In this document: piece after piece, positions 1 to 64,000 of the stretch
How the letters are laid out: every line of letters begins with the position of its first letter
How positions within the stretch are numbered: position 1 is the stretch's first letter
DNA from: a virus
Virus record (IMG/VR): IMGVR_UViG_3300006737_000017
Coordinates: 1-64,000 of that record
DNA length: 64,000 bases
Reading direction: 5' to 3' (one strand)
Made by a program: the position numbers and the translations under genes
The notes under the pieces: model-generated
Databases searched by the model: none
What the model was told of the DNA's origin: nothing
The model's input: only the letters and a program-made list of their open reading frames with translations

Positions 1-2775
1 GAACAATGTTATTTAATGCCAGGTATCACTTGTTTTTTAGAATGGGGATGGTCTGGAACGACACCAATAGGAGAAGACCTTTATAAAGGTTTTAGAGGGC
101 CAGGAGGTTCTAAACAATTAGAAGAAAGAATTATAAAGAAAAAATTAGGTTTACCAATGGAAGGAAGCCTAATGGAATCTGCAGTTTCTTATCAATCTGA
201 TACAGAAATATTAGATTTGTTACCTGGTCAATATGATGCAATGTTAGGAGTAATAACTAAATTTAATTGGTCATTAGATAGCGATGGAAGTTATTCTATT
301 AATATGTCAATGATTTCTCCAAACTCTTTGGTAATGGGTATAGGTTTAGAAACACATTTATTAGGAGCAACAAAAAATACAGGCTTTAGATTATCAAAAG
401 GTAAATATATAACGAAATCTAAATCTATAAAAATAGACGGTTCATATGTATCAGTACCAATATCTACAAGAACAAGTATATCAGATGCTGAATTTTTATG
501 CAGATCTATGGTAAAGCTTTTAATGAATGATGGAAAAACTATAGAAAGAACAGAAGTAGAAACAAGCGCAGCAGTTGCTGAAGCATCAAAAGGTTTACAA
601 GGAAAAATTAATGCTGCTAAGGCAAGAATTAAAAAACGAGAAGAAAGATATGATGAGCTAATTGAAGCATGGGAAAAATCTTCTGCCCAAAGAGAAAAAT
701 ATGCAAAACTTTCCGATCCCCAAGGATATGGCGATACATCAGCACAATATCCTTTACAAGCGGGTTTTTGGTCTGGATGGGGAACACCAATCTTTTCTCA
801 AACCGGAATACAAACTGGTCCTTGGGTTGATTCTGATAAAGGAGTTTGGGGAGGCCCAGGAACCAAAGCCGATTTCCATTCACTTGATGCAATGGGTGGC
901 TCAACTAAATATATGTTTGTTGGTAAAATATATGCTTATTATAAGGAAGAGTCCAGTGCAAAAATGGATGCTTATTCTGACCACGAGGACAAAATGGAAT
1001 GGATGGACGAGGAAGACAATGCAAAGATAAAAGTTTGGGAACAACAACAGAAAGATTTGGGTGTAGAAGTAGAAGCAGATAAAGAAGCTAAAACAAAGGG
1101 TGATGGAAAAGCTTATACCATAAAAGGAACAGGTGATAGTAAATATATATACTTTGCCGATGATCCTACATTGATTTTCAAAACCATGATTGACAATATG
1201 GTTTATTTTGAAATAAAAGGTAAAACTCTTTGGAAAACTAGAACTACTTATGGCTGGCATCAAGATCCAACAAAAACTTATTCAAGAAACGGTATTCCAG
1301 TAAAATACTGGTGGCAAGAAGGAACAAGCAAATTAGATACTGGAGCATTATTAGCATTAAGAGGGTGGAAAAGACAATCTTCTGGTAATGAATACGAAAA
1401 AGCAAATTATGTTACTTGGAGATGGATAGAAGATTATCTATTACAACAAACTGCACCTAAAAATAAAGCTGGTGATCCTATTATTTCATTAAATTCAACT
1501 CACGTTGGAGCCGATGGATCAGACGAGTCATTAGAATTATATTACCCAAACCAATGCGTAAATCATCCGCTTATTCAATCAATGGATTATGGAGTTTGTG
1601 TATTATTAGACAAGCAATCCAAAGATGCAGTATTAGCGATGAAAAACATGTTACCAGAAGAAGCCGGTGCAATTATTGAAGAAGGAGTAACAAATCTAAA
1701 TAAAAAAATCGGGGATAGATTTTGCCCACCATTAACTGGGTATAGTACTTTTGGAAATGCTTCATCCGGTAACATAAGAGACATTTTAGTTAACATAGAT
1801 CATGTTATGAAGACATTAACTGCTCAAAGAACATTTGAAAGTTTCGTTACTACTTTGCTAAGTGATATAAATGATGCATGCGGTAAACCTTGGGATTTCT
1901 CTTTACAAGCAAATGAAGGAGATTCCCATGTCTTACAAGTTATAGATAAAAATTGCACTCCTTTATCAAAGCCAGCTGAAACTTTGGAAATAAATCCTAT
2001 AGAAGCTGGTAAACATGACGTAATAGAACCGGGACCACAAAAAACTATAGATTATAATGAAGAAGCACCAGATAATATAACAGTTTTCAGACCTTCTAGG
2101 CACTATCCTTTCAAGGGAAGAGGTTTTGGGAATATACTAAGATCAGTTAGCTTGAATTCTAAATTACCAAAATCTGTGCAATCTATGGCTTTCATTGCAA
2201 ATAAATCTCAAACAAAAAATACTCAAACAAAAGATACTGCAGATTTTAATATATATGGTTCAAAAGTAGTAGACTTATTTTATAAAGATGGAGTAGCTCA
2301 TCATCAAAAATCTATTGCCCAAAAACAAATAGAATTTGAGACAAAGAAGGCAAGTATATATAGAGACTGGGGTTATACTTATAATAAACTTTTTAAGGAA
2401 GATCAAACACCACTAGCTAATTCTTTAAGTGCAAGACAAATTCAAAAACAATTAGTAAGTGCAGTAGTTTATGGGTCACCAGAACAAGCACCAAAACCTA
2501 CTCCAATGCCAAGATTGTTACCATTAGAATTAAAATTCAAGTTAGATGGTATTAGTGGAATTTATCAAGGTAATAGTTGTAGATTTTTAACTGTATCTGA
2601 GGGAGGAATATTACCGGACAGATATAAGAACGAAGTTTTATTTCAAATAACAAAAGTTCAACATTCTATAAGCGATGCAGGCTGGGAAACTAATGTAGAA
2701 ACAATGATGAGAATGATTCCACAAGAAGACAAAGAAAAACTAGCAGGAGGAGAAGTAGATGATGAACAATCATAG
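1..2775 (+). CDS. Large phage structural protein, probably baseplate/tail (5' end outside window)
   Basis: The frame is open from the first base (codons EQCYL precede the first ATG at 16), so the true start lies left of the window and at least 924 residues are visible. A Lys/Glu-rich, probably coiled-coil stretch lies around residues 185-235. The last ~70 residues (FQITKVQHSISDAGWET) look like the C-terminal beta domain of phage baseplate-hub or late-control-type proteins, which often end in an I-x-x-x-G-W-x-T stretch. No enzyme motif was seen. The TAG stop overlaps the AGGAG ribosome site of the next gene 9 nt downstream, so the two are co-translated. Structural role is inferred from size and the C-terminal pattern only. 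Confidence 0.5.
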   Translation, partial: EQCYLMPGITCFLEWGWSGTTPIGEDLYKGFRGPGGSKQLEERIIKKKLGLPMEGSLMESAVSYQSDTEILDLLPGQYDAMLGVITKFNWSLDSDGSYSINMSMISPNSLVMGIGLETHLLGATKNTGFRLSKGKYITKSKSIKIDGSYVSVPISTRTSISDAEFLCRSMVKLLMNDGKTIERTEVETSAAVAEASKGLQGKINAAKARIKKREERYDELIEAWEKSSAQREKYAKLSDPQGYGDTSAQYPLQAGFWSGWGTPIFSQTGIQTGPWVDSDKGVWGGPGTKADFHSLDAMGGSTKYMFVGKIYAYYKEESSAKMDAYSDHEDKMEWMDEEDNAKIKVWEQQQKDLGVEVEADKEAKTKGDGKAYTIKGTGDSKYIYFADDPTLIFKTMIDNMVYFEIKGKTLWKTRTTYGWHQDPTKTYSRNGIPVKYWWQEGTSKLDTGALLALRGWKRQSSGNEYEKANYVTWRWIEDYLLQQTAPKNKAGDPIISLNSTHVGADGSDESLELYYPNQCVNHPLIQSMDYGVCVLLDKQSKDAVLAMKNMLPEEAGAIIEEGVTNLNKKIGDRFCPPLTGYSTFGNASSGNIRDILVNIDHVMKTLTAQRTFESFVTTLLSDINDACGKPWDFSLQANEGDSHVLQVIDKNCTPLSKPAETLEINPIEAGKHDVIEPGPQKTIDYNEEAPDNITVFRPSRHYPFKGRGFGNILRSVSLNSKLPKSVQSMAFIANKSQTKNTQTKDTADFNIYGSKVVDLFYKDGVAHHQKSIAQKQIEFETKKASIYRDWGYTYNKLFKEDQTPLANSLSARQIQKQLVSAVVYGSPEQAPKPTPMPRLLPLELKFKLDGISGIYQGNSCRFLTVSEGGILPDRYKNEVLFQITKVQHSISDAGWETNVETMMRMIPQEDKEKLAGGEVDDEQS

Positions 2776-2784
2776 GAGAAAAAT

Positions 2785-3237
2785 ATGAGCACTGATAAAA
2801 CATTAGTAGAGATGATAAAAGAAAACCTTGAGAGAGAACAAAGAGCATACGATACTATTTCAGAATACGGTCTAATTACTGGTGAATCGGAAAGTGTTGT
2901 AAAATCTTTAGGTATTCCTGCTATAATACCTTCTCCAACGGAAAAGGAATATGAAAAAGGGTTTATGAAAAGATCTTTTGTTGCAAGATATGATGCTAAA
3001 ACCGCTACAGAAGTATCAGAAGACTTTTATAACAATGAAGCTTCTAAACTACCAGAAGGTATTTATAAAGCTGTATCTATGAAATGGTACTTAAATAATA
3101 ATAAATTACCACAACTTGCTGGTATGAAAAATACTGTAAATGCTCTAAATGTAAATGCTTATTTAACTAATAAAGCTTCAAAGGAAATGCCACAATTAAA
3201 AGATACTATAGAAATATTTGATCAATTCTTTCGATAA
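2785..3237 (+). CDS. Conserved phage protein of unknown function (150 aa)
   Basis: Soluble protein beginning MSTDKTLVEMIKENL, with no transmembrane segment, Cys cluster or nucleotide-binding motif. It follows the large structural gene by 9 nt with a good AGGAG ribosome site, so it is probably a virion or assembly protein from the same transcript. Its last codons (Phe-Phe-Arg-stop, TTCTTTCGATAA) are part of promoter P1 for the next gene, so the 3' end of the coding region doubles as a promoter. I do not recognise the family. Confidence 0.6.
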   Translation: MSTDKTLVEMIKENLEREQRAYDTISEYGLITGESESVVKSLGIPAIIPSPTEKEYEKGFMKRSFVARYDAKTATEVSEDFYNNEASKLPEGIYKAVSMKWYLNNNKLPQLAGMKNTVNALNVNAYLTNKASKEMPQLKDTIEIFDQFFR

Positions 3238-3260
3238 GTCAAAAAAATTTATTATATTGT
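3229..3260 (+). promoter_or_regulatory. Promoter P1 (TTTC variant), predicted leaderless
   Basis: TTTC at 3229-3232, GATAAGTC directly after it, exactly 20 nt to TATATTGT at 3253-3260. This is a variant of the Bacteroidota -33 TTTG / -7 TAnnTTTG promoter repeated 14 times in the window. The ATG at 3265 lies 4 nt beyond the -7 box, so the transcript should start at or next to the AUG. Confidence 0.7.
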
Positions 3261-3264
3261 AAAT

Positions 3265-4293
3265 ATGAATATTAAAAAGGTTATATCAGAAGCAGAGAGA
3301 AAGCTGCGGGTTCAAACGTATATAAGTAATGGTAAAGCAATAGATTTAGATTTATTGAAACCTGAAGCTTATAAGTTTTTTAATAGATTATACTGGAATA
3401 GACCCGATATATTTGAAATCATTCCACAAGTAAAACATTTGGAATATTACGATAGCTTAAGAGCTTTCTTAGAAACTTTCGATATATCCGATTATGATTC
3501 ACAAGTAGCAAAAACTTACGAAAATCTGATTTTACCTTTATTTGAATCTATACAACAAAATGGTCTTTATACAGAAAATGGAATGGAATATTCCAAGTAT
3601 AACTTATTTACTACAACTGGTAGACCTTCCAATTCTAATAGAGGTATAAATTATGCTGCATTAAATAAAGCAGATGGTTCAAGAGAAAGGTTTACAAGCA
3701 GATTCTCTAATGGTAATTTATTAGAAATGGACTTTGATGCATATCACATTAGACTTATTGCAAGTTTAATAAAATACAATTTACCTGAAACTTCAGTTCA
3801 TGAATATTTTGCAAAACAATTTTATGGAGTACAAACTGTAACTAAGGAAGAATATAAACAATCAAAAGCTATGTCTTTCCAAGTATTATATGGAGGTGTA
3901 CCAAAAGAGTTAAAAGGTATAGAATATTTTGATAAAGTAAAAGCTTACATTTCTAATCTTTGGGATATTTATATTAACAAGGGTTATATTCAAACTCCAG
4001 TATTTAATAGAAGGTTATATAAAAATAATTTAGTAGAGATGAATCCTCAAAAATTATTTAACTATTTAATCCAAGCATATGAAACCGAAAGGAATATAAA
4101 AGTGATGATAGATATTCAATCTTTATTAAAAGATAAATCTTCAAAATTAATTTTATATACATACGATGCTTTTCTATTTGATATAGAAGATTCTGAACTT
4201 TACCTAAAAGATGAAATACAAAAACTAACAGGTTTTCCTGTTAAAATGCATATAGGCAATAACTATAATGATATGAAACTTTTAACTAGATAA
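3265..4293 (+). CDS. Miniature DNA polymerase family A (Pol I-like) catalytic-core protein
   Basis: 342 aa, with Pol I landmarks in the right order: TGRPS at 118-122 (Pol I R668 region), motif A MDFDAYHIR with Asp156, motif B KAMSFQVLYG with Lys201, Phe205, Tyr209 and Gly210, N266-x3-Q270 (Pol I N845/Q849), and motif C YTYDAF with Asp301. Both catalytic aspartates are kept. The steric-gate Glu (E710) is His161, and the motif C His-Asp-Glu is Tyr-Asp-Ala. There is no room for 5' nuclease or proofreading domains, so this is far shorter than Pol I (928 aa) or T7 gp5 (704 aa). The replicase is presumably the family B enzyme at 17294. It begins MNIKKVISEA, which fits the N-terminal tag shared by other proteins here, so it may be packaged. 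Its ATG follows P1 with no leader. Confidence 0.72.
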   Translation: MNIKKVISEAERKLRVQTYISNGKAIDLDLLKPEAYKFFNRLYWNRPDIFEIIPQVKHLEYYDSLRAFLETFDISDYDSQVAKTYENLILPLFESIQQNGLYTENGMEYSKYNLFTTTGRPSNSNRGINYAALNKADGSRERFTSRFSNGNLLEMDFDAYHIRLIASLIKYNLPETSVHEYFAKQFYGVQTVTKEEYKQSKAMSFQVLYGGVPKELKGIEYFDKVKAYISNLWDIYINKGYIQTPVFNRRLYKNNLVEMNPQKLFNYLIQAYETERNIKVMIDIQSLLKDKSSKLILYTYDAFLFDIEDSELYLKDEIQKLTGFPVKMHIGNNYNDMKLLTR

Positions 4294-4295
4294 GA

Positions 4296-4307
4296 TGATA
4301 TTTATAA
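4296..4307 (+). promoter_or_regulatory. Candidate second-class (late?) promoter element TGATATTTATAA
   Basis: TGATATTTATAA follows the stop of the Pol A-like gene, 22 nt before the next ATG. The same core occurs before 41111, 49902 and 61086. It lacks the TTTG box. TATTTATA is the reverse complement of the T4 late-promoter octamer TATAAATA, but the orientation is unproven. Confidence 0.35.
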
Positions 4308-4329
4308 TCAAAGATAATGGAGTAATTAT

Positions 4330-5475
4330 ATGAACATAAATTCTTTAGTAAGTGAATGGGCTTGGCGAGTAAACGATGGAATGCCAGACCCTAATAACCG
4401 AAATCATATAGAGATGCTAGAAGAAGTATTAGTTGCTCATAAATACGATAGAGAATTTATAGATCAATTTATCCATCAAATTGCACCTCTTAATGAAGCT
4501 GCAATAAAAAACTCAGAAGTAACAAAAGCTATCAAAGCTGCTAAAAAGAATCCTGCTTTTAATAAATTCTTAAAAAACTTGCCAGGTGGTGATCCTGCAA
4601 GACAGATGAAAAATTATTTAGAGAAATTGGATAAAAAGAAAGCAGAGGAATTTGCACAGATATTATATTCATCTTCAACTCCTCCAAGAACTATAGGTGG
4701 TGGAGTACAAAAAGAAATATTTAATTTAGATGCAAAGGGAATTGGTAAAGGTGAACTTTGGTTAGCAGTTATGACTAAGAATTCAGAGATACAAGGTGGA
4801 GGAGTTTCATTTGATCTAAAAGCTGATAAGAAGTATGAAGTAAAGACTTACATTGGAGCTGGTCAAAATAAGGCTGTAATAAGATTAGGTACTGAAGGAG
4901 CTTTAGGTTCTACAATTTTTTGGCAAGATATATTAGACACATTAAAATTACTAGAAAAATTAAATAAAGCAGTATCTTTGAAAGACTATTTTGATGCAGA
5001 TTTTGTTTCTAAAATAGATTATATGATAGGTAGAAAAGGTATGACGTTAAAAGGCGAATTTAACGGTAAAGATATGAGAACCTACAATGAATTTTATAAA
5101 TTAGCAAAGAGTAAAACTAAATCTGCCGAAGAAGGATATAATAGAATAGATTTAAGAGGTCCTAATACTAGACCTCAATCTTTTTCAATAAAGCCTATAC
5201 CTTCTAATGTATCTGGTAACTCATTAAAAGTTGAACTTATAAAAGGCACTACTAAAGATTCAGTATTATCAAATGTAATAACAGAACTTAGAAGGTTAAA
5301 ATATGTAAGACAGCCTTCTGCATTAGATGCTGATGTACAAAAATCAGTAGATAATGCAATAGCAAGTGGGCCAGCAGATGCATTTATTGTTTTCAGACCG
5401 GGTAGAGTATACGTTGGTAATAAATTTAAGTTTGGTGTAATATCTCAAGGCGGTATAAAGATAATCGAAAGGTAA
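4330..5475 (+). CDS. Phage protein with putative PD-(D/E)XK nuclease core
   Basis: 381 aa. The N-terminus (LVSEWAWRVNDGMPDPNN, residues 5-22) is a module I associate with other myophage proteins. Residues 135-175 carry an acid-rich pattern compatible with a restriction-endonuclease fold: GKGE, then SFDL, then YEVK. These would supply the E, D and E-x-K positions of a PD-(D/E)XK site, followed by a basic region. The start MNINSLVSE also fits the tag M-x-I-x-x-(L/V)-V-x-E shared by several proteins here. It is 2 nt from the next gene. Nuclease function is an inference from three short motifs; a structural role cannot be excluded. Confidence 0.45.
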   Translation: MNINSLVSEWAWRVNDGMPDPNNRNHIEMLEEVLVAHKYDREFIDQFIHQIAPLNEAAIKNSEVTKAIKAAKKNPAFNKFLKNLPGGDPARQMKNYLEKLDKKKAEEFAQILYSSSTPPRTIGGGVQKEIFNLDAKGIGKGELWLAVMTKNSEIQGGGVSFDLKADKKYEVKTYIGAGQNKAVIRLGTEGALGSTIFWQDILDTLKLLEKLNKAVSLKDYFDADFVSKIDYMIGRKGMTLKGEFNGKDMRTYNEFYKLAKSKTKSAEEGYNRIDLRGPNTRPQSFSIKPIPSNVSGNSLKVELIKGTTKDSVLSNVITELRRLKYVRQPSALDADVQKSVDNAIASGPADAFIVFRPGRVYVGNKFKFGVISQGGIKIIER

Positions 5476-5477
5476 TT

Positions 5478-5879
5478 ATGAAAACTAATTTATTATGCAC
5501 ATTTACAAATAAGAGAGAGAAAAGAAAAACTCTAGATTTAATTATAGATAAATACGATATACTATATAATAAGATTTTTCTTTTAAGAAACGTAGATAAT
5601 TCAAATGAACTAATGTGCACTTATAATATTTCTATAGATGAAAACTATTCAGAATTAGATAACACTATATTATTACATAGAAAAAAAGCTACTAATTCTT
5701 TATATACAATTAATGCTCTAAATGCTCTTATACAAGTTTTGAATAATGGAGTATTAGATACATCATACCAATTAGACTGGGAAAATTATAGAAATACAAT
5801 GCTTTTAACTAATGAGGAAGGGTTAAAAAGAATAGAAACAGAAGTTGAAGATATAATATATATTAAGATAAAAAGGTGA
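5478..5879 (+). CDS. Conserved phage protein of unknown function (133 aa)
   Basis: Starts 2 nt after the previous stop and ends in TGA just before the ATG of the next gene, so it lies in a tight operon. Composition is mixed alpha/beta with Cys at residue 7 and within MCTYNIS near residue 48. No catalytic motif, membrane segment or signal peptide was seen. I do not recognise it. Confidence 0.6.
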   Translation: MKTNLLCTFTNKREKRKTLDLIIDKYDILYNKIFLLRNVDNSNELMCTYNISIDENYSELDNTILLHRKKATNSLYTINALNALIQVLNNGVLDTSYQLDWENYRNTMLLTNEEGLKRIETEVEDIIYIKIKR

Positions 5880-5884
5880 GAACT

Positions 5885-6448
5885 ATGATCAAATTAAAAA
5901 ATTTATTACACGAAAACAACATTTCAGAAAATTTGAAATATCATATTAGAAATCAAATCTCTTTGAATGAATCAGTTTTTAGATATGGTTCTAAAGCGCA
6001 TTTTGATTTAATTAATGAAGCAAGAAAATTACATAGCAAGGGTGCTGAGTTTGATTCTTATTCTAAATATATACTAGAAACTGATATGGGGTTGATGGGT
6101 ACATATGAAAACGTAGAAGTACCATTAGATTTCCCTATGTTGACAGAAGCAGAATACCAAGGAAGAAAGGTTGATCTAAATAAACCTAAAAGAGGTGGGT
6201 CTGCAAAATATTATGTTTACATTAAAGATCCTAAATCTGGTAATATTCGTAAAATAGCTTTTGGAGCTAAAGGTGGAGGTGGAAAACTAGCAGTTAAGAT
6301 AAAAGATCCAAAAGCTAGTAAAGCATTTGCAGATAGACACAATTGTGATACAAAGAAAGATAGAACTAAAGCTGGGTATTGGTCTTGCAACCTACCAAGA
6401 TATGCAAAGCAATTAGGTTTAGGTTCAAATATGAATAAATTCTGGTAA
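5885..6448 (+). CDS. Probable virion/internal protein with RHNCD / YWSC module and N-terminal tag
   Basis: The start is placed at ATG 5885 because AGGTGAG stands at the right distance; an in-frame GTG at 5876 would overlap the previous stop. The protein (187 aa) begins MIKLKNLLHE, the tag shared with proteins at 50283, 55009, 55533 and 55979. The C-terminal ~90 residues (YYVYIKDPKSGNIRKIAFG, then RHNCDTKKDRTKAGYWSCNL, then PRYAKQLGL) form a module I recall from many T4-like and marine myophage virion proteins. Two Cys and one His could bind metal. By analogy with T4 internal proteins the tag could target it to the prohead and be removed after LHE; that is inference. Confidence 0.6.
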   Translation: MIKLKNLLHENNISENLKYHIRNQISLNESVFRYGSKAHFDLINEARKLHSKGAEFDSYSKYILETDMGLMGTYENVEVPLDFPMLTEAEYQGRKVDLNKPKRGGSAKYYVYIKDPKSGNIRKIAFGAKGGGGKLAVKIKDPKASKAFADRHNCDTKKDRTKAGYWSCNLPRYAKQLGLGSNMNKFW

Positions 6449-6712
6449 ATGAATCCATATACAGACGAAAAAAATACAGGTTATAAAATAAGAACATTTG
6501 AAAAAGATGTTTTGGAAGAAGATTTGATTTGGCATACTGACGAAAGAACTAGATTAGTAGAAGTTATAGAAAGTAAAGGTTGGCAATTTCAATTCGACGA
6601 TGAATTACCCTTTGGTTTGCAAAAAGGAACTATTATAAATATTCCAAAAGGTAAAATACATAGAATTATTAAAGGTGATAGCAATTTAATAATTAAAATC
6701 AAAGAAATTTGA
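6449..6712 (+). CDS. Small cupin-like phage protein
   Basis: 87 aa, with its ATG directly after the TAA of the previous gene. The C-terminal half (FDDELPFGLQKGTIINIPK, then HRIIKGDSNLIIKIKE) has the short beta-strand and G-x-x-x-x-I-P-x-x-x-x-H pattern of a small cupin. LIWHTDERTR in the N-terminal half matches a family I recall from cyanophages and other T4-like phages. The sugar-type cupin metal site is not complete (one clear His, H77), so an enzymatic role is doubtful. Function unknown. Confidence 0.55.
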   Translation: MNPYTDEKNTGYKIRTFEKDVLEEDLIWHTDERTRLVEVIESKGWQFQFDDELPFGLQKGTIINIPKGKIHRIIKGDSNLIIKIKEI

Positions 6713-6741
6713 TATTTATACTAAAGGTTTTCCTCTTTTTA

Positions 6742-6773
6742 TTTGGATAAGTCGAAAATTTTTCTTATATTTA
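6742..6773 (+). promoter_or_regulatory. Promoter P2 (TTTG-N20-TATATTTA), leadered
   Basis: TTTGGATAAGTCG at 6742-6754 and TATATTTA at 6766-6773, spacer exactly 20 nt. The ATG at 6807 lies 33 nt past the -7 box, behind an A/C-rich leader without a Shine-Dalgarno. TTGATATTTATA at 6709-6720, just upstream, resembles the second promoter class but overlaps the previous stop region. Confidence 0.75.
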
Positions 6774-6806
6774 TATAAATAACAATTAAACACTAAAAAC
6801 TGAAAT

Positions 6807-7151
6807 ATGTCTAAATTATTCTTAACAGTCACCTTGTTCCTTGTTGGACAAACACTAATTTGGTTTCAAACAAACGGTCAATTCTTATGGAGTTGGTTTG
6901 CTAAAAATCCTTTAATCTTATCATTAGTAGGTGGTACTACTATATCCTATGCATTTATATTAGCAACTAAATTTGCTTATGAACACTTTGACGGTCTATT
7001 ATGGCCAGGAAGATTTTTGGGTTTTGCATTGGGTATATCATCTTATGCACTATTAACTTGGTATTTTATGGGAGAGGGTATTAATTTCAAAACGTTAACC
7101 TCATTAATATTATCGATAGGTATAATTTGTGTACAACTTTTTTGGAAATAA
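6807..7151 (+). CDS. Small integral membrane protein, four transmembrane segments
   Basis: 114 aa with about four hydrophobic helices (residues ~3-20, 30-52, 66-86, 95-112) and a short N-terminus. It is the only gene behind P2; P3 follows at once, so it is an independent, probably early-expressed membrane protein. The layout resembles small multidrug-resistance/DMT-type or phage-encoded membrane proteins, but no family residue was recognised. Possible roles such as superinfection exclusion or membrane remodelling are guesses. Confidence 0.6.
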   Translation: MSKLFLTVTLFLVGQTLIWFQTNGQFLWSWFAKNPLILSLVGGTTISYAFILATKFAYEHFDGLLWPGRFLGFALGISSYALLTWYFMGEGINFKTLTSLILSIGIICVQLFWK

Positions 7152-7183
7152 TTTGGATATGTCAAATAAATTTATTATATTAG
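7152..7183 (+). promoter_or_regulatory. Promoter P3, predicted leaderless
   Basis: TTTGGATATGTC begins at 7152; TATATTAG is at 7176-7183; spacer 20 nt. Only TAAT separates the -7 box from the uvsE ATG at 7188, leaving no room for a ribosome binding site. Confidence 0.75.
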
Positions 7184-7187
7184 TAAT

Positions 7188-8114
7188 ATGAAAAACAATC
7201 TACAACTAGGCTATGCATGTATCAATATGGAATTACGTAAGGACCGTATCTTTACTAATCGTCACATGCGTCAAAAAACATTCGAAGCAAAAGGTATTGA
7301 ATATGCTTCAGAATTAAATCTGCTAAACGTCAAAGACCTTATAAAAATTATACAATGGAATATTGACAATGGCATCAAAGTATATCGTATGTCATCAGAT
7401 ATATTTACATGGCACTCTCATTACAATCTAGAAGATTGCCCAGATTTCCCTGAAATAAAACGCCACCTTGAAATTGCTGGTAAACTTGCCAGGGACAATG
7501 GTATTCGTCTTTCAGCACACCCAGGTCAATATACTGTACTTGCATCACCCAACGAAGATATTGTTATTCGGGCTATCGATATACTAGACAAAACAGCTAT
7601 TGTTATGGACCTTATGGGTATGCCAAAAACGCCATTCTGTAAAATCAATATACATATAGGTGGTACCTATGACGACAAAGTTGGCACTATGGCAAGGTTT
7701 TGCAAAAACTTCAAACGTATTATACCATCGGCACAAGCTCGTCTTACTATCGAAAATGACGACAAAGCTTCTATGTATTCGGTATCCGATTTATACGAAG
7801 GTATACACAAAGTAATTGGTATTCCAATAGTATTCGATTATCACCATCACAGATTTTGCACTGGTGGTCTATCTGAATCAGAAGCATTACACTTAGCTTC
7901 TAAAACTTGGCCAGATGGTATACGTCAATGTACACACTACTCTGAATCAATGGCACTTATGGAAGGAGCTGAAGATAAACGTGAAACCGCTCATTCAAAT
8001 TACATTTACAATGAAATTGATACACACGGTCTTTCTATAGATTGCGTAGTGGAAGCAAAGATGAAAGAAAAAGCTGTTCAAAGATATTATGATAAAAATT
8101 TGGTTTTGTCATAA
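7188..8114 (+). CDS. uvsE: UV DNA damage endonuclease UvsE (UVDE)
   Basis: 308 aa TIM-barrel nuclease of the UVDE family. It nicks DNA 5' of UV photoproducts and some abasic sites to start excision repair. Recognised from LGYACINMELR at the N-terminus, TNRHMRQKTF, YRMSSDIFTWHSHY, LSAHPGQYT, NIHIGG, LTIENDD and FDYHHHRFC, which carry the His/Glu/Asp metal ligands. Length is typical. Its ATG follows P3 without a leader. Codon use is unlike the rest of the window: arginine is mostly CGT/CGC across the first ~600 nt, whereas neighbours almost always use AGA, suggesting recent acquisition. The last codons overlap promoter P4 of the histone-like gene. Confidence 0.93.
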   Translation: MKNNLQLGYACINMELRKDRIFTNRHMRQKTFEAKGIEYASELNLLNVKDLIKIIQWNIDNGIKVYRMSSDIFTWHSHYNLEDCPDFPEIKRHLEIAGKLARDNGIRLSAHPGQYTVLASPNEDIVIRAIDILDKTAIVMDLMGMPKTPFCKINIHIGGTYDDKVGTMARFCKNFKRIIPSAQARLTIENDDKASMYSVSDLYEGIHKVIGIPIVFDYHHHRFCTGGLSESEALHLASKTWPDGIRQCTHYSESMALMEGAEDKRETAHSNYIYNEIDTHGLSIDCVVEAKMKEKAVQRYYDKNLVLS

Positions 8115-8130
8115 TTTTTTATTATATTAG
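8099..8130 (+). promoter_or_regulatory. Promoter P4, inside the 3' end of uvsE
   Basis: TTTG at 8099-8102 and TATATTAG at 8123-8130, spacer 20 nt. The block after TTTG is degenerate (GTTTTGTC instead of GATAAGTC) because it also encodes the UvsE C-terminus LVLS-stop. It drives the histone-like gene at 8160, which has its own GAGGA ribosome site. Confidence 0.6.
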
Positions 8131-8159
8131 TATTAACAATTAAAAAAAAGAGGAATAAT

Positions 8160-8333
8160 ATGATTTCAATTGAAAATCTGCAAGAAACTCTAACAACTGT
8201 AACATCAGACGTTGAAAAATTCAACAATGGTAATAAAGCTGCTGGTACAAGAATTAGAAAAGCAATGCAAACATTAAAAGGTCAAGCACAAGACCTACGT
8301 AAAGAAGTGCAAGAAATTAAAAATAACAATTAA
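8160..8333 (+). CDS. Histone H1/Hc1-like DNA-binding protein (57 aa)
   Basis: A short gene with a good ribosome site (AGAGGAATAAT-ATG). The product MISIENLQETLTTVTSDVEK contains NKAAGTRIRKAMQTLK and AQDLRKEVQEIK, the signature of the small histone H1-like (Hc1-type) proteins of Bacteroidota (typically ~55-60 aa, NKAAGTRVRK). It is helical and basic in the centre and should bind DNA non-specifically. It is followed at 16 nt by the SSB gene, so it is made with replication proteins. It may compact phage or host DNA or compete with the host nucleoid protein. Probably host-derived. Confidence 0.78.
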   Translation: MISIENLQETLTTVTSDVEKFNNGNKAAGTRIRKAMQTLKGQAQDLRKEVQEIKNNN

Positions 8334-8349
8334 AAAAGGAGAATTAATT

Positions 8350-9105
8350 ATGGCAATTGATTTAGAAGCAATCCGTAAGAAATTACAAGGATTACAAACG
8401 ACGACAACTAGAACGTCAAATTTATGGAAGCCTGAACCAGGCAAGAACCAAGTAAGAATAGTACCTTATCAGTATGATAAAGATAACCCATTTCAAGAGT
8501 TATTCTTTCATTATGGTTTAGGTAAAAGAAATTATCTCTCACCAACAACTTTTGGTGATGCAGATCCAGTGGTTGAGTTTGCTGATAAACTTAAACAAAC
8601 TGGTAATAGAGATGATTGGCAATTAGCTAAAGGTCTTACACCAAAGATGAGAACTTATGTTCCAGTATTGGTTAGAGGTCAAGAATCTGAAGGTGTTAAA
8701 CTTTGGGGATTCGGTAAAACTGTTTACCAAGAACTATTAACGTTTATAGCTGATCCTGATTATGGTGATATCACAGATGTAAAAGCTGGAAGAGACATTA
8801 CGGTTACATTTACACCTGCAGAAGGTGGAGAGAGATTTCCAAAGACTGCAATTATGGTTAAACCTAATCAAACAGCAGCAACAGATGATAAAGCAGTAGC
8901 TGAATCTATTATGAACGGTCAAGAAGATATCTTTAATATTTTCAAGAAAGTTTCTTATGATGATTTGAAATCTGCATTGGAAGAATGGTTAAACCCTGAA
9001 AATTCAGATGCTCCAGCAGAAACTCCAACACCAGTTGCAGCACCAGCAGGAGTTAAGAAAGCAGACGATATTGATTCAGCATTTGACGATTTATTTAATA
9101 ATTAG
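8350..9105 (+). CDS. gp32: Single-stranded DNA-binding protein, T4 gp32-like
   Basis: 251 aa. The N-terminus (LEAIRKKLQGLQ) matches the gp32 cooperativity region, followed by an OB-type core (GKNQVRIVPYQYDKDNPFQE, then VLVRGQ, then VKLWGFGKTVYQELL) and an Ala/Pro linker ending in the acidic tail DDIDSAFDDLFNN, the protein-interaction tip of phage SSBs. T4 gp32 binds zinc with a His/Cys set; no such cysteines are present, so this is a zinc-less version. It sits directly before uvsX. Role: coating ssDNA in replication and recombination. Confidence 0.9.
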   Translation: MAIDLEAIRKKLQGLQTTTTRTSNLWKPEPGKNQVRIVPYQYDKDNPFQELFFHYGLGKRNYLSPTTFGDADPVVEFADKLKQTGNRDDWQLAKGLTPKMRTYVPVLVRGQESEGVKLWGFGKTVYQELLTFIADPDYGDITDVKAGRDITVTFTPAEGGERFPKTAIMVKPNQTAATDDKAVAESIMNGQEDIFNIFKKVSYDDLKSALEEWLNPENSDAPAETPTPVAAPAGVKKADDIDSAFDDLFNN

Positions 9106-9116
9106 GAGATAGAGAT

Positions 9117-9260
9117 ATGATGACAATTGAACAAATTGAAAAGTTAATCGAAAAACCATTAAAGACTTTAGCAAGAGAATTAGAAAAGCAAGGTCTTATG
9201 GAAGGGCTAACACAGGAAATCATTTCTCATATTCTAAAAAATATTAGAGAAAATAAATAA
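9117..9260 (+). CDS. Small helical protein between SSB and UvsX (47 aa)
   Basis: Short ORF with a GGAGAtagagat-ATG ribosome site, ending 10 nt before uvsX, which has its own GGAGA. The product (MMTIEQIEKLIEKPLKTLAR) is amphipathic and helical with many Lys/Glu. Position between gp32 and uvsX suggests a recombination or replication accessory role, but there is no sequence evidence for one. Recognised as a gene from spacing, ribosome site and operon context. Confidence 0.5.
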   Translation: MMTIEQIEKLIEKPLKTLARELEKQGLMEGLTQEIISHILKNIRENK

Positions 9261-9270
9261 GGAGATAATT

Positions 9271-10416
9271 ATGGCTAGAAAAAGTAAAGCTCAAAAACAA
9301 AGTATTGCAGAGAGGGATGAACTAGCCGGAGTTATCGCTGATTCACTTAATAAGAAATTTAAGTCAATGAAGGTTGCATATTTCTTAGATGGAGCGGAGG
9401 ATACACCAACAGATTTAACTGAATGGGTATCCACCGGTTCGTCTTTGTTAGATTTAGCAATATCTAATAGACCTAATGGAGGAATACCAGTTGGAAGGAT
9501 TACAGAATTAACGGGGCTTGAAGCATCTGGTAAATCTTTGATTGGTGCTCACTTATTAGCTAATACTCAGAAACAAGGCGGTTTAGCAGTTTATATCGAT
9601 ACGGAAAATGCAATGAATGAAGAATTTGCTCGTGCAATTGGTATTGATATAAAAAGTTTATTATACATACAGCTAGAAGCTATTGAAGATATTTTTGAAG
9701 TTATTGAAAATATCATTATGAAGATTAGAGAATCAGATAATAATCGGTTAGTTACAATCGTAGTAGATTCAGTTGCAGCAGCAACAACTAAAGTAGAACA
9801 AGAAGCAGATTTTGAAAAGGATGGCTGGGCAACAAGTAAAGCTATTATCATTTCAAAAGCAATGAGAAAAGTAACACAATTAATAGGTAGACAAAGAATC
9901 TGTCTAGTGTTTACTAATCAATTAAGAGTTAGATTGGGAGTATCATTTGGTGATCCATATACAACTTCCGGCGGTAAAGCTCTAGGTTTTCATGCTTCTT
10001 GCAGACTAAGGTTAAAAGCTGCTGGGCAAATTAAAGCTAAGATTGACGGCAAAGAGCATGTAGTTGGTATTAAAACTAAAGCTCAAGTAGTCAAGAACAG
10101 AATGGGACCACCATTAAGAACTGCAGAATTTCAAATACTTTTTGATAGAGGTATTGATGATTATGGTTCATGGTTACAAGTTATGAAAGACTATAATTTA
10201 GTCAAGCAAGGTGGCTCCTGGTATACCTATATTGATCAGAATGGAGAGGAACTCAAGTTTATGTCCAAAGAATTTGAAGATAAAATCCTATCCGATGAAG
10301 ACAGAAAAGAACGTATATATCAATCTATATGTAATGCTCTTTGTATGTCTTATCAAACTGACGATATTGGTATAGATGATGTTGAAATTGGGAACGATGA
10401 TGTGCCTATAAACTAA
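9271..10416 (+). CDS. uvsX: RecA-like recombinase UvsX
   Basis: 381 aa, close to T4 UvsX (391 aa). Walker A GLEASGKS is at residues 82-89 and Walker B-like TIVVDSVAAA around 167. RQRICLVFTNQLRVRLGVSFGDPYTTSGGKALGFHAS supplies the L2/strand region of phage RecA proteins (written here as a region, residues ~208-245). It forms filaments on ssDNA for recombination-dependent replication and repair and works with the gp32-like SSB encoded 166 nt upstream. The TAA is followed by a structured 230-nt intergenic region. Confidence 0.93.
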   Translation: MARKSKAQKQSIAERDELAGVIADSLNKKFKSMKVAYFLDGAEDTPTDLTEWVSTGSSLLDLAISNRPNGGIPVGRITELTGLEASGKSLIGAHLLANTQKQGGLAVYIDTENAMNEEFARAIGIDIKSLLYIQLEAIEDIFEVIENIIMKIRESDNNRLVTIVVDSVAAATTKVEQEADFEKDGWATSKAIIISKAMRKVTQLIGRQRICLVFTNQLRVRLGVSFGDPYTTSGGKALGFHASCRLRLKAAGQIKAKIDGKEHVVGIKTKAQVVKNRMGPPLRTAEFQILFDRGIDDYGSWLQVMKDYNLVKQGGSWYTYIDQNGEELKFMSKEFEDKILSDEDRKERIYQSICNALCMSYQTDDIGIDDVEIGNDDVPIN

Positions 10417-10497
10417 ACGCCAAGGGTTTTAGGTGAATTTCAACACCTGTAAAAAAATTGCTAACAAACTTTTTTTTACCGGGAAAATTCAATAGTT

Positions 10498-10548
10498 GAT
10501 GGTGATCTGAGAATAGGTAGCTAGAATGTTAGCTTAATGATCACCATC
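10498..10548. repeat. Inverted repeat (10-bp perfect arms) in the uvsX-FEN intergenic region
   Basis: GATGGTGATC at 10498-10507 pairs perfectly with GATCACCATC at 10539-10548 around a 31-nt loop; flanks (AATAG / CTATT) extend pairing with two mismatches. Earlier, AGGTG 10431-10435 and CACCT 10444-10448 form a weaker hairpin followed by A- and T-runs, possibly a terminator for the uvsX operon. The region 10417-10646 has no credible ORF; it holds these structures, a TTGTTAATAACT box and promoter P5. Confidence 0.6.
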
Positions 10549-10553
10549 TTCTA

Positions 10554-10565
10554 TTGTTAATAACT
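10554..10565. promoter_or_regulatory. TTGTTAATAACT box upstream of P5 (putative operator)
   Basis: TTGTTAATAACT lies 23 nt before the TTTG of P5. Two further copies precede P13 at 57341 and 57362. The core GTTA-A-TAAC is a short palindrome; on the opposite strand TTATTAACA differs by one base from the DnaA-box form TTATNCACA. A shared regulator site, or a host DnaA site, is inferred. Confidence 0.45.
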
Positions 10566-10588
10566 TTTTCAAAATACTTGTCCTTTTC

Positions 10589-10620
10589 TTTGGATAAGTC
10601 GAAAAAAATTCTTATATTAG
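10589..10620 (+). promoter_or_regulatory. Promoter P5 (TTTG-N20-TATATTAG), leadered
   Basis: TTTGGATAAGTCG from 10589 and TATATTAG at 10613-10620, spacer 20 nt. The FEN gene starts 26 nt past the -7 box after an A-rich leader with no clear Shine-Dalgarno. Confidence 0.75.
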
Positions 10621-10646
10621 TATTATAATAAAAAAGACCAAACTAA

Positions 10647-11681
10647 ATGAAAAAGTATTATAGCGATATACTAAGCAATCTAAAAGAGGACTCTGAACCT
10701 TTGAAACTAAATGATAGGGTTTTACTAATAGATGGCTTAAACACATTTATCAGAGCTTTTGTTATGAACCCTTCAACTAATGAAGATGGTATTCATATAG
10801 GCGGTATTAAAGGATTCCTTTTATCAATAGGCTATGCTATTAAAAATATTAAACCCACTAGGGTAATAATTTGTTTTGATGGTGCTGGCGGTTCACAACG
10901 TAGACGTAAACTACATCCAGATTATAAACAGAATCGTAAAGTAAACCGAAAGCTTTTAAGAGCTGCCCATCAAGATCACTCAGCTGAAGATAATAAACTT
11001 GCAATGAAGTATCAAATGCAAAGGCTAATTGGGTATCTTTCTAATTGCCCAGTAACATTGGCAACTATAGATAAAATAGAAGCCGATGATTCAATAGCTT
11101 ATATGTGCAAACAACTATTACCAGATAGCAATTGTTTTATAATGTCTTCAGATAAAGACTTCTTACAATTAGTAGATAGCAGGATTACAGTTTGGTCTCC
11201 AACAAAAAAGAAATATTATTTTGCACACGATGTTCAAGATGAATTTGGTTTAATACCAGAAAATTATATATTATACAAATGCTTGCTTGGTGACAAAGGT
11301 GATAATGTTCCTGGCATTAGAGGTTTAGGTCATAAGTCTCTTATAAAGCATTTACCTATTCTATTCGGTCCAGACGTATTAACTCTAGAAGATATTATAG
11401 AATATGCAAAAACAAATTCAATTCCATCAAGACAATTGAATTTAATTAAAGATAACGAAGATAAGCTCTATCTAAACTATCAACTAATGCAATTACATGA
11501 AACTGAAATATCAGGTTCAGCAAAAGAAAAATTGCAAAATATATTAAAAGCAGATATTCCTTCATTCGTAAAATATGATTTTATGAAAATGCTTTTAGAA
11601 GATAGAATGCTTATAGTAAAAAACATAGAATTTTGGATAAGAGATGTTTTCTTATCACTAGACACAAAGGCTAAAGAATGA
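10647..11681 (+). CDS. rnh: 5'-3' exonuclease / flap endonuclease (T4 Rnh, FEN-like)
   Basis: 344 aa. Recognised from the FEN/5' nuclease metal-site motifs in order: LIDGLNTFIRAF (~28-39), CFDGAGGSQRRRKLHPDYK, KIEADDSIAYM, MSSDKDFLQLVD, and LLGDKGDNVPGIRGLG (residues ~213-228, helix-hairpin-helix entry). These supply the conserved aspartates. The role is RNA-primer and 5' flap removal on the lagging strand. It overlaps the helicase gene by 4 nt (ATGA), so the two are translationally coupled, and it is transcribed from P5. Confidence 0.9.
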   Translation: MKKYYSDILSNLKEDSEPLKLNDRVLLIDGLNTFIRAFVMNPSTNEDGIHIGGIKGFLLSIGYAIKNIKPTRVIICFDGAGGSQRRRKLHPDYKQNRKVNRKLLRAAHQDHSAEDNKLAMKYQMQRLIGYLSNCPVTLATIDKIEADDSIAYMCKQLLPDSNCFIMSSDKDFLQLVDSRITVWSPTKKKYYFAHDVQDEFGLIPENYILYKCLLGDKGDNVPGIRGLGHKSLIKHLPILFGPDVLTLEDIIEYAKTNSIPSRQLNLIKDNEDKLYLNYQLMQLHETEISGSAKEKLQNILKADIPSFVKYDFMKMLLEDRMLIVKNIEFWIRDVFLSLDTKAKE

Positions 11682-13024
11682 TAAACAAACTTTCAGATTT
11701 CGGATATAACTTTCAAGTTAAATTAATAGCTGCACTATTAACTGATAAAAACTTTTTGCAACAGATTTCAGATATATTAGATTATAAATATTTTGAATCA
11801 GAAGCAACATCTTTTATTGTTAAATGTATAAAATCGCATGTTATAGAATTTAAGGCTCCACCAACAATGGAGGTAATGAAAGTAAAAATTAAAGAATTAA
11901 AGGATGACGTATTAGAAACATCTGTTGTATCTTCATTAAAAGATGCAATGAGAAATGTTGAATCTACTGATCTAGCATTTATTAAAGAAGAATCTATAAA
12001 GTTTTGTAAAAATCAAAAATTAAAGGGTGCTATCGTTGAATCTGTTAACCTATTAGAAAGTGGAGAATTTGAAGCTATTAAGGTTAAGATTGATGAAGCA
12101 ATGAAAGCTGGGGGAGATAGGAATATCGGTCACGAATATAATATTGATGTTGATGATAGGTATAAGGAAAGTGTTCGTAACACAATTACAACAGGATGGG
12201 AAGTAATTGACGATTTAGCAGATGGAGGTTTGGGCTCTGGAGAATTAGGAGTAATGGTAGCACCCGCCGGTATTGGAAAATCTTGGGCATTAGCAAATGT
12301 TGGTGCCAACGCAGTAAAAGCAGGTAAAACAGTTTTACATTATACATTAGAATTAAATCAAGCTTATGTTGGTTTGAGGTATGATTCTATATTCACAGGT
12401 ATTGCTGCTCAAGATTTGAAGTATAATTTAGATGACGTTAAGAAAAGGTTAAAAACTATACCAGGAGAATTGATTATAAAATATTACCCTACAAAGGGTG
12501 CAACAGTTTTATCTATTGGTTCTCATATAGAGAAATGCATAATACAAAGTAAAAAACCTGATCTAGTAATCGTAGATTATGCCGATTTATTACGCGGTAA
12601 TGGTAGAGAAGTAAGACACGAGCTTGGTAATATATACGAAGATTTACGTGGATTAGCTGGTGAATATGAAATCCCAGTATGGACAGCTTCTCAAGCTAAT
12701 CGTTCTGCATTACAAGAGGACGTAATTCAAGCTGATAAAATTGCTGAATCTTATTCGAAGATAATGACTGCAGATTTTGTAGTTTCTTTATCCAGAAAGA
12801 TAGAAGACAAGGCAGCTGGAACTGGGAGATGGCATGTTATAAAAAATAGATTTGGACCAGATGGTATTACTTTACCATCAAAGATGAATGCTTCTAATGG
12901 TCAAATAGATATCTATGATGGAGGCACTGTACAAGGCCAAGCAGCACAACAAGACATCAATGACAATTCAGAATATTTAAGAAAAATGCTAGGTAAAAAG
13001 TTCGAAGAATTAAATACAAAGTAG
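11678..13024 (+). CDS. gp41: Replicative DNA helicase, DnaB/T4 gp41-like
   Basis: 448 aa with the DnaB/gp41 fold order: a helical N-terminal domain (1-170), a RecA-like ATPase core with Walker A APAGIGKS at 195-202, Walker B PDLVIVDYADLLRG, and WTASQANRSALQ containing the sensor Gln/arginine-finger region. Hexameric 5'-3' helicase for the replication fork, working with the PolB at 17294. No primase gene was seen in the window. It starts in ATGA overlap with the FEN gene, and a hairpin terminator follows. Confidence 0.9.
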   Translation: MINKLSDFGYNFQVKLIAALLTDKNFLQQISDILDYKYFESEATSFIVKCIKSHVIEFKAPPTMEVMKVKIKELKDDVLETSVVSSLKDAMRNVESTDLAFIKEESIKFCKNQKLKGAIVESVNLLESGEFEAIKVKIDEAMKAGGDRNIGHEYNIDVDDRYKESVRNTITTGWEVIDDLADGGLGSGELGVMVAPAGIGKSWALANVGANAVKAGKTVLHYTLELNQAYVGLRYDSIFTGIAAQDLKYNLDDVKKRLKTIPGELIIKYYPTKGATVLSIGSHIEKCIIQSKKPDLVIVDYADLLRGNGREVRHELGNIYEDLRGLAGEYEIPVWTASQANRSALQEDVIQADKIAESYSKIMTADFVVSLSRKIEDKAAGTGRWHVIKNRFGPDGITLPSKMNASNGQIDIYDGGTVQGQAAQQDINDNSEYLRKMLGKKFEELNTK

Positions 13025-13059
13025 AGGTTATATAAATATATATGCATATTTATTATGGA

Positions 13060-13088
13060 GACTGGCACTAACCATGCCGGTCATTTTT
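13060..13088 (+). terminator. Rho-independent terminator after the helicase gene
   Basis: GACTGGCA at 13060-13067 pairs with TGCCGGTC at 13075-13082 (one G-U pair) around the loop CTAACCA, followed by A and five T (13084-13088). It closes the FEN-helicase unit ahead of the RNR gene. Confidence 0.75.
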
Positions 13089-13123
13089 ATCTATAAAAAC
13101 TAACAAAAATAAAGGAAGAAACA

Positions 13124-14983
13124 ATGGAAGTATCAAATCAGATTTTATCGGAAATCACAGTATACATGAAGTACGCCAAGTATAACGAGGAGCTAGGCAG
13201 AAGGGAAACGTGGAAAGAATTAGTTACTCGTAATAAAAAAATGCATATAAAGAAATTTCCAACATTGAAAGATGAAATTGAAGATGCTTATAAATTAGTA
13301 TATGATAAGAAAATTTTGCCGTCTATGAGGTCTTTGCAATTTGGTGGAAAACCAATAGAGATATCTCCAAACAGAATTTACAATTGTGCTTATTTACCAA
13401 TAGATTCCATTGAATCTTTTAGTGAAACTATGTTTTTGTTGTTGGGTGGAACCGGAGTTGGTTATTCTGTTCAAAGACATCACGTAAATAAATTACCAGT
13501 TATCAATAAGCCTTATCCAAAAAGAAAGAGAAGATTTTTAATTGGAGATTCAATTGAAGGTTGGGCTGATGCTGTAAAGGTGTTGATGAAATCTTATATG
13601 AATGGAGGAGGATCTAGAATAGAATTCGATTATTCTGACATTAGAGCTAAGGGAGCAAGGTTAATTACTTCAGGTGGTAAAGCTCCAGGACCTCAGCCTC
13701 TAAAAGAATGTTTATTAAAATTGCAAGGTATATTAGAATCAAAAGAAACTGGTGATAGATTAACTACATTAGAAGCTCATGATATGATTTGTCATATTGC
13801 TGATGCTGTATTAGCAGGAGGTATTCGTAGAGCTGCTTTAATTTCTTTATTTAACGCAGACGATGAACAAATGATTTCTTGTAAATCGGGTGATTGGTGG
13901 GAGAAGAACCCTCAACGTGGTAGAGCAAATAACTCTGCTTGTTTAATGAGACATAAAATTACTAAATCTTTCTTCATGGATCTTTGGAAAAGAGTTGAAT
14001 TATCTAATGCTGGAGAACCTGGTATCTATTTCAATAATGATAAAGATTGGGGAACTAACCCATGTTGCGAAATTGCATTAAGACCTTTTCAGTTTTGTAA
14101 TTTATGCGAAGTAAACGTTTCAAATATTGAATCTCAAGAAGATCTTAACAAGAGAGTAAAGGCAGCAGCATTCATTGGAACTTTACAAGCAGGATATACA
14201 GAATTCCATTATCTAAGAGAAATTTGGAGAGAGACTACAGAGAAGGATGCATTAATAGGAGTTTCAATGACTGGTATAGGTTCTGGAGTCGTTTTAGGTT
14301 ATAATATGACTGAAGCTGCAAAAATAGTTAAGAAAGAAAATATAAGAGTTGCAAAGATAATAGGTATTAATAAGTCTGCAAGAACTACAACAGTTAAACC
14401 AGCAGGAACAACTTCTTTAGTATTAGGAACTTCTTCAGGTATTCACGCATGGCACAATGACTATTATATTAGAAGAATAAGAGTTGGTAAGAATGAATCT
14501 ATTTATCCTTATCTAAAAGCAAACCATCCTGATTTAATAGAAGATGAATATTTTAGACCACACGATACAGCAGTTATTCAAGTGCCACAGAAAGCACCAG
14601 AAGGTTCTATACTAAGAACAGAGTCACCATTTCAGATTTTAGAGAGAGTAAAGAAAGTAGCATCTGAATGGGTAAATCCTGGTCATAGAAACGGGTCAAA
14701 CACTCATAACGTTTCAGCAACTATATCATTGAAACCTGACGATTGGGAATTAGCTGGTCAATGGATGTGGGAAAATAGAAAACATTATAACGGACTATCA
14801 GTATTACCTTATAATGGTGGAACATATACTCAAGCACCATTTGAAGATATTACTAAAGAAAAATACAATGAGATGTTACAATCACTAAGTGATGTAAACC
14901 TTTCAAACGTTATGGAAAAAGAAGATAATACAAATTTATCTGGGGAATTAGCTTGTGCAGGAGGATCTTGTGAAATCACTTAA
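13124..14983 (+). CDS. nrdJ: Adenosylcobalamin-dependent class II ribonucleoside-triphosphate reductase
   Basis: 619 aa, shorter than Lactobacillus leichmannii RTPR (739 aa) but of that monomeric type. Key residues: Cys88 (NRIYNCAYLP), the active-site set Cys314, Glu316 and Cys325 (NPCCEIALRPFQFC, same 11-residue spacing as RTPR C408/C419), PAGTTSLVLG, and a C-terminal redox pair Cys611-x4-Cys616 (CAGGSC). It makes dNTPs from NTPs using coenzyme B12, needs no oxygen and no NrdB subunit, and so depends on host cobalamin. It sits after a terminator with a GGAAGAAACA ribosome region and before small genes and the dTMP/dCMP-related enzymes. Confidence 0.93.
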   Translation: MEVSNQILSEITVYMKYAKYNEELGRRETWKELVTRNKKMHIKKFPTLKDEIEDAYKLVYDKKILPSMRSLQFGGKPIEISPNRIYNCAYLPIDSIESFSETMFLLLGGTGVGYSVQRHHVNKLPVINKPYPKRKRRFLIGDSIEGWADAVKVLMKSYMNGGGSRIEFDYSDIRAKGARLITSGGKAPGPQPLKECLLKLQGILESKETGDRLTTLEAHDMICHIADAVLAGGIRRAALISLFNADDEQMISCKSGDWWEKNPQRGRANNSACLMRHKITKSFFMDLWKRVELSNAGEPGIYFNNDKDWGTNPCCEIALRPFQFCNLCEVNVSNIESQEDLNKRVKAAAFIGTLQAGYTEFHYLREIWRETTEKDALIGVSMTGIGSGVVLGYNMTEAAKIVKKENIRVAKIIGINKSARTTTVKPAGTTSLVLGTSSGIHAWHNDYYIRRIRVGKNESIYPYLKANHPDLIEDEYFRPHDTAVIQVPQKAPEGSILRTESPFQILERVKKVASEWVNPGHRNGSNTHNVSATISLKPDDWELAGQWMWENRKHYNGLSVLPYNGGTYTQAPFEDITKEKYNEMLQSLSDVNLSNVMEKEDNTNLSGELACAGGSCEIT

Positions 14984-15048
14984 AGACGACTGGATCTCTG
15001 CTCTATACTTCCAACAAATGGTTATTAAAAACTCCAAGGAGAATAATA

Positions 15049-15243
15049 ATGATCAACATAAACGAATTGAACCGAAAGTTAAAAGCAGCTCAAGAGGAAA
15101 TAAAGGAATTCCAAAAAAATTGCAAACATGAAAAACAAGCAATGAAGATGAACGACAAGAATGAAATAAAATGGCACTGCATAAAGTGTGATATGTTTAC
15201 AAAATTACCAACAAAGGACGAGGTTACAAAATGGCTGAAATAA
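15049..15243 (+). CDS. Small zinc-ribbon-like protein (64 aa)
   Basis: Starts behind AAGGAGAATAATA. The N-terminal helix (NELNRKLKAAQEEIKEFQ) is followed by C-x-H (NCKHEK) and WHCIKCDMF (C-x2-C), a plausible four-ligand zinc site. The last 13 nt overlap the next gene. Function unknown; such small ribbons often bind nucleic acid or partner proteins. Confidence 0.6.
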   Translation: MININELNRKLKAAQEEIKEFQKNCKHEKQAMKMNDKNEIKWHCIKCDMFTKLPTKDEVTKWLK

Positions 15244-15476
15244 AAGAAGAAAAAGAATTAGTTTTACAAAGAGTACCACCTGGAGATCAATGGTCTCCTG
15301 TCAATGGTGATACAAAAATGGTACTACCATCTTTAACAGAAGGGTTAGAATACATTTTTCAGAGAGATGGACAAAGAGATTTTCATTTAGCAGCATTAGA
15401 TGGTAAAGTATATGCTGTTAGTGAAATAGAAATAGCTCCTCCTCCACCAAAGAAATTCAATTTATATGGCGAATAA
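15231..15476 (+). CDS. Small phage protein of unknown function (81 aa)
   Basis: Overlaps the previous gene by 13 nt. Predicted beta-rich with an ILE/PRO-rich C-terminus (EIEIAPPPPKKFNLYGE). No motif recognised. It is the last gene before promoter P6. Confidence 0.55.
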   Translation: MAEIKEEKELVLQRVPPGDQWSPVNGDTKMVLPSLTEGLEYIFQRDGQRDFHLAALDGKVYAVSEIEIAPPPPKKFNLYGE

Positions 15477-15508
15477 TTTCGATAAGTCGAAAAAATTTAT
15501 TATATTAG
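15477..15508 (+). promoter_or_regulatory. Promoter P6 (TTTC variant), predicted leaderless
   Basis: TTTCGATAAGTCG from 15477, TATATTAG at 15501-15508, spacer 20 nt. The next ATG (15513) is 4 nt away. Confidence 0.72.
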
Positions 15509-15512
15509 TTAT

Positions 15513-16034
15513 ATGATTACAATGATAGAAGGCCCTAGGAATACGGGCAAAACACACTTACTAAAAGAGTCTGGAATAAAGGTTTATAAATTTCCATTTG
15601 CAAAATGGTATGATATCTTAGATTTAGGCAAAGATAAATTAGCTGCAAATGCTTTTGGCATGGGCAGGTTAATGTTGCATGACTTAGATAACAATGGGTA
15701 TATAGACAATATAGTTACAGATAGAAGTATTATTACTCCATTAGCTTGGGGAGTTATAGAAGGTCGCATGGATAAAAGACAATCTCATAACCTTTTAATG
15801 GAAATGATAAATACTGGTATTATAAACGTTGATAATAAAATTATTTATATGAAAGGCGATAATCCAAATGGCAGAAACAGAGGAGATCATTGGGATGAAG
15901 CTGATTATGAAATAGAAGATAGAATGTATTATCATATAATGGAAACAATTGATAAATATTTAGGAAACGTTATAGAGTTTGAAAATAAATTTGATAAGTT
16001 ATCAGTTGCATTATTTAAGAAGGCAGTACTATGA
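15513..16034 (+). CDS. P-loop nucleotide kinase-like protein (dNMP/thymidylate kinase type)
   Basis: 173 aa. Walker A GPRNTGKT is at residues 7-14; DRSIITPLAWG (~71-81) resembles the D-R-(Y/S) substrate-binding motif of thymidylate and deoxynucleoside kinases; GDNPNGRNRGDHWDEADYE provides an Arg-rich lid. It ends in ATGA overlap with the TS-family gene and lies two genes before dUTPase, so phosphorylation of dTMP or a modified dCMP is the likely job. Exact substrate is not readable from sequence. Confidence 0.68.
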   Translation: MITMIEGPRNTGKTHLLKESGIKVYKFPFAKWYDILDLGKDKLAANAFGMGRLMLHDLDNNGYIDNIVTDRSIITPLAWGVIEGRMDKRQSHNLLMEMINTGIINVDNKIIYMKGDNPNGRNRGDHWDEADYEIEDRMYYHIMETIDKYLGNVIEFENKFDKLSVALFKKAVL

Positions 16035-16780
16035 GTTTCTCACAATATCCATCACACGCAATTAAAAAGACCAAAGAAAAATTATACTCTTTAGGTAAAG
16101 AAGTATTCAGTGGTAAATGGCAATCAGTAGATACGGATCATGCAATGTGGGAATTATTCAATCATAATTTTTCTACAGCAATGCCTCAAACTATTGAAGA
16201 AATGGCTAAAGAAATCAAACCCAATCTTCCTTGGGCAAATGATCATTTTGAAGAAAGAATTGGAGGTAAACCATTGAATCCTCCACCAAGTAACGAATGG
16301 TGGCCATTTGCACAAAGAGGTAACAAGCAATTCAAAGCAGAAGAAAAGTTTTCTCATACATATCCTGAAAGACTATGGCCTCCATATAGAAAGGGTGTTA
16401 GATATAATTATGGCGATATGGGTGATGTAATAGATTTGCTAGAAAGAGAACCCTATACTCGTCAAGCTTTCTTACCAATATGGTTTCCAGAAGATACTGG
16501 TGCTCATCACAAAGAAAGAGTTCCATGTACAATAGGTTATCATTTTATTAGAAGAGCTGAATTTCTGCACATGTTTTACTTCATTCGTTCATGTGATTAC
16601 GTCAGACACTTTAGAGATGATATATACATGGCAATGAGAAAAGCCAGATTTGTATTAGATGAATTACAAAAAAGAAGTAAAGATTGGAAAGAAGTAAAGC
16701 TTGGTCTTTATGATATGAAAATAATTTCATTACACTGTTTTGCTGGTGAAAAAGAAATACTAAAACAAAATAATAAATAG
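16031..16780 (+). CDS. Thymidylate synthase family enzyme; substrate residue suggests dCMP (hydroxy)methylase
   Basis: 249 aa. RLWPPYRKGVRYNYGDM (115-130) matches the TS N-terminal Arg region. Cys166 in RVPCTIGYHF is the nucleophile, and RSCD (186-189) is the phosphate-binding Arg. The Cys-to-Asp spacing (23) equals E. coli TS C146-D169. On that register E. coli Asn177, which recognises dUMP, is Asp197 here (HFRDDIY). Asp at this position marks dCMP-using enzymes such as T4 dCMP hydroxymethylase, and N177D changes TS preference to dCMP. The product could therefore be 5-hydroxymethyl- or 5-methyl-dCMP rather than dTMP. The C-terminal His/Tyr region is diverged, so plain TS remains possible. 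Confidence 0.7.
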   Translation: MSFSQYPSHAIKKTKEKLYSLGKEVFSGKWQSVDTDHAMWELFNHNFSTAMPQTIEEMAKEIKPNLPWANDHFEERIGGKPLNPPPSNEWWPFAQRGNKQFKAEEKFSHTYPERLWPPYRKGVRYNYGDMGDVIDLLEREPYTRQAFLPIWFPEDTGAHHKERVPCTIGYHFIRRAEFLHMFYFIRSCDYVRHFRDDIYMAMRKARFVLDELQKRSKDWKEVKLGLYDMKIISLHCFAGEKEILKQNNK

Positions 16781-16789
16781 GAGAAGAAA

Positions 16790-17227
16790 ATGAAGTTTAC
16801 AAAAATTAGAGATGTTAAATCTCCAACAAGAGCTAACTCAACAGATGCAGGTATAGATTTTTTTATACCTAATACTGAACAACCGATGTGCTTAAGCCCA
16901 GGTCACTCATGCGTAGTACCATCTGGTATTAAGGTTAATTGCCCAGAAGGTTATGCACTGATAGCATTTAACAAGTCAGGTATAGCAGTTAAAAAATCTT
17001 TGCATGTTGGTGCATGCGTAGTAGACCATGGTTATCAAGGTGAAGTACATATAAATTTAACTAACGTTGGTACAGAAAATATAACATTAGAACCTGGTGA
17101 TAAAATAGTCCAGTTTGTTTTATTACCATTAGGAGATCCAAAAGTAGAAGAAGTATCAGAAGAAAATCTATATAACGAAGTATCTTCTAGAGGTGAAGGA
17201 AAATTTGGCTCATCTGGGACAAAATAG
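16790..17227 (+). CDS. dut: dUTPase (deoxyuridine 5'-triphosphate nucleotidohydrolase)
   Basis: 145 aa trimeric dUTPase with all five motifs: STDAGIDFF (motif 1), NKSGIAVKK (motif 2), GACVVDHGYQGEVHINL (motif 3), GDKIVQFVLLPL (motif 4) and the P-loop-like tail SSRGEGKFGSSG (motif 5). It hydrolyses dUTP to dUMP, keeping uracil out of DNA and feeding the TS-family step. The ribosome site is GGAGAAGAAA, 10 nt after the TS gene. It ends the operon started at P6; P7 follows. Confidence 0.95.
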   Translation: MKFTKIRDVKSPTRANSTDAGIDFFIPNTEQPMCLSPGHSCVVPSGIKVNCPEGYALIAFNKSGIAVKKSLHVGACVVDHGYQGEVHINLTNVGTENITLEPGDKIVQFVLLPLGDPKVEEVSEENLYNEVSSRGEGKFGSSGTK

Positions 17228-17238
17228 TTCTCCAAAAA

Positions 17239-17270
17239 TTTGGATATGTCGAAAAAAATGATTATATTAG
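17239..17270 (+). promoter_or_regulatory. Promoter P7 (TTTG-N20-TATATTAG), short leader
   Basis: TTTGGATATGTCG from 17239, TATATTAG at 17263-17270, spacer 20 nt. The polymerase ATG is 23 nt past the -7 box after an A-rich leader. Confidence 0.75.
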
Positions 17271-17293
17271 TATATAATAAAAAAAGATAAAAT

Positions 17294-19741
17294 ATGCTGA
17301 AAGATATAAAGGTTTCAAAAATTACATCCCAATTCAATAAAGGCGATTGGGATATGTACCTTTCTGGGTACGATAAAGATGGTAAAAATGTTAAGCTCAA
17401 AGAAAAGTGCAAAGATTATTTTTACTACGATGCAGAACATATTTCTGATATAGATGAATTCCCTGGGTTAAAAGCTCCGGGTGATGAAATATTCAAATCA
17501 GTTGATGGAAAAGATCTTTTAAGAGTTTATTACACTTCTATTAAGAATAAAAATAAACTTGTTAAGAAAAACGTTAAACGCACATATCAAGCTGATCTTT
17601 CACCTGAATTCAAATTCATGTTAGATAATAATTTGGAATGGTCTTCAAAGCGTCACTTTATGTATTTGGATATTGAAACTTGGTATGATCCAGAGGATTC
17701 ATCTCAAAATAGACCTGATACCCCTAATATGCCAATTACTTCGATAGTTGCTTATTCTAGTGAAGCCGATAAATATTTTGTATTTTCATGGCATCCAGAA
17801 AAGACTAAAAAGTTTGATGAACCAAAATTCGTTGACAAAGACAATGTTACTTATGTTTTTTGTAAAACTGAGCAAGAGGTACTATTGGGCTTTATCAATT
17901 TAGTTAAAACTTCAAACCCAGATATACTTTCAGGTTGGTATTCTTCAGGCTATGATATGCCTTATATATTGAATCGTTCAAAAAGGTTAAATATACCTAT
18001 TGAAGATATATCAGTTGTAAAAGATTATTACATCAAAAAACGTGGTGACTATTGGAAATTTCAAATAAAAGGTTTAGACCATATAGATATGATGGAAGCT
18101 TTACAAGATTTGAAATATAATTTACCCAATTGGAAATTAGCAACTGCAGCAAAGGTTATTCTAAAAGATGAAGAGTTTGGTAAATTAACTGAAGCTACCT
18201 GGAAAAACTGGATTGATGATTATGAAGGCTTCTTAAAATACGCTGTTAGAGATGTTGAAATTCTTAAAGAAATAAATGAAAAAGTTCAAGTGTTTGATCT
18301 GTATATTTCTATGCAACAAATTGCAAATTTGCAAACATTAAATTTAGTATTCTTTAAGTCTATGCTATGTGATAATTACATGTGCAAAGAATTTCATAAT
18401 AAAACTATATTCCCAACTAGATATTCTAAACGCAGAAGAGATTACCAGGGTGCAATTGTTATTGAACCAACAGAGCCAGGGTTAAATGAAAATGTAACAG
18501 TTATGGATTATACTTCTCTATATCCAACAACAATGATGGCTTTTAACATTTCACCTGAAACCTTTATATGCTCTCAAGAACAGTGTGAGAAAGCTGGTAT
18601 GGATATCGAAGATGTAGTCCAGCAATTGAAAGATGATAATATTGATTACGTAGATACTGGATATTCTAAGGATTTATTCGGTAGAAGGTATTTGTTTTAT
18701 GGTCATACTCACAAGGTAGGAATTATACCTCAGATACTTAAAAAGATCTTTGTTCAAAGAGTAGAGATTAACCGGGCATTAAAAGCTGGTGAAATTGCAG
18801 ATGAGAATTATGAAGCAATGCACAAAAGACAATGGTCATATAAAATTATTATGAACTCAGCCTATGGTGCAATGGGATATTCACTATTCAGAATGTGTTT
18901 ATTCGAATGCGCAGATGCTATTACATTCTTTGCAAGACAAGCTTTGAAATTTGGTTTGATTCATTTCAACGAGAAAGGTCATAAACCCTTATATGCTGAT
19001 ACTGATTCTGTATTCATTAAGTCTAATGGTAAAGATGAGGATGGTATGAAAGGTATGCAAAAAGAATATAACGATTCCTTATATGAAAACTTCGTCAAGA
19101 AACATAATACTGGCCCGGTTAAAGAGTTCATGTTCCTTGATCTTAAATTCGAATATTATCTAGATAGAATTTACTTCGGAGATGTTAAGAAAAGATATTA
19201 TGGTATTGTAAAAGGTTCAGGTTATAAAGTAATACGTGGTATGAATATTATACGTAAAGAAACACCAGAGTTCTTAAAGAAAAGATTAAATGATATGGCA
19301 GAATTAGCTGTTAATAATAGACTTACTTTAGATTGGGTATTAAATTTACGTAAAGAAGTAGAAGCACAACCCTATCAAAAGATAGGTATGGCCAAAGGTT
19401 TTGGTAAACCATTTAATACTTATACCAAGACAATGCCTCAACATGTTAAAGCAGCAGTTTGGGCTAATGATATATTAGGAACAGAATTAACTAATATGGA
19501 TAATCCTTATTTATTTTATGTTAAATCTAAAATAGAGGATGATCTTAAAGTTAAACAAAGACATAAAGCAATTTGTATAAATGAAGATGACTTACATTTA
19601 ATAGATAAAAATAAAAATAAATTTGAAATAGATTATGATATACTATTTTACAAACAATGTATTGTACCTATTGAAGAGTTTAAGCAAATGCCTTATATAG
19701 TAGAATTACTTGAAAAATATAATGAAACTATTGCAAATTGA
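17294..19741 (+). CDS. gp43: Family B DNA polymerase with proofreading, T4 gp43-like
   Basis: 815 aa. Exonuclease: Exo I LDIETW (Asp126, Glu128), Exo II GWYSSGYD (Asp221; the usual Asn of the N-x3-F-D motif is Tyr216), Exo III YAVRD (Asp320). Polymerase: motif A VMDYTSLYP (Asp405), motif B KIIMNSAYGAMGY, motif C YADTDS (Asp569, Asp571). The set is complete, so both synthesis and 3'-5' editing should be active. The C-terminus ends before the long clamp tail of T4 gp43 (898 aa) but keeps the thumb. It is the likely replicase; the Pol A-like protein at 3265 would be auxiliary. Own promoter P7. Confidence 0.95.
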   Translation: MLKDIKVSKITSQFNKGDWDMYLSGYDKDGKNVKLKEKCKDYFYYDAEHISDIDEFPGLKAPGDEIFKSVDGKDLLRVYYTSIKNKNKLVKKNVKRTYQADLSPEFKFMLDNNLEWSSKRHFMYLDIETWYDPEDSSQNRPDTPNMPITSIVAYSSEADKYFVFSWHPEKTKKFDEPKFVDKDNVTYVFCKTEQEVLLGFINLVKTSNPDILSGWYSSGYDMPYILNRSKRLNIPIEDISVVKDYYIKKRGDYWKFQIKGLDHIDMMEALQDLKYNLPNWKLATAAKVILKDEEFGKLTEATWKNWIDDYEGFLKYAVRDVEILKEINEKVQVFDLYISMQQIANLQTLNLVFFKSMLCDNYMCKEFHNKTIFPTRYSKRRRDYQGAIVIEPTEPGLNENVTVMDYTSLYPTTMMAFNISPETFICSQEQCEKAGMDIEDVVQQLKDDNIDYVDTGYSKDLFGRRYLFYGHTHKVGIIPQILKKIFVQRVEINRALKAGEIADENYEAMHKRQWSYKIIMNSAYGAMGYSLFRMCLFECADAITFFARQALKFGLIHFNEKGHKPLYADTDSVFIKSNGKDEDGMKGMQKEYNDSLYENFVKKHNTGPVKEFMFLDLKFEYYLDRIYFGDVKKRYYGIVKGSGYKVIRGMNIIRKETPEFLKKRLNDMAELAVNNRLTLDWVLNLRKEVEAQPYQKIGMAKGFGKPFNTYTKTMPQHVKAAVWANDILGTELTNMDNPYLFYVKSKIEDDLKVKQRHKAICINEDDLHLIDKNKNKFEIDYDILFYKQCIVPIEEFKQMPYIVELLEKYNETIAN

Positions 19742-19749
19742 TAGTTCTA

Positions 19750-19765
19750 CTCTATATTTATATAA
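19750..19765 (+). promoter_or_regulatory. Candidate second-class promoter element before groES
   Basis: TCTATATTTATATAAG lies after the polymerase gene, 40 nt before the groES start. It shares TATATTTATATA with 24381 and 40736, without a TTTG box. Confidence 0.35.
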
Positions 19766-19805
19766 GTAAATAAAAAGTTATAAATCAATAATAATGGAGG
19801 TTAAT

Positions 19806-21567
<1,762 letters not shown>

Positions 21568-21717
21568 ATTATTGATCCTGCAAAAGTAACTAGAGTAGCT
21601 TTAGAAAAAGCAGTATCAGTAGCGGGAACAATGTTAACTACTGAATGCGTAGTATCTAAAATAAAAACTGATAATAAAGAAACAGCTAATCCAATGGCTG
21701 GAATGATGGGAATGTAA
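21568..21717 (+). other. In-frame continuation of groEL after the TGA
   Basis: Directly in frame: [20 protein letters not shown], then [12 protein letters not shown] and a Gly/Met tail (NPMAGMMGM) ending in TAA at 21715-21717. This is a normal GroEL C-terminus including the GGM-like tail, without a frameshift, giving 540 codons in total. Conservation on the far side of the stop argues against long-standing pseudogene decay. Confidence 0.85.
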
Positions 21718-21719
21718 TT

Positions 21720-21902
21720 ATGGGAAAAGAAATAAACATGAATCAGCAACAACAAGTAAACATTAATCCTAAAGATCTAGTAGATGTAGTATGCTCAGAA
21801 TGCGGATGTCAAACTTTCACTCAAGTTTTTCTATTCAAAAAGCTTTCAGCTGTATTATCTCCAAATGGTAAAGAATCTATGATACCTTTGCAAGTTTTTT
21901 AG
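21720..21902 (+). CDS. Zinc-ribbon protein, N-terminal half, ended by an in-frame TAG
   Basis: Starts 2 nt after the groEL TAA. 60 aa: VVCSECGCQTFTQVFLFKKL supplies the first C-x2-C-x-C knuckle, then SAVLSPNGKESMIPLQVF and TAG at 21900-21902. I associate the layout (CxxCG, LSP(N/T)G, IPxQVF, second CxxCG) with a small family in myophages. The second knuckle lies in frame after the TAG, so the product as read here is half a zinc ribbon. Confidence 0.65.
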   Translation: MGKEINMNQQQQVNINPKDLVDVVCSECGCQTFTQVFLFKKLSAVLSPNGKESMIPLQVF

Positions 21903-21968
21903 TGCACAGATTGTGGACACATTAATGATGAATTTATTCCAAACAACGATGGTAAAAAAATACTTTAA
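21903..21968 (+). other. In-frame second half of the zinc ribbon after the TAG
   Basis: CTDCGHINDEFIPNNDGKKI follows the TAG directly and ends in TAA (21966-21968), which overlaps the next ATG (TAATG). It carries the missing C-x2-C knuckle. The full gene would be 21720-21968, 82 codons plus stop with one internal TAG. Confidence 0.7.
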
Positions 21969-22192
21969 TGTCTAAGCAAAAAGAAATACAGCATCATCAC
22001 CCAGATCACTATAACAAGGGAGAGATAGAAGTATGGGACTTTATTGCTGACCAAAAATTAGATTTCTTTGAAGGTAATATAGTAAAATATATTTGCAGAT
22101 GGAGAACAAAAAATGGGTATAAAGATTTATTAAAAGTAAAAGAATACATAGATAAATACTTAGAAGTAACTTCAAAAGAATATGAACTTTAA
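21968..22192 (+). CDS. DUF3310-type small protein (74 aa)
   Basis: HPDHYNKGEIEVWDFIADQ, LDFFEGNIVKYICRWRTK and NGYKDLLKVKEYIDKYL are the features of the DUF3310 family, widespread in phages and linked to nucleotide-kinase-type annotations without firm biochemistry. TAATG coupling to the interrupted zinc-ribbon gene; the last 11 nt overlap the nuclease gene. Confidence 0.8.
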   Translation: MSKQKEIQHHHPDHYNKGEIEVWDFIADQKLDFFEGNIVKYICRWRTKNGYKDLLKVKEYIDKYLEVTSKEYEL

Positions 22193-23126
22193 TACAGTAA
22201 ATATAAAAGATCCACTTGCAATGTCTAGAGAGGCAAAGCGTAGAGGTAAGAAAATGATTTCTAATTCTCAGATCAAGACTTATACTCAATGCCCTCACAA
22301 GTGGAAGACTATGTATATAGACGGAAACAAAGAATACCAACAATCTATATTCTTTACATTTGGTACAGCAATGCATGAAACTATACAGCATTTCTTAACT
22401 GTTATGTATAATCAAACTGCTAAAGCTGCTGAATCCTTAGATTTACCAAAATTGCTAAAAGAGAATATGAGCATTGCATATAAATCAGCATTGAAAAGAA
22501 ATAAGGGTGAGCATTTCACAAATAAATTTGATCTTGAAGATATATACAAACAAGGTGTTAATATACTAAATGAGTTTGTAAAGAAAAGAGGTCAACACTT
22601 TTCAAAAAAGAATACAGAATTATTAGGAATAGAAATTCCAATACTTATTGAATCTGATGTAAATTCTAATATATTGATTGGTGGTTTCTTAGATATCGTA
22701 ATGAAAGAACATGATAAGATAAAAATATACGATATCAAAACTTCATATAAAACTTGGGATAAGAAAAAGAAAAAAGAAGGCTCTTTTCAATTAAGATTAT
22801 ACAAAAAATACTTTGCAAAACAATATGATATATCAGAAGAGGACATAGATATAGAATTTTTCATTGTAAAAAGAAATGTATATGAAAATTGCGATTTCCC
22901 TCAAAGCAGAATACAAAGATTCTCTCCAGCTTCTGGTAAACCTACTATGGCAAAAACTGCAAAAGTAGCAAATGAATTTATAACTTCAGTTTTTAATGAA
23001 GATGGAAGCTATAATACAAATAGAAAATACGAGGCAATAGCAGGTGTTAAAGGGCACAACTGCAAATATTGCCCATTCAAAACAAACTATGATTTATGCC
23101 CTAAAGAAAATAGAATAAGGAGTTAA
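22182..23126 (+). CDS. PD-(D/E)XK exonuclease, RecB/Cas4-like with Fe-S cluster cysteines
   Basis: 314 aa. YTQCPHKWKTMYIDG (around 37-50) gives the first Cys; FTFGTAMHETIQHFL carries the His of the RecB motif; GGFLDIVMKEHDKIKIYDIK (Asp and D-x-K, ~166-185) is the metal-binding core; the C-terminal CKYCPFKTNYDLC gives three more Cys. One N-terminal plus three C-terminal Cys is the 4Fe-4S arrangement of Cas4/AddB-type nucleases. Likely a 5'-3' or ssDNA exonuclease in recombination or DNA processing. No cas genes or arrays are nearby. Confidence 0.85.
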   Translation: MNFNTVNIKDPLAMSREAKRRGKKMISNSQIKTYTQCPHKWKTMYIDGNKEYQQSIFFTFGTAMHETIQHFLTVMYNQTAKAAESLDLPKLLKENMSIAYKSALKRNKGEHFTNKFDLEDIYKQGVNILNEFVKKRGQHFSKKNTELLGIEIPILIESDVNSNILIGGFLDIVMKEHDKIKIYDIKTSYKTWDKKKKKEGSFQLRLYKKYFAKQYDISEEDIDIEFFIVKRNVYENCDFPQSRIQRFSPASGKPTMAKTAKVANEFITSVFNEDGSYNTNRKYEAIAGVKGHNCKYCPFKTNYDLCPKENRIRS

Positions 23127-23128
23127 TT

Positions 23129-23365
23129 ATGACTATTAAGATGATTGAAACATTGATGAATATCGCAATTGCAGAAAGATCAAAAGCTCAAATGAATTTG
23201 AACATTTACTTATCTAATGGAGCAGCTATAGGTGAACACCCAGATGTAGTAGACGAAGCAAATAAATTAGTAGCAGCTGTAGCTGAAGCGGATGGAAAGA
23301 TTGAAGTTCTAAATAATTTAGTAAAAGAGTTACAAAGTCTTGAAGAAGCAAAACCTAAAAAATAG
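23129..23365 (+). CDS. Small coiled-coil protein (78 aa)
   Basis: Follows the nuclease by 2 nt behind AAGGAGTTAATT. Almost entirely helical (MIETLMNIAIAERSKAQMN, then LVAAVAEADGKIEVLNNLVK), ending in a Lys-rich tail. No motif recognised. The next gene overlaps its 3' end. Confidence 0.55.
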   Translation: MTIKMIETLMNIAIAERSKAQMNLNIYLSNGAAIGEHPDVVDEANKLVAAVAEADGKIEVLNNLVKELQSLEEAKPKK

Positions 23366-23576
23366 ACCTAAATTAGATTTACATGGTGTATTCCATAAAG
23401 AAGTTTTTAGTGAAGTTGATAAATTTGTTAGTGAAAATTTATATGCAAATGAAATAGAAATAGTAACAGGTTATAGTAATAGAATGAAAGATTTAGTTCA
23501 ATTAGTTTTATCAGACTATAAATTAAAAGGTGAATGCCCTCCATACAACGATGGAACTTTAATAGTTAAATTATGA
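23340..23576 (+). CDS. Smr-domain protein (small MutS-related)
   Basis: 78 aa single Smr domain: PKLDLHGVFHKEVFSEVDKF matches the D-L-H-G motif, IEIVTGYSNRMKDLV the (T/S)-G-x-G region (here T-G-Y-S), and the C-terminal GTLIVKL the last strand. Smr domains nick DNA or RNA. No ATG lies before the domain; TTG at 23340 is the only usable in-frame start and overlaps the preceding gene by 26 nt, so the exact start is uncertain. Confidence 0.72.
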   Translation: MKKQNLKNRPKLDLHGVFHKEVFSEVDKFVSENLYANEIEIVTGYSNRMKDLVQLVLSDYKLKGECPPYNDGTLIVKL

Positions 23577-23920
23577 AAATAAGATTATCAATACAAGACA
23601 GTAAAATATTAAAAAAGAATGAAACTTATACTTTACTAGATAATACGAAATTAAATAATCTAGTTGTATCTAAAACTATATTACATCCAGGACAAGAAAC
23701 AAATGGTCACAAACATCCAGGACAAGAAGAAGTATATATGTTTACTTCTGGTCATGGTAAAATGGAAGTTAATCCTGAATGGAGAAAGGGGGCAGGATTC
23801 TTTGTTAATCCCGGCGATGTCGTACTAATACCAGATGGATATTTCCATAAAGTATGGAATGAAAGTGAGACAGAAGATTTAATATTTGTATGCGTATTTG
23901 ATGGAAAAAGAAATCATTAA
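23573..23920 (+). CDS. Cupin-domain protein
   Basis: 115 aa. TILHPGQETNGHKHPGQEEV (H-x-H and Glu) and the second motif GDVVLIPDGYFHKVWNESE (P-x-G-x-x-H) form a complete single-cupin metal site. ATGA overlap with the Smr gene. Resembles sugar-isomerase or unassigned cupins; substrate unknown. Confidence 0.75.
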   Translation: MKIRLSIQDSKILKKNETYTLLDNTKLNNLVVSKTILHPGQETNGHKHPGQEEVYMFTSGHGKMEVNPEWRKGAGFFVNPGDVVLIPDGYFHKVWNESETEDLIFVCVFDGKRNH

Positions 23921-23922
23921 AA

Positions 23923-23954
23923 TTTGGATATGTCGTAAAAATTTATTATATTAA
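23923..23954 (+). promoter_or_regulatory. Promoter P8, predicted leaderless
   Basis: TTTGGATATGTCG from 23923, TATATTAA at 23947-23954, spacer 20 nt. ATG of the SLOG gene (23959) is 4 nt past the box. Confidence 0.72.
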
Positions 23955-23958
23955 TAAA

Positions 23959-24366
23959 ATGAAAAGAAAAATAGGTATAGTAGGAAGTAAAGAATATTCT
24001 AATAAGAGAAAAGTTAAAGACACTATATTCGAATTGAAAAAAAGATTTGGTGAAGAAGTAGAAATAGTTTCAGGTGGTTGTTCTCATGGTGCTGATAGGT
24101 ATGCAAAGAAATACGCATTAGATTTCCAATTATCATATAAAGAATTTAACCCAGCTCATACAGTTCAAAATTTATATTCTGCATTGAATGAAAATTATTA
24201 TAACAAACAATATGCACCAAAAAACTTTTTTCATAGGAATAAACTTCTTGCTAGATACGTAGATTATATAATTGCTTTTATCCCAGAAGGTGTTAATGCA
24301 AATGGAACCATGGATACAATAAAGCATGCAAAAAAATTAGGTAAAAAAATAGTGATAATTACTTAA
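23959..24366 (+). CDS. SLOG/DUF2493-type Rossmann protein
   Basis: 135 aa. KIGIVGSKEYSNKRKV at the N-terminus, VSGGCSHGADRYAKKYA (G-x-x-x-G-A-D) and NKLLARYVDYIIAFIPEG are the marks of the YspA/DUF2493 branch of the SLOG (DprA/LOG-like) superfamily, which binds nucleotides or nucleotide-derived ligands. Leaderless start behind P8. Function in phages is not known; related folds sense nucleotide signals. Confidence 0.75.
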   Translation: MKRKIGIVGSKEYSNKRKVKDTIFELKKRFGEEVEIVSGGCSHGADRYAKKYALDFQLSYKEFNPAHTVQNLYSALNENYYNKQYAPKNFFHRNKLLARYVDYIIAFIPEGVNANGTMDTIKHAKKLGKKIVIIT

Positions 24367-24380
24367 CTTTCGATATATAT

Positions 24381-24396
24381 CTATATATTTATATAC
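24381..24396 (+). promoter_or_regulatory. Candidate second-class promoter element before the glycosylation island
   Basis: CTATATATTTATATAC stands 14 nt before the ribbon-helix-helix gene and is the only promoter-like sequence ahead of the ~8-kb co-directional run to P9. Same core as 40736 and 19750. Confidence 0.35.
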
Positions 24397-24409
24397 GAAG
24401 GAAATGGTT

Positions 24410-24583
24410 ATGAAATACAAAGAAAACAAACTAACATCGGTTAACGTTAACGATAATAATCGTAAAGAATTCAAGAAGCTTGCAATTGATGAAGAAATAA
24501 CATTCCAAAAGCTTGTTAATATAGCTTTGGAGTTATATATAACTGATGTGAAGTTTAGACGTCAAATAAACAAAAGGAGATAG
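24410..24583 (+). CDS. Ribbon-helix-helix (Arc/CopG-like) DNA-binding protein, 57 aa
   Basis: Short gene behind AAGGA. The product has a beta-strand LTSVNVNDNN, helix 1 RKEFKKLAIDEE and helix 2 TFQKLVNIALELYITD, the arrangement of a ribbon-helix-helix repressor; the strand residues would contact the DNA major groove as a dimer. It is the first gene of the sugar cluster, so it may control that operon or be a broader phage regulator. Start at 24410 preferred over in-frame ATG 24404 on ribosome-site spacing. Confidence 0.68.
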   Translation: MKYKENKLTSVNVNDNNRKEFKKLAIDEEITFQKLVNIALELYITDVKFRRQINKRR

Positions 24584-24588
24584 GTTAT

Positions 24589-26034
24589 ATGAAACTTCCA
24601 TCATTGAAGAAAGCAAAGAAAAAGTCTTACAAGAAAAAGATTTTATTATTATCTGATGATCTAAGGTTAAAGTCTGGTGTAGGGACTATGTCTAAGGAAA
24701 TCATTAGAGGAACATTACACAAATACGATTGGGTTCAAATAGGAGGAGCTCTAAATCACCCAGATGAAGGCAAAGGCTTAGTAGACCTTTCAGAAGAATT
24801 TCAAAAATCAACTGGTGTAGGTGATGCTTCAGTTAAAGTAATACCATGTGCAGGATATGGTAATCAGCAATTGTTAAGAGCAGTGATAAAAGATCATAAA
24901 CCAGATGTTATATGTCACTTTACTGATCCTAGATTTTGGGACTGGCTTTATCAAATGGAACATGAAATTAGACAAACTACTCCTATCACCTATCTTAATA
25001 TTTGGGACGATTTACCTTTCCCTCATTGGAATGAAAATGCATACGAATCTTGCGATTTGCTAATGGCAATTTCAAAGCAAACTTATAATATAAACAAGCA
25101 CGTTTGCCAAAGAAAACCAAGAGTAGAAGGTAAAGATTTATTCTACGTACAACATGGTATAGATGAAAATATTTTTAAGCCTATAGATAAATCAACAGAA
25201 GAATTTAAGAAATTTCAATCTGAAGTATTAGGTGGTAAAGAAAAAGATTTTATATTATTTTTTAATTCAAGAAATATTAGAAGAAAATCGCCATCTGATT
25301 TAATACTTGGTTATAGTAAATTCTGTGAACAATTGACAAAGGAACAAGCCGATAAATGCTTATTACTAATGCATACAGATGCAGTAGACCCTAATGGTAC
25401 AGATCTACCAGCTGTTATGAGAGCACTATCACCTAAATACGATGTTAGGTTTAGTACTCAAAAAATGGACGAGAAATTCTTAAACTATTTATATAATGTA
25501 GTAGATGTTACATGCAATCCTTCTTCAGCAGAAGGTTTTGGTTTATCTCATATGGAATCTCTGATGGCTGGTACTCCAACTATAACATCTGTCATTGGTG
25601 GTTTACAAGATCAAATGGGATTCAAAGTAAATGGAGAAGAATTCAGCGTTAAGCATTTATCAGCTGATATGCCTAGTAATTCTACAGGAGAGATATCTAC
25701 AGAACATGGAGAATGGACTTTACCTTTATGGCCTCAATTAAATTTACAAGGTTCACCAGCAACTCCCTATATATACGATTCTAAAAGTAGCATAAGTCAA
25801 ATAACAAATCAAATGAAAGTTTGGTATGATTTAGGACCAGAAGAAAGAAAAAGAAGAGGATTAGCTGGAAGGAATTGGGCTATTGAAAATGGCTTTAACC
25901 ATGTTGGTATGGCTAATGCATTCATTAAAGCAACAGAAGCTTGTCTTGAAAATTTTCAACCAAGAGCAAGTTATACATTAGAAAAAGTTGAAGTTAATCC
26001 AAAAGAAGTATATCCAGCAGGAGTTATATTATGA
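24589..26034 (+). CDS. Glycosyltransferase, GT4-like (GT-B fold)
   Basis: 481 aa. A Lys-rich start, then KKILLLSDDLRLKSGVGTMS (glycine-rich acceptor-domain loop), DVICHFTDPRFWDW, IPCAG, FYVQHGIDENIFKP, FILFFNSRNIRRKSPSDLI (donor-domain start) and CNPSSAEGFGLSHMESLMAG, the E-x-F-G-x-x-x-x-E nucleotide-sugar motif of GT4. Retaining transfer from an NDP-sugar. ATGA overlap with the next GT gene. Confidence 0.82.
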   Translation: MKLPSLKKAKKKSYKKKILLLSDDLRLKSGVGTMSKEIIRGTLHKYDWVQIGGALNHPDEGKGLVDLSEEFQKSTGVGDASVKVIPCAGYGNQQLLRAVIKDHKPDVICHFTDPRFWDWLYQMEHEIRQTTPITYLNIWDDLPFPHWNENAYESCDLLMAISKQTYNINKHVCQRKPRVEGKDLFYVQHGIDENIFKPIDKSTEEFKKFQSEVLGGKEKDFILFFNSRNIRRKSPSDLILGYSKFCEQLTKEQADKCLLLMHTDAVDPNGTDLPAVMRALSPKYDVRFSTQKMDEKFLNYLYNVVDVTCNPSSAEGFGLSHMESLMAGTPTITSVIGGLQDQMGFKVNGEEFSVKHLSADMPSNSTGEISTEHGEWTLPLWPQLNLQGSPATPYIYDSKSSISQITNQMKVWYDLGPEERKRRGLAGRNWAIENGFNHVGMANAFIKATEACLENFQPRASYTLEKVEVNPKEVYPAGVIL

Positions 26035-27299
26035 AACAAAATTTAGTTATTAGTTGCCCATCAACAAGTAGATCTGGTTACGGAGATCATGCTAGAGATT
26101 TAATTAGAAGTTTAATTTCTATGGACAAATTCAATGTTAGAATATTAGATCAAAGATGGGGAGTATGCCCACAGAACGCATTGACAGAAGAAGATGAAGA
26201 CATAAGCTCTAGAATTATTTGGGATGGGAAGTTATCACAAAAACCCGACGTTTGGATACAAGTTACTGTTCCCAATGAATTCCAAGCAGTAGGTGAATAT
26301 AATATAGGTATAACTGCTGGAATGGAAACTACACTTGTTGATCCAACATGGTTAGAAGGTTGCAACAGAATGGATAAAATCATAGTTCCATCTGAACATT
26401 CTAAAAATGTATTTGTACAATCTAAATATGATAAACATGATAAGAAGACTAACACAAAGACTGGAGAATTAAAACTTGAAGTTCCATGTGAAGTTCTATT
26501 TGAAGGGTCAGACATGAATATATTCAAAAAGACCAAAGATATACCAGTAACAGTAATAGAATCTATGAAAGAAGTAAAAGAAGAATTTTGTTTCTTAAAC
26601 GTTGGTCACTGGTTGCAAGGAGATTTTGGTCATGATAGAAAAGATGTTGGAGGAGTAATAAAAGTTTTCTGTGATACATTTAATGGTATAAGGAAAAAAC
26701 CAGCATTAATTATAAAAACTTCTGGTGCTACATATTCTATACAGGACAAACAACAAATTTTACATAAATTCAGAGCAGTAATGAGAACTGTAAAGAATTT
26801 AGATGTTAGCGTTTATTTATTGCATGGAGATATGAAGCCAGAAGAATTGAATGGTTTATATAATCACCCTAAAGTAAAAGCGATGGTTAGCTTTACTCAC
26901 GGCGAAGGATATGGAAGACCATTACAAGAATTTAGTATTACTGGTAAACCTACTATAGCACCTGGTTGGTCTGGTCAAGTAGATTTCCTATCGCAATATG
27001 GAGTATTATTGAAAGGTAAAGTACAACAGGTACACCCATCAGCTGCACAAGAAAAAATGATATTAAAAGAATCTGGTTGGTTTTACGTTGATGTAAATTA
27101 TGCAACGGCTGTATTTAAGGACGTCTACAAAAATTATAAAAAATATTTAGAAACTACTAGAAAGCAAACTCAATATATAAAAGAGAATTTTACATTAGAT
27201 TTAATGAAAGAAAAATTCAAAGCTATGATGGGATCTATACCAACAAAAGCCGAGAGAGTAGAATTTAATTTACCAAAATTGGAGAAACAAAATGCATAG
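26031..27299 (+). CDS. Glycosyltransferase, GT4-like (GT-B fold)
   Basis: 422 aa. CPSTSRSGYGDHARDLIRSL is the N-terminal acceptor loop, GITAGMETTLVDPTWLEGCN and KIIVPSEHSKNVF follow, and SFTHGEGYGRPLQEFSITGK carries the donor-binding E-G-x-G-x-P-x-x-E motif. Paralogue in general layout of the preceding GT but diverged. Coupled by ATGA upstream and a small overlap downstream. Confidence 0.82.
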   Translation: MKQNLVISCPSTSRSGYGDHARDLIRSLISMDKFNVRILDQRWGVCPQNALTEEDEDISSRIIWDGKLSQKPDVWIQVTVPNEFQAVGEYNIGITAGMETTLVDPTWLEGCNRMDKIIVPSEHSKNVFVQSKYDKHDKKTNTKTGELKLEVPCEVLFEGSDMNIFKKTKDIPVTVIESMKEVKEEFCFLNVGHWLQGDFGHDRKDVGGVIKVFCDTFNGIRKKPALIIKTSGATYSIQDKQQILHKFRAVMRTVKNLDVSVYLLHGDMKPEELNGLYNHPKVKAMVSFTHGEGYGRPLQEFSITGKPTIAPGWSGQVDFLSQYGVLLKGKVQQVHPSAAQEKMILKESGWFYVDVNYATAVFKDVYKNYKKYLETTRKQTQYIKENFTLDLMKEKFKAMMGSIPTKAERVEFNLPKLEKQNA

Positions 27300-27750
27300 A
27301 GTAAACAATGACGATTGGCAGACAAGCCCAATCACGAATAGAAAAGAAGTACTAATAGAATACGACGATAAAGACCGTGAACAAAAATTTTGCATTGGCA
27401 GCGGGTTCTTTACAAATGAATTTCCACTTAATTATAAAAAGAATCCAGATTTTCAAATTGAAAACTATGAAAAGAATATGCCTCAATTAATGAAAGATTT
27501 AAGATTTGATGATGGAGAGTCATATTGGTATCCAACAACGATTCAATTGAAAGATGGTATAGTATTTCCAGATGGAGAATCTAAAGAAGATTGGAAATGG
27601 TGTTATGCACCAATTACTGAATTAGAGGATAAAGAAAAAGTTGGTGAATTTGTTTCTAAAATAGATATGGATAAAGCTGAAAGATTTGATAGATTTTTAG
27701 AAGCTAGTAAAAAATTAAACGGAGTAGATTTAGATGAATTATCTGAGTGA
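27292..27750 (+). CDS. Conserved phage protein of unknown function (152 aa)
   Basis: Overlaps the preceding GT by 8 nt and the next gene by 17 nt. Contains KEVLIEYDDKDREQKFCIGS, YWYPTTIQLKDG and a Trp-rich KEDWKWCYAPI. Acidic, no membrane segment. I do not recognise an enzyme motif. Confidence 0.6.
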   Translation: MHRVNNDDWQTSPITNRKEVLIEYDDKDREQKFCIGSGFFTNEFPLNYKKNPDFQIENYEKNMPQLMKDLRFDDGESYWYPTTIQLKDGIVFPDGESKEDWKWCYAPITELEDKEKVGEFVSKIDMDKAERFDRFLEASKKLNGVDLDELSE

Positions 27751-28168
27751 GCATCGTACTAAACAGGGTAGAAAGTATCAAATATCTAAAGCTGGATTGC
27801 AGAAAGGAATGATAGTATCTTGTAGATACACGAATAAGAAAGGTCAATCAGAAAACAAGATGATAGTAATACTTAACCCTGGTTACAAGGGTAAAATACA
27901 TGCACTATCTTTATCCAGATTCAGTTCCAAAAAGTTTAACAAATTAGCTGAAACAGTTGGAATAAGAGTTATACCAAAGTATGAAACAAGAGGCTTAGAA
28001 ATTCCGAAGTTGGCAATGGACCAATCTTCAAATCGTTTTTATAGCGCTTACTTAAAAGATGTTAAAAGTGAATATAACGATGCTTATAGAACTTACTTTG
28101 CTAATAAACTTTCAGTTCCTTTTGTAATTGATTATAATTTTGATAAAAAAGATACACTATTATTATGA
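27734..28168 (+). CDS. Phage protein of unknown function with SH3/PemK-like segment (144 aa)
   Basis: Basic protein; GMIVSCRYTNKKGQSENKM followed by IVILNPGYKGKIHALSLS looks like a small beta-barrel, and the C-terminus (SVPFVIDYNFDKKDTLLL) is hydrophobic. Overlaps the previous gene by 17 nt and the next in ATGA. Function not recognised; position inside the sugar cluster may be incidental. Confidence 0.5.
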   Translation: MNYLSEHRTKQGRKYQISKAGLQKGMIVSCRYTNKKGQSENKMIVILNPGYKGKIHALSLSRFSSKKFNKLAETVGIRVIPKYETRGLEIPKLAMDQSSNRFYSAYLKDVKSEYNDAYRTYFANKLSVPFVIDYNFDKKDTLLL

Positions 28169-28593
28169 TAACAGGATTCACAGCAGGTAACTTTGATATA
28201 TTACATCCAGGTTACATAAAAACTTTCAAAGCAGCAAAAGAACATTGCGACAGATTTCTTGTATTTTTACAAAGAGATCCATCATTGCACAGGAAAAGTA
28301 AATACAAACCGATAATACCTTTGTATGATAGATATGAAACGCTAATGGCAATAAAATATATAGATGAGGTATATACATACCAAACGGAAGAGGAATTATA
28401 CGAATTAATAAAGTTTTGGAAACCTCAAATTAGAATACTAGGAGAAGATTACATAGGAAAACCTTTTACTGGAGAAGATCTTCCACCAAAGGTAATATAC
28501 ACAACTAGATCTCACGACTGGTCAACTACTAAATTGAAGGACTTGATTACAAAACAGACAATCAAACAAAACCCGGAGATACTTAAAAAATGA
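28165..28593 (+). CDS. Cytidylyltransferase-like nucleotidyltransferase (TagD/RfaE type)
   Basis: 142 aa. GFTAGNFDILHPGYIKTF contains the G-x-F-D-x-x-H nucleotide motif; RYETLMAIKYIDEVYTY and the signature TTRSHDWSTTKLKDLI (R-x-H-D-x-S-T-T variant of R-T-x-G-I-S-T-T) follow. It should activate a phosphorylated sugar or polyol (for example glycerol-3-phosphate or a heptose phosphate) with CTP or ATP. ATGA overlaps on both sides. Confidence 0.8.
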   Translation: MITGFTAGNFDILHPGYIKTFKAAKEHCDRFLVFLQRDPSLHRKSKYKPIIPLYDRYETLMAIKYIDEVYTYQTEEELYELIKFWKPQIRILGEDYIGKPFTGEDLPPKVIYTTRSHDWSTTKLKDLITKQTIKQNPEILKK

Positions 28594-29219
28594 AAATAAC
28601 CTACGCAATTACAGTATGCAATGAGCATAAAGAAATAGAAAAGCTATTAACTTTTATATTCGAAAACAAAAGACTTGAAGATCAAGTAGTAGTTCAAATG
28701 GACAAAGACAACGTTACAGACAAAGTTTGGGATGTATGCGAAAGATTTGAAAATAGACAAGCAACTGAATACAGCTTGATACAGCATTCATTAAACAAGA
28801 ACTTTGCAGAATATAAAAATCATCTAAATAAAAATTGTTCTGGTGATTGGATATTTCAAATAGACGCAGATGAAATACCAAACCCATATTTAATTGAAGC
28901 TTTACCTTTCATACTAGAAGCTAACCAGGATACTGAAGCTTTTTGGGTACCTAGAGTAAATACTGTTGAAGGTATTACTGATGCTCATATTGCAAAGTGG
29001 GGCTGGAGATTAGATGAAAATAATTGGGTTAACTTCCCTGATTGGCAAATGAGAATATATAGAAACAAAGAAGAAATATATTGGATTAAACCTGTACATG
29101 AACAATTGAAAGGTTATACTAAATTTGCTAATTTACCAGCAGATGAAAAATTTGCATTATATCATCCAAAGAAAATTGGAAGACAAGAAAAGCAAAATGA
29201 ATTTTACGAGACTATCTAA
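28590..29219 (+). CDS. Glycosyltransferase, GT2-like (GT-A fold)
   Basis: 209 aa. ITYAITVCNEHKEIEKLL is the GT2 entry strand; GDWIFQIDADEIPN holds the D-x-D motif for metal and NDP-sugar; WQMRIYRNKEEIYW and VHEQLKGY lie in the acceptor half, as in LpsA/KdtX-like enzymes. Coupled to the neighbours. Confidence 0.8.
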   Translation: MKITYAITVCNEHKEIEKLLTFIFENKRLEDQVVVQMDKDNVTDKVWDVCERFENRQATEYSLIQHSLNKNFAEYKNHLNKNCSGDWIFQIDADEIPNPYLIEALPFILEANQDTEAFWVPRVNTVEGITDAHIAKWGWRLDENNWVNFPDWQMRIYRNKEEIYWIKPVHEQLKGYTKFANLPADEKFALYHPKKIGRQEKQNEFYETI

Positions 29220-29803
29220 TGAAAATTCTAATCTATGGTTCAGCTCATTTAACAAGTGAGACTTGTAAAGTATTAAAAGACCATTACGATTTAGTTGGTC
29301 ATATACCATCTGTAAACCCAGTTATAGCTGGAGATATGGAATTACCAATAGTAACTGAATACGTAGATCACGATATAAAATTATCTTTGCAATATAATGT
29401 TAAAATGCAAAACATAGAAAACGCATACAATGTTCATACAGGTTTATTACCTCTATGGGGCGGACAAGATATTTTATACCATACGATAAAAGAAAAAGCA
29501 AAAAGACAAGGGTTAACTTTTCACAAGATGTCTAAAGACTTTGACTATGGAAATATAATTTCAAAGACAACTTACCCAGTTTTTGAAGAAGATGACATGA
29601 TAGATTTATACTCTAAAATGACTGCTATATTTCCAGGCTTTGTATTAAGTTCTCTAAAACTTTTAGAAAACTTAGGAAATGAAAATGTAAACAAATGCCA
29701 AAAGAAAAGGCCTAGATTATTCAAAAGGGGTAAAATAGATTCATCAGACATGAATGTTTATAAAGAAACTTTACCAATATTGAGAAAGCTTTATGAAAAA
29801 TAA
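29219..29803 (+). CDS. Sugar N-formyltransferase-like (formyl-transferase N-terminal domain)
   Basis: 194 aa. NVHTGLLPLWGGQDILYHTI matches the N-x-H-x(S/T)-L-L-P-x-(Y/W)-x-G catalytic motif of 10-formyl-THF-dependent transferases, and GLTFHKMSKDFDYGNIIS gives the D-x-G-x-I(I) Asp. The usual Asn and His are kept; Asp is in DYGNII. The short length fits sugar N-formyltransferases (VioF/QdtF type) lacking the tRNA-binding C-domain. With FdtA and the DegT aminotransferase in the same cluster, a formylated 3-amino-3,6-dideoxy sugar is a coherent product. Confidence 0.72.
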   Translation: MKILIYGSAHLTSETCKVLKDHYDLVGHIPSVNPVIAGDMELPIVTEYVDHDIKLSLQYNVKMQNIENAYNVHTGLLPLWGGQDILYHTIKEKAKRQGLTFHKMSKDFDYGNIISKTTYPVFEEDDMIDLYSKMTAIFPGFVLSSLKLLENLGNENVNKCQKKRPRLFKRGKIDSSDMNVYKETLPILRKLYEK

Positions 29804-30491
29804 ATCTTGTAATGTAATAGTTTATTGGTCTGGTGAAAGGCGAAGATCTAATGGAACTGGTTATGCAATAAAACTATTAAAGTATAATATAGAAATTGCA
29901 AAGACTACAAATGGTGGATGCCCTTATGATACTATAATAGTTAACAATGAAAATGCAAATGCAACTGATGAAGTTAAAGAATTATTAAAAAGTATAGATG
30001 GACAGAAAACTTTTAATGGTAAATTTATAGTTTTGAATAGACCTAACGTAGGAATTTCAATGGGAGCTTACTCTCATGCATACGAAAAGCTAAGAGAGGA
30101 ATATCAATGGTGGCACTTTACTGAAGACGATTACATCTATAACGTAAAAGATTGGTACAAAGAAACAAAGAAATTTTATAACAGTAAAGAAAACGTTGGT
30201 GCAGTTGCAACTCTTGGTTCAAATGGTAATCATATAGATGGAGGTATTGGATTATACAAAAGAGAGATACTAGATTTATATTATAAAGATCACGGTAGAT
30301 TATGCTGGAAAGATACTAATGCTTATGACTTTTCAAATGAAATAGGTTTTTCAAATGTATATTATAATATGGGCTATGGCTTATTGCAAATACCAAAGTG
30401 TTATTATATAAGATGGGGAAATGCTCATGGACAAGCACAAAAAGAATCTACTCACTTTGGAAAAGAAGCACCTTATATAGGAGAATGGTAA
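29793..30491 (+). CDS. Putative GT-A fold glycosyltransferase
   Basis: 232 aa. IVYWSGERRRSNGTGYAIKL, NRPNVGISMGAYSHAYEKL and WWHFTEDDYIYNVKDW (E-D-D in the D-x-D position) followed by VATLGSNGNHIDGGIGLYKR resemble GT2/rhamnan-type transferases. Overlaps the previous gene by 11 nt and ends in TAATG with the oxygenase gene. Confidence 0.62.
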   Translation: MKNKSCNVIVYWSGERRRSNGTGYAIKLLKYNIEIAKTTNGGCPYDTIIVNNENANATDEVKELLKSIDGQKTFNGKFIVLNRPNVGISMGAYSHAYEKLREEYQWWHFTEDDYIYNVKDWYKETKKFYNSKENVGAVATLGSNGNHIDGGIGLYKREILDLYYKDHGRLCWKDTNAYDFSNEIGFSNVYYNMGYGLLQIPKCYYIRWGNAHGQAQKESTHFGKEAPYIGEW

Positions 30492-31141
30492 TGAATAAAA
30501 TAAAATACGATACAAAAAAATATAATTTTATAGAATGTTTTCAAAAAATATTCGAATGCGAAGATTTACAAAATGTACATAGAGATTGGAATTTAGCAAG
30601 AGAATATGAATTATTGGATAGAGTAGAAATAGACCAAGATACAGTTTATCATAAACACTTTTACGACAATATAGGTAATACAGATTACTATAATATTTAC
30701 AAAAAATTTATAAGTGAAGTTGTATCTAATTTATTTGATGAAGAAATATTATATCAAAAGATACCAACGTTTAGAATCCATCAACCTGGCAACCTTGCTG
30801 TAGCAGCTTATCATAGAGATAGAGATTATAATCATTCTACTTATGAAAAGAATTTCTTTTTACCATTAACCGATGCATTTGGAAATAATACTATCTGGGC
30901 TGAGACTGTTGAAGGTAAAGGTGATTATCAACCTATGGAAGCTAAGCTTGGAGAATTTATTATGTGGGACGGTCCAAACTTAGAGCATGGAAACAAAACA
31001 AACGATACACGATTTTCAAGAATTAGTATAGATTTTAGAATATTACCGTTATCTAAATATGTAAAAACAGATTTGGAAAGCACTTCTATACAAACAAAAA
31101 TGAACTTAAACGAATATTGGGAAAAAGTGAGTAAGATATGA
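30491..31141 (+). CDS. 2-oxoglutarate/Fe(II)-dependent oxygenase (PhyH/StrG-like)
   Basis: Start at ATG 30491 (TAATG overlap); an in-frame ATG at 30398 would lie far inside the preceding gene. 216 aa. IPTFRIHQPGNLAVAAYHRD gives H-x-D (HRD), FFLPLTDAFGNNTIW the central strand, WDGPNLEHGNKTNDTRFSRI the distal His and the Arg that binds 2-oxoglutarate. It would hydroxylate a sugar or sugar-nucleotide intermediate. Coupled to the C-methyltransferase gene by ATGA. Confidence 0.75.
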   Translation: MNKIKYDTKKYNFIECFQKIFECEDLQNVHRDWNLAREYELLDRVEIDQDTVYHKHFYDNIGNTDYYNIYKKFISEVVSNLFDEEILYQKIPTFRIHQPGNLAVAAYHRDRDYNHSTYEKNFFLPLTDAFGNNTIWAETVEGKGDYQPMEAKLGEFIMWDGPNLEHGNKTNDTRFSRISIDFRILPLSKYVKTDLESTSIQTKMNLNEYWEKVSKI

Positions 31142-32316
31142 AAAAAGAATTTTTAGATTTAGGTAATCAACCTATTGCAAATAGTTTCTTAGAAGTTATA
31201 CCTGGTGGCTATGGCTATGCAGGAGAAGACTTCTTTTACAATTTAAGAATGGGTTTTGATTGTGAAACATGTTTAGTAACACAAATGGAATATGTAGATC
31301 CTCCAAAAATGTTCAATGAGCATTATGTATATAGAGGGTCAATGTCTAAAACTATGCAAAAACATTTCAAGGAGTTTTCAAAAACAATTAGTAAAGAATT
31401 AAAAGTTTTAGAAATTGGAAGTAATGATGGGGTATTCATTAAAAACTTTTCAACTAAAAATGCAATTGGTGTTGAACCTTGTGCTAATTTTGCAAAAGAA
31501 ACGCAAGATATGGGATACACAACCTATCCTGAATTTTGGACTCAAGATTTAGCTAATACTATTAATGCAGAATTTGGAAAACAAGATGTTATATTTTCAG
31601 CAAATTGTATTTCTCATATACCAGACTTAGATGAAACATTCAAAGCTGTAGAATCCCTGTTATCAGAAGATGGTGTATTTATATTTGAAGACCCTTCACT
31701 AGCTCAAATGATTAATAATAATTCTTATGATCAAATATACGATGAGCATGTACATATATTATCAGTTACAGCATTGGATAATATCTTAAAAAGAAATGGA
31801 TTGCAAATAGTATTAGTAGACAATCTTTCTGTTCACGGGGGATCCAATAGAATTTATGCTAAAAGAATTGGAAATAAAATTGGAGATTCTTATTATAGCA
31901 ATTTAACTTATGAAAGAATATTAGGTCTAGATAACATAGAAACTTTCAAAAGGTTTGCTAAAAGAGTAGAACAATCTAAAAACGATTTAATTGAAATTTT
32001 ATCTAACTGTAAAAAGAATAATAAAAAAGTTATTAGTTATGGCGCAACCTCTAAGTCTACAACTGTATTTAATTATTGTGGAATAACGCCTTCTCTAATT
32101 CCATATATAACAGATACAACGCCAGAAAAGCAAAATACTTTATCTCCAGGAGTTCATATTCCAGTTTATGAACCATCAAGTAAAATACCATCAGATGTAG
32201 ATTACGTTTTCCTAGGAGCTTGGAATTTCCTAACTGAGATTGAAGAAAAAGAAACAGAGTTTAGAGAAAGAGGTGGTAAATTTATAACGCATATACCAAA
32301 CGTTAGAGTAATATAA
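31138..32316 (+). CDS. SAM-dependent sugar C-methyltransferase (TylC3/NovU-like)
   Basis: 392 aa, full three-part layout. N-terminal region with FDCETCLVTQ (zinc-type Cys pair, 'putative zinc binding' domain reduced), central SAM-binding KVLEIGSNDGVFIKNF, and the family hallmark YDQIYDEHVHILSVTALDN then VDNLSVHGGSNRIYAKR. The C-terminal domain has KVISYGATSKSTTVFNYCG. It methylates C-3 of dTDP-4-keto-deoxysugars. Last gene of its operon; P9 follows. Confidence 0.88.
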   Translation: MKKEFLDLGNQPIANSFLEVIPGGYGYAGEDFFYNLRMGFDCETCLVTQMEYVDPPKMFNEHYVYRGSMSKTMQKHFKEFSKTISKELKVLEIGSNDGVFIKNFSTKNAIGVEPCANFAKETQDMGYTTYPEFWTQDLANTINAEFGKQDVIFSANCISHIPDLDETFKAVESLLSEDGVFIFEDPSLAQMINNNSYDQIYDEHVHILSVTALDNILKRNGLQIVLVDNLSVHGGSNRIYAKRIGNKIGDSYYSNLTYERILGLDNIETFKRFAKRVEQSKNDLIEILSNCKKNNKKVISYGATSKSTTVFNYCGITPSLIPYITDTTPEKQNTLSPGVHIPVYEPSSKIPSDVDYVFLGAWNFLTEIEEKETEFRERGGKFITHIPNVRVI

Positions 32317-32348
32317 TTTGGATATGTCAAAAAAAATGATTATATTAG
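32317..32348 (+). promoter_or_regulatory. Promoter P9, predicted leaderless
   Basis: TTTGGATATGTC from 32317, TATATTAG at 32341-32348, spacer 20 nt; ATG at 32353 after TATT. It splits the sugar island into two transcription units. Confidence 0.75.
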
Positions 32349-32352
32349 TATT

Positions 32353-32763
32353 ATGAATTACAAATTTCAAAACATACCATATCACGAAGATGATAGAGCT
32401 CAAAGATATTTGGATGTCTTTGAAAATTTAGGACCAGGGCAAATAAATATATCAACTGTTAATTCTACGAATCATATAGTTGCATGGCACAAACACAATA
32501 TACAGACTGATTATTGGGTTTGTATCAAAGGTTCTTTCAAAATAGGATTAGCAACTCATGAAGAAGGTGCTACATTCGAATACCTTTCAGACAGAAACCC
32601 AAGAGTTTTAGAAATACCACCTGGTATATATCACGGGTATAAAGCATTGGAGCCTGGGTCTATATTAATGTATTTCATGACTGAAAAATATAATAATGGT
32701 GCTGATGAGTTTAGAGCATTAGTTGGAGAATTTGGAGAAAAATGGAAAACAGAAAACAAATAA
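32353..32763 (+). CDS. dTDP-4-dehydrorhamnose 3,5-epimerase-like (RmlC family)
   Basis: 136 aa RmlC/cupin fold: NSTNHIVAWHKHNIQTDYW, VCIKGSFKIGLA, IPPGIYHGYKALEPGSIL. The catalytic His appears in WHKH and the strand order fits, but the protein is shorter than RmlC (~180 aa) and may epimerise or isomerise another 4-keto sugar. The 3' end overlaps fdtA by 22 nt. Its mRNA should start at the AUG (P9). Confidence 0.7.
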   Translation: MNYKFQNIPYHEDDRAQRYLDVFENLGPGQINISTVNSTNHIVAWHKHNIQTDYWVCIKGSFKIGLATHEEGATFEYLSDRNPRVLEIPPGIYHGYKALEPGSILMYFMTEKYNNGADEFRALVGEFGEKWKTENK

Positions 32764-33176
32764 CAATAGAAGACGTTAAGTTCTTTAATGCAAGAACTAT
32801 GGTTGAACCAGATGGAAATCTTGTACCGATTGAAGGTGGTACCGATGTACCATTTGATATCAAAAGAGTTTTCTATGTATATGGTGTAAAGAATCAAGAT
32901 GACAGAGGTAAACATTCTCATTTTGAAACTAAACAAGTACTATATTGTTTACATGGAAAAGTAGAAGTATTAGTTCACGATGGTGTAAGAAAAAGAAAGT
33001 ATCTATTAGAATCACCTCAACAAGGATTATACATACCAGAGATGATATGGGATGAGCAAGTATATTTAACAGAAGATACAGTAATGTTAGTTTTAGCAAA
33101 TACGGAATACAATCCATCAGATTACATAAACGACTTTGAAGAATTCAAAAAAATAAAAGGAGTAACAAATGAGTAA
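32742..33176 (+). CDS. fdtA: dTDP-4-keto-6-deoxyglucose 3,4-ketoisomerase (FdtA/QdtA-like)
   Basis: 144 aa. KRVFYVYGVKNQDDRGKHSH, ETKQVLYCLHGKVEVLVHDG and GLYIPEMIWDEQVYLTEDTV then VLANTEYNPSDYINDFEEF are characteristic of FdtA/WxcM C-terminal-type isomerases. It moves the keto group from C-4 to C-3, the step before C-3 transamination by a DegT-family enzyme such as the one at 34516. Confidence 0.88.
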   Translation: MENRKQITIEDVKFFNARTMVEPDGNLVPIEGGTDVPFDIKRVFYVYGVKNQDDRGKHSHFETKQVLYCLHGKVEVLVHDGVRKRKYLLESPQQGLYIPEMIWDEQVYLTEDTVMLVLANTEYNPSDYINDFEEFKKIKGVTNE

Positions 33177-33813
33177 GTGTAAAATAAAACATTTATCTAT
33201 AGAAAATTTTATACCTTCAGCAGCATTAGCAAGAGCAGCAGCTGAAAGTTTTAATGATAATATGGATTGGGTAAAATATGGAGCAGGCGATAATCAAATA
33301 CAATACTGTTCAAAGCTTGGTAGAGAAAAATTACCAACTGCTGCAAGATTATGTTTGAATTATATTGCAACAAACTTTGATCCCAACATAGCTTTCAATG
33401 GCTTAACAACAAACGCATTCCCAGACTTAGGTCATTATGGAGGAGGAATGATGTTAACACCCAATTCCAATGGTGAAGGGGGTTTTCTTGGAATGCATAT
33501 AGACGCAGAAGTTCACGGTTTACATCAAGATTGGAAAAGAGAATATAGTGCAATACTTTGTTTGTCTGAAGTACATGACACATCTTTTGATGTAAGATTG
33601 CATGATGGAGAAAATCATACCAGAATTCCATACAGATTTAATACATTAAACGTATTCAAATGTAGCGATTATTCATGGCACGGTTTTCCTGAAATTACTA
33701 AAGGCATGGATAGAAAAACAGTTGGAATGATGTTCTGGTCTAAAATGACTGAAGAAGATAAAAAGAAAGAAAAAGTTAAAGCAAGATTTAACGACAATTT
33801 GAAATTTGACTAA
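33169..33813 (+). CDS. 2OG-Fe(II) oxygenase, prolyl-4-hydroxylase-like
   Basis: 214 aa. GGFLGMHIDAEVHGL has the H-x-D pair, REYSAILCLSE the core strand, HTRIPYRFNTLNVFKCSDYS then WHGFPEI the distal His; RKTVGMMFW may position 2-oxoglutarate. The layout is common in T4-like phages. Substrate may be protein or sugar. Overlaps neighbours on both sides. Confidence 0.76.
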   Translation: MSKCKIKHLSIENFIPSAALARAAAESFNDNMDWVKYGAGDNQIQYCSKLGREKLPTAARLCLNYIATNFDPNIAFNGLTTNAFPDLGHYGGGMMLTPNSNGEGGFLGMHIDAEVHGLHQDWKREYSAILCLSEVHDTSFDVRLHDGENHTRIPYRFNTLNVFKCSDYSWHGFPEITKGMDRKTVGMMFWSKMTEEDKKKEKVKARFNDNLKFD

Positions 33814-34532
33814 TGAAGAAAATCTTAATATCTGGTGGTGAAAGTAAATTTGCAAAGTCTTTAATATCAGAAAATACTAAATTTGATATTAAAGCATTAA
33901 GCAGATCACAGATGAATGTGACAAACTTTTCAAGTATAAAGTCAAGCCTAGGAATTACTAGACCAGATTATTTTATTCACACTGCTGCACTATCTAGGCC
34001 AATGATATTACATAAAGAAAAACCTGATGTTAGTATAAAATCTAATATAATAGGTACTGCAAATTGCGTTCTAGCATGCATGGAAACTAATGTAAAATTC
34101 ATATACATTTCTACAGATTTTGTATATCCTGGAACAGATGGAAACTATTGCGAAGACTCTGCTCTGTTACCAATAAATGAATATGCTTGGTCAAAACTTG
34201 GTGGTGAATGCTCTGTAAAACTTTATGATAACTCGTTAATAATAAGAACAGCAATGGTTGAAAATCCTTATCCTCACAAAAAAGCTTTTGTTGATGTTAA
34301 GAAAAGTTTAATAGAATACAAAGAAGCAGCAAGATTAACTTTAGAATTACTTGATCAGAGTGGTATTGTAAACATTGGTAAGGAATCAGATACAATCTAC
34401 AATCATGTAAAAAAGATTGAAAAGAATATTGGTAAAATATCTAGAAAAGATATTACTAATTTGGATATTGCTACAGATAGCAGTATGAATATTGACAAAT
34501 TAAAAAGGATACTAAATGATAAATCTATTTAA
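33813..34532 (+). CDS. dTDP-4-dehydrorhamnose reductase-like SDR (RmlD family)
   Basis: 239 aa. KKILISGGESKFAKSL is a degenerate Rossmann G-x-x-G-x-x-(G/A) loop, DYFIHTAALSRPMI and FIYISTDFVYPGTDG follow, and the catalytic Y-x3-K is EYAWSKLGGE. Shorter than RmlD (~290 aa). Reduces a 4-keto sugar nucleotide or acts as an epimerase/reductase. It overlaps the DegT gene by 17 nt. Confidence 0.75.
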   Translation: MKKILISGGESKFAKSLISENTKFDIKALSRSQMNVTNFSSIKSSLGITRPDYFIHTAALSRPMILHKEKPDVSIKSNIIGTANCVLACMETNVKFIYISTDFVYPGTDGNYCEDSALLPINEYAWSKLGGECSVKLYDNSLIIRTAMVENPYPHKKAFVDVKKSLIEYKEAARLTLELLDQSGIVNIGKESDTIYNHVKKIEKNIGKISRKDITNLDIATDSSMNIDKLKRILNDKSI

Positions 34533-35427
34533 TATAGAAAATTACACTATAGACACTGGAAAGTTTAATCATATACTACACGACAATTTAGTAAATGAAT
34601 TTGAACAGAAGATAGCAGATTTTGTTGGTGCAAAATATGCATGCGGTGTTAGCAGTGCAACAAATGCAATATTCTTAGCATTATTAAATAAGAATACAGA
34701 AATAGAAATACCTTCTATGATTCCACCAGTTGTTGCTAATGCTATTATAACTTCTGGGAATAAAGTTAAATTTACAGACAACGTAGAATGGGTTGGCGAT
34801 TCTTATGTATTGCATAATTTTGAAGATTATAAAATAATAGATTCAGCTCAAAAATTAGAAAAAGACCAATTTAAGAAAGAAGCTAATGATGAAGATTTAA
34901 TGATGTTTTCATTTTATCCAACAAAACCAGTTGGAAGTATAGATGGTGGTATGATAGTAAGCAACGATAAAGAAAAGATTGATTGGTTTAGAGAAGCAAC
35001 ATTAAATGGAATGTCTTTTGCAAAAAACAATTGGGAAAGAAAAATAAATTTTCCAGGATATAAAATGTATTTGAATTCTGTTCAAGCTTTTGTTGCAAAT
35101 GAAAATTTCAAAAAATATGAAAACAAATTAAAAACTCTTAAAGAACTTAGAGACATATATAATTTTTGGTTTAAGTTAAATAACACAAGTAATCATTTAT
35201 ACAGAATTGAAGTAGAAGATAATATTAAAGCAATGGCTAAATTGAAAAAGAAAGGTTTAGTAACTGGTATTCATTATTCATGTCTACATAACCATGAAGT
35301 TTACGGTTCTAATATAAAATGCCCTGAGTCAGAGGAATTAGCTAAACATACTTTAAGTATACCGTTTCACGAAGCAATGACGGTTGCAGATGTAAATGAT
35401 GTAATAAGAATAATAAGTAAATTGTAA
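34516..35427 (+). CDS. DegT/DnrJ/EryC1-family sugar aminotransferase
   Basis: 303 aa, shorter than usual (~370). FVGAKYACGVSSATNAIFLA is the PLP phosphate-binding region, IIDSAQKLEK holds the PLP-N1 Asp (D-S-A-Q), and FSFYPTKPVGSIDGGMIVS has the Schiff-base Lys (YPTK). The C-terminal region KKKGLVTGIHYSCLHNHEVY binds the sugar. Next to fdtA it should make a 3-amino-3,6-dideoxyhexose (Fuc3N/Qui3N type). One-nt TAATG junction with the next gene. Confidence 0.82.
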   Translation: MINLFNIENYTIDTGKFNHILHDNLVNEFEQKIADFVGAKYACGVSSATNAIFLALLNKNTEIEIPSMIPPVVANAIITSGNKVKFTDNVEWVGDSYVLHNFEDYKIIDSAQKLEKDQFKKEANDEDLMMFSFYPTKPVGSIDGGMIVSNDKEKIDWFREATLNGMSFAKNNWERKINFPGYKMYLNSVQAFVANENFKKYENKLKTLKELRDIYNFWFKLNNTSNHLYRIEVEDNIKAMAKLKKKGLVTGIHYSCLHNHEVYGSNIKCPESEELAKHTLSIPFHEAMTVADVNDVIRIISKL

Positions 35428-36311
35428 TGCCAGTATTTTTTAGATTAAATGAAAAAGGTTTTAGCTGGGCTGGAGAGGTAACAAACCTCGGCTTTTCAAG
35501 TAAAGATCCTAGATATATACCAAAGGAATATTTAGAAAAGGGAGATTTTCTTTTGTTTAGAATGTCTAATGGTTTTGGAGATTGGGGAATCTTATCTGCA
35601 ATGCCTAGATTGCTAAAAGAAAAATATCCTAATTGTAAAGTTTATTTACCAAGTGAAAAACTAATAAAAGAGTTTTATACGAAAGATATAGAACTTTGGA
35701 ATCACTGGCCAAACCCTGAAAAAAATGTTGAAAGGGTATACAAGAATAATCCTTATGTTGATGGTTTCATTGATAAGGTTGAAAATGAAGTATTCCATGA
35801 TCATTATAGGATATACAATGAAGACGATATAAATGAACCCTTGATAAACCAAGTTCTGAAGTTTTGGAAATTCTCAGAAAACGAATTGGAAGATAACCAA
35901 CCAGAATTCTATTGGACAGAAGAGGAAATGGAACAAGGAGATTCATTGATAAAGAAATACTTTGGAGAAAAAGAATTTTGCGGTTTAATTCTAAGTAATA
36001 CAGATATAGGATCAGACACTTACAAAGGGGAATCTGAAGAGGCTTTACAAAGCATTCTAAAAGAACATTCAAAATATAAATTTGTTTATTATGGAGATAA
36101 AACGCCTTATGACTTTATAAAAGTTGGATTAAATCTAAAAGACATAGAAGCTTCTATTAGAGTTCAATTATATATAAGATCTAAAGCAAAAATAAATTTA
36201 GGATATAGCAGTTCTATGTACGACGTTTTACCAAGATACGTAGATATAACATACATACCAGTTAGACAAGGTATGAAATCTAATACAGTTAAAGGGATAA
36301 AATACTTATGA
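35427..36311 (+). CDS. Putative GT-B glycosyltransferase (GT9/heptosyltransferase-like)
   Basis: 294 aa. RMSNGFGDWGILSAMPRLLK resembles the G-x-G-D entry loop of GT9 enzymes, followed by YPNCKVYLPSEKLI; the C-terminal half has KYKFVYYGDKTPYDF and KINLGYSSSMYDVLPRYVDI, as in the donor-binding part. No further specific residue recognised. Coupled in the operon by short overlaps. Confidence 0.55.
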   Translation: MPVFFRLNEKGFSWAGEVTNLGFSSKDPRYIPKEYLEKGDFLLFRMSNGFGDWGILSAMPRLLKEKYPNCKVYLPSEKLIKEFYTKDIELWNHWPNPEKNVERVYKNNPYVDGFIDKVENEVFHDHYRIYNEDDINEPLINQVLKFWKFSENELEDNQPEFYWTEEEMEQGDSLIKKYFGEKEFCGLILSNTDIGSDTYKGESEEALQSILKEHSKYKFVYYGDKTPYDFIKVGLNLKDIEASIRVQLYIRSKAKINLGYSSSMYDVLPRYVDITYIPVRQGMKSNTVKGIKYL

Positions 36312-37768
36312 TACTATTAAAAGATTTGAAAGAAAAATATAAAAATGACGAAGTAATTGTAAACCAATTGAAATTACAATTTGGAGACTATTCAGAATTA
36401 GAAAAAGAGTTTGACAATTTCTGGGATAAAGGTTTCATGGAAGAAATTATTACTAAATCTTCAAATGGTAATGGTCATATAGCTGGAGCAGGTCCAGTAG
36501 ATTATAATGAAGGTAAAATTATATATCTATATATTAGAACTATAAAACCTAAATCTGTATTGGAAATAGGTCATGCAGCTGGATGCTCTTCTGTAGTAAT
36601 TGCAAAAGCTTTAGAAACTAATGGTTCTGGTACATTACACACTTGCGATAAGTTTTCCAATGCAAATGATCCAAACCTAATACCATCTTTTGTTAAGTAT
36701 ATAAAAAGCGGAATCATAAAAGAATATGGAGACATAGACGCACTTGATCTAATACCTAAACTAGAAGAATCATTCGATATAGTATTTACAGATGCAAGCC
36801 ATGAATCAGATTTTTGCTTTCCAGTAGCAAAACTTTTATATGAAAAGTATCCAGAAGCTTTACACTTATATCATGAATGGAGCTTTTCTCCATACTCTAG
36901 TAAAGAAGCTCAGAATTATATAAGCATAAAAGAAAATTTGAATCATCAAGAAATGGCAGAGAGAGAAGCTTTCGAAGAAACTTTTCCAATAAAAGATTAT
37001 GATCATTTTGGTTTTTATGGTAGCTGCGGACTTGGAGTTACTATGAAAAGAAATAAACCAAGACAGATTAAAGTTTATTACAGACTATCGAATCAACAAG
37101 CTGGTATAAATAAAAATAAAATTTCAAATGCTAGTAAAAAAACTTGTTTACAAAATTGCATAAATAAATTCGGAAAAGAAAATATAACCATAATCGGAGA
37201 CAATCTAAATATAGAGCATATAGAATTAGTAAGAAATTTAGGAGTAAGATTTATAGAAGTTTCAAATGGAAATGGTTCTGGTACTTTTAGAGATGCATTA
37301 AATTTAGCAATAAAAGAGAATTTAGAATCTGATTTTGTATATTTATTAGAGGATGACTTCTTACACAAAGAAGAATCTAAAGGGTTATTAATTGAAGCAT
37401 TAAATTCTTATGATAGTTATGTTACTTTATACGATCACCCTGACAAATATATAAATAAAGAAAACGGAGGTAATCCCTATATAGAAGAAAGGGGAGAAGT
37501 TACAAGATTAGTGAAAACAGAAAATGTACATTGGAAAATTACAAATTCTACAGTTATGTCATTTGCAGCTAGGGTTTCTAGATTAAAACACGACAAACCT
37601 TTATTAGAAAAATATTCTAGTAATAGTATAACTAATTCTTTTGGGTTCTTTACAGAATTATCAAAAGAGAAAGGAGTTGCAGCATTAAGCTCAGTTCCAG
37701 GTTTTAGTACTCACTGCGAAACTGCATGGCTTTCACCATTTACAAATTGGGAGGAAATAAATGATTAG
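36308..37768 (+). CDS. Fusion: class I SAM methyltransferase + GT-A-like glycosyltransferase domain
   Basis: 486 aa in two parts. Residues ~1-245: SVLEIGHAAGCSSVVIAKAL (SAM-binding), FDIVFTDASHESDFCFPVAK (Methyltransf_24-like acidic strand). Residues ~255-486: RQIKVYYRLSNQQAGINK, NLGVRFIEVSNGNGSGTFRD, FVYLLEDDFLHKEESKGLLI (E-D-D metal motif) and a His at the end (FSTHCETAWL), like a GT-A fold. Both active-site regions look intact, so one polypeptide could add and methylate a sugar. Confidence 0.68.
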   Translation: MILLKDLKEKYKNDEVIVNQLKLQFGDYSELEKEFDNFWDKGFMEEIITKSSNGNGHIAGAGPVDYNEGKIIYLYIRTIKPKSVLEIGHAAGCSSVVIAKALETNGSGTLHTCDKFSNANDPNLIPSFVKYIKSGIIKEYGDIDALDLIPKLEESFDIVFTDASHESDFCFPVAKLLYEKYPEALHLYHEWSFSPYSSKEAQNYISIKENLNHQEMAEREAFEETFPIKDYDHFGFYGSCGLGVTMKRNKPRQIKVYYRLSNQQAGINKNKISNASKKTCLQNCINKFGKENITIIGDNLNIEHIELVRNLGVRFIEVSNGNGSGTFRDALNLAIKENLESDFVYLLEDDFLHKEESKGLLIEALNSYDSYVTLYDHPDKYINKENGGNPYIEERGEVTRLVKTENVHWKITNSTVMSFAARVSRLKHDKPLLEKYSSNSITNSFGFFTELSKEKGVAALSSVPGFSTHCETAWLSPFTNWEEIND

Positions 37769-38549
37769 TTTAATTATACCAAGTTATAGGAATCCAAAAT
37801 GTTTAGATATATGTTTAGAATCTGCTTTATTGGGTCAAAAATATAGAAATGAAATTATTTGCATAATAGATGGTTATGTAGAAGAATCTTCAGAAATAAT
37901 AAAAAAATATGAAAATGACGTTAGCTTTATAGAAAGCCCTGAAAATATGGGAATGCAATATTCTTTGAATCTAGGAGTTTGGAATGCTTCATCCGATAAA
38001 GTTCTCATAGTAAACGACGACAATGTTTTATGTGCTGATTGGGATGCAATACTAGAAAGCGATTATCATGAAGATATAATACTTACACCTAATCAAATTG
38101 AAAAATATCCTAGTATTTTTAACTTTGAAACAGAAGACTTTGGCACTCCAGAAGATTTTGATTTAGACAATTTTATTACTTCTGAACCGCAATTTAGAAA
38201 AGATCATCTTACAAGAGATGGAGGAATATTCCCACTATTAATATCAAAGAAAAAGTATATGATGGTAGGAGGTTTTGACGATTTATATCCATCACCATTC
38301 GTTTGCGATTGGGACTTCTTTTTGAAATGTGAATTAGCAGGTATGAAAACCTTAAGGTCTAGAAAATTAAATTTCTATCATTTTGGTTCTGTCGCTACTA
38401 AAAATGGTAAAGAGGGACAAAGATTTACAGAAAGCGAAAGTGAAGCAAACGAGTTATATAAATATAAATGGGGTTTTGGAATGATAAAGAACAAGGATAA
38501 CACCCATTCACCAAAGGGTAACAAAGTAAAAGGGATAAACTATGAATAA
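37761..38549 (+). CDS. Glycosyltransferase family 2
   Basis: 262 aa. ISLIIPSYRNPKCLDICLES, FIESPENMGMQYSLNLGV, KVLIVNDDNVLCADWDA (D-D-N as D-x-D), MVGGFDDLYPSPFVCDWDFF (G-G-F-D-E/D region) and YHFGSVATK are all typical of GT2 inverting transferases. Overlaps the epimerase gene by 8 nt. Confidence 0.87.
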   Translation: MISLIIPSYRNPKCLDICLESALLGQKYRNEIICIIDGYVEESSEIIKKYENDVSFIESPENMGMQYSLNLGVWNASSDKVLIVNDDNVLCADWDAILESDYHEDIILTPNQIEKYPSIFNFETEDFGTPEDFDLDNFITSEPQFRKDHLTRDGGIFPLLISKKKYMMVGGFDDLYPSPFVCDWDFFLKCELAGMKTLRSRKLNFYHFGSVATKNGKEGQRFTESESEANELYKYKWGFGMIKNKDNTHSPKGNKVKGINYE

Positions 38550-39549
38550 AACTATTTTAGTAACAGGAGTAGCTGGACTTTTAGGTTCTAGGCTAGCAGA
38601 CTGGATTGTAAAAAATACAGATTACAAAGTAATAGGGATTGACGATTTATCTGGCGGTTATATTGAAAATTTACCAGAGGATGTTGAATTATATAAGTTC
38701 GATATAAAAGAGCTAGACAGAGTTAAAGATTTATTCAAAACACATAAACCTGAAATAGTATATCATTTTGCAGCTTATGCAGCAGAAGGTCTATCTCCAT
38801 TTATTAGAAAGTTTAATTACGAGAATAATTTAATATCTTCTACTAATTTAATTACTTGTAGTATTGAACACAGTGTAAAGAGATTTGTATTTGCAAGTTC
38901 AATGTCTGTATATGGTAATAAATATAAACCACCATTCCATGAAGATCTACAGCAATGTCCTATTGATCCTTATGGTATTGCTAAGTATGGTGTAGAGATG
39001 GATCTGAAAATAGCTTATGAACAACATGGTTTACCTTATACAATTGTAAGACCTCACAATTTCTACGGTCAGAATCAAAACATATGGGACAAGTATAGAA
39101 ATGTATTAGGAATTTGGATGTATCAAATAATCAATGGAATGCAGCCAACTATATTTGGAGATGGCGAACAAAAAAGAGCATTTAGTTATGTAGATGATTC
39201 TATAATTCCATTTTGGAATGCATCTCAAAGAGATGAATGTATTGGAGAAATTATTAATCTTGGTGGTATCAAAGAATATACTATCAATGAAGCTTGCGAT
39301 ATATTATTAAAAGTCACCGGCACCCCCCTTACAAAAAAATACTTGGAAGCGCGACATGAAGCTAAGCATGCTTGGTCAACATGGGAAAAATCCCAACAAC
39401 TATTAGATTTCAAACATGAAATAGATTTGGAAGAAGGATTAACTAAAATGTGGAAGTGGGCTCAAACGCAACCAAACAGAAAAAGATTCTTTTGGGGAGA
39501 TTACGAATTAAATAAAGGTATTTACGATTATTGGAAAACAGAAAAATGA
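38542..39549 (+). CDS. NAD-dependent sugar epimerase/dehydratase (GalE-like, extended SDR)
   Basis: 335 aa. ILVTGVAGLLGSRLADWIV (G-x-x-G-x-x-G), VIGIDDLSGGYIENLP, VYHFAAYAAEGLSP, FVFASSMSVYG (Ser), PYGIAKYG (Y-x3-K) and IVRPHNFYGQNQN. Canonical length. Likely UDP-glucose/N-acetylglucosamine 4-epimerase type. The TGA overlaps the next ATG (ATGA). Confidence 0.86.
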   Translation: MNKTILVTGVAGLLGSRLADWIVKNTDYKVIGIDDLSGGYIENLPEDVELYKFDIKELDRVKDLFKTHKPEIVYHFAAYAAEGLSPFIRKFNYENNLISSTNLITCSIEHSVKRFVFASSMSVYGNKYKPPFHEDLQQCPIDPYGIAKYGVEMDLKIAYEQHGLPYTIVRPHNFYGQNQNIWDKYRNVLGIWMYQIINGMQPTIFGDGEQKRAFSYVDDSIIPFWNASQRDECIGEIINLGGIKEYTINEACDILLKVTGTPLTKKYLEARHEAKHAWSTWEKSQQLLDFKHEIDLEEGLTKMWKWAQTQPNRKRFFWGDYELNKGIYDYWKTEK

Positions 39550-40370
39550 AAACATTAGGTATTATAGGTCAAGGGTTTGTAGGGACTGCAGTCTTTGAAG
39601 GGTTAAAAGAGCATTACAATATAGAAACATTTGATATCGCAAAAAATTCAACATGTAAATCATTAGGTGAATTATTCGAAAAATCTGAGGTTATATTTTT
39701 ATGCTTACCTACACCAATGGATAGCGAAGGTTCTTGTCACTTAGGAATTATAGAACCAGTTCTAGAAGAATTAAATTCTATAGGAAATAAAATAATTATT
39801 GTTAAATCTACAATCCCACCGGGAACAACTGAAAAGTGGAATGATAGATATGAAAATTTAAGTATTGTATTTAATCCAGAATTTTTAACAGAAGCAAATT
39901 CAATAGAAGATTTCAAAAATCAAAATAGAATCATTATTGGTGGACCAAGACCTGCATCAACAAAAGTAAGAAGAATATTCAAAAAAGCATTTCCAAGAGT
40001 AGCAATTATAAAAACAAGCTCAACGATTGCAGAAATGGTTAAGTATTTTACAAATTCTTTTCTAGCAACAAAAGTTTCTTTTGCAAATGAAATGTATCAG
40101 ATTTGTAATGGATTAGATATTGATTACGATAAAGTAATAGAGTATGCTCAATATGATAATAGAATAGGTAATTCTCATTTAGAAGTTCCAGGACCTGATG
40201 GAGATTTTGGTTATGGTGGGCATTGCTTTCCTAAAGATGTTAGAGCATTAATAAATGTTGCAGAGAAATTGGGTATAGATCCTAAGATGTTAACTGCAAC
40301 AGATACAAAGAACAACCAAGTCAGAACTAATTTTGATTGGAACAAACAAAAAGGAAGAGCAGTAATATAA
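39546..40370 (+). CDS. UDP-glucose/GDP-mannose dehydrogenase-like, lacking the C-terminal domain
   Basis: Start at ATG 39546 (ATGA overlap); an upstream TTG at 39531 is unlikely. 274 aa. KTLGIIGQGFVGTAVFEGL (NAD loop), FLCLPTPMDSEG, KSTIPPGTTEKW, NPEFLTEANSI, EMVKYFTNSFLATKVSFANE and the catalytic GYGGHCFPKD. The family is ~430 aa; the NDP-sugar-binding C-terminal domain is absent here, as the protein stops ~45 residues after the Cys motif. It may act on another substrate or need a partner. Confidence 0.82.
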   Translation: MKTLGIIGQGFVGTAVFEGLKEHYNIETFDIAKNSTCKSLGELFEKSEVIFLCLPTPMDSEGSCHLGIIEPVLEELNSIGNKIIIVKSTIPPGTTEKWNDRYENLSIVFNPEFLTEANSIEDFKNQNRIIIGGPRPASTKVRRIFKKAFPRVAIIKTSSTIAEMVKYFTNSFLATKVSFANEMYQICNGLDIDYDKVIEYAQYDNRIGNSHLEVPGPDGDFGYGGHCFPKDVRALINVAEKLGIDPKMLTATDTKNNQVRTNFDWNKQKGRAVI

Positions 40371-40612
40371 TGCAATATTTTATTTTATTTCCAGATGATA
40401 AAGAAAATGAAGCTACTTTCGAAAGTAATCTATTGGGTGAAAGTTCATTCAAAACGTTTTGGGGAGGAGCAGGTTTGAAAAAGCTAATGTGGATGGTAGA
40501 CAAGACACCAGAGCTTTTACCATTAGTTAAAATAAAAAACGATAAAGGCAAACAATTAGAAGTATTAGACTTTCTAGAAGAAATTAAAAAATTAAAGATT
40601 AAGGTAGATTAA
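40370..40612 (+). CDS. Conserved small phage protein (80 aa)
   Basis: Start at ATG 40370 (TAATG). MQYFILFPDDKENEATFESN, then GGAGLKKLMWMVDKTPELLP and a Lys-rich tail. I associate this FPDD / FWxGAGL pattern with small proteins of other T4-like phages. Function unknown; it closes the sugar operon. Confidence 0.6.
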   Translation: MQYFILFPDDKENEATFESNLLGESSFKTFWGGAGLKKLMWMVDKTPELLPLVKIKNDKGKQLEVLDFLEEIKKLKIKVD

Positions 40613-40735
40613 ATGAAAATTAATATTAACCATCTAGAGTTAGATGAGTTTGGTGAAATTAAATTACCAAAAAGAAAAAAGAAAAAGAAGCAACCTAAAC
40701 ATAAGGAACCTAAAAAGAACTCTAATAGTGAATAA
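40613..40735 (+). CDS. Very small Lys-rich protein (40 aa)
   Basis: ATG directly after the TAA of the previous gene. MKININHLELDEFGEIKLPK, then a run of Lys and QPKHKEPKKNSNSE. Highly basic, probably disordered. Reality as a gene rests on the tight junction; function unknown. Confidence 0.45.
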   Translation: MKININHLELDEFGEIKLPKRKKKKKQPKHKEPKKNSNSE

Positions 40736-40752
40736 CTATATATTTATATAAT
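40736..40752 (+). promoter_or_regulatory. Candidate second-class promoter element
   Basis: CTATATATTTATATAA directly after the basic 40-aa gene, 28 nt before the 40781 gene. A TATAAATA octamer, identical to the T4 late-promoter consensus, lies at 40758-40765 on the same strand, then GGAGA and the ATG. Either could be the promoter. Confidence 0.4.
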
Positions 40753-40780
40753 AACCCTATAAATATGAAATGGAGATAAA

Positions 40781-41041
40781 ATGGCCAGTACACCAAAATC
40801 GATTAAACTAGGAAGCTACGTTAGAAAGGTAGGATATTTTGATATCAGACAAAAGATAACGCAGCCAAGAAAGAAGAGGAATCATAAAGGAGAAATCGAA
40901 ATAATTGGAGGATCAGTTGAAATAAATTTGTTCCATGGTAAAAATAAAGTTGGTGGCCCATACAAATCTCATATGGATGCTGAAACAGAAGCTAATGTAT
41001 TATTGGATAAGAAGTTTAAGTATACTAAGCCTAAAAAGTAG
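40781..41041 (+). CDS. Small phage protein of unknown function (86 aa)
   Basis: Behind TGGAGATAAA. Basic and beta-rich: IKLGSYVRKVGYFDIRQKIT, NHKGEIEIIGGSVEINLFHG, ends KFKYTKPKK. No recognised motif. Begins the late-looking block of small and virion-type proteins. Confidence 0.55.
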   Translation: MASTPKSIKLGSYVRKVGYFDIRQKITQPRKKRNHKGEIEIIGGSVEINLFHGKNKVGGPYKSHMDAETEANVLLDKKFKYTKPKK

Positions 41042-41058
41042 CAATTTAGTTTAGGAAA

Positions 41059-41070
41059 TTGATATTTATT
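41059..41070 (+). promoter_or_regulatory. Candidate second-class (late?) promoter element TTGATATTTATT
   Basis: Lies 40 nt before the 608-aa gene. Same TGATATTTAT core as at 4296, 49873 and 60981. Confidence 0.35.
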
Positions 41071-41110
41071 AAAGAATAATTATTCATAAAAATACAAGAG
41101 GAAACCTTCA

Positions 41111-42937
41111 ATGGAAGAAGCAAAAAATGAATACAAAATAACCTTTGGTCCTTACGAAATTGAATTGGTTAAGTCTCAGGTTTATTTTAGAAAAAACGGT
41201 AGCTTGATGAAAGCTATGCCTGTAAAAAGTACTTTCGGTTTATATGATCTAAAGAAACTAGCAAACAAAATAGCTAAGTCGGTTAATATGACAAGCAAAT
41301 TACCAAAAGACGTATTAAATGCAGATCACGTTCCAGGACATGAAGGCTTATACGAAGCTTATTATGTTTGGTCTGGTACTTATGGTCAAGATAAACCAAA
41401 AAAGATGAAAGATCTAGTAAAAGTAAAAGATCTTGATGCATCAATAAAACAATCCAGAAAACATAAAGCAAAGCATGGTAATGCAAGAGCTATGTTAGAT
41501 AGAGAATTTGAAAAGCAATTTCCAAAAGCTTTCAAATCTTTAGATGAAAAAAGAATAAAGCTTATGGGTAGCGAGGATGAGATGTCACCAGGAGAAAAAG
41601 CTTTCGACACAGAATCTGTAAAAGAATCTACAGCACAATGGGAAAAAACGATAAAAGCTTTAGCTCATGCAGATGCATTAAAGAAATTAAAGAAAGGCGA
41701 CAAAGAAAAATTATTAAAGATTGCTCAACTGCTAAAGAAAGAAAAAGGTTTGAAAGAAAAAGTTACTGGGTATGAAGACCCTGGTACTGAAATATACCCT
41801 GTCAAAATAATTAATACAGAAGATTACGTAAAATCTGGTCACATGTACAAATCTTTAACATATAAAGTAAAAGATTCAAAAGCTGTAATGGCAGCATATA
41901 AAAAATTCAAAGCTGGAAATAGAACTATCAATATGGTTGTAAAAGATTCAGGTGATACAGTAACTATATCTGGTCACCCAACTAAAGGTATGTGGATAGC
42001 ACCAAGTATTGCTGATCAATTAGATGCTGCAATTCAAAAAACTGGAAAGGCAAAATTAGTTAAGTCTGACAGCAAGAAATTAAGCGAAGGTAAATTAAGA
42101 AATCAAAGAGGTTCAATTTTTGATAAAAATTTTAGAGATACTTGGACAAAAATGGCCGAAACTATTATTGATAATTGTCAGATATTGACTTCTGCAGAGG
42201 GTTTATCTAGGTCAACTATTAAGCTTAAACAAAGAGCTGAAGACCAATGTAAATCGGTCCGATACCTCCCAGAAACTTTAGCAGACGCTATAAGAAAAGA
42301 TGTTAAAGGTGATTTATCACAAGTAACGGAAGACAAAAAATTAGGAGAAGAAAAAATGAATGAATCAGAAATTAAATTTAGAAAAATGATTAGAGAAATG
42401 GCTGAACCAATGCTAAAAGCTTCTATGAATGAAATATCAGTTAAAGCGGGACTTACCGATGTAATAAAAGGAAGAACTACTTCTATTGAAGGTATTAAAT
42501 TTTCAAAAGAACTAGCAGACAATTTAATGTACTGGATACAAACTTCTCCTTATGGTAGAAAATATGGTAAGCATATATTAAAAGGTAGAATAGCTTCTTT
42601 AATTGGACCAGCAAATGTAATGGGTTTTGGAAATAGATTAAGCGGTAAATTAAAAAAAGAATGGAAAGCTATAATTAACAAGTTCAACGTTAAAAAAGAA
42701 GATGTTGTAGAGCAATTAAAAGAAATGCAATTAACTGAAATGTCTGATTCTCAAATGTTAAAAATGGCAATGAAAGGCGCTAAAGCAGCAAGAGTAGGTT
42801 CTGCAGCTACAAAAGCTTACATAGACTCATTAAAAAATTCTTGGAGATTAGATCCAAAAGGCAAAAAAGATTATAAAGACTTTTCAATCGATGATTGGGA
42901 AGAAGATGTATTATATTATATTCAAAACAAGGGATAA
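41111..42937 (+). CDS. Lys-rich 608-aa protein with domain shared with the 57050 protein; possible virion/internal protein
   Basis: The N-terminal ~60 residues (YKITFGPYEIELVKSQVYFR, then LYDLKKLANKIAKSVNM) match in order and spacing the product of 57050 (YKLGKDYQIELVNNMIYYKK, then ELKELALDISKKMGL), so they share a domain. The middle is basic and helical (KKLKKGDKEKLLKIAQLLKK). Residues ~225-310 look like a compact alpha/beta unit (GHMYKSLTYKVKDSKAVMAA). The C-terminal ~190 residues follow several L-x-E / I-x-E sites (KKLGEEKMNESEIKF) where a prohead-type protease could cut. No enzyme motif seen. Virion role is inferred. Confidence 0.5.
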   Translation: MEEAKNEYKITFGPYEIELVKSQVYFRKNGSLMKAMPVKSTFGLYDLKKLANKIAKSVNMTSKLPKDVLNADHVPGHEGLYEAYYVWSGTYGQDKPKKMKDLVKVKDLDASIKQSRKHKAKHGNARAMLDREFEKQFPKAFKSLDEKRIKLMGSEDEMSPGEKAFDTESVKESTAQWEKTIKALAHADALKKLKKGDKEKLLKIAQLLKKEKGLKEKVTGYEDPGTEIYPVKIINTEDYVKSGHMYKSLTYKVKDSKAVMAAYKKFKAGNRTINMVVKDSGDTVTISGHPTKGMWIAPSIADQLDAAIQKTGKAKLVKSDSKKLSEGKLRNQRGSIFDKNFRDTWTKMAETIIDNCQILTSAEGLSRSTIKLKQRAEDQCKSVRYLPETLADAIRKDVKGDLSQVTEDKKLGEEKMNESEIKFRKMIREMAEPMLKASMNEISVKAGLTDVIKGRTTSIEGIKFSKELADNLMYWIQTSPYGRKYGKHILKGRIASLIGPANVMGFGNRLSGKLKKEWKAIINKFNVKKEDVVEQLKEMQLTEMSDSQMLKMAMKGAKAARVGSAATKAYIDSLKNSWRLDPKGKKDYKDFSIDDWEEDVLYYIQNKG

Positions 42938-42940
42938 AAA

Positions 42941-43246
42941 ATGGCAAAGAAAAAAATAAAAAAGACAGCTAATAAAGTTGTCAAAAAAGTTTTAGATAAA
43001 ACTGAATTGGATGAGAAAATCATTGCTCATGTAAATGAAAATAGAAGCTTATACAATTTAATACTATGTTATGTTAAATGCTATGGTGGTTATTTATTAG
43101 CAGTTGGTGCAGGTTGCACTTTTGGAGCTAATATTTGGGTTGGACTAGGTTTACTAGCTTCAGCAGCTGGATGGGCTTATTGGCAAGTATGTAAATGTAA
43201 AGCTTGTAAAGCGAATATGCCTGGTGGCACTTGTTGCAATGGATAA
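42941..43246 (+). CDS. Small membrane protein with Cys-rich C-terminus (101 aa)
   Basis: Lys-rich N-terminus (AKKKIKKTANKVVKKVLDK), two hydrophobic segments (~50-70 and 72-86: YLLAVGAGCTFGANIWVGLG, LLASAAGWAYWQV) and a tail with CKCKACKANMPGGTCC, which could bind metal. Overlaps the nuclease gene by 8 nt. Function unknown. Confidence 0.55.
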   Translation: MAKKKIKKTANKVVKKVLDKTELDEKIIAHVNENRSLYNLILCYVKCYGGYLLAVGAGCTFGANIWVGLGLLASAAGWAYWQVCKCKACKANMPGGTCCNG

Positions 43247-43628
43247 GTATATTTACAGAGGAAAGTTAGAGAGAGTAGTTGATGGAGATACTATTGATGC
43301 TCTCATTGATGTAGGTTTTGACATTTGGCTTAAGAAAAGAGTTAGGTATTCAGAAATAGATACCTGGGAAAGCCGAACAAGAAATCTAGAAGAAAAGAAA
43401 TTAGGATTAGCTGCAAAAGCTAGAAATAAAGAATTACTAATGGAAGTAAGTTCAAAGCCAGGTTTCTTTAGAATTAAATCTCATGGTCTTGGGAAATATG
43501 GAAGACTCCTTGGAGAAATTTATATACAAGACAAAGATGGTAAAGAAATTTGTATTAATAAGCAATTAATAACTGAAGGACATGCTTATACATACGACGG
43601 AGGAAAGAAAAAAATCTTTTCTTCATAA
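43239..43628 (+). CDS. Staphylococcal-nuclease-like (SNase/TNase fold) protein
   Basis: Start at ATG 43239 preferred over in-frame GTG 43224. 129 aa. GKLERVVDGDTIDALIDVGF (D-G-D-T), KKRVRYSEIDTWESRT (R-x-x-x-x-x-D/E region), LGLAAKARNKELL, and GKYGRLLGEIYIQDKDGKEI with the catalytic Arg and Asp/Glu strand. Matches a thermonuclease fold, missing a signal peptide. Probable Ca-dependent DNA/RNA nuclease, for host DNA breakdown or packaging-related trimming. Confidence 0.78.
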   Translation: MDKYIYRGKLERVVDGDTIDALIDVGFDIWLKKRVRYSEIDTWESRTRNLEEKKLGLAAKARNKELLMEVSSKPGFFRIKSHGLGKYGRLLGEIYIQDKDGKEICINKQLITEGHAYTYDGGKKKIFSS

Positions 43629-43644
43629 ATAAAGGGAAAATGTT

Positions 43645-43794
43645 ATGATAAATTGGATAAACGGTTTTGATGCCGGAAATAAAAAGGAAAAGTACTATCT
43701 AGAATTTAGATTAGGAACTTTTACAGTATTAGAATTAAAATGGGAATCTAAGAAGTTTAGATTTATGATATTTAACTTGGGATTTGAAATATGA
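43645..43794 (+). CDS. Small protein (49 aa) preceding the T9SS cargo gene
   Basis: ATG behind AAGGGAAAA; ends TGA overlapping the next ATG (ATGA). MINWINGFDAGNKKEKYYLE, then FRLGTFTVLELKWESKKFRF. Beta-rich and basic. The tight coupling to the T9SS-type gene supports reality; function unknown. Confidence 0.45.
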   Translation: MINWINGFDAGNKKEKYYLEFRLGTFTVLELKWESKKFRFMIFNLGFEI

Positions 43795-46700
43795 GAAAAT
43801 TTTTATTTTTATTATTAGTATTACCAACGGTTATGTTTGCTCAAACTGACAGTTGGGTTCAATTTGCAGTACAATACGATTATTGGGGAAATCAAGAATC
43901 AGCATTTACTTTTGTATCTGATGCAAATGGTGATACAGTTTTATATCACCAACCAACGCAACCTTGGGAATATTTAGATACAATAGTTAATTGCAATTCA
44001 GGACCATACATAATTACATTAAATGATGATTTTGGTGATGGTTGGGGATCATATCAACAAGGACAGTTAATGTCACCATTTCCAGAATTCAAAATGCAAA
44101 ATGATTGTCAAGGAATGATATTCTATGCTGATTCAACTTCACTATTAGGTTTTTCAGTATTAGATACATTAGTTAATATCAATCCATGTGCACCACCTGT
44201 ATCAGGTTGCTTAGATACAAATGCATTAAATTTCAACCCACTTGCTACCATTGATGACGGATCTTGTACTTATCCACCATGCAGTGGTTTTCTTACGTCT
44301 ACAGCATCACAAACATGTTTACCGAATGGACAAACGCTAGCTCAATTCTTTTGGACTTTAGATGGAAATGTTAGTTGTGAACCAGTATTATTTTGGTATT
44401 CAAATGAAGATGGAGTTGGACCTTTTCAATATGGATTAGGTTATGGAGCAACTGATTTTGCAGTTTATGCTGGTAATGGTCAGATGCCACCTAATTGGTC
44501 AGTAGAACATTATGGATGGGTAGAATTTGCAGATGGTACATTATCAGATACTATTGCAATTACACCAACACCCTGTATAGGCGGATGTACTGATCCTGCT
44601 CAAATATCATATAATCCATGGGCAACATTCGATGATGGATCTTGTTCAGGAACAACTTGTGATACAAATACTCAATATCAAATATCTCTTTCTTTAACTT
44701 TAGATAATTGGCCAGGAGAAACAAGCTGGCAATTCGTTGATGGATTAGGTAATACAGTTGATTATCCAACTGGAACATACGATTTCAATGATATAGGTCA
44801 AACTTACACTTATTCATTCTGTGTAGATCAAAACGCTGCATTTGAATTAATATTAAATGACGACTTCGGTGATGGGATGGCAGGTTCTACATCAGGAGGT
44901 TCTATTGATGGAGCAGCAGTAATATATGATTGTTCTGGTGATACTATTTGGTATATGGATAATCCCGGTTTTGGAAATGTATTATATTCAGGACCTCAAA
45001 CAGCAACACCTTGTCCTACTATTCCAGTAATAGATGGATGCACAGATGATGACTATGTAGAATTTAATCCAGCAGCAAATGTTGATGATGGTTCATGCTT
45101 AACATTACATACTTACGGATGTACTGATTCTAATGCATTTAATTATGACGCATCTGCAACAATGATGGACCTTATTCCAGATTGTAATTATGAATTATGG
45201 ATAGGAGATGCTGGAGGTGATGGTTGGGGTAACTCATTCATTGGTATATATCAAAATGGCATTGATCTTGGAACATATACATTAGGACCGGGAAGTTATC
45301 AAAATACTTGGAATATTATATTAGACCCAGGAGTTCCAGTAGAAGTTAGATACTTTGAAGTTGGTGGACCACAACAACCACCACAAGAAGTACAATTTCA
45401 AACGTGGCACAATTCATTCAAGCTAACTAATGCAGATGGGTTTGTATTATTACATGAAGGACAGAATCCTTTTGCAAATAATGGACAGGGAGCACTTCAA
45501 TCTTTCGAATCTCCTTTCTGGACAAAATACGTAGGTATTCCATTCTGTGGTAACACTTGTATTCCAAAGATATTTGGTTGTACTGATTCAACATCATTTA
45601 ACTATGACCCATTAGCTAATACAGATGATGGAAATTGTATTCCAATTATCTATGGCTGTACAAACGATTTAGCTTTCAATTACGATTCACTAGCTAATAC
45701 AGATGATGGTTCATGTATAGGATATATTTACGGATGTACAGATACAATCGCTGACAATTATAATTCAGTTGCAAATACTGATGATGGCTCATGCTATTAT
45801 ATCGGTTGCACGGATAGCACAGCATTGAACTACGATCCAACAGCTACAGTTAATAATGGATGTGTCTATCCAATATATGGATGCACTGATCCAACAGCAT
45901 TTAATTATGACCCATTAGCTAATGTAAATGATTCAACATGTATACCAGTAATAATTGGATGTATGGATCCTACTATGTACAATTACGATGCAGCAGCTAA
46001 TACACCATCAGGTATTTGTATTCCGTTTATCTATGGTTGTACAGATTCTACAGCATTTAATTATGATCCACTTGCTAATACAGATAACGGTACATGTCAA
46101 GTAGTTGTATATGGATGTACTAACCCAATAGCATTAAATTATGATCCTCAAGCAAATACAGACGACTTATCTTGTATCCTTCCAATTTACGGATGTACTG
46201 ATTCAACCATGTTTAATTACAATCCTCTGGCAAATACTGATAATGGAACTTGTATCCCTTACATATATGGATGTACTAATGCTAATGCATTAAATTACGA
46301 TGCAACAGCAAATACAGATGATGGAACTTGTATATTACCAATATACGGTTGTACAGATTCTACAATGTGGAATTATAACCCTCTAGCAAATGTAGACAAT
46401 GGCAATTGCATTCCATTTATTTATGGTTGTAATGACCCAACAGCATTAAATTATGATCCATTAGCAAATACATCAGATAACAGCTGTTGTTATATATCTG
46501 GATGTACTGATCCAACAGCATTGAACTATGATCCTAACGCTTGTTTTGATGATAATTCTTGTATAGAAATAATAACAGGATGTACTGATGTATCAGCTTA
46601 CAATTACAATCCACTAGCAAATGTTTCAGATTCTACAGCTTGTTTATATGATGCAGGATGTTACGGAGGACCAGGAATACCATATTGGTTAAACGATGGA

Positions 46701-47039
46701 TGTTATGCTTGGGTAATAGATGTAGACGATTATTGCTGCACTACTGATTGGGATGCTTCATGTCAATCAATGTATGATTACTGTCAACAAGGCTGGCCAG
46801 TATCAGTAGAAGAATTATCTGGTTCAGGTACTATTATAGTTTATCCTAACCCTTCTGAAGATATATTTAATATAGATACAAGATTAGACATTGAAGTAGA
46901 GATTTACGATTTATCAGGAAGAACAATCTTAAAATCAAAGGAAAAAAGAATTTCACTAGCAGGATATCCTTCTGGATTATATAATATGGTAATTATACAC
47001 GATGGAAGAAGATTCCAACAGAGATTAGTAAAACAATAA
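43791..47039 (+). CDS. Secreted Cys-rich repeat protein with type IX secretion (T9SS) C-terminal sorting domain
   Basis: 1082 aa. Signal peptide residues 1-17 (MRKFLFLLLVLPTVMFA, cut before Q18). About 18 copies of a ~27-aa repeat (GCTDxxAxNYxPxAN then DDGSC) are interspersed with three D-x-F/G-G-D-G-W/M segments. Residues ~1005-1082 are a type A T9SS sorting domain (IIVYPNPSEDIFNI, EVEIYDLSGR, GLYNMVI, ending RLVKQ). In Bacteroidota this domain sends proteins through the outer membrane to the cell surface. A phage gene of this kind should decorate the infected cell; roles could be blocking superinfection, changing adhesion or acting as a toxin-like factor. Probably captured from a host. Whether it also reaches virions is unknown. 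Confidence 0.88.
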   Translation: MRKFLFLLLVLPTVMFAQTDSWVQFAVQYDYWGNQESAFTFVSDANGDTVLYHQPTQPWEYLDTIVNCNSGPYIITLNDDFGDGWGSYQQGQLMSPFPEFKMQNDCQGMIFYADSTSLLGFSVLDTLVNINPCAPPVSGCLDTNALNFNPLATIDDGSCTYPPCSGFLTSTASQTCLPNGQTLAQFFWTLDGNVSCEPVLFWYSNEDGVGPFQYGLGYGATDFAVYAGNGQMPPNWSVEHYGWVEFADGTLSDTIAITPTPCIGGCTDPAQISYNPWATFDDGSCSGTTCDTNTQYQISLSLTLDNWPGETSWQFVDGLGNTVDYPTGTYDFNDIGQTYTYSFCVDQNAAFELILNDDFGDGMAGSTSGGSIDGAAVIYDCSGDTIWYMDNPGFGNVLYSGPQTATPCPTIPVIDGCTDDDYVEFNPAANVDDGSCLTLHTYGCTDSNAFNYDASATMMDLIPDCNYELWIGDAGGDGWGNSFIGIYQNGIDLGTYTLGPGSYQNTWNIILDPGVPVEVRYFEVGGPQQPPQEVQFQTWHNSFKLTNADGFVLLHEGQNPFANNGQGALQSFESPFWTKYVGIPFCGNTCIPKIFGCTDSTSFNYDPLANTDDGNCIPIIYGCTNDLAFNYDSLANTDDGSCIGYIYGCTDTIADNYNSVANTDDGSCYYIGCTDSTALNYDPTATVNNGCVYPIYGCTDPTAFNYDPLANVNDSTCIPVIIGCMDPTMYNYDAAANTPSGICIPFIYGCTDSTAFNYDPLANTDNGTCQVVVYGCTNPIALNYDPQANTDDLSCILPIYGCTDSTMFNYNPLANTDNGTCIPYIYGCTNANALNYDATANTDDGTCILPIYGCTDSTMWNYNPLANVDNGNCIPFIYGCNDPTALNYDPLANTSDNSCCYISGCTDPTALNYDPNACFDDNSCIEIITGCTDVSAYNYNPLANVSDSTACLYDAGCYGGPGIPYWLNDGCYAWVIDVDDYCCTTDWDASCQSMYDYCQQGWPVSVEELSGSGTIIVYPNPSEDIFNIDTRLDIEVEIYDLSGRTILKSKEKRISLAGYPSGLYNMVIIHDGRRFQQRLVKQ
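45575..46640 (+). repeat. Tandem 27-aa (about 81-nt) coding repeats in the T9SS cargo gene
   Basis: Fourteen consecutive diverged units, each with Gly-Cys-Thr-Asp, Asn-Tyr, Ala-Asn-x-Asp and a second Cys; four more scattered units start at 44204. The paired Cys likely form disulphides outside the cell. DNA identity between units is moderate, so the array is old or shaped by selection, not a recent expansion. Confidence 0.85.
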
Positions 47040-47058
47040 AAGATTAGGAAAGATTAAT

Positions 47059-48144
47059 ATGAAAAAGTTTTTGTATATATTAGCAACTATTTTAATTGCA
47101 TCTTGTGCAGTACCAAAAAAATGCTGTGCTCAAGACGATAGCAAATTCAAAAAAGAACTTAAAAAGATATTTAAGTTTTCTACATTCTATGGAGCTGTAA
47201 ATGGTGGTAACTCAGTTTCTGATGTAGATGTATTCTCTATTACAAATGGGCTAGAAACTCAAACAGTATCTACACCCTTTGACTATTCTATAGCATTTGG
47301 AGTAAGAAAAATTGCTAGATTGGGATATGAAAATAGAGCTAATACTTTTTACAATGGTACAGAAAACTCTTTTTCAGATGCTGCAACTATTGGTAAAATA
47401 AAAGGTTTTGAATTTTTATTTGAAGCAGACCTAGCAAGACAACAAGGTATTGAATTCCTAAATCAACAACACTTCTTAAGATATATTGCTGATAACTGGA
47501 TTGTAAAAGCAGAATATTTACAAGATGGTTTTGCAGATATCCAATACTTCGAAGCTTCAGAAAGATATAGACTAAAGGTTGGTAAAAAATTATCCTTTAA
47601 TATAGGAGCTGTACAAAGATTATCCGAACCTTATGGGTTTGATCCATTAGAAGAATGGTTATTATCAAATGGTAATCTACACTATACTGACCTAGCTTTA
47701 CAAGAAGGATATTCAGTTCAATTCGATGGACAGGGAGGAGTAACATACTATAATCCATCTGGCAATTTAGTAGCAGAAAATACGCAAATTTGGGAGGGTG
47801 TTGTAATACCTCAAGCTTTATCTGATTACGTAGAAAAAGAAAGAAATAAGTTAGAACAAAATTTACAGCATTCTGTTGTAATTGGTTTTGACTATTATCA
47901 TTATACAAAAGACTTTTGGTTACACTCTTGGGGAAATATAATGCCATATCATTATGACGATGGTGGAGAATTTTCATATCATAAATTCCACGGTGGACAA
48001 TGGATAGATTACTCAGGAGGATTAATATTTGGGTATTACATCATACCAAAGAAATTAGGATTATTCGTAGAAGGAAAATATAATAAATATTGGAATAGAA
48101 ACTGGCATGACTTTAGTTTCGGTTTCAATTATGTAATTAGATAA
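47059..48144 (+). CDS. Putative outer-membrane beta-barrel lipoprotein
   Basis: 361 aa. Signal sequence with lipobox I13-A-S-C16 (ILIASC), followed by a second Cys pair and Gln. The rest is rich in alternating aromatic/polar strands (FEFLFEADLARQQG, WIVKAEYLQDGFADIQYFEA, LSFNIGAVQRLSE, WIDYSGGLIFGYYIIPK), typical of an outer-membrane barrel, ending FSFGFNYVIR. It follows the T9SS cargo by 19 nt, an arrangement like SprB-type cargo with PorP/SprF-type partners in the host, but no PorP signature was confirmed. Envelope location is well supported, function is not. Confidence 0.6.
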   Translation: MKKFLYILATILIASCAVPKKCCAQDDSKFKKELKKIFKFSTFYGAVNGGNSVSDVDVFSITNGLETQTVSTPFDYSIAFGVRKIARLGYENRANTFYNGTENSFSDAATIGKIKGFEFLFEADLARQQGIEFLNQQHFLRYIADNWIVKAEYLQDGFADIQYFEASERYRLKVGKKLSFNIGAVQRLSEPYGFDPLEEWLLSNGNLHYTDLALQEGYSVQFDGQGGVTYYNPSGNLVAENTQIWEGVVIPQALSDYVEKERNKLEQNLQHSVVIGFDYYHYTKDFWLHSWGNIMPYHYDDGGEFSYHKFHGGQWIDYSGGLIFGYYIIPKKLGLFVEGKYNKYWNRNWHDFSFGFNYVIR

Positions 48145-48155
48145 GGAAGAGAAAA

Positions 48156-48410
48156 ATGGCAAGACCCACTAATGAACATTTGTACAGTGAAATCAAACTT
48201 GTAAAACAAGATGTAGAATATCTTAAAGATGGACAGACTAAAATGCAAGAAGATTTAACAATGATAAAAAAACAATTATTGGGACCAGATGATGGTGCTA
48301 TTGCTAGAATAAATAAAAACACAGAGTATAGAAAAAAGACTCAAAAGGTTCTATGGTCTATTTGGGTAGCTCTGTTAGGTATTGTAGGTAAAATGATATT
48401 TTGGGATTAA
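48156..48410 (+). CDS. Holin-like/haemolysin XhlA-type small protein (coiled coil + C-terminal TM)
   Basis: 84 aa. EIKLVKQDVEYLKDGQTKMQ is a heptad coiled coil; VLWSIWVALLGIVGKMIFW at the end is a transmembrane segment. This layout matches XhlA-type lysis-accessory proteins of phages. First of five small genes before the probable endolysin. Confidence 0.6.
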   Translation: MARPTNEHLYSEIKLVKQDVEYLKDGQTKMQEDLTMIKKQLLGPDDGAIARINKNTEYRKKTQKVLWSIWVALLGIVGKMIFWD

Positions 48411-48413
48411 ACT

Positions 48414-48704
48414 ATGGCAAAAGAAATAAACGAAGACTCAGGTTTTAAGGTAAGTATAAAAACGTTAATAGCTATTGGTTTTGCAATGGCAACAATTATT
48501 GGTATGTGGTTTGCACTTCAAGCGGATATTCAGGAAGCAAAAGAACTTCCGGTTCCACCACCACCAGATGTCACCAGAATGGAATTTGACATGAAAGATA
48601 AAAATATACGTCTAACTATCGAAAATACTGCAGATGATGTAGAAGAACTGAAAGAGGATCTAGATAGAATCGAAGAAAAAATAGACAACTTACAAAGGAG
48701 ATAG
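48414..48704 (+). CDS. Small membrane-anchored coiled-coil protein, possibly inner-membrane spanin-like
   Basis: 96 aa. One N-terminal transmembrane segment (TLIAIGFAMATIIGMWFAL), a Pro-rich linker (LPVPPPPDV), then a coiled coil (NTADDVEELKEDLDRIEEK). An N-in, periplasmic coiled-coil topology resembles i-spanins. Located in the lysis-type block. Spanin role is inferred. Confidence 0.5.
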   Translation: MAKEINEDSGFKVSIKTLIAIGFAMATIIGMWFALQADIQEAKELPVPPPPDVTRMEFDMKDKNIRLTIENTADDVEELKEDLDRIEEKIDNLQRR

Positions 48705-48707
48705 GTT

Positions 48708-49055
48708 ATGAAATTATTTAAGTTATTATTACTATTGTTATTACCATTTATAGGATTAGGGCAAACACTAAAGGTAAATGGAGAATTAACAATAGTTCAC
48801 TTTAATGCAGGTTGGAATTCAGCAAATGATGTTGAATGGATTGGAGATTTAGAAAATTGTAAGATTAAAAGATGTGATATAGCAACTGATACTAAGGCTC
48901 AAAACAAATGGGAAATAGTAGTTGTACCTACAATAATAATATTCAATGAAGGTGAAGAGGTAAAAAGATATCAAGCTGATATTTCTTTTTCTATGAAAGC
49001 AACCTTAGAAGAGGTTCAGGAAAAAATTAATGAAATATATGGAGATGACTTCTAA
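48708..49055 (+). CDS. Periplasmic thioredoxin-like protein without the CxxC active site
   Basis: 115 aa. Signal peptide 1-19 (MKLFKLLLLLLLPFIGLGQ). The mature part has LTIVHFNAGWNSANDVEW where thioredoxins carry W-C-x-x-C, then KIKRCDIATDTK and VVVPTIIIFNEGEEVKRYQA with the cis-Pro. The redox Cys are replaced (Asn-Ser-Ala-Asn), so it is a non-catalytic thioredoxin fold, perhaps a binding protein in the envelope. Overlaps the next gene by TAATG. Confidence 0.65.
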   Translation: MKLFKLLLLLLLPFIGLGQTLKVNGELTIVHFNAGWNSANDVEWIGDLENCKIKRCDIATDTKAQNKWEIVVVPTIIIFNEGEEVKRYQADISFSMKATLEEVQEKINEIYGDDF

Positions 49056-49270
49056 TGTGGAAATTATTCAAAGATCAAAACGATATAAATGAAAAAGCAA
49101 TTGTGGGCTTTGCCTCTTTTGTTTTAATGGTGATATTCGCAATCTGCGATTTAATTACTGGTTGGTGCGGAATGGAACTAGTAATAAATGAAGTAATATA
49201 TAACTCCTTCGTTATTGTAACGCTAGGATCATTCGGCATAAGCTCAATAGAGAAAATAAAAGGAAAATAA
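49055..49270 (+). CDS. Putative holin (two transmembrane segments, 71 aa)
   Basis: Hydrophobic helices ~17-36 (VGFASFVLMVIFAICDLITG) and ~44-62 (VIYNSFVIVTLGSFGI) with a charged N-terminus and Lys-rich end (EKIKGK). Size and topology fit a class II holin; it directly precedes the probable endolysin. No family signature recognised. Confidence 0.55.
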   Translation: MWKLFKDQNDINEKAIVGFASFVLMVIFAICDLITGWCGMELVINEVIYNSFVIVTLGSFGISSIEKIKGK

Positions 49271-49273
49271 TAA

Positions 49274-49876
49274 ATGTACACAAGAGAACAGGTAGAAGCT
49301 GCCGTAAAAGCTAAAGGGTATAAATGGTTTGAAAATGGTGATTTGAACGTAAACATCGTTGGTATTAGAAATATGGAAGCAGGAGAAAGAGTAACTAACA
49401 AATTCGATGATCACTTAACAATATCTTATAAGATAGATGGGGAATGGTGCTATGAAATATTTAATTGCACAACAGATCCTGGTGATGATTGGATGGATAA
49501 ACCTATGAATGATAAAGGCTGTGCTATTTTAGTACCAGGTCAATACAGAGGTTCACACAAATTAAGATTACACCAAGGAAGATACTTAGCTTTAGGACAA
49601 CAAAGATCTGTTAAAGTTTACAGAGATAGAGATAAAGATGGAAAATACGATTTTGATCCATCAACAATAGACGAAGGTTTATTTGGAATTAATATTCACA
49701 GAGCAACAAAGCATGCTGGTAAAACTTCTACTTATGTAGATAAATGGTCAGCTGGTTGTCAAGTAATTGCTAGTAATGATGATTGGCATTGTTTCTTAGA
49801 TATTTGTCAAGCTGCTAGAGATGCTTGGAATAATAATTTTACATACACTTTACTTGAATCTACTGATCTAGCTTGA
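49274..49876 (+). CDS. Probable endolysin-type enzyme with YkuD-like His...SxGC motif
   Basis: 200 aa, no signal peptide. AILVPGQYRGSHKLRLHQGR, LGQQRSVKVYRDRDKDGKYD and GINIHRATKHAGKTSTYVDK then WSAGCQVIASNDDW. The H-x~17-S-A-G-C order resembles the L,D-transpeptidase (YkuD) catalytic motif S-x-G-C, with the preceding His. The conserved VxAAVKAKGYKWF start and the holin context suggest a peptidoglycan-acting enzyme. Transpeptidase versus hydrolase cannot be told. Its TGA stop lies within the TTGATATTTATAA element. Confidence 0.55.
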   Translation: MYTREQVEAAVKAKGYKWFENGDLNVNIVGIRNMEAGERVTNKFDDHLTISYKIDGEWCYEIFNCTTDPGDDWMDKPMNDKGCAILVPGQYRGSHKLRLHQGRYLALGQQRSVKVYRDRDKDGKYDFDPSTIDEGLFGINIHRATKHAGKTSTYVDKWSAGCQVIASNDDWHCFLDICQAARDAWNNNFTYTLLESTDLA

Positions 49877-49885
49877 TATTTATAA
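49873..49885 (+). promoter_or_regulatory. Candidate second-class (late?) promoter element TTGATATTTATAA
   Basis: Overlaps the stop of the endolysin gene, 16 nt before the next ATG, just ahead of the tagged-protein block. Confidence 0.38.
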
Positions 49886-49901
49886 CAAAGAGGAAATAAT
49901 C

Positions 49902-50273
49902 ATGACAAAATTTGACGATATGAAATGGAGAAGAGAAAACTACGAAGGTAAGTTTTTAGTTAAAGAAGGAATTGAATTTCAAGCCATTTTAGTAAAAGAT
50001 GCAATGGTAAAATTTAATGTAAAACCAACTGGAGGTTCAGTCGGTGCATTACAATTCGCTGGTCAAAGTTATGCTAAAGTTCCTAAAGGCACATTCCTTA
50101 TTGGTTTACCAGGAGGTTTATTTGCTGTTAATATAAAAAAGAAATTTGCAATGGCATTAACAACTGGTAGAAGAAATTGGTTAGATGCTCAAGACAAATT
50201 AAAAGACAGTGATGTCGGGGGAACAAATATGGCACCACAATTTTCACAATGGAGAGACTTACTAAAACGTTAG
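49902..50273 (+). CDS. Phage protein of unknown function (123 aa)
   Basis: Behind AGAGGAAATAATC. Basic alpha/beta protein: KFLVKEGIEFQAILVKDAMV, SVGALQFAGQSYAKVPKGTF. No motif recognised. First gene of the block that holds most of the tagged proteins; it does not carry the tag. Confidence 0.55.
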   Translation: MTKFDDMKWRRENYEGKFLVKEGIEFQAILVKDAMVKFNVKPTGGSVGALQFAGQSYAKVPKGTFLIGLPGGLFAVNIKKKFAMALTTGRRNWLDAQDKLKDSDVGGTNMAPQFSQWRDLLKR

Positions 50274-50282
50274 GAGAGAATA

Positions 50283-50591
50283 ATGAAATTAAAGAAAATA
50301 ATCAAAGAACACGCTTTAGGAGAGTTACCATCTTCTAAATTAAAGAAAATGAAATGGAATCCTGTTACTGATCCAAAACCAGTTAATGAAGAAACTGTTA
50401 ACGAGGGCGGGATGTCAAATATCAAAAGACCAAGAGATTTAAGTAGAATGGAAGGATTACATAATCTAAAGCACATGAAAGAAATGATTAAATATGCTTC
50501 TTTACTATATCAAGATATGGAAGAAGAAGGATTTGATGGCCCAGATATTTACGATTTCTTATTTTATAAAATCAATAAGACTAATCTCTAA
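50283..50591 (+). CDS. Small tagged protein, possible internal capsid protein (102 aa)
   Basis: Starts MKLKKIIKEHALGE, one of the clearest copies of the shared N-terminal tag ending in I-x-E. The remainder is basic then helical (HNLKHMKEMIKYASLLYQDM, EEEGFDGPDIYDFLFYKINK). TAATG overlap with the next gene. Size and tag are like T4 internal proteins IPI-IPIII; packaging is inferred. Confidence 0.5.
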   Translation: MKLKKIIKEHALGELPSSKLKKMKWNPVTDPKPVNEETVNEGGMSNIKRPRDLSRMEGLHNLKHMKEMIKYASLLYQDMEEEGFDGPDIYDFLFYKINKTNL

Positions 50592-52135
50592 TGAAATTTT
50601 CAAAGATCATAGAAAACATATTATCAGAAAAAAACAAGTCTCTTGCTAAAAAGGCAGAAAAAACTGGTATTTCTTATAGTATTCTAAAGAAAGTATACGA
50701 TAGAGGAATGGCAGCATGGAATTCTGGTCACAATCCTGGAACTCCTCAAGCTGCTTGGGCAATGGGAAGAGTAAATTCTTTTATTACTGGTAAAGGTGGA
50801 GCAAGAAAAGCTGATGCTGATTTATGGAAAGGTAGAAAGAAAGAATCTATAGAAGAAATCAGAAAAGGCGATTACGTTGATTCAATGGGAGAAATTGGTT
50901 TAGTTAATAAAGTAAAAGGTCAAGTAGCTTATGTTAAGTTTGATTCTAACCCAAAAAGCTTTCATCCAATGATGGCATCATCATTAAAGAAATCTGGTAA
51001 ACACAAGGGAAAAGATTTATACACAGAAGGCAAATTAACTGAAAGTATGATTGGTATACAAACCAAAGCAAACTTCAAACCTAATACATTGAAAGGCGAA
51101 TTAGAAAGAGCTGGAATCAAGGGTTTTCAGATGAATAGATTATCTGTAACAATGACTGCATTGAAATTGGATAAGAAAGATTTCGAAAAAGCTAAAAAGA
51201 TTATAGATAAAATACCTACAGCTAAAATTCAAATGGCTAAGGAAGGTAAAGTAGATAAAGAATATACAAAAGGTTTATCTAACAAGAAAAAGAAGTACGG
51301 CTCTAAAGATGCAATGGAAAAAGAAATAGAAAAGTACAAAGGAAAAGATAAATACAAAGCAGATTGGGATGCCGACTATAAAAAAGACAAAGACGGCAAG
51401 AAAGTAAAGATTAAAACTAAAAAAGGTGCAGCATCTAAAGCTTATGCAAAGATGTATGGAGAATATTTTGGAATAGGAGACATTCAAGATGTAGTTCCAG
51501 AATGGACAACTTTTGCTAAAGATAATCCCAAGTGGACTCCTGATCAAGGTTTAGGAGATGGAGTTGAATTAGAAGAAGCACCATTTGGTTTTACAGGAGT
51601 ACCATTTCCTCAAGAAACTCCTAATGAATTTGCATACTTAGATTTCAAAAAATACGTTTACAAAAACCAAAAAAGCATAAAAAATAAATTGGGATTAGTT
51701 AGACCCGATAAGATGTTCAAAGCAATAGAATTACTTTGGATCATGTGGGCAAAGAGATTTGCAAAAGAATGGTCAAACGTCAAAGGAAATAAATTTGGTA
51801 GAGAATTAACAAAGATGCTTTGGAAAGATAATTTATTATTTGATAAATCTGGTAACAAGATAACTAAATTACAAGAAGCTTCATCAGTTTGGAAAGTACT
51901 AGATGCAAAATGGAAATTGCAGGATGAGATAATGGACTTAGAAATGGACATGAAAGAAATAACTAAAGACTTATCTCAACTCCATAAAGACATGGAACAA
52001 GAAGCTGAACCAGGTGGAGGTAGAATTGCTGATAGATATGGTCGAGAAATAGAAAAGAAAGAAAAAGAATATAAAAAGAAAAAAGCCGAATTCAAAAGGC
52101 TTATGGCTAAACTCGACAGATTAGAATCATATTAG
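50591..52135 (+). CDS. Large tagged virion-type protein with DUF5824-like segment (514 aa)
   Basis: N-terminus MKFSKIIENILSEKNKS (tag variant ending L-S-E). Residues ~20-75 (GISYSILKKVYDRGMAAWNS, GHNPGTPQAAWAMGRVNSFI) are a module (DUF5824-like) found in T4-like phage structural proteins. A Lys-rich central part (~225-290) is followed by a helical region and a C-terminal coiled coil (~440-514). Several L-x-E sites follow (KLTESM, VELEEA). Possibly a prohead core or internal protein. No catalytic motif. Confidence 0.55.
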   Translation: MKFSKIIENILSEKNKSLAKKAEKTGISYSILKKVYDRGMAAWNSGHNPGTPQAAWAMGRVNSFITGKGGARKADADLWKGRKKESIEEIRKGDYVDSMGEIGLVNKVKGQVAYVKFDSNPKSFHPMMASSLKKSGKHKGKDLYTEGKLTESMIGIQTKANFKPNTLKGELERAGIKGFQMNRLSVTMTALKLDKKDFEKAKKIIDKIPTAKIQMAKEGKVDKEYTKGLSNKKKKYGSKDAMEKEIEKYKGKDKYKADWDADYKKDKDGKKVKIKTKKGAASKAYAKMYGEYFGIGDIQDVVPEWTTFAKDNPKWTPDQGLGDGVELEEAPFGFTGVPFPQETPNEFAYLDFKKYVYKNQKSIKNKLGLVRPDKMFKAIELLWIMWAKRFAKEWSNVKGNKFGRELTKMLWKDNLLFDKSGNKITKLQEASSVWKVLDAKWKLQDEIMDLEMDMKEITKDLSQLHKDMEQEAEPGGGRIADRYGREIEKKEKEYKKKKAEFKRLMAKLDRLESY

Positions 52136-52144
52136 GAGACAATC

Positions 52145-52882
52145 TTGATACGCTACACGATGGTAAACGGTACTCAGACTATACAAGAAGTATGCGAATG
52201 TTGTGGCGAAATAACATCTGATCTACATATTTCAGAAATAACTGTAAAGGCTCCAGATGATCCAAGAGATATTATCATCAAAGACAAAGATAATAATAAT
52301 CTAACATTAAAAACCAAAGAAAGATTCATAGCAGATAGGACGGCTTCTTTTATTAAAGAAGGTTTAATGGATGAAGATGATGCAGTTGAATTTAGAACCA
52401 AAAAGGAATTGAAATATGGTATGAGACCAGATGCAATGTGCAGTATGTCTATAGATATAGTAAATGGAGTAACTCAATCTTTCTGCTACAAAACAGACAA
52501 TAACGAATTCCTTAAAAAATATAGTTCAAGCTTTCATGCATCAACAGAAAAAGAATCAACTGAGTTAGGCGTAAAAGTTGGTGTAGATAGAAAAGGAAAC
52601 ATCATCAGAATGAAATCTGAAAAACGTGTAGACTTAGTTACTAGAAGAGTTAAATTAAAAGCTAATGGAGATGAAGAGGAAGTAAAATATAAAGGACAAT
52701 TCGAAACTCCTTGGTTCAGAGAGTTAGAAGATAGAACTAGAACTTTATATCACAAGACAATGCTTGATTGTAAAACTGCTATAAAAGAATTTGGTGAAAA
52801 AGAAGTAGAATCAGGTAAAGCAATGGCAAGATTCAAAACAGTAGATGAATTCAAAAAATATATAGACAAGAATTGCAGATAA
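52145..52882 (+). CDS. Protein of unknown function with Cys motif; TTG start
   Basis: 245 aa. AGGAG at 52134-52138 is well placed for TTG at 52145, while the first ATG (52160) is too far, so TTG is the likely start. EVCECCGEITSDLHIS has C-x-C-C near residues 17-20 and CSMSIDIVNGVTQSFC adds two Cys, a possible metal site. The centre is beta-rich; the C-terminus is helical. TAATG junction with the Ntn-hydrolase gene. Confidence 0.55.
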   Translation: MIRYTMVNGTQTIQEVCECCGEITSDLHISEITVKAPDDPRDIIIKDKDNNNLTLKTKERFIADRTASFIKEGLMDEDDAVEFRTKKELKYGMRPDAMCSMSIDIVNGVTQSFCYKTDNNEFLKKYSSSFHASTEKESTELGVKVGVDRKGNIIRMKSEKRVDLVTRRVKLKANGDEEEVKYKGQFETPWFRELEDRTRTLYHKTMLDCKTAIKEFGEKEVESGKAMARFKTVDEFKKYIDKNCR

Positions 52883-54201
52883 TGAAATTTAAGAAAATCA
52901 TATCAAACTTACAAGAAGAGTATAAATTACCAATTTCTGTTGGTGATACTATCATGATGGGTAGATTCAAAAATAAACCTGTAAAGGTAAAATCTATTTC
53001 TATGAGTGACAAAGGTGATTTATTAATAAATGGTAAATCAGCTGCAAGATTTAGAATTAAAAAATTAGATGAAACTGGAAAAGGTATTTGGCATAACATC
53101 AGAGCTAAAAGAAAAAGAGGAGAAGCTCCCGCAAAGAAGGGGTCATCGGCATATAAAAAAGCTGCAAAGGCAATGAAATCTTTAGAAGAGAAAGCACCAC
53201 CAGGAATGGAAGATGTAGTTTTAGCTCTAAAGAAAAAGAAAGATATTGATAATCCTTATGCAATTGCTTGGTCAATGTATAATAAGAAGAAAAAGAAAGA
53301 GAGCCTTGATGAATGTGTAATTGCACACAAGGTAATAGATGGGAACGTAATACTTGCGAAAAACCGAGATAGAGCTTACGACGTAAAATTAACAGTTGTT
53401 AGAGAATTAATTAATAATATTGAAGTTGTTTATATACACGATGACGATACAGATTGGTCTGAAGGTATGAATGAGTTTGGAATAGGAATTATTAATTCAA
53501 CACTCCAAGGTGAATACGATGAAAAAGAAAAAAAGATTGTAAAGAAAAGTGGAAAACCTTCTAAGGATGGTTTCAAAATGAGAACCGCTTTAGGTTACAA
53601 GAAACTTTCTCGGGTAATAAAATCTATTATAGAATTTACAGGATTCTCCACAGGTGATAATGCTAAATCAGGAGAAGCAACAGGATTGAATGGTCATACA
53701 TTCGTAGCTAACCAGAATAATTCATACGCAATAGAAACTACTTCAATCAATCCTCCAGCTATTAGAAAACTTAGTCATGATAAAGCTCATACTAGAACTA
53801 ATCACGGTAGAGTTTATAAAGACGCAGGATATCAAGATGGTAAAAATGCTAAATCTTCTAAACTTAGACAAAATATATCTTTATCAATAGTATCAAAAGC
53901 AAAAACAAAATATGATATATTAAAAGGTTTACAAGGATATTATGCAAAAGATTATAGAGATAATCCTTATAGAAATAAAGACAAAGTTAACAATCCAACC
54001 GGAGCTGATGTACTTTCTACTACAGGACAATTAATGCTAGATCTAACTGACAAAATATTAACTGTTACAATGGATAAAACTAAGTCAGAATTTTTAGGAA
54101 TAGACGATAGAACGCCTGAATCTTATAAACCAAAAATAAAAGTTAATGTACAATATACAATTCCATTCGAATCAGATGGTGGAGATAGCGATGAGTCATA
54201 A
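52882..54201 (+). CDS. Tagged Ntn hydrolase (C45/linear amide hydrolase-like) with L-D-E before the catalytic Cys
   Basis: Start at ATG 52882 (TAATG); an in-frame TTG at 52873 is less likely. 439 aa. N-terminal tag MKFKKIISNLQE; residues ~65-135 contain GKGIWHNIRAKRKRGEAPAK and GMEDVVLALKKKKDIDNPYA then IAWSMYN, modules known in myophage virion proteins. From Cys145: CVIAHKVIDGNVILAKNRDR, GMNEFGIGIINSTL, NNSYAIETTSINPPA and AHTRTNHG, the N-terminal-nucleophile pattern of C45 acyltransferase/penicillin-acylase-type enzymes. SLDE directly precedes Cys145, matching the (L/I)-x-E consensus of T4 prohead protease, so capsid maturation could expose the nucleophile. Amide substrate unknown. Confidence 0.68.
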   Translation: MKFKKIISNLQEEYKLPISVGDTIMMGRFKNKPVKVKSISMSDKGDLLINGKSAARFRIKKLDETGKGIWHNIRAKRKRGEAPAKKGSSAYKKAAKAMKSLEEKAPPGMEDVVLALKKKKDIDNPYAIAWSMYNKKKKKESLDECVIAHKVIDGNVILAKNRDRAYDVKLTVVRELINNIEVVYIHDDDTDWSEGMNEFGIGIINSTLQGEYDEKEKKIVKKSGKPSKDGFKMRTALGYKKLSRVIKSIIEFTGFSTGDNAKSGEATGLNGHTFVANQNNSYAIETTSINPPAIRKLSHDKAHTRTNHGRVYKDAGYQDGKNAKSSKLRQNISLSIVSKAKTKYDILKGLQGYYAKDYRDNPYRNKDKVNNPTGADVLSTTGQLMLDLTDKILTVTMDKTKSEFLGIDDRTPESYKPKIKVNVQYTIPFESDGGDSDES

Positions 54202-54379
54202 GGTTTTTATTCGTCACACTTATATTTATAAATGTTCAGATAAAGAATGTCATGGAGAATGGAAAATCAATGAAGCAATTAATTTAGAAAGATTAAGCTG
54301 CCCTCATTGTGGTAAAGTTGACACTGTACATTATGTACAAGTAGATCAAAGAGAAAAGTATCAAAGAAGATGGGAATAA
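54191..54379 (+). CDS. Small zinc-ribbon protein (62 aa)
   Basis: Start at ATG 54191 with GGAG upstream; an in-frame ATG at 54146 lies well inside the previous gene. KCSDKECHGEW (C-x4-C) and LSCPHCGKVDTV (C-x2-C) form a zinc ribbon; the C-terminus is basic (QREKYQRRWE). Overlaps both neighbours. Function unknown. Confidence 0.62.
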   Translation: MSHKVFIRHTYIYKCSDKECHGEWKINEAINLERLSCPHCGKVDTVHYVQVDQREKYQRRWE

Positions 54380-54990
54380 AATTAAAAAACGTAATTCTAC
54401 TAGATAAACTAGTTTACTCTGATAAATTAGAGGAAAAAGAGATTGGAAAATCTTTTCAAGGATTCCCGTTAGAACAATTCAAGGGTTCTCCACCTCCAAA
54501 AAATAGTAGCTTAGTTTCATTTAATGAAATGAGAAACTTGGAAAATATAACTGCTGACATAGACATCCAAGCTGCAGACAATGTTGAAAAATACTTCGAA
54601 GATAATTGCAAAGGTATTGGGATAGAATATCCAAAAGAATATATTGGAAAGATATTAGACGATTCAGTTGGAGTAATTTTACACTTGAAAAATTATTACA
54701 ATAGACCTAGGCCTGCTCAACTTGCAAAAACTTTAGGTCTGAAATTTCATGAAGAACCCCTAGCTTCTTCAAAGACTCCTTCATTTCCATCTGGGCATTC
54801 TATACAAGGAAGATTAGTTTCAATAATACTTTCTGAAATATATCCAGAACACAAAGAATCTTTAATGCTTATAGGTAATGCAATTTCAACAAGTAGATTA
54901 CTTGCTAAAGTTCATTACGAGTCAGATTCAATATTTGGATTGCACGTTGGTGAAAAAATGGCTAAATATTATTTGGATAAGTCAAAATAA
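54370..54990 (+). CDS. PAP2-family acid phosphatase-like protein
   Basis: 206 aa with the full PAP2 signature: K107-x6-R-P (LKNYYNRPRP), S141-G-H (FPSGHS), and S-R176-x5-H182-x3-D186 (SRLLAKVHYESD). No signal peptide or multiple TM segments, so it is a soluble cytosolic or virion enzyme. Hydrolyses phosphomonoesters or nucleotide/lipid phosphates. Its last codons (Leu-Asp-Lys-Ser-Lys-stop) are the TTTGGATAAGTC block of P10. Confidence 0.83.
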   Translation: MGIKLKNVILLDKLVYSDKLEEKEIGKSFQGFPLEQFKGSPPPKNSSLVSFNEMRNLENITADIDIQAADNVEKYFEDNCKGIGIEYPKEYIGKILDDSVGVILHLKNYYNRPRPAQLAKTLGLKFHEEPLASSKTPSFPSGHSIQGRLVSIILSEIYPEHKESLMLIGNAISTSRLLAKVHYESDSIFGLHVGEKMAKYYLDKSK

Positions 54991-55003
54991 TTTATTATAT
55001 TGT
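54972..55003 (+). promoter_or_regulatory. Promoter P10, inside the PAP2 gene end, predicted leaderless
   Basis: TTTGGATAAGTC from 54972 encodes the end of PAP2; TATATTGT at 54996-55003; spacer 20 nt. ATG 55009 follows after 5 nt. Confidence 0.72.
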
Positions 55004-55008
55004 ATATT

Positions 55009-55536
55009 ATGATTAAACTAAAAGATATATTAAATGAAGCAAGAAGCTTAAGTGTATTTGATTTCGATGATACCCTTGCTTTCACAGATTCTTGGGTTTA
55101 TGTAAAAAAGAACGGCGGTGAATACAAATTAGATTCAGCTGAATTCGCAGTTCACAAATTAAAACCTGGTGAAAGTTATGATTTCAGAGATTTTGATAGA
55201 ATGTTAAGAAAACCTCAGATCATAAAGAAAAATGTAGAAATACTTAAAAAACAATTGAAAAAAGTTGGTAGAAGAGTTACAATTTTAACAGCAAGAGCAG
55301 TTGGTTTTCCTGTAAAACATTTTTTCAAAACTTTAGGAATAGACGTTTATGTTGTAGCAGTCGGTTCTGCAGATCCCAAAGTTAAATCTGATTGGATAGA
55401 AGATCATATAAAGAAAGGTTATAACCCTGTATATTTCATAGACGATTCTAGTAAAAATATAGCAGCTGTTGATAAGCTAAAAAGAAAATATCCAAAGACT
55501 AAGATTAAAACGTATTTATTCAAAGGTCACAAATGA
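55009..55536 (+). CDS. Tagged HAD-superfamily phosphatase
   Basis: Start at ATG 55009, not the in-frame TTG at 55000. 175 aa. Tag MIKLKDILNE is followed at once by the HAD core: SLSVFDFDDTLAF (Asp18, Asp20), TILTAR (motif II Thr), DPKVKSDWIEDHI (motif III Lys) and NPVYFIDDSSKNI (motif IV Asp pair). It may act as a 5'-nucleotidase or a PNK-type 3' phosphatase. The tag directly abutting the domain suggests it is removable. ATGA overlap with the next gene. Confidence 0.8.
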   Translation: MIKLKDILNEARSLSVFDFDDTLAFTDSWVYVKKNGGEYKLDSAEFAVHKLKPGESYDFRDFDRMLRKPQIIKKNVEILKKQLKKVGRRVTILTARAVGFPVKHFFKTLGIDVYVVAVGSADPKVKSDWIEDHIKKGYNPVYFIDDSSKNIAAVDKLKRKYPKTKIKTYLFKGHK

Positions 55537-55958
55537 TTAAGCTAAAAAGTATATTAACAGAAGTTTCTAAAAAAGACATAATGGATATAGTTAAAAAAGT
55601 TTATCCATACATCGCTAAAGATTTAGGTGGAAGGGCTGTTAAAGTAGAAGTTCATAATAATATATACAAAAGAATTGGTGCTGTTGGCATTGAAGATATG
55701 ATGAAAGATAATAATCCTTTTGCAGAATACGATTGGGATAGAAATAGAATTTATTTATATGCATCAGCCATATCTAATGTTGAACAGGTAATAAGATCAT
55801 TGTTACATGAACATACTCACACAAAACAAGATAGAAAAAAATTCAAAGCTGGTTATGAATCTGGAAAATATAATTATTCAACACACCCATATGAAAAAGC
55901 AGCAGTTAATTCAGAAAAAAAATGGAAGAAGTATCTAAAATATTTGGATAAGTCATAA
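55533..55958 (+). CDS. Tagged HExxH zinc metallopeptidase-like protein
   Basis: 141 aa. Tag MIKLKSILTE, then a zincin core with RSLLHEHTHTKQDRKKF (His92-Glu93-x2-His96) and a downstream HPYEKAAVNSEKKW whose Glu could be the third zinc ligand. Probable small protease or zinc-dependent hydrolase. Its last codons (YLDKS-stop) are the TTTGGATAAGTCATAA of P11. Confidence 0.68.
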   Translation: MIKLKSILTEVSKKDIMDIVKKVYPYIAKDLGGRAVKVEVHNNIYKRIGAVGIEDMMKDNNPFAEYDWDRNRIYLYASAISNVEQVIRSLLHEHTHTKQDRKKFKAGYESGKYNYSTHPYEKAAVNSEKKWKKYLKYLDKS

Positions 55959-55974
55959 AAATTTGTTATATTAG
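55943..55974 (+). promoter_or_regulatory. Promoter P11, inside the metallopeptidase gene end, predicted leaderless
   Basis: TTTGGATAAGTC from 55943 overlaps the last codons and stop; TATATTAG at 55967-55974; spacer 20 nt. ATG 55979 follows TAAT. Confidence 0.75.
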
Positions 55975-55978
55975 TAAT

Positions 55979-56491
55979 ATGTTAAAATTATCAGACGTAC
56001 TTATGGAAGCTTTACCTGGAGAAAAATCAGCTGGAGCTATTATCTTTAGAAGAGATTCCAAGGGCATACAATATTTACTGCTATTTGGTGATAAAATTGG
56101 ATGGGGATTCCCAAAGGGCCATATAGATAGTGGAGAAGAACCTAAGGAGACTGCTATTAGAGAGATAGAAGAAGAGACTGGTATTATCATAGACGAGTTT
56201 ATTCCGAATTTCGAAGCTTATACTCAATATGATATGAAGCTAGATTATTCTAAAACTCCTCCTGAACCGCTTGAAAAACCCTACATAAAGACTTGTGTAT
56301 ATTATTTAGCTGAAGTCCCCAAAGGACAGAAGGTTAAAATATCGCATGAACACGAAAAATATATTTGGGCAACTTATTCAGCAGCTCAAGAAAAAATAGA
56401 ATTTAATAAAGATATACTTAAAAAAGCAGACAGGATAATTTCAAATGGCACCAGAAGTAAAAGCATACATAAAAGGAAGAGAAATAATTAG
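55979..56491 (+). CDS. Tagged Nudix hydrolase
   Basis: 170 aa. Tag MLKLSDVLMEA, then SAGAIIFRRDSKGIQYLLL and a perfect Nudix box from Gly47 (GHIDSGEEPKETAIREIEEE then TGI; G-x5-E-x7-R-E-U-x-E-E-x-G-U). YDMKLDYSKTPPEPLEKPYI and a Y/F-rich tail resemble diadenosine-polyphosphate/RNA pyrophosphatase Nudix enzymes. Could hydrolyse NDP-sugars, Ap4A or mRNA caps. Leaderless behind P11. Confidence 0.9.
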   Translation: MLKLSDVLMEALPGEKSAGAIIFRRDSKGIQYLLLFGDKIGWGFPKGHIDSGEEPKETAIREIEEETGIIIDEFIPNFEAYTQYDMKLDYSKTPPEPLEKPYIKTCVYYLAEVPKGQKVKISHEHEKYIWATYSAAQEKIEFNKDILKKADRIISNGTRSKSIHKRKRNN

Positions 56492-56621
56492 AAGTTGTAA
56501 GACTCATACTCAATTGATAAATGCATACAATTGGATATGGTTATACAAAAATATGTATGGTAAAACTGAATACTGGAAAAAATTAATTAACTATTGCACA
56601 CAAAGGAGAAATAGAATATGA
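56445..56621 (+). CDS. Small basic protein overlapping the Nudix gene end (58 aa)
   Basis: ATG at 56445 inside the 3' end of the Nudix gene (47-nt overlap). MAPEVKAYIKGREIIRSCKT, then YNWIWLYKNMYGKTEYWKKL. Aromatic and basic. TGA overlaps the next ATG. Coding status is moderately likely because the non-overlapping part would otherwise be empty. Confidence 0.4.
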   Translation: MAPEVKAYIKGREIIRSCKTHTQLINAYNWIWLYKNMYGKTEYWKKLINYCTQRRNRI

Positions 56622-56686
56622 ACTATTGGACAACAACAACAACTTGGGGTGATATACCTGTAAATTATATTATGGTAGAGAAATAA
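56618..56686 (+). CDS. Possible 22-aa peptide
   Basis: ATG behind AAGGAGAAATAGAAT, in ATGA overlap with the preceding ORF, encoding MNYWTTTTTWGDIPVNYIMV and two more residues; TAA one base before the next ATG. It fits the spacing of a real mini-gene but is too short to prove. Confidence 0.3.
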   Translation: MNYWTTTTTWGDIPVNYIMVEK

Positions 56687-56687
56687 T

Positions 56688-56921
56688 ATGGGATTTCATA
56701 AAAGATACATATCAGAGGACCAAGTTTGTTATAGATATACACATTACGGTATGGAGGAAGTTTTGAAATGGATAAGATCTGCAGATGCAATTATTTGCAC
56801 TGACCCTTTTACTATGGAATTAACGGATGTGCTTGATTCAGAGGGAGATAAGACTAAAATATGGAACAAAGCTTCAGAGATGATTGCTATGAAATCTCTA
56901 GAAATGGGGAAAAATTCCTAG
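56688..56921 (+). CDS. Conserved phage protein of unknown function (77 aa)
   Basis: MGFHKRYISEDQVCYRYTHY, then GMEEVLKWIRSADAIICTDP and FTMELTDVLDSEGDKTKIWN. Small alpha/beta protein without known motif. It is followed by the paired TGACAAATTGTCA sites and P12. Confidence 0.55.
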   Translation: MGFHKRYISEDQVCYRYTHYGMEEVLKWIRSADAIICTDPFTMELTDVLDSEGDKTKIWNKASEMIAMKSLEMGKNS

Positions 56922-56928
56922 GAACCTA

Positions 56929-56973
56929 TGACAAATTGTCACTAAAAAACTTTGAAAAGTGGACAAATTGTCA
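56929..56973. repeat. Twin palindromic sites TGACAA-A-TTGTCA upstream of P12 (putative operators)
   Basis: TGACAAATTGTCA at 56929-56941 and GACAAATTGTCA at 56962-56973, 32 nt apart (about three helical turns). Each is a near-perfect inverted repeat around one A, and each is followed by CTAAAAAA and a TTTG-like box, so the unit looks duplicated. The second copy abuts the TTTG of P12, a position suited to a repressor. Confidence 0.6.
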
Positions 56974-56982
56974 CCTAAAAAA

Positions 56983-57014
56983 TTTGGATAAGTCGATTTT
57001 TTTTCTTATATTTA
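56983..57014 (+). promoter_or_regulatory. Promoter P12 (TTTG-N20-TATATTTA), leadered
   Basis: TTTGGATAAGTCG from 56983, TATATTTA at 57007-57014, spacer 20 nt. The ATG (57050) is 35 nt past the box after an A/C-rich leader without Shine-Dalgarno. Confidence 0.78.
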
Positions 57015-57049
57015 TATATAAATAATTAACTAACACAAAAAACACTACT

Positions 57050-57340
57050 ATGAGTAAAAAAGAATTAGGTAACACTGGAAAAATTAAAAAAGAAAGTAAC
57101 TACAAAAAAGCTGATTACATTTATAGCTATAAGCTAGGTAAGGATTATCAGATAGAATTAGTAAATAATATGATTTACTATAAAAAGAAAGATGCCTTTG
57201 GTGCTTTCAATCTAGTTAAAGCTGAGGAAACTCCGACTAAGATGTACGGACATTCGGAATTAAAAGAATTAGCTTTAGATATCTCAAAGAAAATGGGACT
57301 TAAATTAACAGCTGCTATCACAGGTTCAGTAATATCTTAA
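57050..57340 (+). CDS. Stand-alone copy of the domain found at the start of the 41111 protein (96 aa)
   Basis: YKLGKDYQIELVNNMIYYKK, then GHSELKELALDISKKMGL, match the N-terminal region of the 608-aa protein in order. Lys-rich, no Cys. Transcribed alone from operator-flanked P12. Function unknown; as a free domain it might regulate or compete with the larger protein. Confidence 0.58.
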   Translation: MSKKELGNTGKIKKESNYKKADYIYSYKLGKDYQIELVNNMIYYKKKDAFGAFNLVKAEETPTKMYGHSELKELALDISKKMGLKLTAAITGSVIS

Positions 57341-57379
57341 TTGTTAATAACTTACTCGAAATTGTTAATAACTTCGAGT
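57341..57379. promoter_or_regulatory. Tandem TTGTTAATAACT boxes with flanking inverted repeat upstream of P13
   Basis: TTGTTAATAACT at 57341-57352 and 57362-57373 are 21 nt apart, two helical turns. ACTCGAA (57354-57360) and TTCGAGT (57373-57379) form a perfect 7-bp inverted repeat around the second box. The same box occurs once before P5. The pattern suits cooperative binding by a regulator. The hairpin could also act as a terminator for the 57050 gene, though it has no T-run. Confidence 0.55.
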
Positions 57380-57386
57380 CAAAATA

Positions 57387-57418
57387 TTTGGATAAGTCAT
57401 AATTTATTCTTATATTTA
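57387..57418 (+). promoter_or_regulatory. Promoter P13 (TTTG-N20-TATATTTA), leadered
   Basis: TTTGGATAAGTC from 57387, TATATTTA at 57411-57418, spacer 20 nt. Leader of 35 nt to ATG 57454, A/C-rich, no Shine-Dalgarno. Confidence 0.78.
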
Positions 57419-57453
57419 TATATAAATAATAACAATCACTAACACTACACTAT

Positions 57454-59478
57454 ATGGCAAAAGCTTTCAATAATTATTCTTCATTCTGGTTAGATGACTA
57501 CACTTCTAATGTCGATGTTCTAACAGGAGAAAAGATTTCAAATGGTAAAGATTACATCAAGATGGCTTCAAGATTAAAAGCTATCGGTAACTTTGTTAAA
57601 ATCGTTTCTGGTAACGATGTCAAGGTTCAATATAATAATAGAGATGAATCTTTCACCGATGGTAAAACAGTTACTATCTCATCAAAAATTAACGGTAAAT
57701 CATTCGATTCTACCGTCGGTCTTGCTTTACACGAGGGATCTCACGTTAAATTATCAGACTTCACATTACTTAAAAACTTAATGGGTTACAACGGTAATGA
57801 TTATCTAAAAACCAGATTCGATTTCGAAATCACTAATGAAATGGAATCAAAAGGTTTATCAATGATGACTCTTAAAGATATTATCAATGTTATCGAGGAT
57901 AGAAGAATTGATTACGATATATTTACTAATGCTCCTGGATATCAAGGTTACTACAATGCTTTATACGAAAGATATTTTCATGCTAAAGTAATTGATAAAG
58001 CTTTAATTTCTGGTGAACACAGAGAAGAATCTGTTCAATCTTACATGTTTAGAATTATCAATTTAACTAATTCAAACAGAGATTTATCTGCTCTTAAAGG
58101 CTTAAGAGAAATTTATTCTATTATCAATCTTGCTAATATTTCCAGATTAAAAACAACTGGTGAAGTAGTTGAAACAGCTATAGAGGTATTAAAAGTAATA
58201 GATAAACACATTCCATTACCAGAATCTGAAGATGATTCTAATTGCAATGGCAATGATGATAATAAAGATGAAAATCAAGAGGAATCAAATTGCTCAAACG
58301 GTAGTTCTTCTGGAGACTGTAAAACACCAGAAGGAAATTCTGATGATGATGGTTCTACTACATCAGGTGAAGATGTTAATCTTAAAGATGATGAATCTTT
58401 ATTACCTGAATTATCACCTAATGATAAATCTAAATTAAACAAAGCTATTCAAAAGCAAAAAGATTTTATCAGAAGTAATATTAAAAAATCTTCAATTCGT
58501 AAAGCTGAAAAACAAAAAATTGATGCTATCAATAATTCAAACGCTTCATACGAAACAGTTGGTACTGGAATTGGAAATGCCTGGTACAAAACTTCAAATG
58601 GAGTTGATTGCTTAGTCGTTAGAAACATTAATAAATCAGTAATTGATTCTCAAGCATTTGAAACATTAACCGCTAGAAAATGGTCTTTAGAAAATAACCA
58701 AGAATCTATTGATTTAGGTATTAAACTCGGTACTCAATTAGGAAGAAAACTTCAAGTTAGAAACGATTCTAAAGAATTAAAATACAACAGATTAAATGCT
58801 GGTAAGATTGATAAAAGATTAATCGCTTCAGCTGGTTTTGGTAATGAAAACATCTTTCAACAAGTTTTCATAGATAATCACAAAGATGCTAATGTTCATA
58901 TTTCAATTGATGCTTCTGGTTCTATGGGAGGTAAAAAATGGGACAAATCAATAACATCAGCAGTTGCTATTGCTAAAGCTGCTTCAATGGTTGGTAATCT
59001 TAACGTTACTATTTCATTCCGTTCAACTGAATCACAAGGAAAGAAATACATGCCAGCTATCTTTATAGCTTATGATTCAAAGGTTGATAAAATCAAAAAG
59101 ATTCAAACTTTATTCAAGCACGTCACTTGCCCTGGTACTACACCAGAAGGTTTATGTTTTGAAGCTATTCAAAAGGAAATACTATCTTCTTCAAACAATT
59201 TAGATAGTTACTTTATCAATTTCTCAGATGGTGAACCTTACTTTGAATCAAAAGATATTTCTTACTATGGCGATGAAGCTACAAAACATACTGCTCAACA
59301 AGTTAAAACATTTAGAGACAAAGGTATCAAGGTTTTATCATACTTCATAACTGGTTCAGCTGATACTGAAACTTCAAAATCTTTCAAGACAATGTACGGA
59401 CCAGATGCTTCAAATGTTAACGTCAACAACTTAGCTCAACTAGCTAAGACATTAAATAATATGTTTATAGAGAAATAA
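57454..59478 (+). CDS. Metallopeptidase-like + VWA domain protein (DUF2201/CobT-like architecture)
   Basis: 674 aa. N-terminal part: GLALHEGSHVKLSD (His93-Glu-x2-His97, zincin motif), NVIEDRRIDYDIF. Middle: a long acidic Ser/Asp/Asn linker (~250-310, ESEDDSNCNGNDDNKDENQE). C-terminal VWA: NVHISIDASGSMGGKKW with MIDAS Asp486-x-Ser488-x-Ser490, CPGTTPEGLCFEAI, YFINFSDGEPYF. The order peptidase-like + acidic linker + VWA is that of DUF2201 and of CobT-like proteins that work with MoxR/CobS AAA ATPases; no such ATPase is in the window. A link to B12 (needed by NrdJ) is tempting but unproven. Own promoter with two operator-like boxes. Confidence 0.75.
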   Translation: MAKAFNNYSSFWLDDYTSNVDVLTGEKISNGKDYIKMASRLKAIGNFVKIVSGNDVKVQYNNRDESFTDGKTVTISSKINGKSFDSTVGLALHEGSHVKLSDFTLLKNLMGYNGNDYLKTRFDFEITNEMESKGLSMMTLKDIINVIEDRRIDYDIFTNAPGYQGYYNALYERYFHAKVIDKALISGEHREESVQSYMFRIINLTNSNRDLSALKGLREIYSIINLANISRLKTTGEVVETAIEVLKVIDKHIPLPESEDDSNCNGNDDNKDENQEESNCSNGSSSGDCKTPEGNSDDDGSTTSGEDVNLKDDESLLPELSPNDKSKLNKAIQKQKDFIRSNIKKSSIRKAEKQKIDAINNSNASYETVGTGIGNAWYKTSNGVDCLVVRNINKSVIDSQAFETLTARKWSLENNQESIDLGIKLGTQLGRKLQVRNDSKELKYNRLNAGKIDKRLIASAGFGNENIFQQVFIDNHKDANVHISIDASGSMGGKKWDKSITSAVAIAKAASMVGNLNVTISFRSTESQGKKYMPAIFIAYDSKVDKIKKIQTLFKHVTCPGTTPEGLCFEAIQKEILSSSNNLDSYFINFSDGEPYFESKDISYYGDEATKHTAQQVKTFRDKGIKVLSYFITGSADTETSKSFKTMYGPDASNVNVNNLAQLAKTLNNMFIEK

Positions 59479-59480
59479 TT

Positions 59481-59765
59481 ATGAAAATAACAATTTGGGT
59501 ACATAAATCAGAAGCGATTTCTGGTAAAATTACTAATTATGCTTACACTAGACCATATCACGATAGGAATGAAGAATGGGTACAAATTCAAATCACACAA
59601 GATGAATTTGCAAATTTGGAAGACAAAGATAAAAATGACAATGTTCGTAGCGATGAATGGTTAGTAGAACAATACAATAGGAACAGAGCTCCTGAGGATC
59701 ATATAACATCAATTGATGAAATGAGCCCTAAGTTACAAGCTCTATTAATGAATACAAAATTTTAG
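59481..59765 (+). CDS. Conserved phage protein of unknown function (94 aa)
   Basis: 2 nt after the VWA gene. ITIWVHKSEAISGKITNYAY, HDRNEEWVQIQITQDEFANL, ends with helical DEMSPKLQALLMNTKF. Beta-rich N-terminal half. No motif recognised. Confidence 0.55.
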   Translation: MKITIWVHKSEAISGKITNYAYTRPYHDRNEEWVQIQITQDEFANLEDKDKNDNVRSDEWLVEQYNRNRAPEDHITSIDEMSPKLQALLMNTKF

Positions 59766-59768
59766 AAT

Positions 59769-60131
59769 ATGGCAATAAATGAAAGAAAAAGACAACAGTT
59801 TTGGGAAATGCAATCCTTTATCAAAAAGAAAATAAAGGGTGCTCATACCAAAGTCAATTCAGATGGGTCAGTATATGTTGCTGATGCAAATGGAAAGAAT
59901 ACTATAGGAACAAAATATCCATCTCTAGCTCTAGCACCAGATGTTTTTACAGCTTGGAAAAATGCTTATGTAGTTGAACATTGGAATCGACAAGAAGCTA
60001 GAAGTATTAGAGGTATCCAATGTGATATTAGAAACAATACTGTTCAAGGTGGAGAGGAATTGTCAAAAGCTATACACGAATATTTCGAAGAAGATATTGA
60101 AATGTATGACGAAGAAAACGTAAATGAGTAG
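59769..60131 (+). CDS. Conserved phage protein of unknown function (120 aa)
   Basis: RKRQQFWEMQSFIKKKIKGA, SDGSVYVADANGKNTIGTKY, VFTAWKNAYVVEHWNRQEAR. Basic N-terminus, acidic C-terminus (EEDIEMYDEENVNE). Overlaps the next gene by 8 nt. Not recognised. Confidence 0.55.
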   Translation: MAINERKRQQFWEMQSFIKKKIKGAHTKVNSDGSVYVADANGKNTIGTKYPSLALAPDVFTAWKNAYVVEHWNRQEARSIRGIQCDIRNNTVQGGEELSKAIHEYFEEDIEMYDEENVNE

Positions 60132-60741
60132 TATACAAGGACCAAAAGGAAAAGTAACCAAGCATCATCAGAGAGGTAGACCGCTAAGGTATCTACTTCA
60201 ATCTGAGATAGAAGAAGCTATGGAGAATACTAAATCTAATTTAGCTGCTTCTAAATGGTGCAAGGTTTCCTTTACTACTTATAAAAAATATGCCTCAAGC
60301 TATTACGATTCAGATGGTAAATCTTTATATGAAAAACATAAGAATCAAACTGGTAGAGGTATTTCTCAGTTTAGAGAAGGTCACCATGGGAATCAGTACC
60401 CATTAGAAGATATCTGTGAAGGTAAACATCCAGAATATCCAACGTGGAAATTGCTAAAGAGGTTGATCAAGCACAAAGTAAAAGATGAATGCTGCGAGAT
60501 TTGTGGTTTTGCTGAAAAACGGAAAGGAGATGGTAAAGTTCCATTGATACTTGGTTTTGACGATAGAAACAAATTAAACAGGAAACTAAAGAATTTAATA
60601 GTAATGTGCTATAATTGTTTCTTCATTCATCAGGGTAAATTAGCTGGAGGGAAGGATGCTCCATACCCACGTAAAAATAGCACTTTACTTAAAAAAGATA
60701 ATCTTGACGAACAAGATTACGAAATGTTACGAAATTTATAA
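60124..60741 (+). CDS. HNH-like zinc-finger protein with N-terminal HTH-like segment
   Basis: 205 aa. ENTKSNLAASKWCKVSFTTY reads like a helix-turn-helix. The C-terminal CCEICGFAEKRKGDGKVPLI (C-x2-C), NKLNRKLKNLIVMCYNCFFI (N, then C-x2-C) has the HNH zinc scaffold, but the usual first His (H-H-x-D) is replaced by G-F-D-D, so nuclease activity may be lost. T4-like phages carry similar proteins that may act in DNA binding. Confidence 0.6.
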   Translation: MSSIQGPKGKVTKHHQRGRPLRYLLQSEIEEAMENTKSNLAASKWCKVSFTTYKKYASSYYDSDGKSLYEKHKNQTGRGISQFREGHHGNQYPLEDICEGKHPEYPTWKLLKRLIKHKVKDECCEICGFAEKRKGDGKVPLILGFDDRNKLNRKLKNLIVMCYNCFFIHQGKLAGGKDAPYPRKNSTLLKKDNLDEQDYEMLRNL

Positions 60742-60755
60742 AAAAGGAAAAAGTT

Positions 60756-60974
60756 ATGTATTATTTAGGAAGAGTAGAATTTACAACAGTAGTCGACACA
60801 AAAGGTGGTGGCACTAAAGAAAAGAAAAACAGAGTACAATATTTAGTTGATGCAATGTCTTGCACAGAAGCTGAATCAAGAATAGTTGAAAATCTAAAAG
60901 ATTCAGTTGATGACTATGAAATAAAGGGTGTACAACAATCAAAAATAATTGAAGTATTTGAGCATAAAGCTTAA
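60756..60974 (+). CDS. DUF4494-like small protein (72 aa)
   Basis: MYYLGRVEFTTVVDTKGGGT, KKNRVQYLVDAMSCTEAESR and a C-terminal YEIKGVQQSKIIEVFEHK match the pattern of Bacteroidota DUF4494 proteins (V-x-Y-L-V-D-A-x-S-x-T-E-A-E). The family is found in Bacteroidota and their phages. Function unknown. Confidence 0.62.
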   Translation: MYYLGRVEFTTVVDTKGGGTKEKKNRVQYLVDAMSCTEAESRIVENLKDSVDDYEIKGVQQSKIIEVFEHKA

Positions 60975-60980
60975 CTTAAC

Positions 60981-60991
60981 TGATATTTATC
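60981..60991 (+). promoter_or_regulatory. Candidate second-class (late?) promoter element TGATATTTATC
   Basis: Precedes the hsp20 gene by 95 nt; the implied long leader contains the hairpin at 61031-61061 and a separate GGATCCGGGG segment. Confidence 0.35.
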
Positions 60992-61030
60992 TACGAGGAT
61001 CCGGGGAAAAGATAATACTTACGCGACCTT

Positions 61031-61061
61031 AAATTAAGTATACTGGATGGGTATTTAATTT
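61031..61061 (+). promoter_or_regulatory. Leader hairpin upstream of hsp20
   Basis: AAATTAA + ATAC (61031-61037, 61040-61043) pair with GTAT + TTAATTT (61051-61061) with a 2-nt bulge (GT) and loop TGGATGG. The hairpin lies 14 nt before the AGGAG at 61075-61079, so it does not cover it. A role in temperature- or stability-dependent control is possible. The loop side GGATGGGTATT (61045-61055) is repeated inverted after the gene at 61512-61522. Confidence 0.45.
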
Positions 61062-61085
61062 TAACAAACATTTTAGGAGTTTATT

Positions 61086-61502
61086 ATGACAAGATTACAT
61101 TTTCACGAGCGGTTGTTTCCAACCGACCTTCTGTTCAAAAATTTCTTTGAAACAGATTCAAATTTTCAATCTCACGTAGACAACAAACCTAACTATCCTT
61201 GTGATTTATTCACAACTGATGAAGGCTTGGGTATTGAGATTGCAGCTGTTGGTTTAGATAAAAAAGATATCAAAATCGAAACAGCAGAAAATCAAATTAA
61301 AATTAGTTACGAAAGGACTGACGATGAACAATCAGTTGATTATATTCATAGAGGCATTGCTAGAAGATCTTTTAACTTAGGGTGGAAGATTTCTCCAAAG
61401 TTCAACTTAAATAGAGTTGATGCCAAAATGGATAAAGGGTTACTTACAATCTTCATTCCAATTGCTGATGAAGCTAAACCAAAAGCAATTACAATAGGAT
61501 AA
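61086..61502 (+). CDS. hsp20: Small heat-shock protein Hsp20 (alpha-crystallin domain)
   Basis: 138 aa. PCDLFTTDEGLGIEIAAVGL, DKKDIKIETAENQIKISYER, YIHRGIARRSFNLGWKISPK (R-x-F-x-L-x-W/L) and DAKMDKGLLTIFIPI (G-L-L-x-I-x-I-P) are the alpha-crystallin landmarks. ATP-independent holdase; phage Hsp20s are common in T4-like cyanophages. Together with GroESL the phage carries its own folding set. Ribosome site TTAGGAG. Confidence 0.92.
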   Translation: MTRLHFHERLFPTDLLFKNFFETDSNFQSHVDNKPNYPCDLFTTDEGLGIEIAAVGLDKKDIKIETAENQIKISYERTDDEQSVDYIHRGIARRSFNLGWKISPKFNLNRVDAKMDKGLLTIFIPIADEAKPKAITIG

Positions 61503-61511
61503 TTTTATCCG

Positions 61512-61528
61512 AATACCCATCCGGTATT
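61512..61528 (+). terminator. Hairpin after hsp20 (weak terminator candidate)
   Basis: AATACC (61512-61517), loop CATCC, GGTATT (61523-61528), perfect 6-bp stem, followed by an A/T-rich stretch without a clear T-run. The 5' part is the inverted copy of GGATGGGTATT upstream of hsp20. Confidence 0.4.
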
Positions 61529-61550
61529 AGTTATATAAAATAAAAAGCAT

Positions 61551-61904
61551 ATGAAAAACTTATTGAATACAATTGTCTGGGGAATACTAAAAATATCGCT
61601 AATAGTAGTTAGTGCATTCATTTTAGTAATAATCATCAATTCTTTAATCAGAGGAGATAAACTAGATCCCAATGACCCAAGACCACCTGGACCCTTATAC
61701 AATTACTGGCATCCAAGTTGGGATGAAAACAATCCAAGAACTATAATCCCAAATGGAGAAGGCACAATAGAATACGAAGATGGAACAATAGATTCTGTTA
61801 GATGGAGTGAAGATGAGGTTACAAGAGGAGTATCACCAGACCCGATTCAAACTGATGAATGGCAAATGTGGATAACAGGAGATGGAGATACGATATGGGA
61901 ATAG
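61551..61904 (+). CDS. Membrane-anchored phage protein (117 aa)
   Basis: One N-terminal transmembrane segment (ILKISLIVVSAFILVIIINS), then a Pro/Asp-rich soluble part (LDPNDPRPPGPLYNYWHPSW, EYEDGTIDSVRWSEDEV) probably in the periplasm. No family recognised. Overlaps a 32-aa membrane peptide gene at its 3' end. Confidence 0.58.
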   Translation: MKNLLNTIVWGILKISLIVVSAFILVIIINSLIRGDKLDPNDPRPPGPLYNYWHPSWDENNPRTIIPNGEGTIEYEDGTIDSVRWSEDEVTRGVSPDPIQTDEWQMWITGDGDTIWE

Positions 61905-61993
61905 AAGCAAAAGTTATAGCATTAACAATTATTGTTATCTTAGCTATGATAGTTTACGAATTAATAAAAGCAAAAATAACAAATGATCAATAG
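61895..61993 (+). CDS. Single-pass membrane micropeptide (32 aa)
   Basis: MGIEAKVIALTIIVILAMIV plus YELIKAKITNDQ: one transmembrane helix with a short tail. ATG at 61895 behind GGAGATGGAGATAC; overlaps both neighbours by ~10 nt. Such minigenes are common in phages; proof would need expression data. Confidence 0.42.
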   Translation: MGIEAKVIALTIIVILAMIVYELIKAKITNDQ

Positions 61994-62432
61994 TACTAAA
62001 GAGTGGGATTGGATGGATAACAATAAGCAGAAGAGATTAGATAATACTTATCTGAAAATGGCAGAATGCTGGGCTGAATTATCTCATAGTAAAAGGTCTA
62101 AGGTTGGAGCATTAATAGTAAAAGATCAGATGATTATATCAGATGGATATAATGGAACACCTACTGGCTTTGAAAATAGTTGCGAAATAGATGGTGTTAC
62201 AAAATGGGAAGTTCTTCACGCTGAAGCTAATGCCATATTGAAATGTGCAAAGCATGGTACATCATTAAAAGGTGGTACTTTATACTTAACAATGTCTCCA
62301 TGTAAAGATTGTGCTAAATTAATTTTTCAATCGGGGATAATTAGAGTAGTTTACAGAACTGAATATAGAGATAAAGAGGGTATAACATTCTTAAAAAGAT
62401 CTGGTGTAGATATATCAAAGTTTTCTGCATAA
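61983..62432 (+). CDS. Deoxycytidylate (dCMP) deaminase
   Basis: 149 aa. VGALIVKDQMIISDGYNGTP, VLHAEANAILKCAKHG (H-A-E, zinc His and catalytic Glu), YLTMSPCKDCAKLIFQSGII (P-C-x2-C). All zinc ligands present. It converts dCMP to dUMP, feeding thymidylate synthesis; in T4 the same step coexists with dCMP hydroxymethylation. Start at 61983 overlaps the micropeptide gene. Confidence 0.92.
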   Translation: MINSTKEWDWMDNNKQKRLDNTYLKMAECWAELSHSKRSKVGALIVKDQMIISDGYNGTPTGFENSCEIDGVTKWEVLHAEANAILKCAKHGTSLKGGTLYLTMSPCKDCAKLIFQSGIIRVVYRTEYRDKEGITFLKRSGVDISKFSA

Positions 62433-62434
62433 AA

Positions 62435-62466
62435 TTTGGATAAGTCGTAAATTTTTGTTATATTTA
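62435..62466 (+). promoter_or_regulatory. Promoter P14 (TTTG-N20-TATATTTA)
   Basis: TTTGGATAAGTCG from 62435, TATATTTA at 62459-62466, spacer 20 nt. ATG 62487 follows after a 20-nt A-rich leader without Shine-Dalgarno. Confidence 0.77.
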
Positions 62467-62486
62467 TACATAAAGAAAAACAAATT

Positions 62487-62660
62487 ATGCTAGAATATTT
62501 TTTCATAGGGATAATGACAATGTGGTTAATAGAATGGGGTTCACCATATCCATGGACAATGTTTGAAAGAGCATTGATAATTACCTTATGGCCAGTTGCA
62601 TTTATGATTATGTTGCATGCATTATATAAAAGATTCGAAGATAACAATGAGGGAAATTGA
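62487..62660 (+). CDS. Small membrane protein (57 aa)
   Basis: MLEYFFIGIMTMWLIEWGSP and LIITLWPVAFMIMLHALYKR: two hydrophobic segments flanking a Pro-rich turn, with a charged C-terminus. First gene from P14 and overlapping the next by 14 nt. Function unknown. Confidence 0.5.
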   Translation: MLEYFFIGIMTMWLIEWGSPYPWTMFERALIITLWPVAFMIMLHALYKRFEDNNEGN

Positions 62661-62778
62661 TAAAGTAAGATTTGCAATATTGAAAGCTAAGATAGAAAAA
62701 AAGCCACCAATAATAATCCAAAAATTACAACAGAGATTAGATAAACTATCAAGGGATAAAAAAGATGGGAATGTATGA
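62647..62778 (+). CDS. Small basic protein (43 aa)
   Basis: ATG 62647 in overlap with the preceding gene; MREIDKVRFAILKAKIEKKP, then LQQRLDKLSRDKKDGNV. Basic, helical. TGA overlaps the next start region (ATG 62765). Moderate support from chained overlaps only. Confidence 0.38.
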   Translation: MREIDKVRFAILKAKIEKKPPIIIQKLQQRLDKLSRDKKDGNV

Positions 62779-63004
62779 AGATCTATTCTATGAGATTACA
62801 GAATCTATAGAATCAAAAGGTTTAAGAAAAGAGTTTGATGCTCAACTCAACAAAATGAGCGAACAAGCAAAACACCGTTACAAAGAAACCAGAGATAGAT
62901 GGGATTATGCCTATCAAAAAGTTATAAAAAAATATGAAAACGAAAGAAATCAAAAAATTCAAAAGACGCAGAGCACTAATCTGCAAGATGGTAAGAAAAA
63001 GTAA
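62765..63004 (+). CDS. Small helical protein (79 aa)
   Basis: MGMYEDLFYEITESIESKGL, RKEFDAQLNKMSEQAKHRYK, then a Lys/Arg-rich end. Predicted coiled coil. No motif recognised. The 3' end overlaps the next gene. Confidence 0.5.
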   Translation: MGMYEDLFYEITESIESKGLRKEFDAQLNKMSEQAKHRYKETRDRWDYAYQKVIKKYENERNQKIQKTQSTNLQDGKKK

Positions 63005-63326
63005 TTCAAACCCTGAATACTTCAGATACGAAGTAACCGTTGGGGAAACAGATGGTACAATTACTGTTCACCCAGTCTATGGGAAAGATATGCAAGATGC
63101 AATTACCAGATTATTACATCAGGAAAGAACTATCAAAATAGAAAAGAAAATGGAAAGGAATCCTTTGATATTCTTTCTAGTATGGATGGCTGTTATGGCA
63201 ATTCCAGTTTTAATTCATCAAGACTTGACTTATACACCATGGTTCATATTATATATGTTTGGTACTTTCACTGCAATATTTCTATTTGCAGGGTATTGGC
63301 AAAGTTATTTAGAAAGAGGACAATAA
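62988..63326 (+). CDS. Membrane protein with cytosolic alpha/beta domain (112 aa)
   Basis: ATG 62988 chosen because ATG 62934 would overlap the previous gene by 71 nt; neither has a strong ribosome site. FRYEVTVGETDGTITVHPVY, GKDMQDAITRLLHQER, then two transmembrane segments (FFLVWMAVMAIPVLI and WFILYMFGTFTAIFLFAGYW). The soluble part resembles small DUF4494-type folds only loosely. Function unknown. Confidence 0.5.
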   Translation: MVRKSNSNPEYFRYEVTVGETDGTITVHPVYGKDMQDAITRLLHQERTIKIEKKMERNPLIFFLVWMAVMAIPVLIHQDLTYTPWFILYMFGTFTAIFLFAGYWQSYLERGQ

Positions 63327-63560
63327 ATGCAAACATCAACAATATTAGCAGTAATAGGGCTAGCAGTATTCTTCATACTAATCTTAGTATTAGAAGTAAT
63401 GTCTACACCTACAATGAAAGAAAGAAAAGATGGAACAGAATACCTTCCACCTTTAAGCAAAAGACAAGAACAATATCAATTTTCAGCAAAGCTATGTTTC
63501 TATGGAATGCTAGGAATGATATTCACAATACTAATATCTGTATTGGAATCTTGCAATTAA
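63327..63560 (+). CDS. Small membrane protein, two transmembrane segments (77 aa)
   Basis: TILAVIGLAVFFILILVLEV at the N-terminus and FYGMLGMIFTILISVLESC at the C-terminus, with a basic cytosolic loop (PTMKERKDGTEYLPPLSKRQ). ATG directly after the previous TAA. Holin-like size, but position away from the endolysin gives no support for that role. Confidence 0.5.
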   Translation: MQTSTILAVIGLAVFFILILVLEVMSTPTMKERKDGTEYLPPLSKRQEQYQFSAKLCFYGMLGMIFTILISVLESCN

Positions 63561-63565
63561 CCCCC

Positions 63566-63609
63566 CGCGTATATAATATTACTTGGTACGCGATTATGGT
63601 GCAAGCACC
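63566..63609 (+). other. GC-rich double hairpin between two small genes
   Basis: CGCGTA (63566-63571) pairs with TACGCG (63587-63592) around a 15-nt A/T loop; five nt later GGTGC (63598-63602) pairs with GCACC (63605-63609) around AA. A run of six C (63561-63566) precedes them. This is the most GC-rich spot in a very AT-rich region and has no T-run, so it is not a standard terminator. A structured leader or small RNA is possible. Confidence 0.5.
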
Positions 63610-63634
63610 GTTATAAACAATTAGGAAGTAAGAT

Positions 63635-63880
63635 ATGATTATAAATCACAAAGAAAAACGATTTTCAGCAGGACAAAGAATACAATGGATGCAAAAAAAT
63701 CAAATGGTTCCTCATCCGCAAGGCAAGACAGATAGAAAAGGAGATATTTTACCAGTAATGCGCACAAAGCAATTAACCGGTACTATAATTCATACAAACA
63801 TTGGAGGATATGAAGTAAAACCAGACGACAGAGCATATCACATGAACGTTTCAGAAGAATTAGCAGTTTTAATAAAATAA
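63635..63880 (+). CDS. Small phage protein of unknown function (81 aa)
   Basis: MIINHKEKRFSAGQRIQWMQ, GKTDRKGDILPVMRTKQLTG, TIIHTNIGGYEVKPDDRAYH. Beta-rich, possibly SH3-like barrel in the second half. Behind TTAGGAAGTAAGAT. Not recognised. Confidence 0.52.
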   Translation: MIINHKEKRFSAGQRIQWMQKNQMVPHPQGKTDRKGDILPVMRTKQLTGTIIHTNIGGYEVKPDDRAYHMNVSEELAVLIK

Positions 63881-63888
63881 TTGCAACC

Positions 63889-64000
63889 ATGAAATTTTGT
63901 ATAGGAAATTCAAGCATTGAAGGAAAAGGAATAATAGCAACAGAAGCAATTGCTAAAGGATCCATAATAGGTAAAGCATATGATATAATAGGCAAGACTC
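63889..64000 (+). CDS. SET-domain protein, start only (3' end outside window)
   Basis: ATG 63889 opens MKFCIGNSSIEGKGIIATEA then IAKGSIIGKAYDIIGKT to the end of the window. S-x-I-x-G-x-G-(I/V)-x-A-x-x-x-I-x-x-G is the first motif of SET-domain lysine methyltransferases. Only 37 residues are visible, so the catalytic NH-x-C/Y motifs cannot be checked. Confidence 0.5.
   Translation, partial: MKFCIGNSSIEGKGIIATEAIAKGSIIGKAYDIIGKT

Follow-up and report, generated by a model that had tools for sequence, protein, structure and literature searches.

Our analysis uncovered, within a viral island of 20 sugar genes, a six-gene cassette that may make a dTDP-linked, C-methyl-branched 3-amino-3,6-dideoxyhexose from host dTDP-4-keto-6-deoxyglucose, the island glycosyltransferases transferring the product to an acceptor. 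This is the reading that we tentatively favour. The island (24589-40370, all on the + strand) belongs to a 138-kb virus record, of which the window, i.e. the whole stretch analysed, covers 64,000 nucleotides. Its genes mostly overlap, ORF ends overlapping or abutting, and all frames are open. The ORFs originally predicted in 24410-40612 were present as described, all on the + strand (Table 1), and nearly all the enzymes named there displayed their catalytic motifs. Together, these identities support a phage-borne set for nucleotide-sugar synthesis and glycosyltransfer. The original prediction had interpreted it as a pathway to an N-formylated Fuc3N or Qui3N sugar: the sugar island, the 3-amino module and the dTDP input held, but not the N-formyl product. 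No relatives at the nucleotide level were found among annotated phages. The cassette core (31138-35427) consists, in order, of a C-methyltransferase (CMT), an RmlC-like cupin, an FdtA-like ketoisomerase, a 2-oxoglutarate (2OG) oxygenase, an RmlD-like SDR and a short DegT aminotransferase.

Table 1. Features of the sugar island, with the matches on which their assignments rest.
Position	Strand	Feature	Match or remark
24589..26034	+	GT4-type glycosyltransferase	PF00534 42.6 bits; phrog_2170
26031..27299	+	GT-B-type glycosyltransferase	phrog_2170 66.8 bits
28165..28593	+	Cytidylyltransferase-like, HldE-C/TagD type	PF01467 55 bits; phrog_7878 115 bits
28590..29219	+	GT2 glycosyltransferase	PF00535 42 bits
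29219..29803	+	Formyltransferase-like enzyme (add-on)	PF00551 (Formyl_trans_N) 36.9 bits; 194 aa
29793..30491	+	Possible glycosyltransferase with EDD motif	Unmatched in Pfam and PHROGs
30485..31141	+	Second 2OG-oxygenase-like protein	Motif only
31138..32316	+	Sugar C-methyltransferase, KijD1/TcaB9/TylC3 type (core)	PF08484 155 bits
32353..32763	+	Short RmlC-like cupin, putative epimerase (core)	PF00908 26.1 bits vs 27 cut-off
32742..33176	+	FdtA-like sugar 3,4-ketoisomerase (core)	PF05523 147.9 bits vs 23 cut-off
33169..33813	+	Fe(II)/2OG oxygenase in slot after FdtA (core)	PF13640 32 bits
33813..34532	+	Short RmlD-like reductase (core)	PF04321 84.2 bits vs 27 cut-off
34516..35427	+	Short DegT/DnrJ/EryC1 aminotransferase (core)	PF01041 115 bits; 303 aa
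35427..36311	+	Possible GT9-like protein	Unmatched in Pfam and PHROGs; other viral islands hold homologs
36308..37768	+	Methyltransferase domain, C-terminal part without assigned function	PF13578 33 bits
37761..38549	+	GT2 glycosyltransferase	PF00535 52 bits
38542..39549	+	GalE-like extended SDR, epimerase type	PF01370 152 bits
39531..40370	+	UDP-sugar 6-dehydrogenase-like (UDPG/GMD)	PF00984 102 bits; PF03721 75 bits
40337-40612		ORF without known relation	Inside the range originally predicted

By both homology and motif, the CMT belongs to the sugar 3-C-methyltransferases (KijD1/TcaB9/TylC3). It matched 5t64 over its full length (residues 4-392; 271 bits, E 1e-79), as well as 3ndi (TcaB9) and 4rv9 (D-mycarose 3-C-methyltransferase), and its YDEH motif (Y201-D-E-H204), whose Tyr, Glu and His we take to be catalytic, was invariant among relatives. 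With such an enzyme in the cassette, the product is more likely a C-branched amino sugar than plain Fuc3N or Qui3N. In annotated phages, tblastn returned only 22-31% identity for the CMT and, for FdtA, six records at 32-38%. The FdtA-like protein matched the FdtA structure 2pa7 (103 bits) and retained the invariant catalytic HxH pair (H58, H60) of FdtA/QdtA ketoisomerase domains. At the positions that presumably set product stereochemistry, Arg/His in FdtA and Tyr/Arg in QdtA, it displayed D24 and D104, i.e. neither pair, the first being Arg in 2pa7 and most bacterial relatives; the Fuc3N/Qui3N stereochemistry originally proposed is thus not borne out, and this departure from both known types also counts against our preferred explanation. 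The raw association of D24 with the type of slot enzyme (see below; p 4e-8) failed a phylogeny control and was attributed to subfamily history.

DegT is some 60 residues shorter than solved family members. It kept the Schiff-base lysine and the PLP-ring Asp and Gln of fold type I PLP enzymes (K137 and D109-S-A-Q112, invariant in 16 sequences), and its AlphaFold model (pLDDT 88) matched ArnB, PseC, QdtB and WlaRG. FdtA and DegT are supported as a module for a 3-amino-3,6-dideoxyhexose. The RmlD-like protein, above the RmlD_sub_bind cut-off, displayed STDFVY and YxxxK; RmlD was its sole NCBIfam match (79.9 bits, against an equivalog cut-off of 224). The predicted RmlC-like assignment failed narrowly in Pfam, but the family profile matched RmlC structures at 34 bits (NovW, 17 bits), with WHKH and HGY..AL motifs conserved among relatives. 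The match covers about 70 positions of RmlC and the C-terminal part of that enzyme is missing, so that the cupin is not a full-length RmlC, which counts against our preferred explanation.

Neither RmlA nor an RmlB-type dehydratase was detected anywhere in the 138-kb record, nor, with them, a complete dTDP route from glucose-1-phosphate. GDP_Man_Dehyd hit only the GalE-like and RmlD-like SDRs, and the GalE-like SDR scored 95 bits against the 365-bit cut-off of the dTDP-glucose 4,6-dehydratase model (its best NCBIfam match, galE, was likewise under cut-off at 125 bits). Host supply of both enzymes, as predicted, therefore stands for this record but not as a general rule: in relatives, RmlA (394 bits, curated cut-off 361) and RmlB-like proteins (313-338 bits, under the 365 cut-off) adjoin the cassette, RmlA-family genes occurring in 10 of 49 cassette contigs. 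As RmlA and RmlB genes thus accompany the cassette in relatives, the predicted input, dTDP-4-keto-6-deoxyglucose, is supported.

The gene identities and motifs, the conserved cassette, the mutual exclusion of slot enzymes (see below) and the RmlA/RmlB genes of relatives are read from sequence; the reaction order, the C4-oxidation step, the product and the acceptor are inferred. FdtA would shift the ketone from C4 to C3, where DegT would transaminate. C4 would next be re-oxidised to a ketone by whichever enzyme fills the slot behind FdtA (the 2OG oxygenase in this virus, an unrelated SDR in relatives), allowing the CMT to place a methyl group onto C3. The cupin may epimerise adjacent to the C4 ketone, and the RmlD-like SDR would reduce C4. 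In this lineage, the amine may finally receive an N-formyl group from the formyltransferase. Island glycosyltransferases would attach the sugar. In kijanose biosynthesis, KijD1 methylation likewise comes after the aminotransferase KijD2 (PMC10951976).

About 40 distinct contigs of uncultured viruses carried the cassette in full or almost in full. Among 46 CMT-seeded clusters (clustered at 95% identity, with adequate flanks), FdtA occurred in 42, DegT in 39, the RmlD-like gene in 37, the RmlC-like gene in 36 and the 2OG oxygenase in 26. The CMT had originally been regarded as an optional diversifier, which such linkage to FdtA and DegT contradicts. FdtA and DegT were without the CMT in 21 of 55 DegT clusters, while the CMT was seldom without them; therefore, the CMT looks like an add-on to a 3-amino-sugar path. 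Five CMT clusters without any other scored gene count against our preferred explanation, and in L217 the CMT, 2OG oxygenase and RmlD-like genes occurred without FdtA or DegT, so that the CMT can serve elsewhere.

These exceptions bear on a rival that is less probable yet deserves serious weight, namely two separate dTDP sugars from the common 4-keto intermediate: a C-methyl 6-deoxy sugar (CMT, RmlC-like, 2OG/SDR and RmlD-like enzymes; compare noviose and virenose) and a plain 3-amino-3,6-dideoxyhexose (FdtA and DegT). The submodules are indeed separable, FdtA and DegT standing alone in the 21 clusters above and CMT-2OG-RmlD without them in L217 and L074; in L029, several kb separate FdtA-DegT from CMT-RmlC-RmlD, and in L096 FdtA-DegT occupies the far cluster end. 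Moreover, no re-oxidation of C4 would be needed. Yet the CMT mostly keeps company with both genes, FdtA usually sits within the CMT block immediately before the slot enzyme, and the nearest solved CMT relatives, KijD1 and TcaB9, use amino sugars.

That the main product is N-formylated Fuc3N or Qui3N, the remaining enzymes being optional decorators, is unlikely. The formyltransferase-like enzyme does carry the Asn-His-Asp triad of Formyl_trans_N proteins (N71, H73 and D109, invariant in 4 sequences), one of its two divergent relatives immediately follows a DegT gene (L005) and the other is flanked by DegT genes (L006), and the only DegT of the record is the FdtA-linked one. Its best PDB match was methionyl-tRNA formyltransferase (32 bits), the sugar formyltransferase WlaRD reaching about 26 bits, both being weak, and tblastn found no relatives in annotated phages. 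Against an N-formyl product stand the highly conserved partnership of the CMT with this cassette form and the unusual residue pair of FdtA. Moreover, the formyltransferase occurred in just 1 of the 46 cassette clusters and, judged by this distribution, is an add-on outside the conserved cassette.

The slot oxygenase displayed invariant HxD...H residues (H110, D112, H171) and a 2OG-binding Arg (R182), and its AlphaFold model (pLDDT 87) has the DSBH fold, Foldseek matching it to prolyl-4-hydroxylase/PHD2 folds. Two 2OG oxygenases had been predicted; this one was borne out by Pfam, model and Foldseek, while the other (30485) matched nothing in the Pfam/PHROG libraries or PDB and is recognisable only by an HxD...HGN...R pattern conserved in its relatives, which occupy the slot in L038 and L250. 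Across 46 clusters with CMT and FdtA, the slot held the 2OG oxygenase only in 26, the SDR only in 17, both in one (L278) and neither in two; of these two clusters, one carries the second 2OG-like protein (30485 type) and the other is truncated by the contig edge. The CMT tree implies at least 10 exchanges, of which well-supported branches force 5 or more; among 6 phylogenetically independent pairs, about 5 showed the two enzymes changing in opposite directions and none showed them changing in parallel (p = 0.06). The slot SDR, encountered in relatives but not in the window, has as its closest solved relative 6vo6 (105 bits), which we take to be Cj1427, a nucleotide-sugar C4-dehydrogenase. Cj1427 belongs to heptose biosynthesis in Campylobacter jejuni, where it acts on a GDP-heptose and yields a 4-keto nucleotide sugar (PMC10680097). 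We infer that the slot step is C4 oxidation, which would allow 3-C-methylation of the 3-amino sugar.

The slot SDR could instead be an epimerase and the oxygenase a hydroxylase, both acting elsewhere than C4 on the C-branched amino sugar, with the C4 ketone kept through another order of DegT and CMT. This we consider improbable: hydroxylation is the usual activity of 2OG oxygenases, the SDR has some likeness to epimerases of the GalE type too (galE 85 bits, heptose epimerase 88 bits) and L278 holds both enzymes, but repeated exchange of two unrelated families fits a shared alcohol-to-ketone reaction better than hydroxylation. Finally, decay of horizontally acquired sugar genes, suggested by short proteins (DegT, the 239-aa RmlD-like and 136-aa RmlC-like proteins, and the dehydrogenase without its C-terminal domain, PF03720 being unmatched), is very improbable, as dozens of contigs preserve both the short forms and the catalytic residues, frames are open and the DegT and oxygenase models are confident.

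Elsewhere in the island, Pfam matches backed the predicted GalE/Ugd-like and cytidylyltransferase-like enzymes, as they did the CMT and RmlD-like enzymes and, with catalytic residues, FdtA, DegT and the formyltransferase. About seven glycosyltransferases had been announced; four were recovered (24589, 28590 and 37761 by Pfam, 26031 by PHROGs), while 29793, 35427 and the C-terminal half of 36308 were not.

The close family of the slot oxygenase was so far restricted to viruses (51 viral loci), with only partial matches at 33-35% in two Streptomyces phages among annotated ones. A wide bacterial occurrence of the cassette was considered and discarded: a scan of 84,980 genomes (genome_contigs) confirmed no relative of the oxygenase, which is weak evidence given its strict patterns. 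When 395 genomes from a single phylum, centred on a Prolixibacteraceae genome, were searched by HMM, 11 yielded distant proteins only, none above 70 bits, and the four short loci fetched contained no other cassette genes. On a bacterial contig from an Elusimicrobia MAG (L100), FdtA adjoins the slot SDR and no CMT was seen, which counts against our preferred explanation, although the contig is cut at this point.

Among known systems, the D-kijanose, D-tetronitrose and vancosamine-type pathways (KijD2-KijD1, TcaB9, EvaB-E) likewise combine 3-aminotransferase and 3-C-methyltransferase on dTDP sugars; EvaD/E are RmlC-like and RmlD-like enzymes, both types of which the cassette has too. In contrast, no 2,3-dehydratase was recognised in the viral cassette, which has FdtA and a slot enzyme of the 2OG or SDR type in its place. 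It shares ketoisomerase, HxH and DegT with the FdtA/FdtB and QdtA/QdtB modules (dTDP-Fuc3N and dTDP-Qui3N; S-layer and O-antigen loci) but differs by its shortened DegT, Asp at both presumed specificity positions, added C-methyltransferase and redox enzymes, and a six-gene core that lacks an N-acetyltransferase. The formyltransferase shares its domain and N-H-D motif with dTDP-sugar 3-N-formyltransferases (WlaRD, QdtF), yet the similarity covers the central catalytic stretch only. Like pelagimyophages and cyanomyophages, this virus carries a variable island of glycosyltransferase and sugar genes between replication and later modules. For such marine myophage GT/LPS islands, host-surface alteration was proposed, naming rfaE, UDP-glucose 6-dehydrogenase and glycosyltransferases, with 'DegT' and 'aminotransferase' occurring 0 times (PMC7029224).

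Because a T9SS-sorted protein is encoded nearby, a Bacteroidota host is suggested for this marine phage, whose likeliest glycosylation target might then be the host surface or proteins on it. A general T9SS association of the cassette was rejected, the sorting domain occurring in 0 of 49 other cassette contigs (host ranges differ or contigs are partial). The cyanophage marker psbA was likewise found in 0 of 49, and Shine-Dalgarno use (22/54) was not decisive as a host clue.

Kijanose and other C-branched amino sugars occur in actinomycete antibiotic glycosides. A literature search found nothing relevant on a viral cassette of this kind and, to our knowledge, neither such nucleotide-sugar chemistry nor its non-orthologous replacement has been described before. 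A virus-specific dTDP-3-amino-3-C-methyl-3,6-dideoxyhexose pathway, in which an Fe(II)/2OG oxygenase restores the C4 ketone and sister viruses use an NAD-dependent dehydrogenase of unrelated origin for this step, is possible though doubtful. The repeated swap of these enzymes amounts to a natural experiment and suggests a reaction common to both, probably oxidation, and the six core genes form a defined, testable enzyme set. If true, phages would run their own elaborate nucleotide-sugar chemistry, from a compact six-gene set in dozens of aquatic viruses.

The six core genes at 31138-35427 recurred across IMG/VR loci in the order C-methyltransferase, RmlC-like cupin, FdtA, 2OG oxygenase, RmlD-like SDR and DegT. 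Four queries (C-methyltransferase, FdtA, 2OG oxygenase and DegT) were run against IMG/VR, and the neighbourhoods of matches were re-annotated using HMMs built from the loci themselves. Among the 46 C-methyltransferase clusters (95% identity) with sufficient flank, 17 displayed the complete cassette, and FdtA, DegT, the RmlD-like SDR and the cupin occurred in 42, 39, 37 and 36, respectively. DegT-seeded clusters (n = 55) contained FdtA in 50 cases, the methyltransferase in 27 and FdtA and DegT only in 21. These co-occurrence counts vary with the seeds and thresholds chosen here, most viral contigs being fragments and the clusters, which share descent, being related units. Taken from both seeds, they indicate that FdtA-DegT is a common predicted 3-amino-sugar pair in viruses, onto which the methyltransferase group is added. 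The formyltransferase (ORF starting at 29219), on which the original prediction of an N-formyl sugar relied, was found in a single one of the 46 C-methyltransferase clusters and looks like an add-on to the cassette. Near the cassette, related viral islands such as L009 and L031 also encoded carbamoyltransferases, FkbM methyltransferases and DUF5672 proteins.

The gene position directly after FdtA was occupied either by the 2OG oxygenase or by an extended SDR from one discrete family (members at 369 bits or more, other SDRs at 121 or less). In 46 FdtA-bearing methyltransferase clusters, 26 had the oxygenase only, 17 the SDR only, one had both and two had neither (one holding a relative of window ORF 30485, the other cut by the contig end). 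This exclusivity was highly significant when kinship was ignored (Fisher p = 1.6e-9). The methyltransferase tree required at least 10 exchanges, at least five of them forced by supported branches. In independent pairs, both enzymes changed oppositely in about 5/6 and together in none (p = 0.06, held back by the small pair number).

The C-methyltransferase aligned along its length to sugar 3-C-methyltransferases, including structure 5t64 (271 bits), which we take to be KijD1 (further aligned relatives: TcaB9, D-mycarose 3-C-methyltransferase). In kijanose biosynthesis, the aminotransferase KijD2 acts first and KijD1 after (PMC10951976). Supposing that amination likewise precedes C-methylation at C3 in the viral cassette, a C4 ketone has to be restored on the FdtA-DegT product between amination and methylation of C3. 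The slot enzyme would catalyse alcohol oxidation at C4, a reaction that either family could perform. Among solved structures, the slot SDR of sister viruses was closest to 6vo6, presumably Cj1427. The latter is a C4-dehydrogenase (PMC10680097). We infer that both slot families may share C4 alcohol oxidation.

FdtA retained HxH but displayed Asp at both positions presumed to set FdtA versus QdtA stereochemistry. Despite its short length, DegT retained the PLP residues; the AlphaFold model of the protein matched ArnB, PseC, QdtB and WlaRG. In 2OG oxygenase 33169, HxD, His and Arg were invariant and the modelled fold was that of a prolyl-hydroxylase. As first noted, RmlA was missing from the whole 138,299-base record (window: bases 1-64000), where an RmlB-type dehydratase was not found either. 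In relatives, the cassette was adjoined by RmlA, which passed its curated cut-off at 394 bits, and by RmlB-like proteins, which at 313-338 bits fell below theirs of 365; this strengthens the putative dTDP assignment, and an RmlA-family gene occurred in 10 of 49 cassette contigs.

The cassette is apparently missing from bacteria, as judged by a scan with strict patterns and a sample of a single phylum. On an Elusimicrobia MAG contig (L100:409-1787), the closest bacterial FdtA relative found (43%) overlapped a slot-type SDR (323 bits), with no methyltransferase visible; oxidoreductase and nonulosonate-like genes followed. Streptomyces phage Zuko (MN204493.1) carried distant FdtA-like (gene 50) and 2OG-oxygenase-like (gene 109) genes, far apart.

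The sugar island (24589-40370) lay between replication genes (UvsX, DnaB, RNR, DNA polymerase, GroEL) and a later gene block and comprised 20 + strand genes, most of which overlapped their neighbours by a few bases. Nearly all enzymes originally named were backed by Pfam/PHROGs; three of seven glycosyltransferases (29793, 35427, C-terminal half of 36308) had no match in these libraries, and the second 2OG protein (30485) was recognised from its motif alone.

Features of the window
Feature	Position	Characteristics
Thymidylate-synthase-like protein	16031-16780	phrog_160, 79 bits
Phage GroEL	20095-21567	phrog_5725, 482 bits
2OG oxygenase (slot)	33169-33813	
UDP-sugar dehydrogenase	39531-40370	no C-terminal domain; active-site segment GGHCFPKD
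Predicted exported protein	43791-47036	1082 aa; signal-peptide-like N-terminus; C-terminal type IX sorting domain PF18962
Next gene	47059-48144	lipobox-like signal LIASC; possibly outer-membrane-barrel-like (judged by eye)

Type IX secretion sorting is a Bacteroidota trait, and protein 43791 (PF18962 at 41-43 bits, cut-off 27) is apparently a phage product for export by such a host. It displayed 14 GC[TMN]D-type repeats and 15 D[ST][AILVMT] motifs versus 5.3 expected from shuffles, many inside repeats. The phage GroEL was 53% identical to that of Flavobacterium phages vB_FspM_immuto, GroELs as similar also being found outside that group.

The record had no match to a Wzx-type flippase (PF01943) and thus gave no sign of a self-contained pathway for surface polysaccharide. 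Protein 16031 displayed Asp197, invariant in eight sequences, at the dUMP-specific Asn position of thymidylate synthase. Asp at this position marks dCMP hydroxymethylases, and the protein may be a dCMP hydroxymethylase-like enzyme. If so, it would permit DNA modification; as putative acceptor, we slightly favour the host surface over DNA and virion proteins.

Follow-up and report, generated by a model that had tools for sequence, protein, structure and literature searches.

A gene in the window, the whole 64,000-nucleotide stretch of DNA analysed here, was found to encode a precursor of a C45/AAT-like Ntn cysteine hydrolase that is probably packaged, cut by the phage's prohead protease and activated by the cut after Glu144. 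As we infer the sequence of events, the precursor would enter the prohead core, probably through an N-terminus resembling a T4 capsid-targeting sequence (CTS), and the phage's own S77 (gp21-type) prohead protease would cleave the precursor behind its (L/I)xE motifs. Cleavage at Glu144 would free Cys145 as the N-terminal nucleophile and thereby form the active site. The active hydrolase would then stay in the mature head and probably be ejected along with the DNA into the next host, like T4 Alt and the internal proteins. Thus, the enzyme would probably be made inactive and switched on only during head maturation. This zymogen reading is supported by the predicted Ntn fold, the conserved (L/I)xE↓C (arrows mark cleavage positions), the S77 protease, the capsid site, the head-gene context and the CTS-like starts. 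Because an Ntn enzyme needs its nucleophile at the N-terminus, a cut at this position would affect catalysis directly, whatever its first purpose.

The reading frame lies on a 138,299-base virus contig (G000) and opens with an ATG at 52882 (Table 1). The preliminary description had assumed a virion-type N-terminal part ahead of the enzyme. The short CTS-like start agrees with this, but the N-terminal part is not one piece, since small modules follow and (L/I)xE occurs after residues 12, 64, 103 and 144; the hydrolase domain (295 residues) has just one such motif. The beta module of residues 13-64 also occurs as a free-standing protein in other phages. The linker ahead of Glu144 is predicted to be flexible, with pLDDT below 50 at residues 136-141. 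An Rfam search of the precursor region gave no match. Elsewhere in the window, positions 43791-47039 encode a predicted secreted protein of 1082 aa in which GCTDxxAxNYDPxANxDDGSC is repeated many times. These repeats and an apparent type IX secretion C-terminal sorting domain indicate a Bacteroidota host. GroES-like, GroEL-like and small heat-shock-like proteins were recognised by eye at 19794-21567 and 61086-61502.

Table 1. Features of the precursor gene and its neighbours, in window coordinates
Feature	Position	Strand	Basis or remarks
CDS	52882..54198	+	439-aa precursor: CTS-like start, small modules, Ntn hydrolase domain
Residues 1-12, MKFKKIISNLQE	52882..52917	+	T4 CTS-like, LxE at end
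Residues 13-64, small beta module (LPISVGDTIMMGRFKNK...)	52918..53073	+	KLDE at end
Residues 65-103, basic module (TGKGIWHNIRAKRKRGE...)	53074..53190	+	SLEE at end; PHROG matches at about residues 59-107
Residues 104-144, helical module (KAPPGMEDVVLALKKKK...) and low-confidence linker	53191..53313	+	SLDE at end
Proposed prohead-protease site and nucleophile, S-L-D-E↓C145	53302..53316	+	Sequence; conservation among homologues
C45/AAT-like Ntn cysteine hydrolase domain (residues 145-439)	53314..54198	+	Profiles, predicted fold
K-N-R-D-R motif (160-164)	53359..53373	+	Invariant in alignment
GMNEFGIG motif (195-202)	53464..53487	+	Alignment
RTNH motif (305-308)	53794..53805	+	Invariant in alignment
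Putative cargo gene, neighbour	50283..50591	+	CTS-like start MKLKKIIKE↓H
DUF5824 gene, neighbour	50591..52135	+	Start MKFSKIIENILSE↓K
HAD/PNKP-like gene	55009..55536	+	CTS-like start MIKLKDILNE↓A
Gene with HEHTH motif (possible metallopeptidase)	55533..55958	+	CTS-like start MIKLKSILTE↓V
NUDIX gene	55979..56491	+	CTS-like start MLKLSDVLME↓A

The codons AGC CTT GAT GAA TGT give S141-L142-D143-E144-C145, confirming the S-L-D-E that had been described ahead of Cys145. T4 gp21 cuts after L/I-X-E (PMC9026906), and the proposed match to this T4-type consensus was borne out by the relatives. The 158 distinct members divide into (L/I)xE↓C (136), (V/M)xE↓C (16) and M↓C (6), with no other form among them. 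Therefore, 152/158 homologues carry (L/I/V/M)xE immediately before Cys, and the other 6 carry the initiator Met alone. This is not due to chance, because [LIVM]xE is found at 1.3% of mature-domain positions and before 0/64 internal cysteines. An artefact of the search was ruled out as well, since the queries used to collect homologues began at Cys and the leader was thus not selected for. Duplicates were removed, and the nucleophile Cys was located by motif; the 4 fetched loci without the Cys motif all lack the beginning of the domain, which is cut off by a contig edge. A search for a known gp21 site with Cys at P1' found none.

The leaders extend from 4 to several hundred residues upstream of Cys, with the polyproteins having the longest. 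The shortest are M-I-N-E, M-L-N-E and M-I-K-E; 7-residue leaders include MKKIINE and MAKLLNE, 13-residue leaders include MIKLRNLLHELNE, and forms of 20-27 residues carry two sites. The carriers are large T4-like phages, those in culture being Chryseobacterium phages MA9V-1 and MA9V-2, and the MA9V-1 homologue has a 12-residue leader (MTSANNNEFLNE↓CVIAAK). Changes at each leader position were counted by parsimony on a tree built with FastTree from the mature domain. The -1 Glu had 0 changes among the E-bearing members, and the -3 position had 39 changes that were confined to L/I/V/M. Positions -2 and -4 to -8 had 47-68 changes and 13-19 residue types. Switches between E and M at -1 were placed at about 3 events. 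As far as sequence can indicate, the conservation at -3 and -1 is the P3/P1 pattern of T4 gp21. The M↓C members without a leader (L024, L110, L111, L120, L124 and L153) appear to be natural protease-independent forms, and these six would not need the prohead protease.

The NRDR, GMNEFGIG and RTNH motifs, earlier taken as signs of an Ntn enzyme, were found downstream of Cys145 at residues 161-164, 195-202 and 305-308. In the alignment of the relatives, numbered from the nucleophile, Cys1, KNRDR, E50-G51-M52-N53 and R161-T162-N163-H164-G165 are invariant, and Cys1 is directly preceded by the cleavage motif or Met. AlphaFold2 predicted an alpha-beta-beta-alpha Ntn fold for residues 145-439 (mean pLDDT 87.2, pTM 0.88, with an alignment of 26 relatives), and the assignment stands on this model. 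When the model was compared with the PDB by Foldseek, acyl-CoA:isopenicillin N acyltransferase (IAT) came first, as both mature enzyme and precursor (E 2.8e-8), followed by CV2077 (no function name), bile salt hydrolases and penicillin V acylases. The matches listed at E<0.001 were Ntn acyltransferases, bile salt hydrolases, penicillin V acylases, C69 dipeptidase and CV2077.

Profile searches matched NCBIfam C45_proenzyme (NF040521) in 22/27 relatives (best 1.8e-12) and Pfam AAT (PF03417) in 16/27 (best 3.7e-7). In five members checked, the NF040521 scores were 28.9-45.6 bits, which is below the curated cut-off of 85, and the matches in the members checked began at profile positions 99-133 of 313. 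Since the family is C45/AAT-like, the substrate would be of the amide or acyl-transfer class. Pfam and PDB searches with the window protein alone gave nothing useful and no Pfam family; profile matches to isocitrate dehydrogenase and flavodoxin were discarded as chance. The penicillin-amidase Pfam is absent from G000. A scan of viral contigs returned no relatives when the window sequence was the sole query; aligning it with the homologues from the Chryseobacterium phages gave a query that recovered them. Searches for relatives in cells or on plasmids were negative; the relatives here are from phages only.

A T4-type (S77) prohead protease, PF03420, is encoded in the same genome at 119675-120121 of G000 (E 2.7e-30), with a PHROG head maturation protease match of 3.7e-56; the whole protease spans 119585-120229. 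PF03420 was found in 21/26 carrier records of at least 100 kb, and the remaining records may be fragments. Two carriers of M↓C members (the L147 and L149 contigs), which are phages of at least 168 kb, still encode S77. The major capsid protein of G000 contains QLISE↓A; in the alignment, this falls on FLTE↓A, where T4 gp23 is known to be cut between Glu65 and Ala66. By alignment, the conserved N-terminal region of the major capsid protein holds a predicted cleavage site in 12 carriers, including G000: LISE↓A (G000), LIDE↓A, LLDE↓A, LIDE↓T, LVSE↓A, LLKE↓G, LLNE↓S and LINE↓A. Valine thus stands at P3 in capsid sites also (LVSE↓A), so a P3 range of L, I and V is common to the capsid sites and the hydrolase leaders. 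In MA9V-1 (L294), the prohead protease domain lies within an ORF of about 1,350 aa at about 126.5-130.5 kb.

CTS-like starts, defined as hydrophobic, two residues, hydrophobic, L/I, any residue and E, were counted in 9 G000 genes compared to 0.5 expected (P 2e-9, which is optimistic because the pattern was written after these genes were seen). A plainer count of (L/I)xE ending at residues 7-16 gave 37/157 G000 genes compared to 19 +/- 3.8. The starts read from the T4 record were MKTYQEFIAE↓A for IPII/IPIII, MAKINELLRE↓S for gp24 and MLKEQLIAE↓A for gp22. The start of the HAD/PNKP-like protein is in register with that of T4 IPIII, with hydrophobic residues at 4 and 7, L/I at 8 and E at 10, and the hydrolase start resembles the IPIII CTS but is two residues longer. 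Many of the relatives' leaders fit the CTS form (MIKL..LLxE), but the shortest do not. A full CTS cannot fit into MINE, MLNE or MIKE, and the members with these leaders would have to be packaged in some other way. Gene order also points to the head: the hydrolase gene sits between gp21 and gp22/gp23 in L083, and it is directly upstream of one common late gene in about 35 carriers. Together, the head-gene neighbourhood and the CTS-like starts support packaging of the predicted precursor. A search for a virion proteome found none; the publication on MA9V-1 offers SDS-PAGE only. A 342-aa gene at window positions 3265-4293 with a family-A DNA polymerase match (Pfam 5e-12) has the CTS-like start MNIKKVISE↓A and is possibly packaged. 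A candidate cargo island was seen at 6763-13971 of L018, a 257-kb phage, where neighbouring genes stand in a row, many with MNLQESIRRILRE-like starts.

Other modules begin at the same kind of site. In polyproteins, a kinase module (Zeta_toxin/AAA Pfam) starts after IITE↓GVYDPG, ILKE↓GLYDPG, LLNE↓GVNDPG or VVVE↓GVNDPG, and a ligase-like module starts after IITE↓GGAYGH, LLLE↓GGAYGH, LITE↓GGAYGH or LLNE↓GGAYGH. The exception is the L235-L250 clade, which has LLLM↓GGAYGH ahead of the ligase-like module where most other phages have LLxE↓GG. [LIV]xE before these two modules is not explicable by a hydrolase that cuts itself. In L067 (3087-6419), L232, L239, L256 and others, large polyproteins were seen in which nucleotidyltransferase, kinase, Ntn and ligase-like modules are shuffled, several of them separated by (L/I/V)xE. 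A separate Zeta-toxin/AAA-type kinase (L004; G000:C1:111579-112283) has the CTS-like start MIKLKDIITE↓G and homologues in Pelagibacter phage HTVC008M and Methylophilales phage Melnitz.

The main rival to activation by the prohead protease is autocatalysis, by which the hydrolase would cut itself before Cys145, so that Glu at -1 and the aliphatic residue at -3 would reflect its own processing need and the match to the consensus would be coincidental. Some Ntn amidotransferases have short propeptides that end in Glu, and self-cleavage would likewise conserve residues near the nucleophile. Also, the phage family is C45-like, C45 enzymes self-process, and the existence of the M↓C form means that the leader is dispensable. 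However, IAT processes itself at Gly102↓Cys103 (PMC7183595), with Gly rather than Glu at the junction, and has an alpha chain of about 100 residues compared to phage leaders of as few as 4. (L/I)xE also stands before the kinase and ligase-like modules and at the capsid site, where no Ntn hydrolase could be cutting itself. A free -2 position next to a -3 limited to L/I/V/M is what the specificity of the phage protease would lead one to expect. Autocatalysis is, in our view, unlikely.

It could also be that the (L/I)xE merely removes a targeting leader from a packaged and cut protein, with the link to catalysis incidental and the enzyme working after release in the host or never in the virion. 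Cargo modules without an N-terminal nucleophile begin exactly after (L/I)xE as well, so the exact spacing is not unique to the Ntn domain. This explanation seems highly improbable, given that freeing an Ntn nucleophile has a direct catalytic effect and that the Cys1, KNRDR, GMN and RTNH residues are invariant, which indicates that catalysis is under selection. The last alternative is that the Cys N-terminus arises in the cytoplasm, through a host protease, another phage protease or methionine aminopeptidase acting from an internal start, in which case the protein would be an ordinary non-virion enzyme. The six distinct M↓C members speak for this, as do the two of their carriers that are at least 168 kb long and encode S77. 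Yet methionine aminopeptidase could not take off the leader that 152/158 retain, the window has no ATG directly before Cys145, and the gene adjoins head or late genes in many carriers. The chance of cytoplasmic processing is accordingly put at close to nil.

If the prohead protease does activate the hydrolase, then the protease of capsid maturation would be an enzyme switch, beyond its role in shell remodelling, with the timing built into N-terminal-nucleophile chemistry. With somewhat less assurance, we favour the broader view that virion zymogens are a widespread class, in which T4-like capsid maturation would split (L/I)xE-punctuated cargo polyproteins into enzymes. The Ntn cut would build the active site, and catalysis would take place only in heads, during or after their maturation, and in the next host. 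(L/I)xE followed by the start of a module could be a simple rule for predicting packaged or injected proteins of large phages, many of which are unannotated. The E↓C (protease-dependent) and M↓C (protease-independent) members offer a natural comparison inside one family.

A literature search for 'prohead protease' and 'Ntn hydrolase' together found no report, although subscription journals were mostly outside its scope and an earlier report is possible. The combination suggested here is that of protease-processed T4-type cargo with a C45-like Ntn hydrolase, and each part has known counterparts. Like peptidase family C45 and IAT (NF040521, PF03417), the phage enzymes have the Ntn fold, a Cys nucleophile and, in most members, profile similarity. 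In contrast to that family, the members checked fall below the NCBIfam cut-off, the junction is (L/I)xE↓C rather than Gly↓Cys, the relatives found here are phage-only, and the N-terminal chain of about 100 residues is lacking (about 90 profile positions before Cys are unmatched). Polyvalent proteins of phages and plasmids are likewise single chains, packaged or injected, from which proteolysis frees several unrelated enzyme domains (Iyer et al. 2017, PMC5512222). For these proteins, embedded peptidase domains are proposed as the releasers, whereas the junctions here match a separate prohead protease. The prohead-protease substrates of SPN3US (and phiKZ) are similar in that packaged ejection proteins are cut after short Glu-ending motifs; SPN3US uses A-x-E, and a cut-activated enzyme is absent from the portions of its description drawn on here (PMC10052503). 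There is also a likeness in form to the T4 internal proteins and Alt, which have a short N-terminal leader ending in (L/I)xE and the same protease type in the genome, and Alt is an enzyme too, with a 7-residue propeptide (PMC9026906). In these T4 proteins the cut is known to remove a targeting leader, whereas in the phage hydrolase the cut would itself create the catalytic residue.
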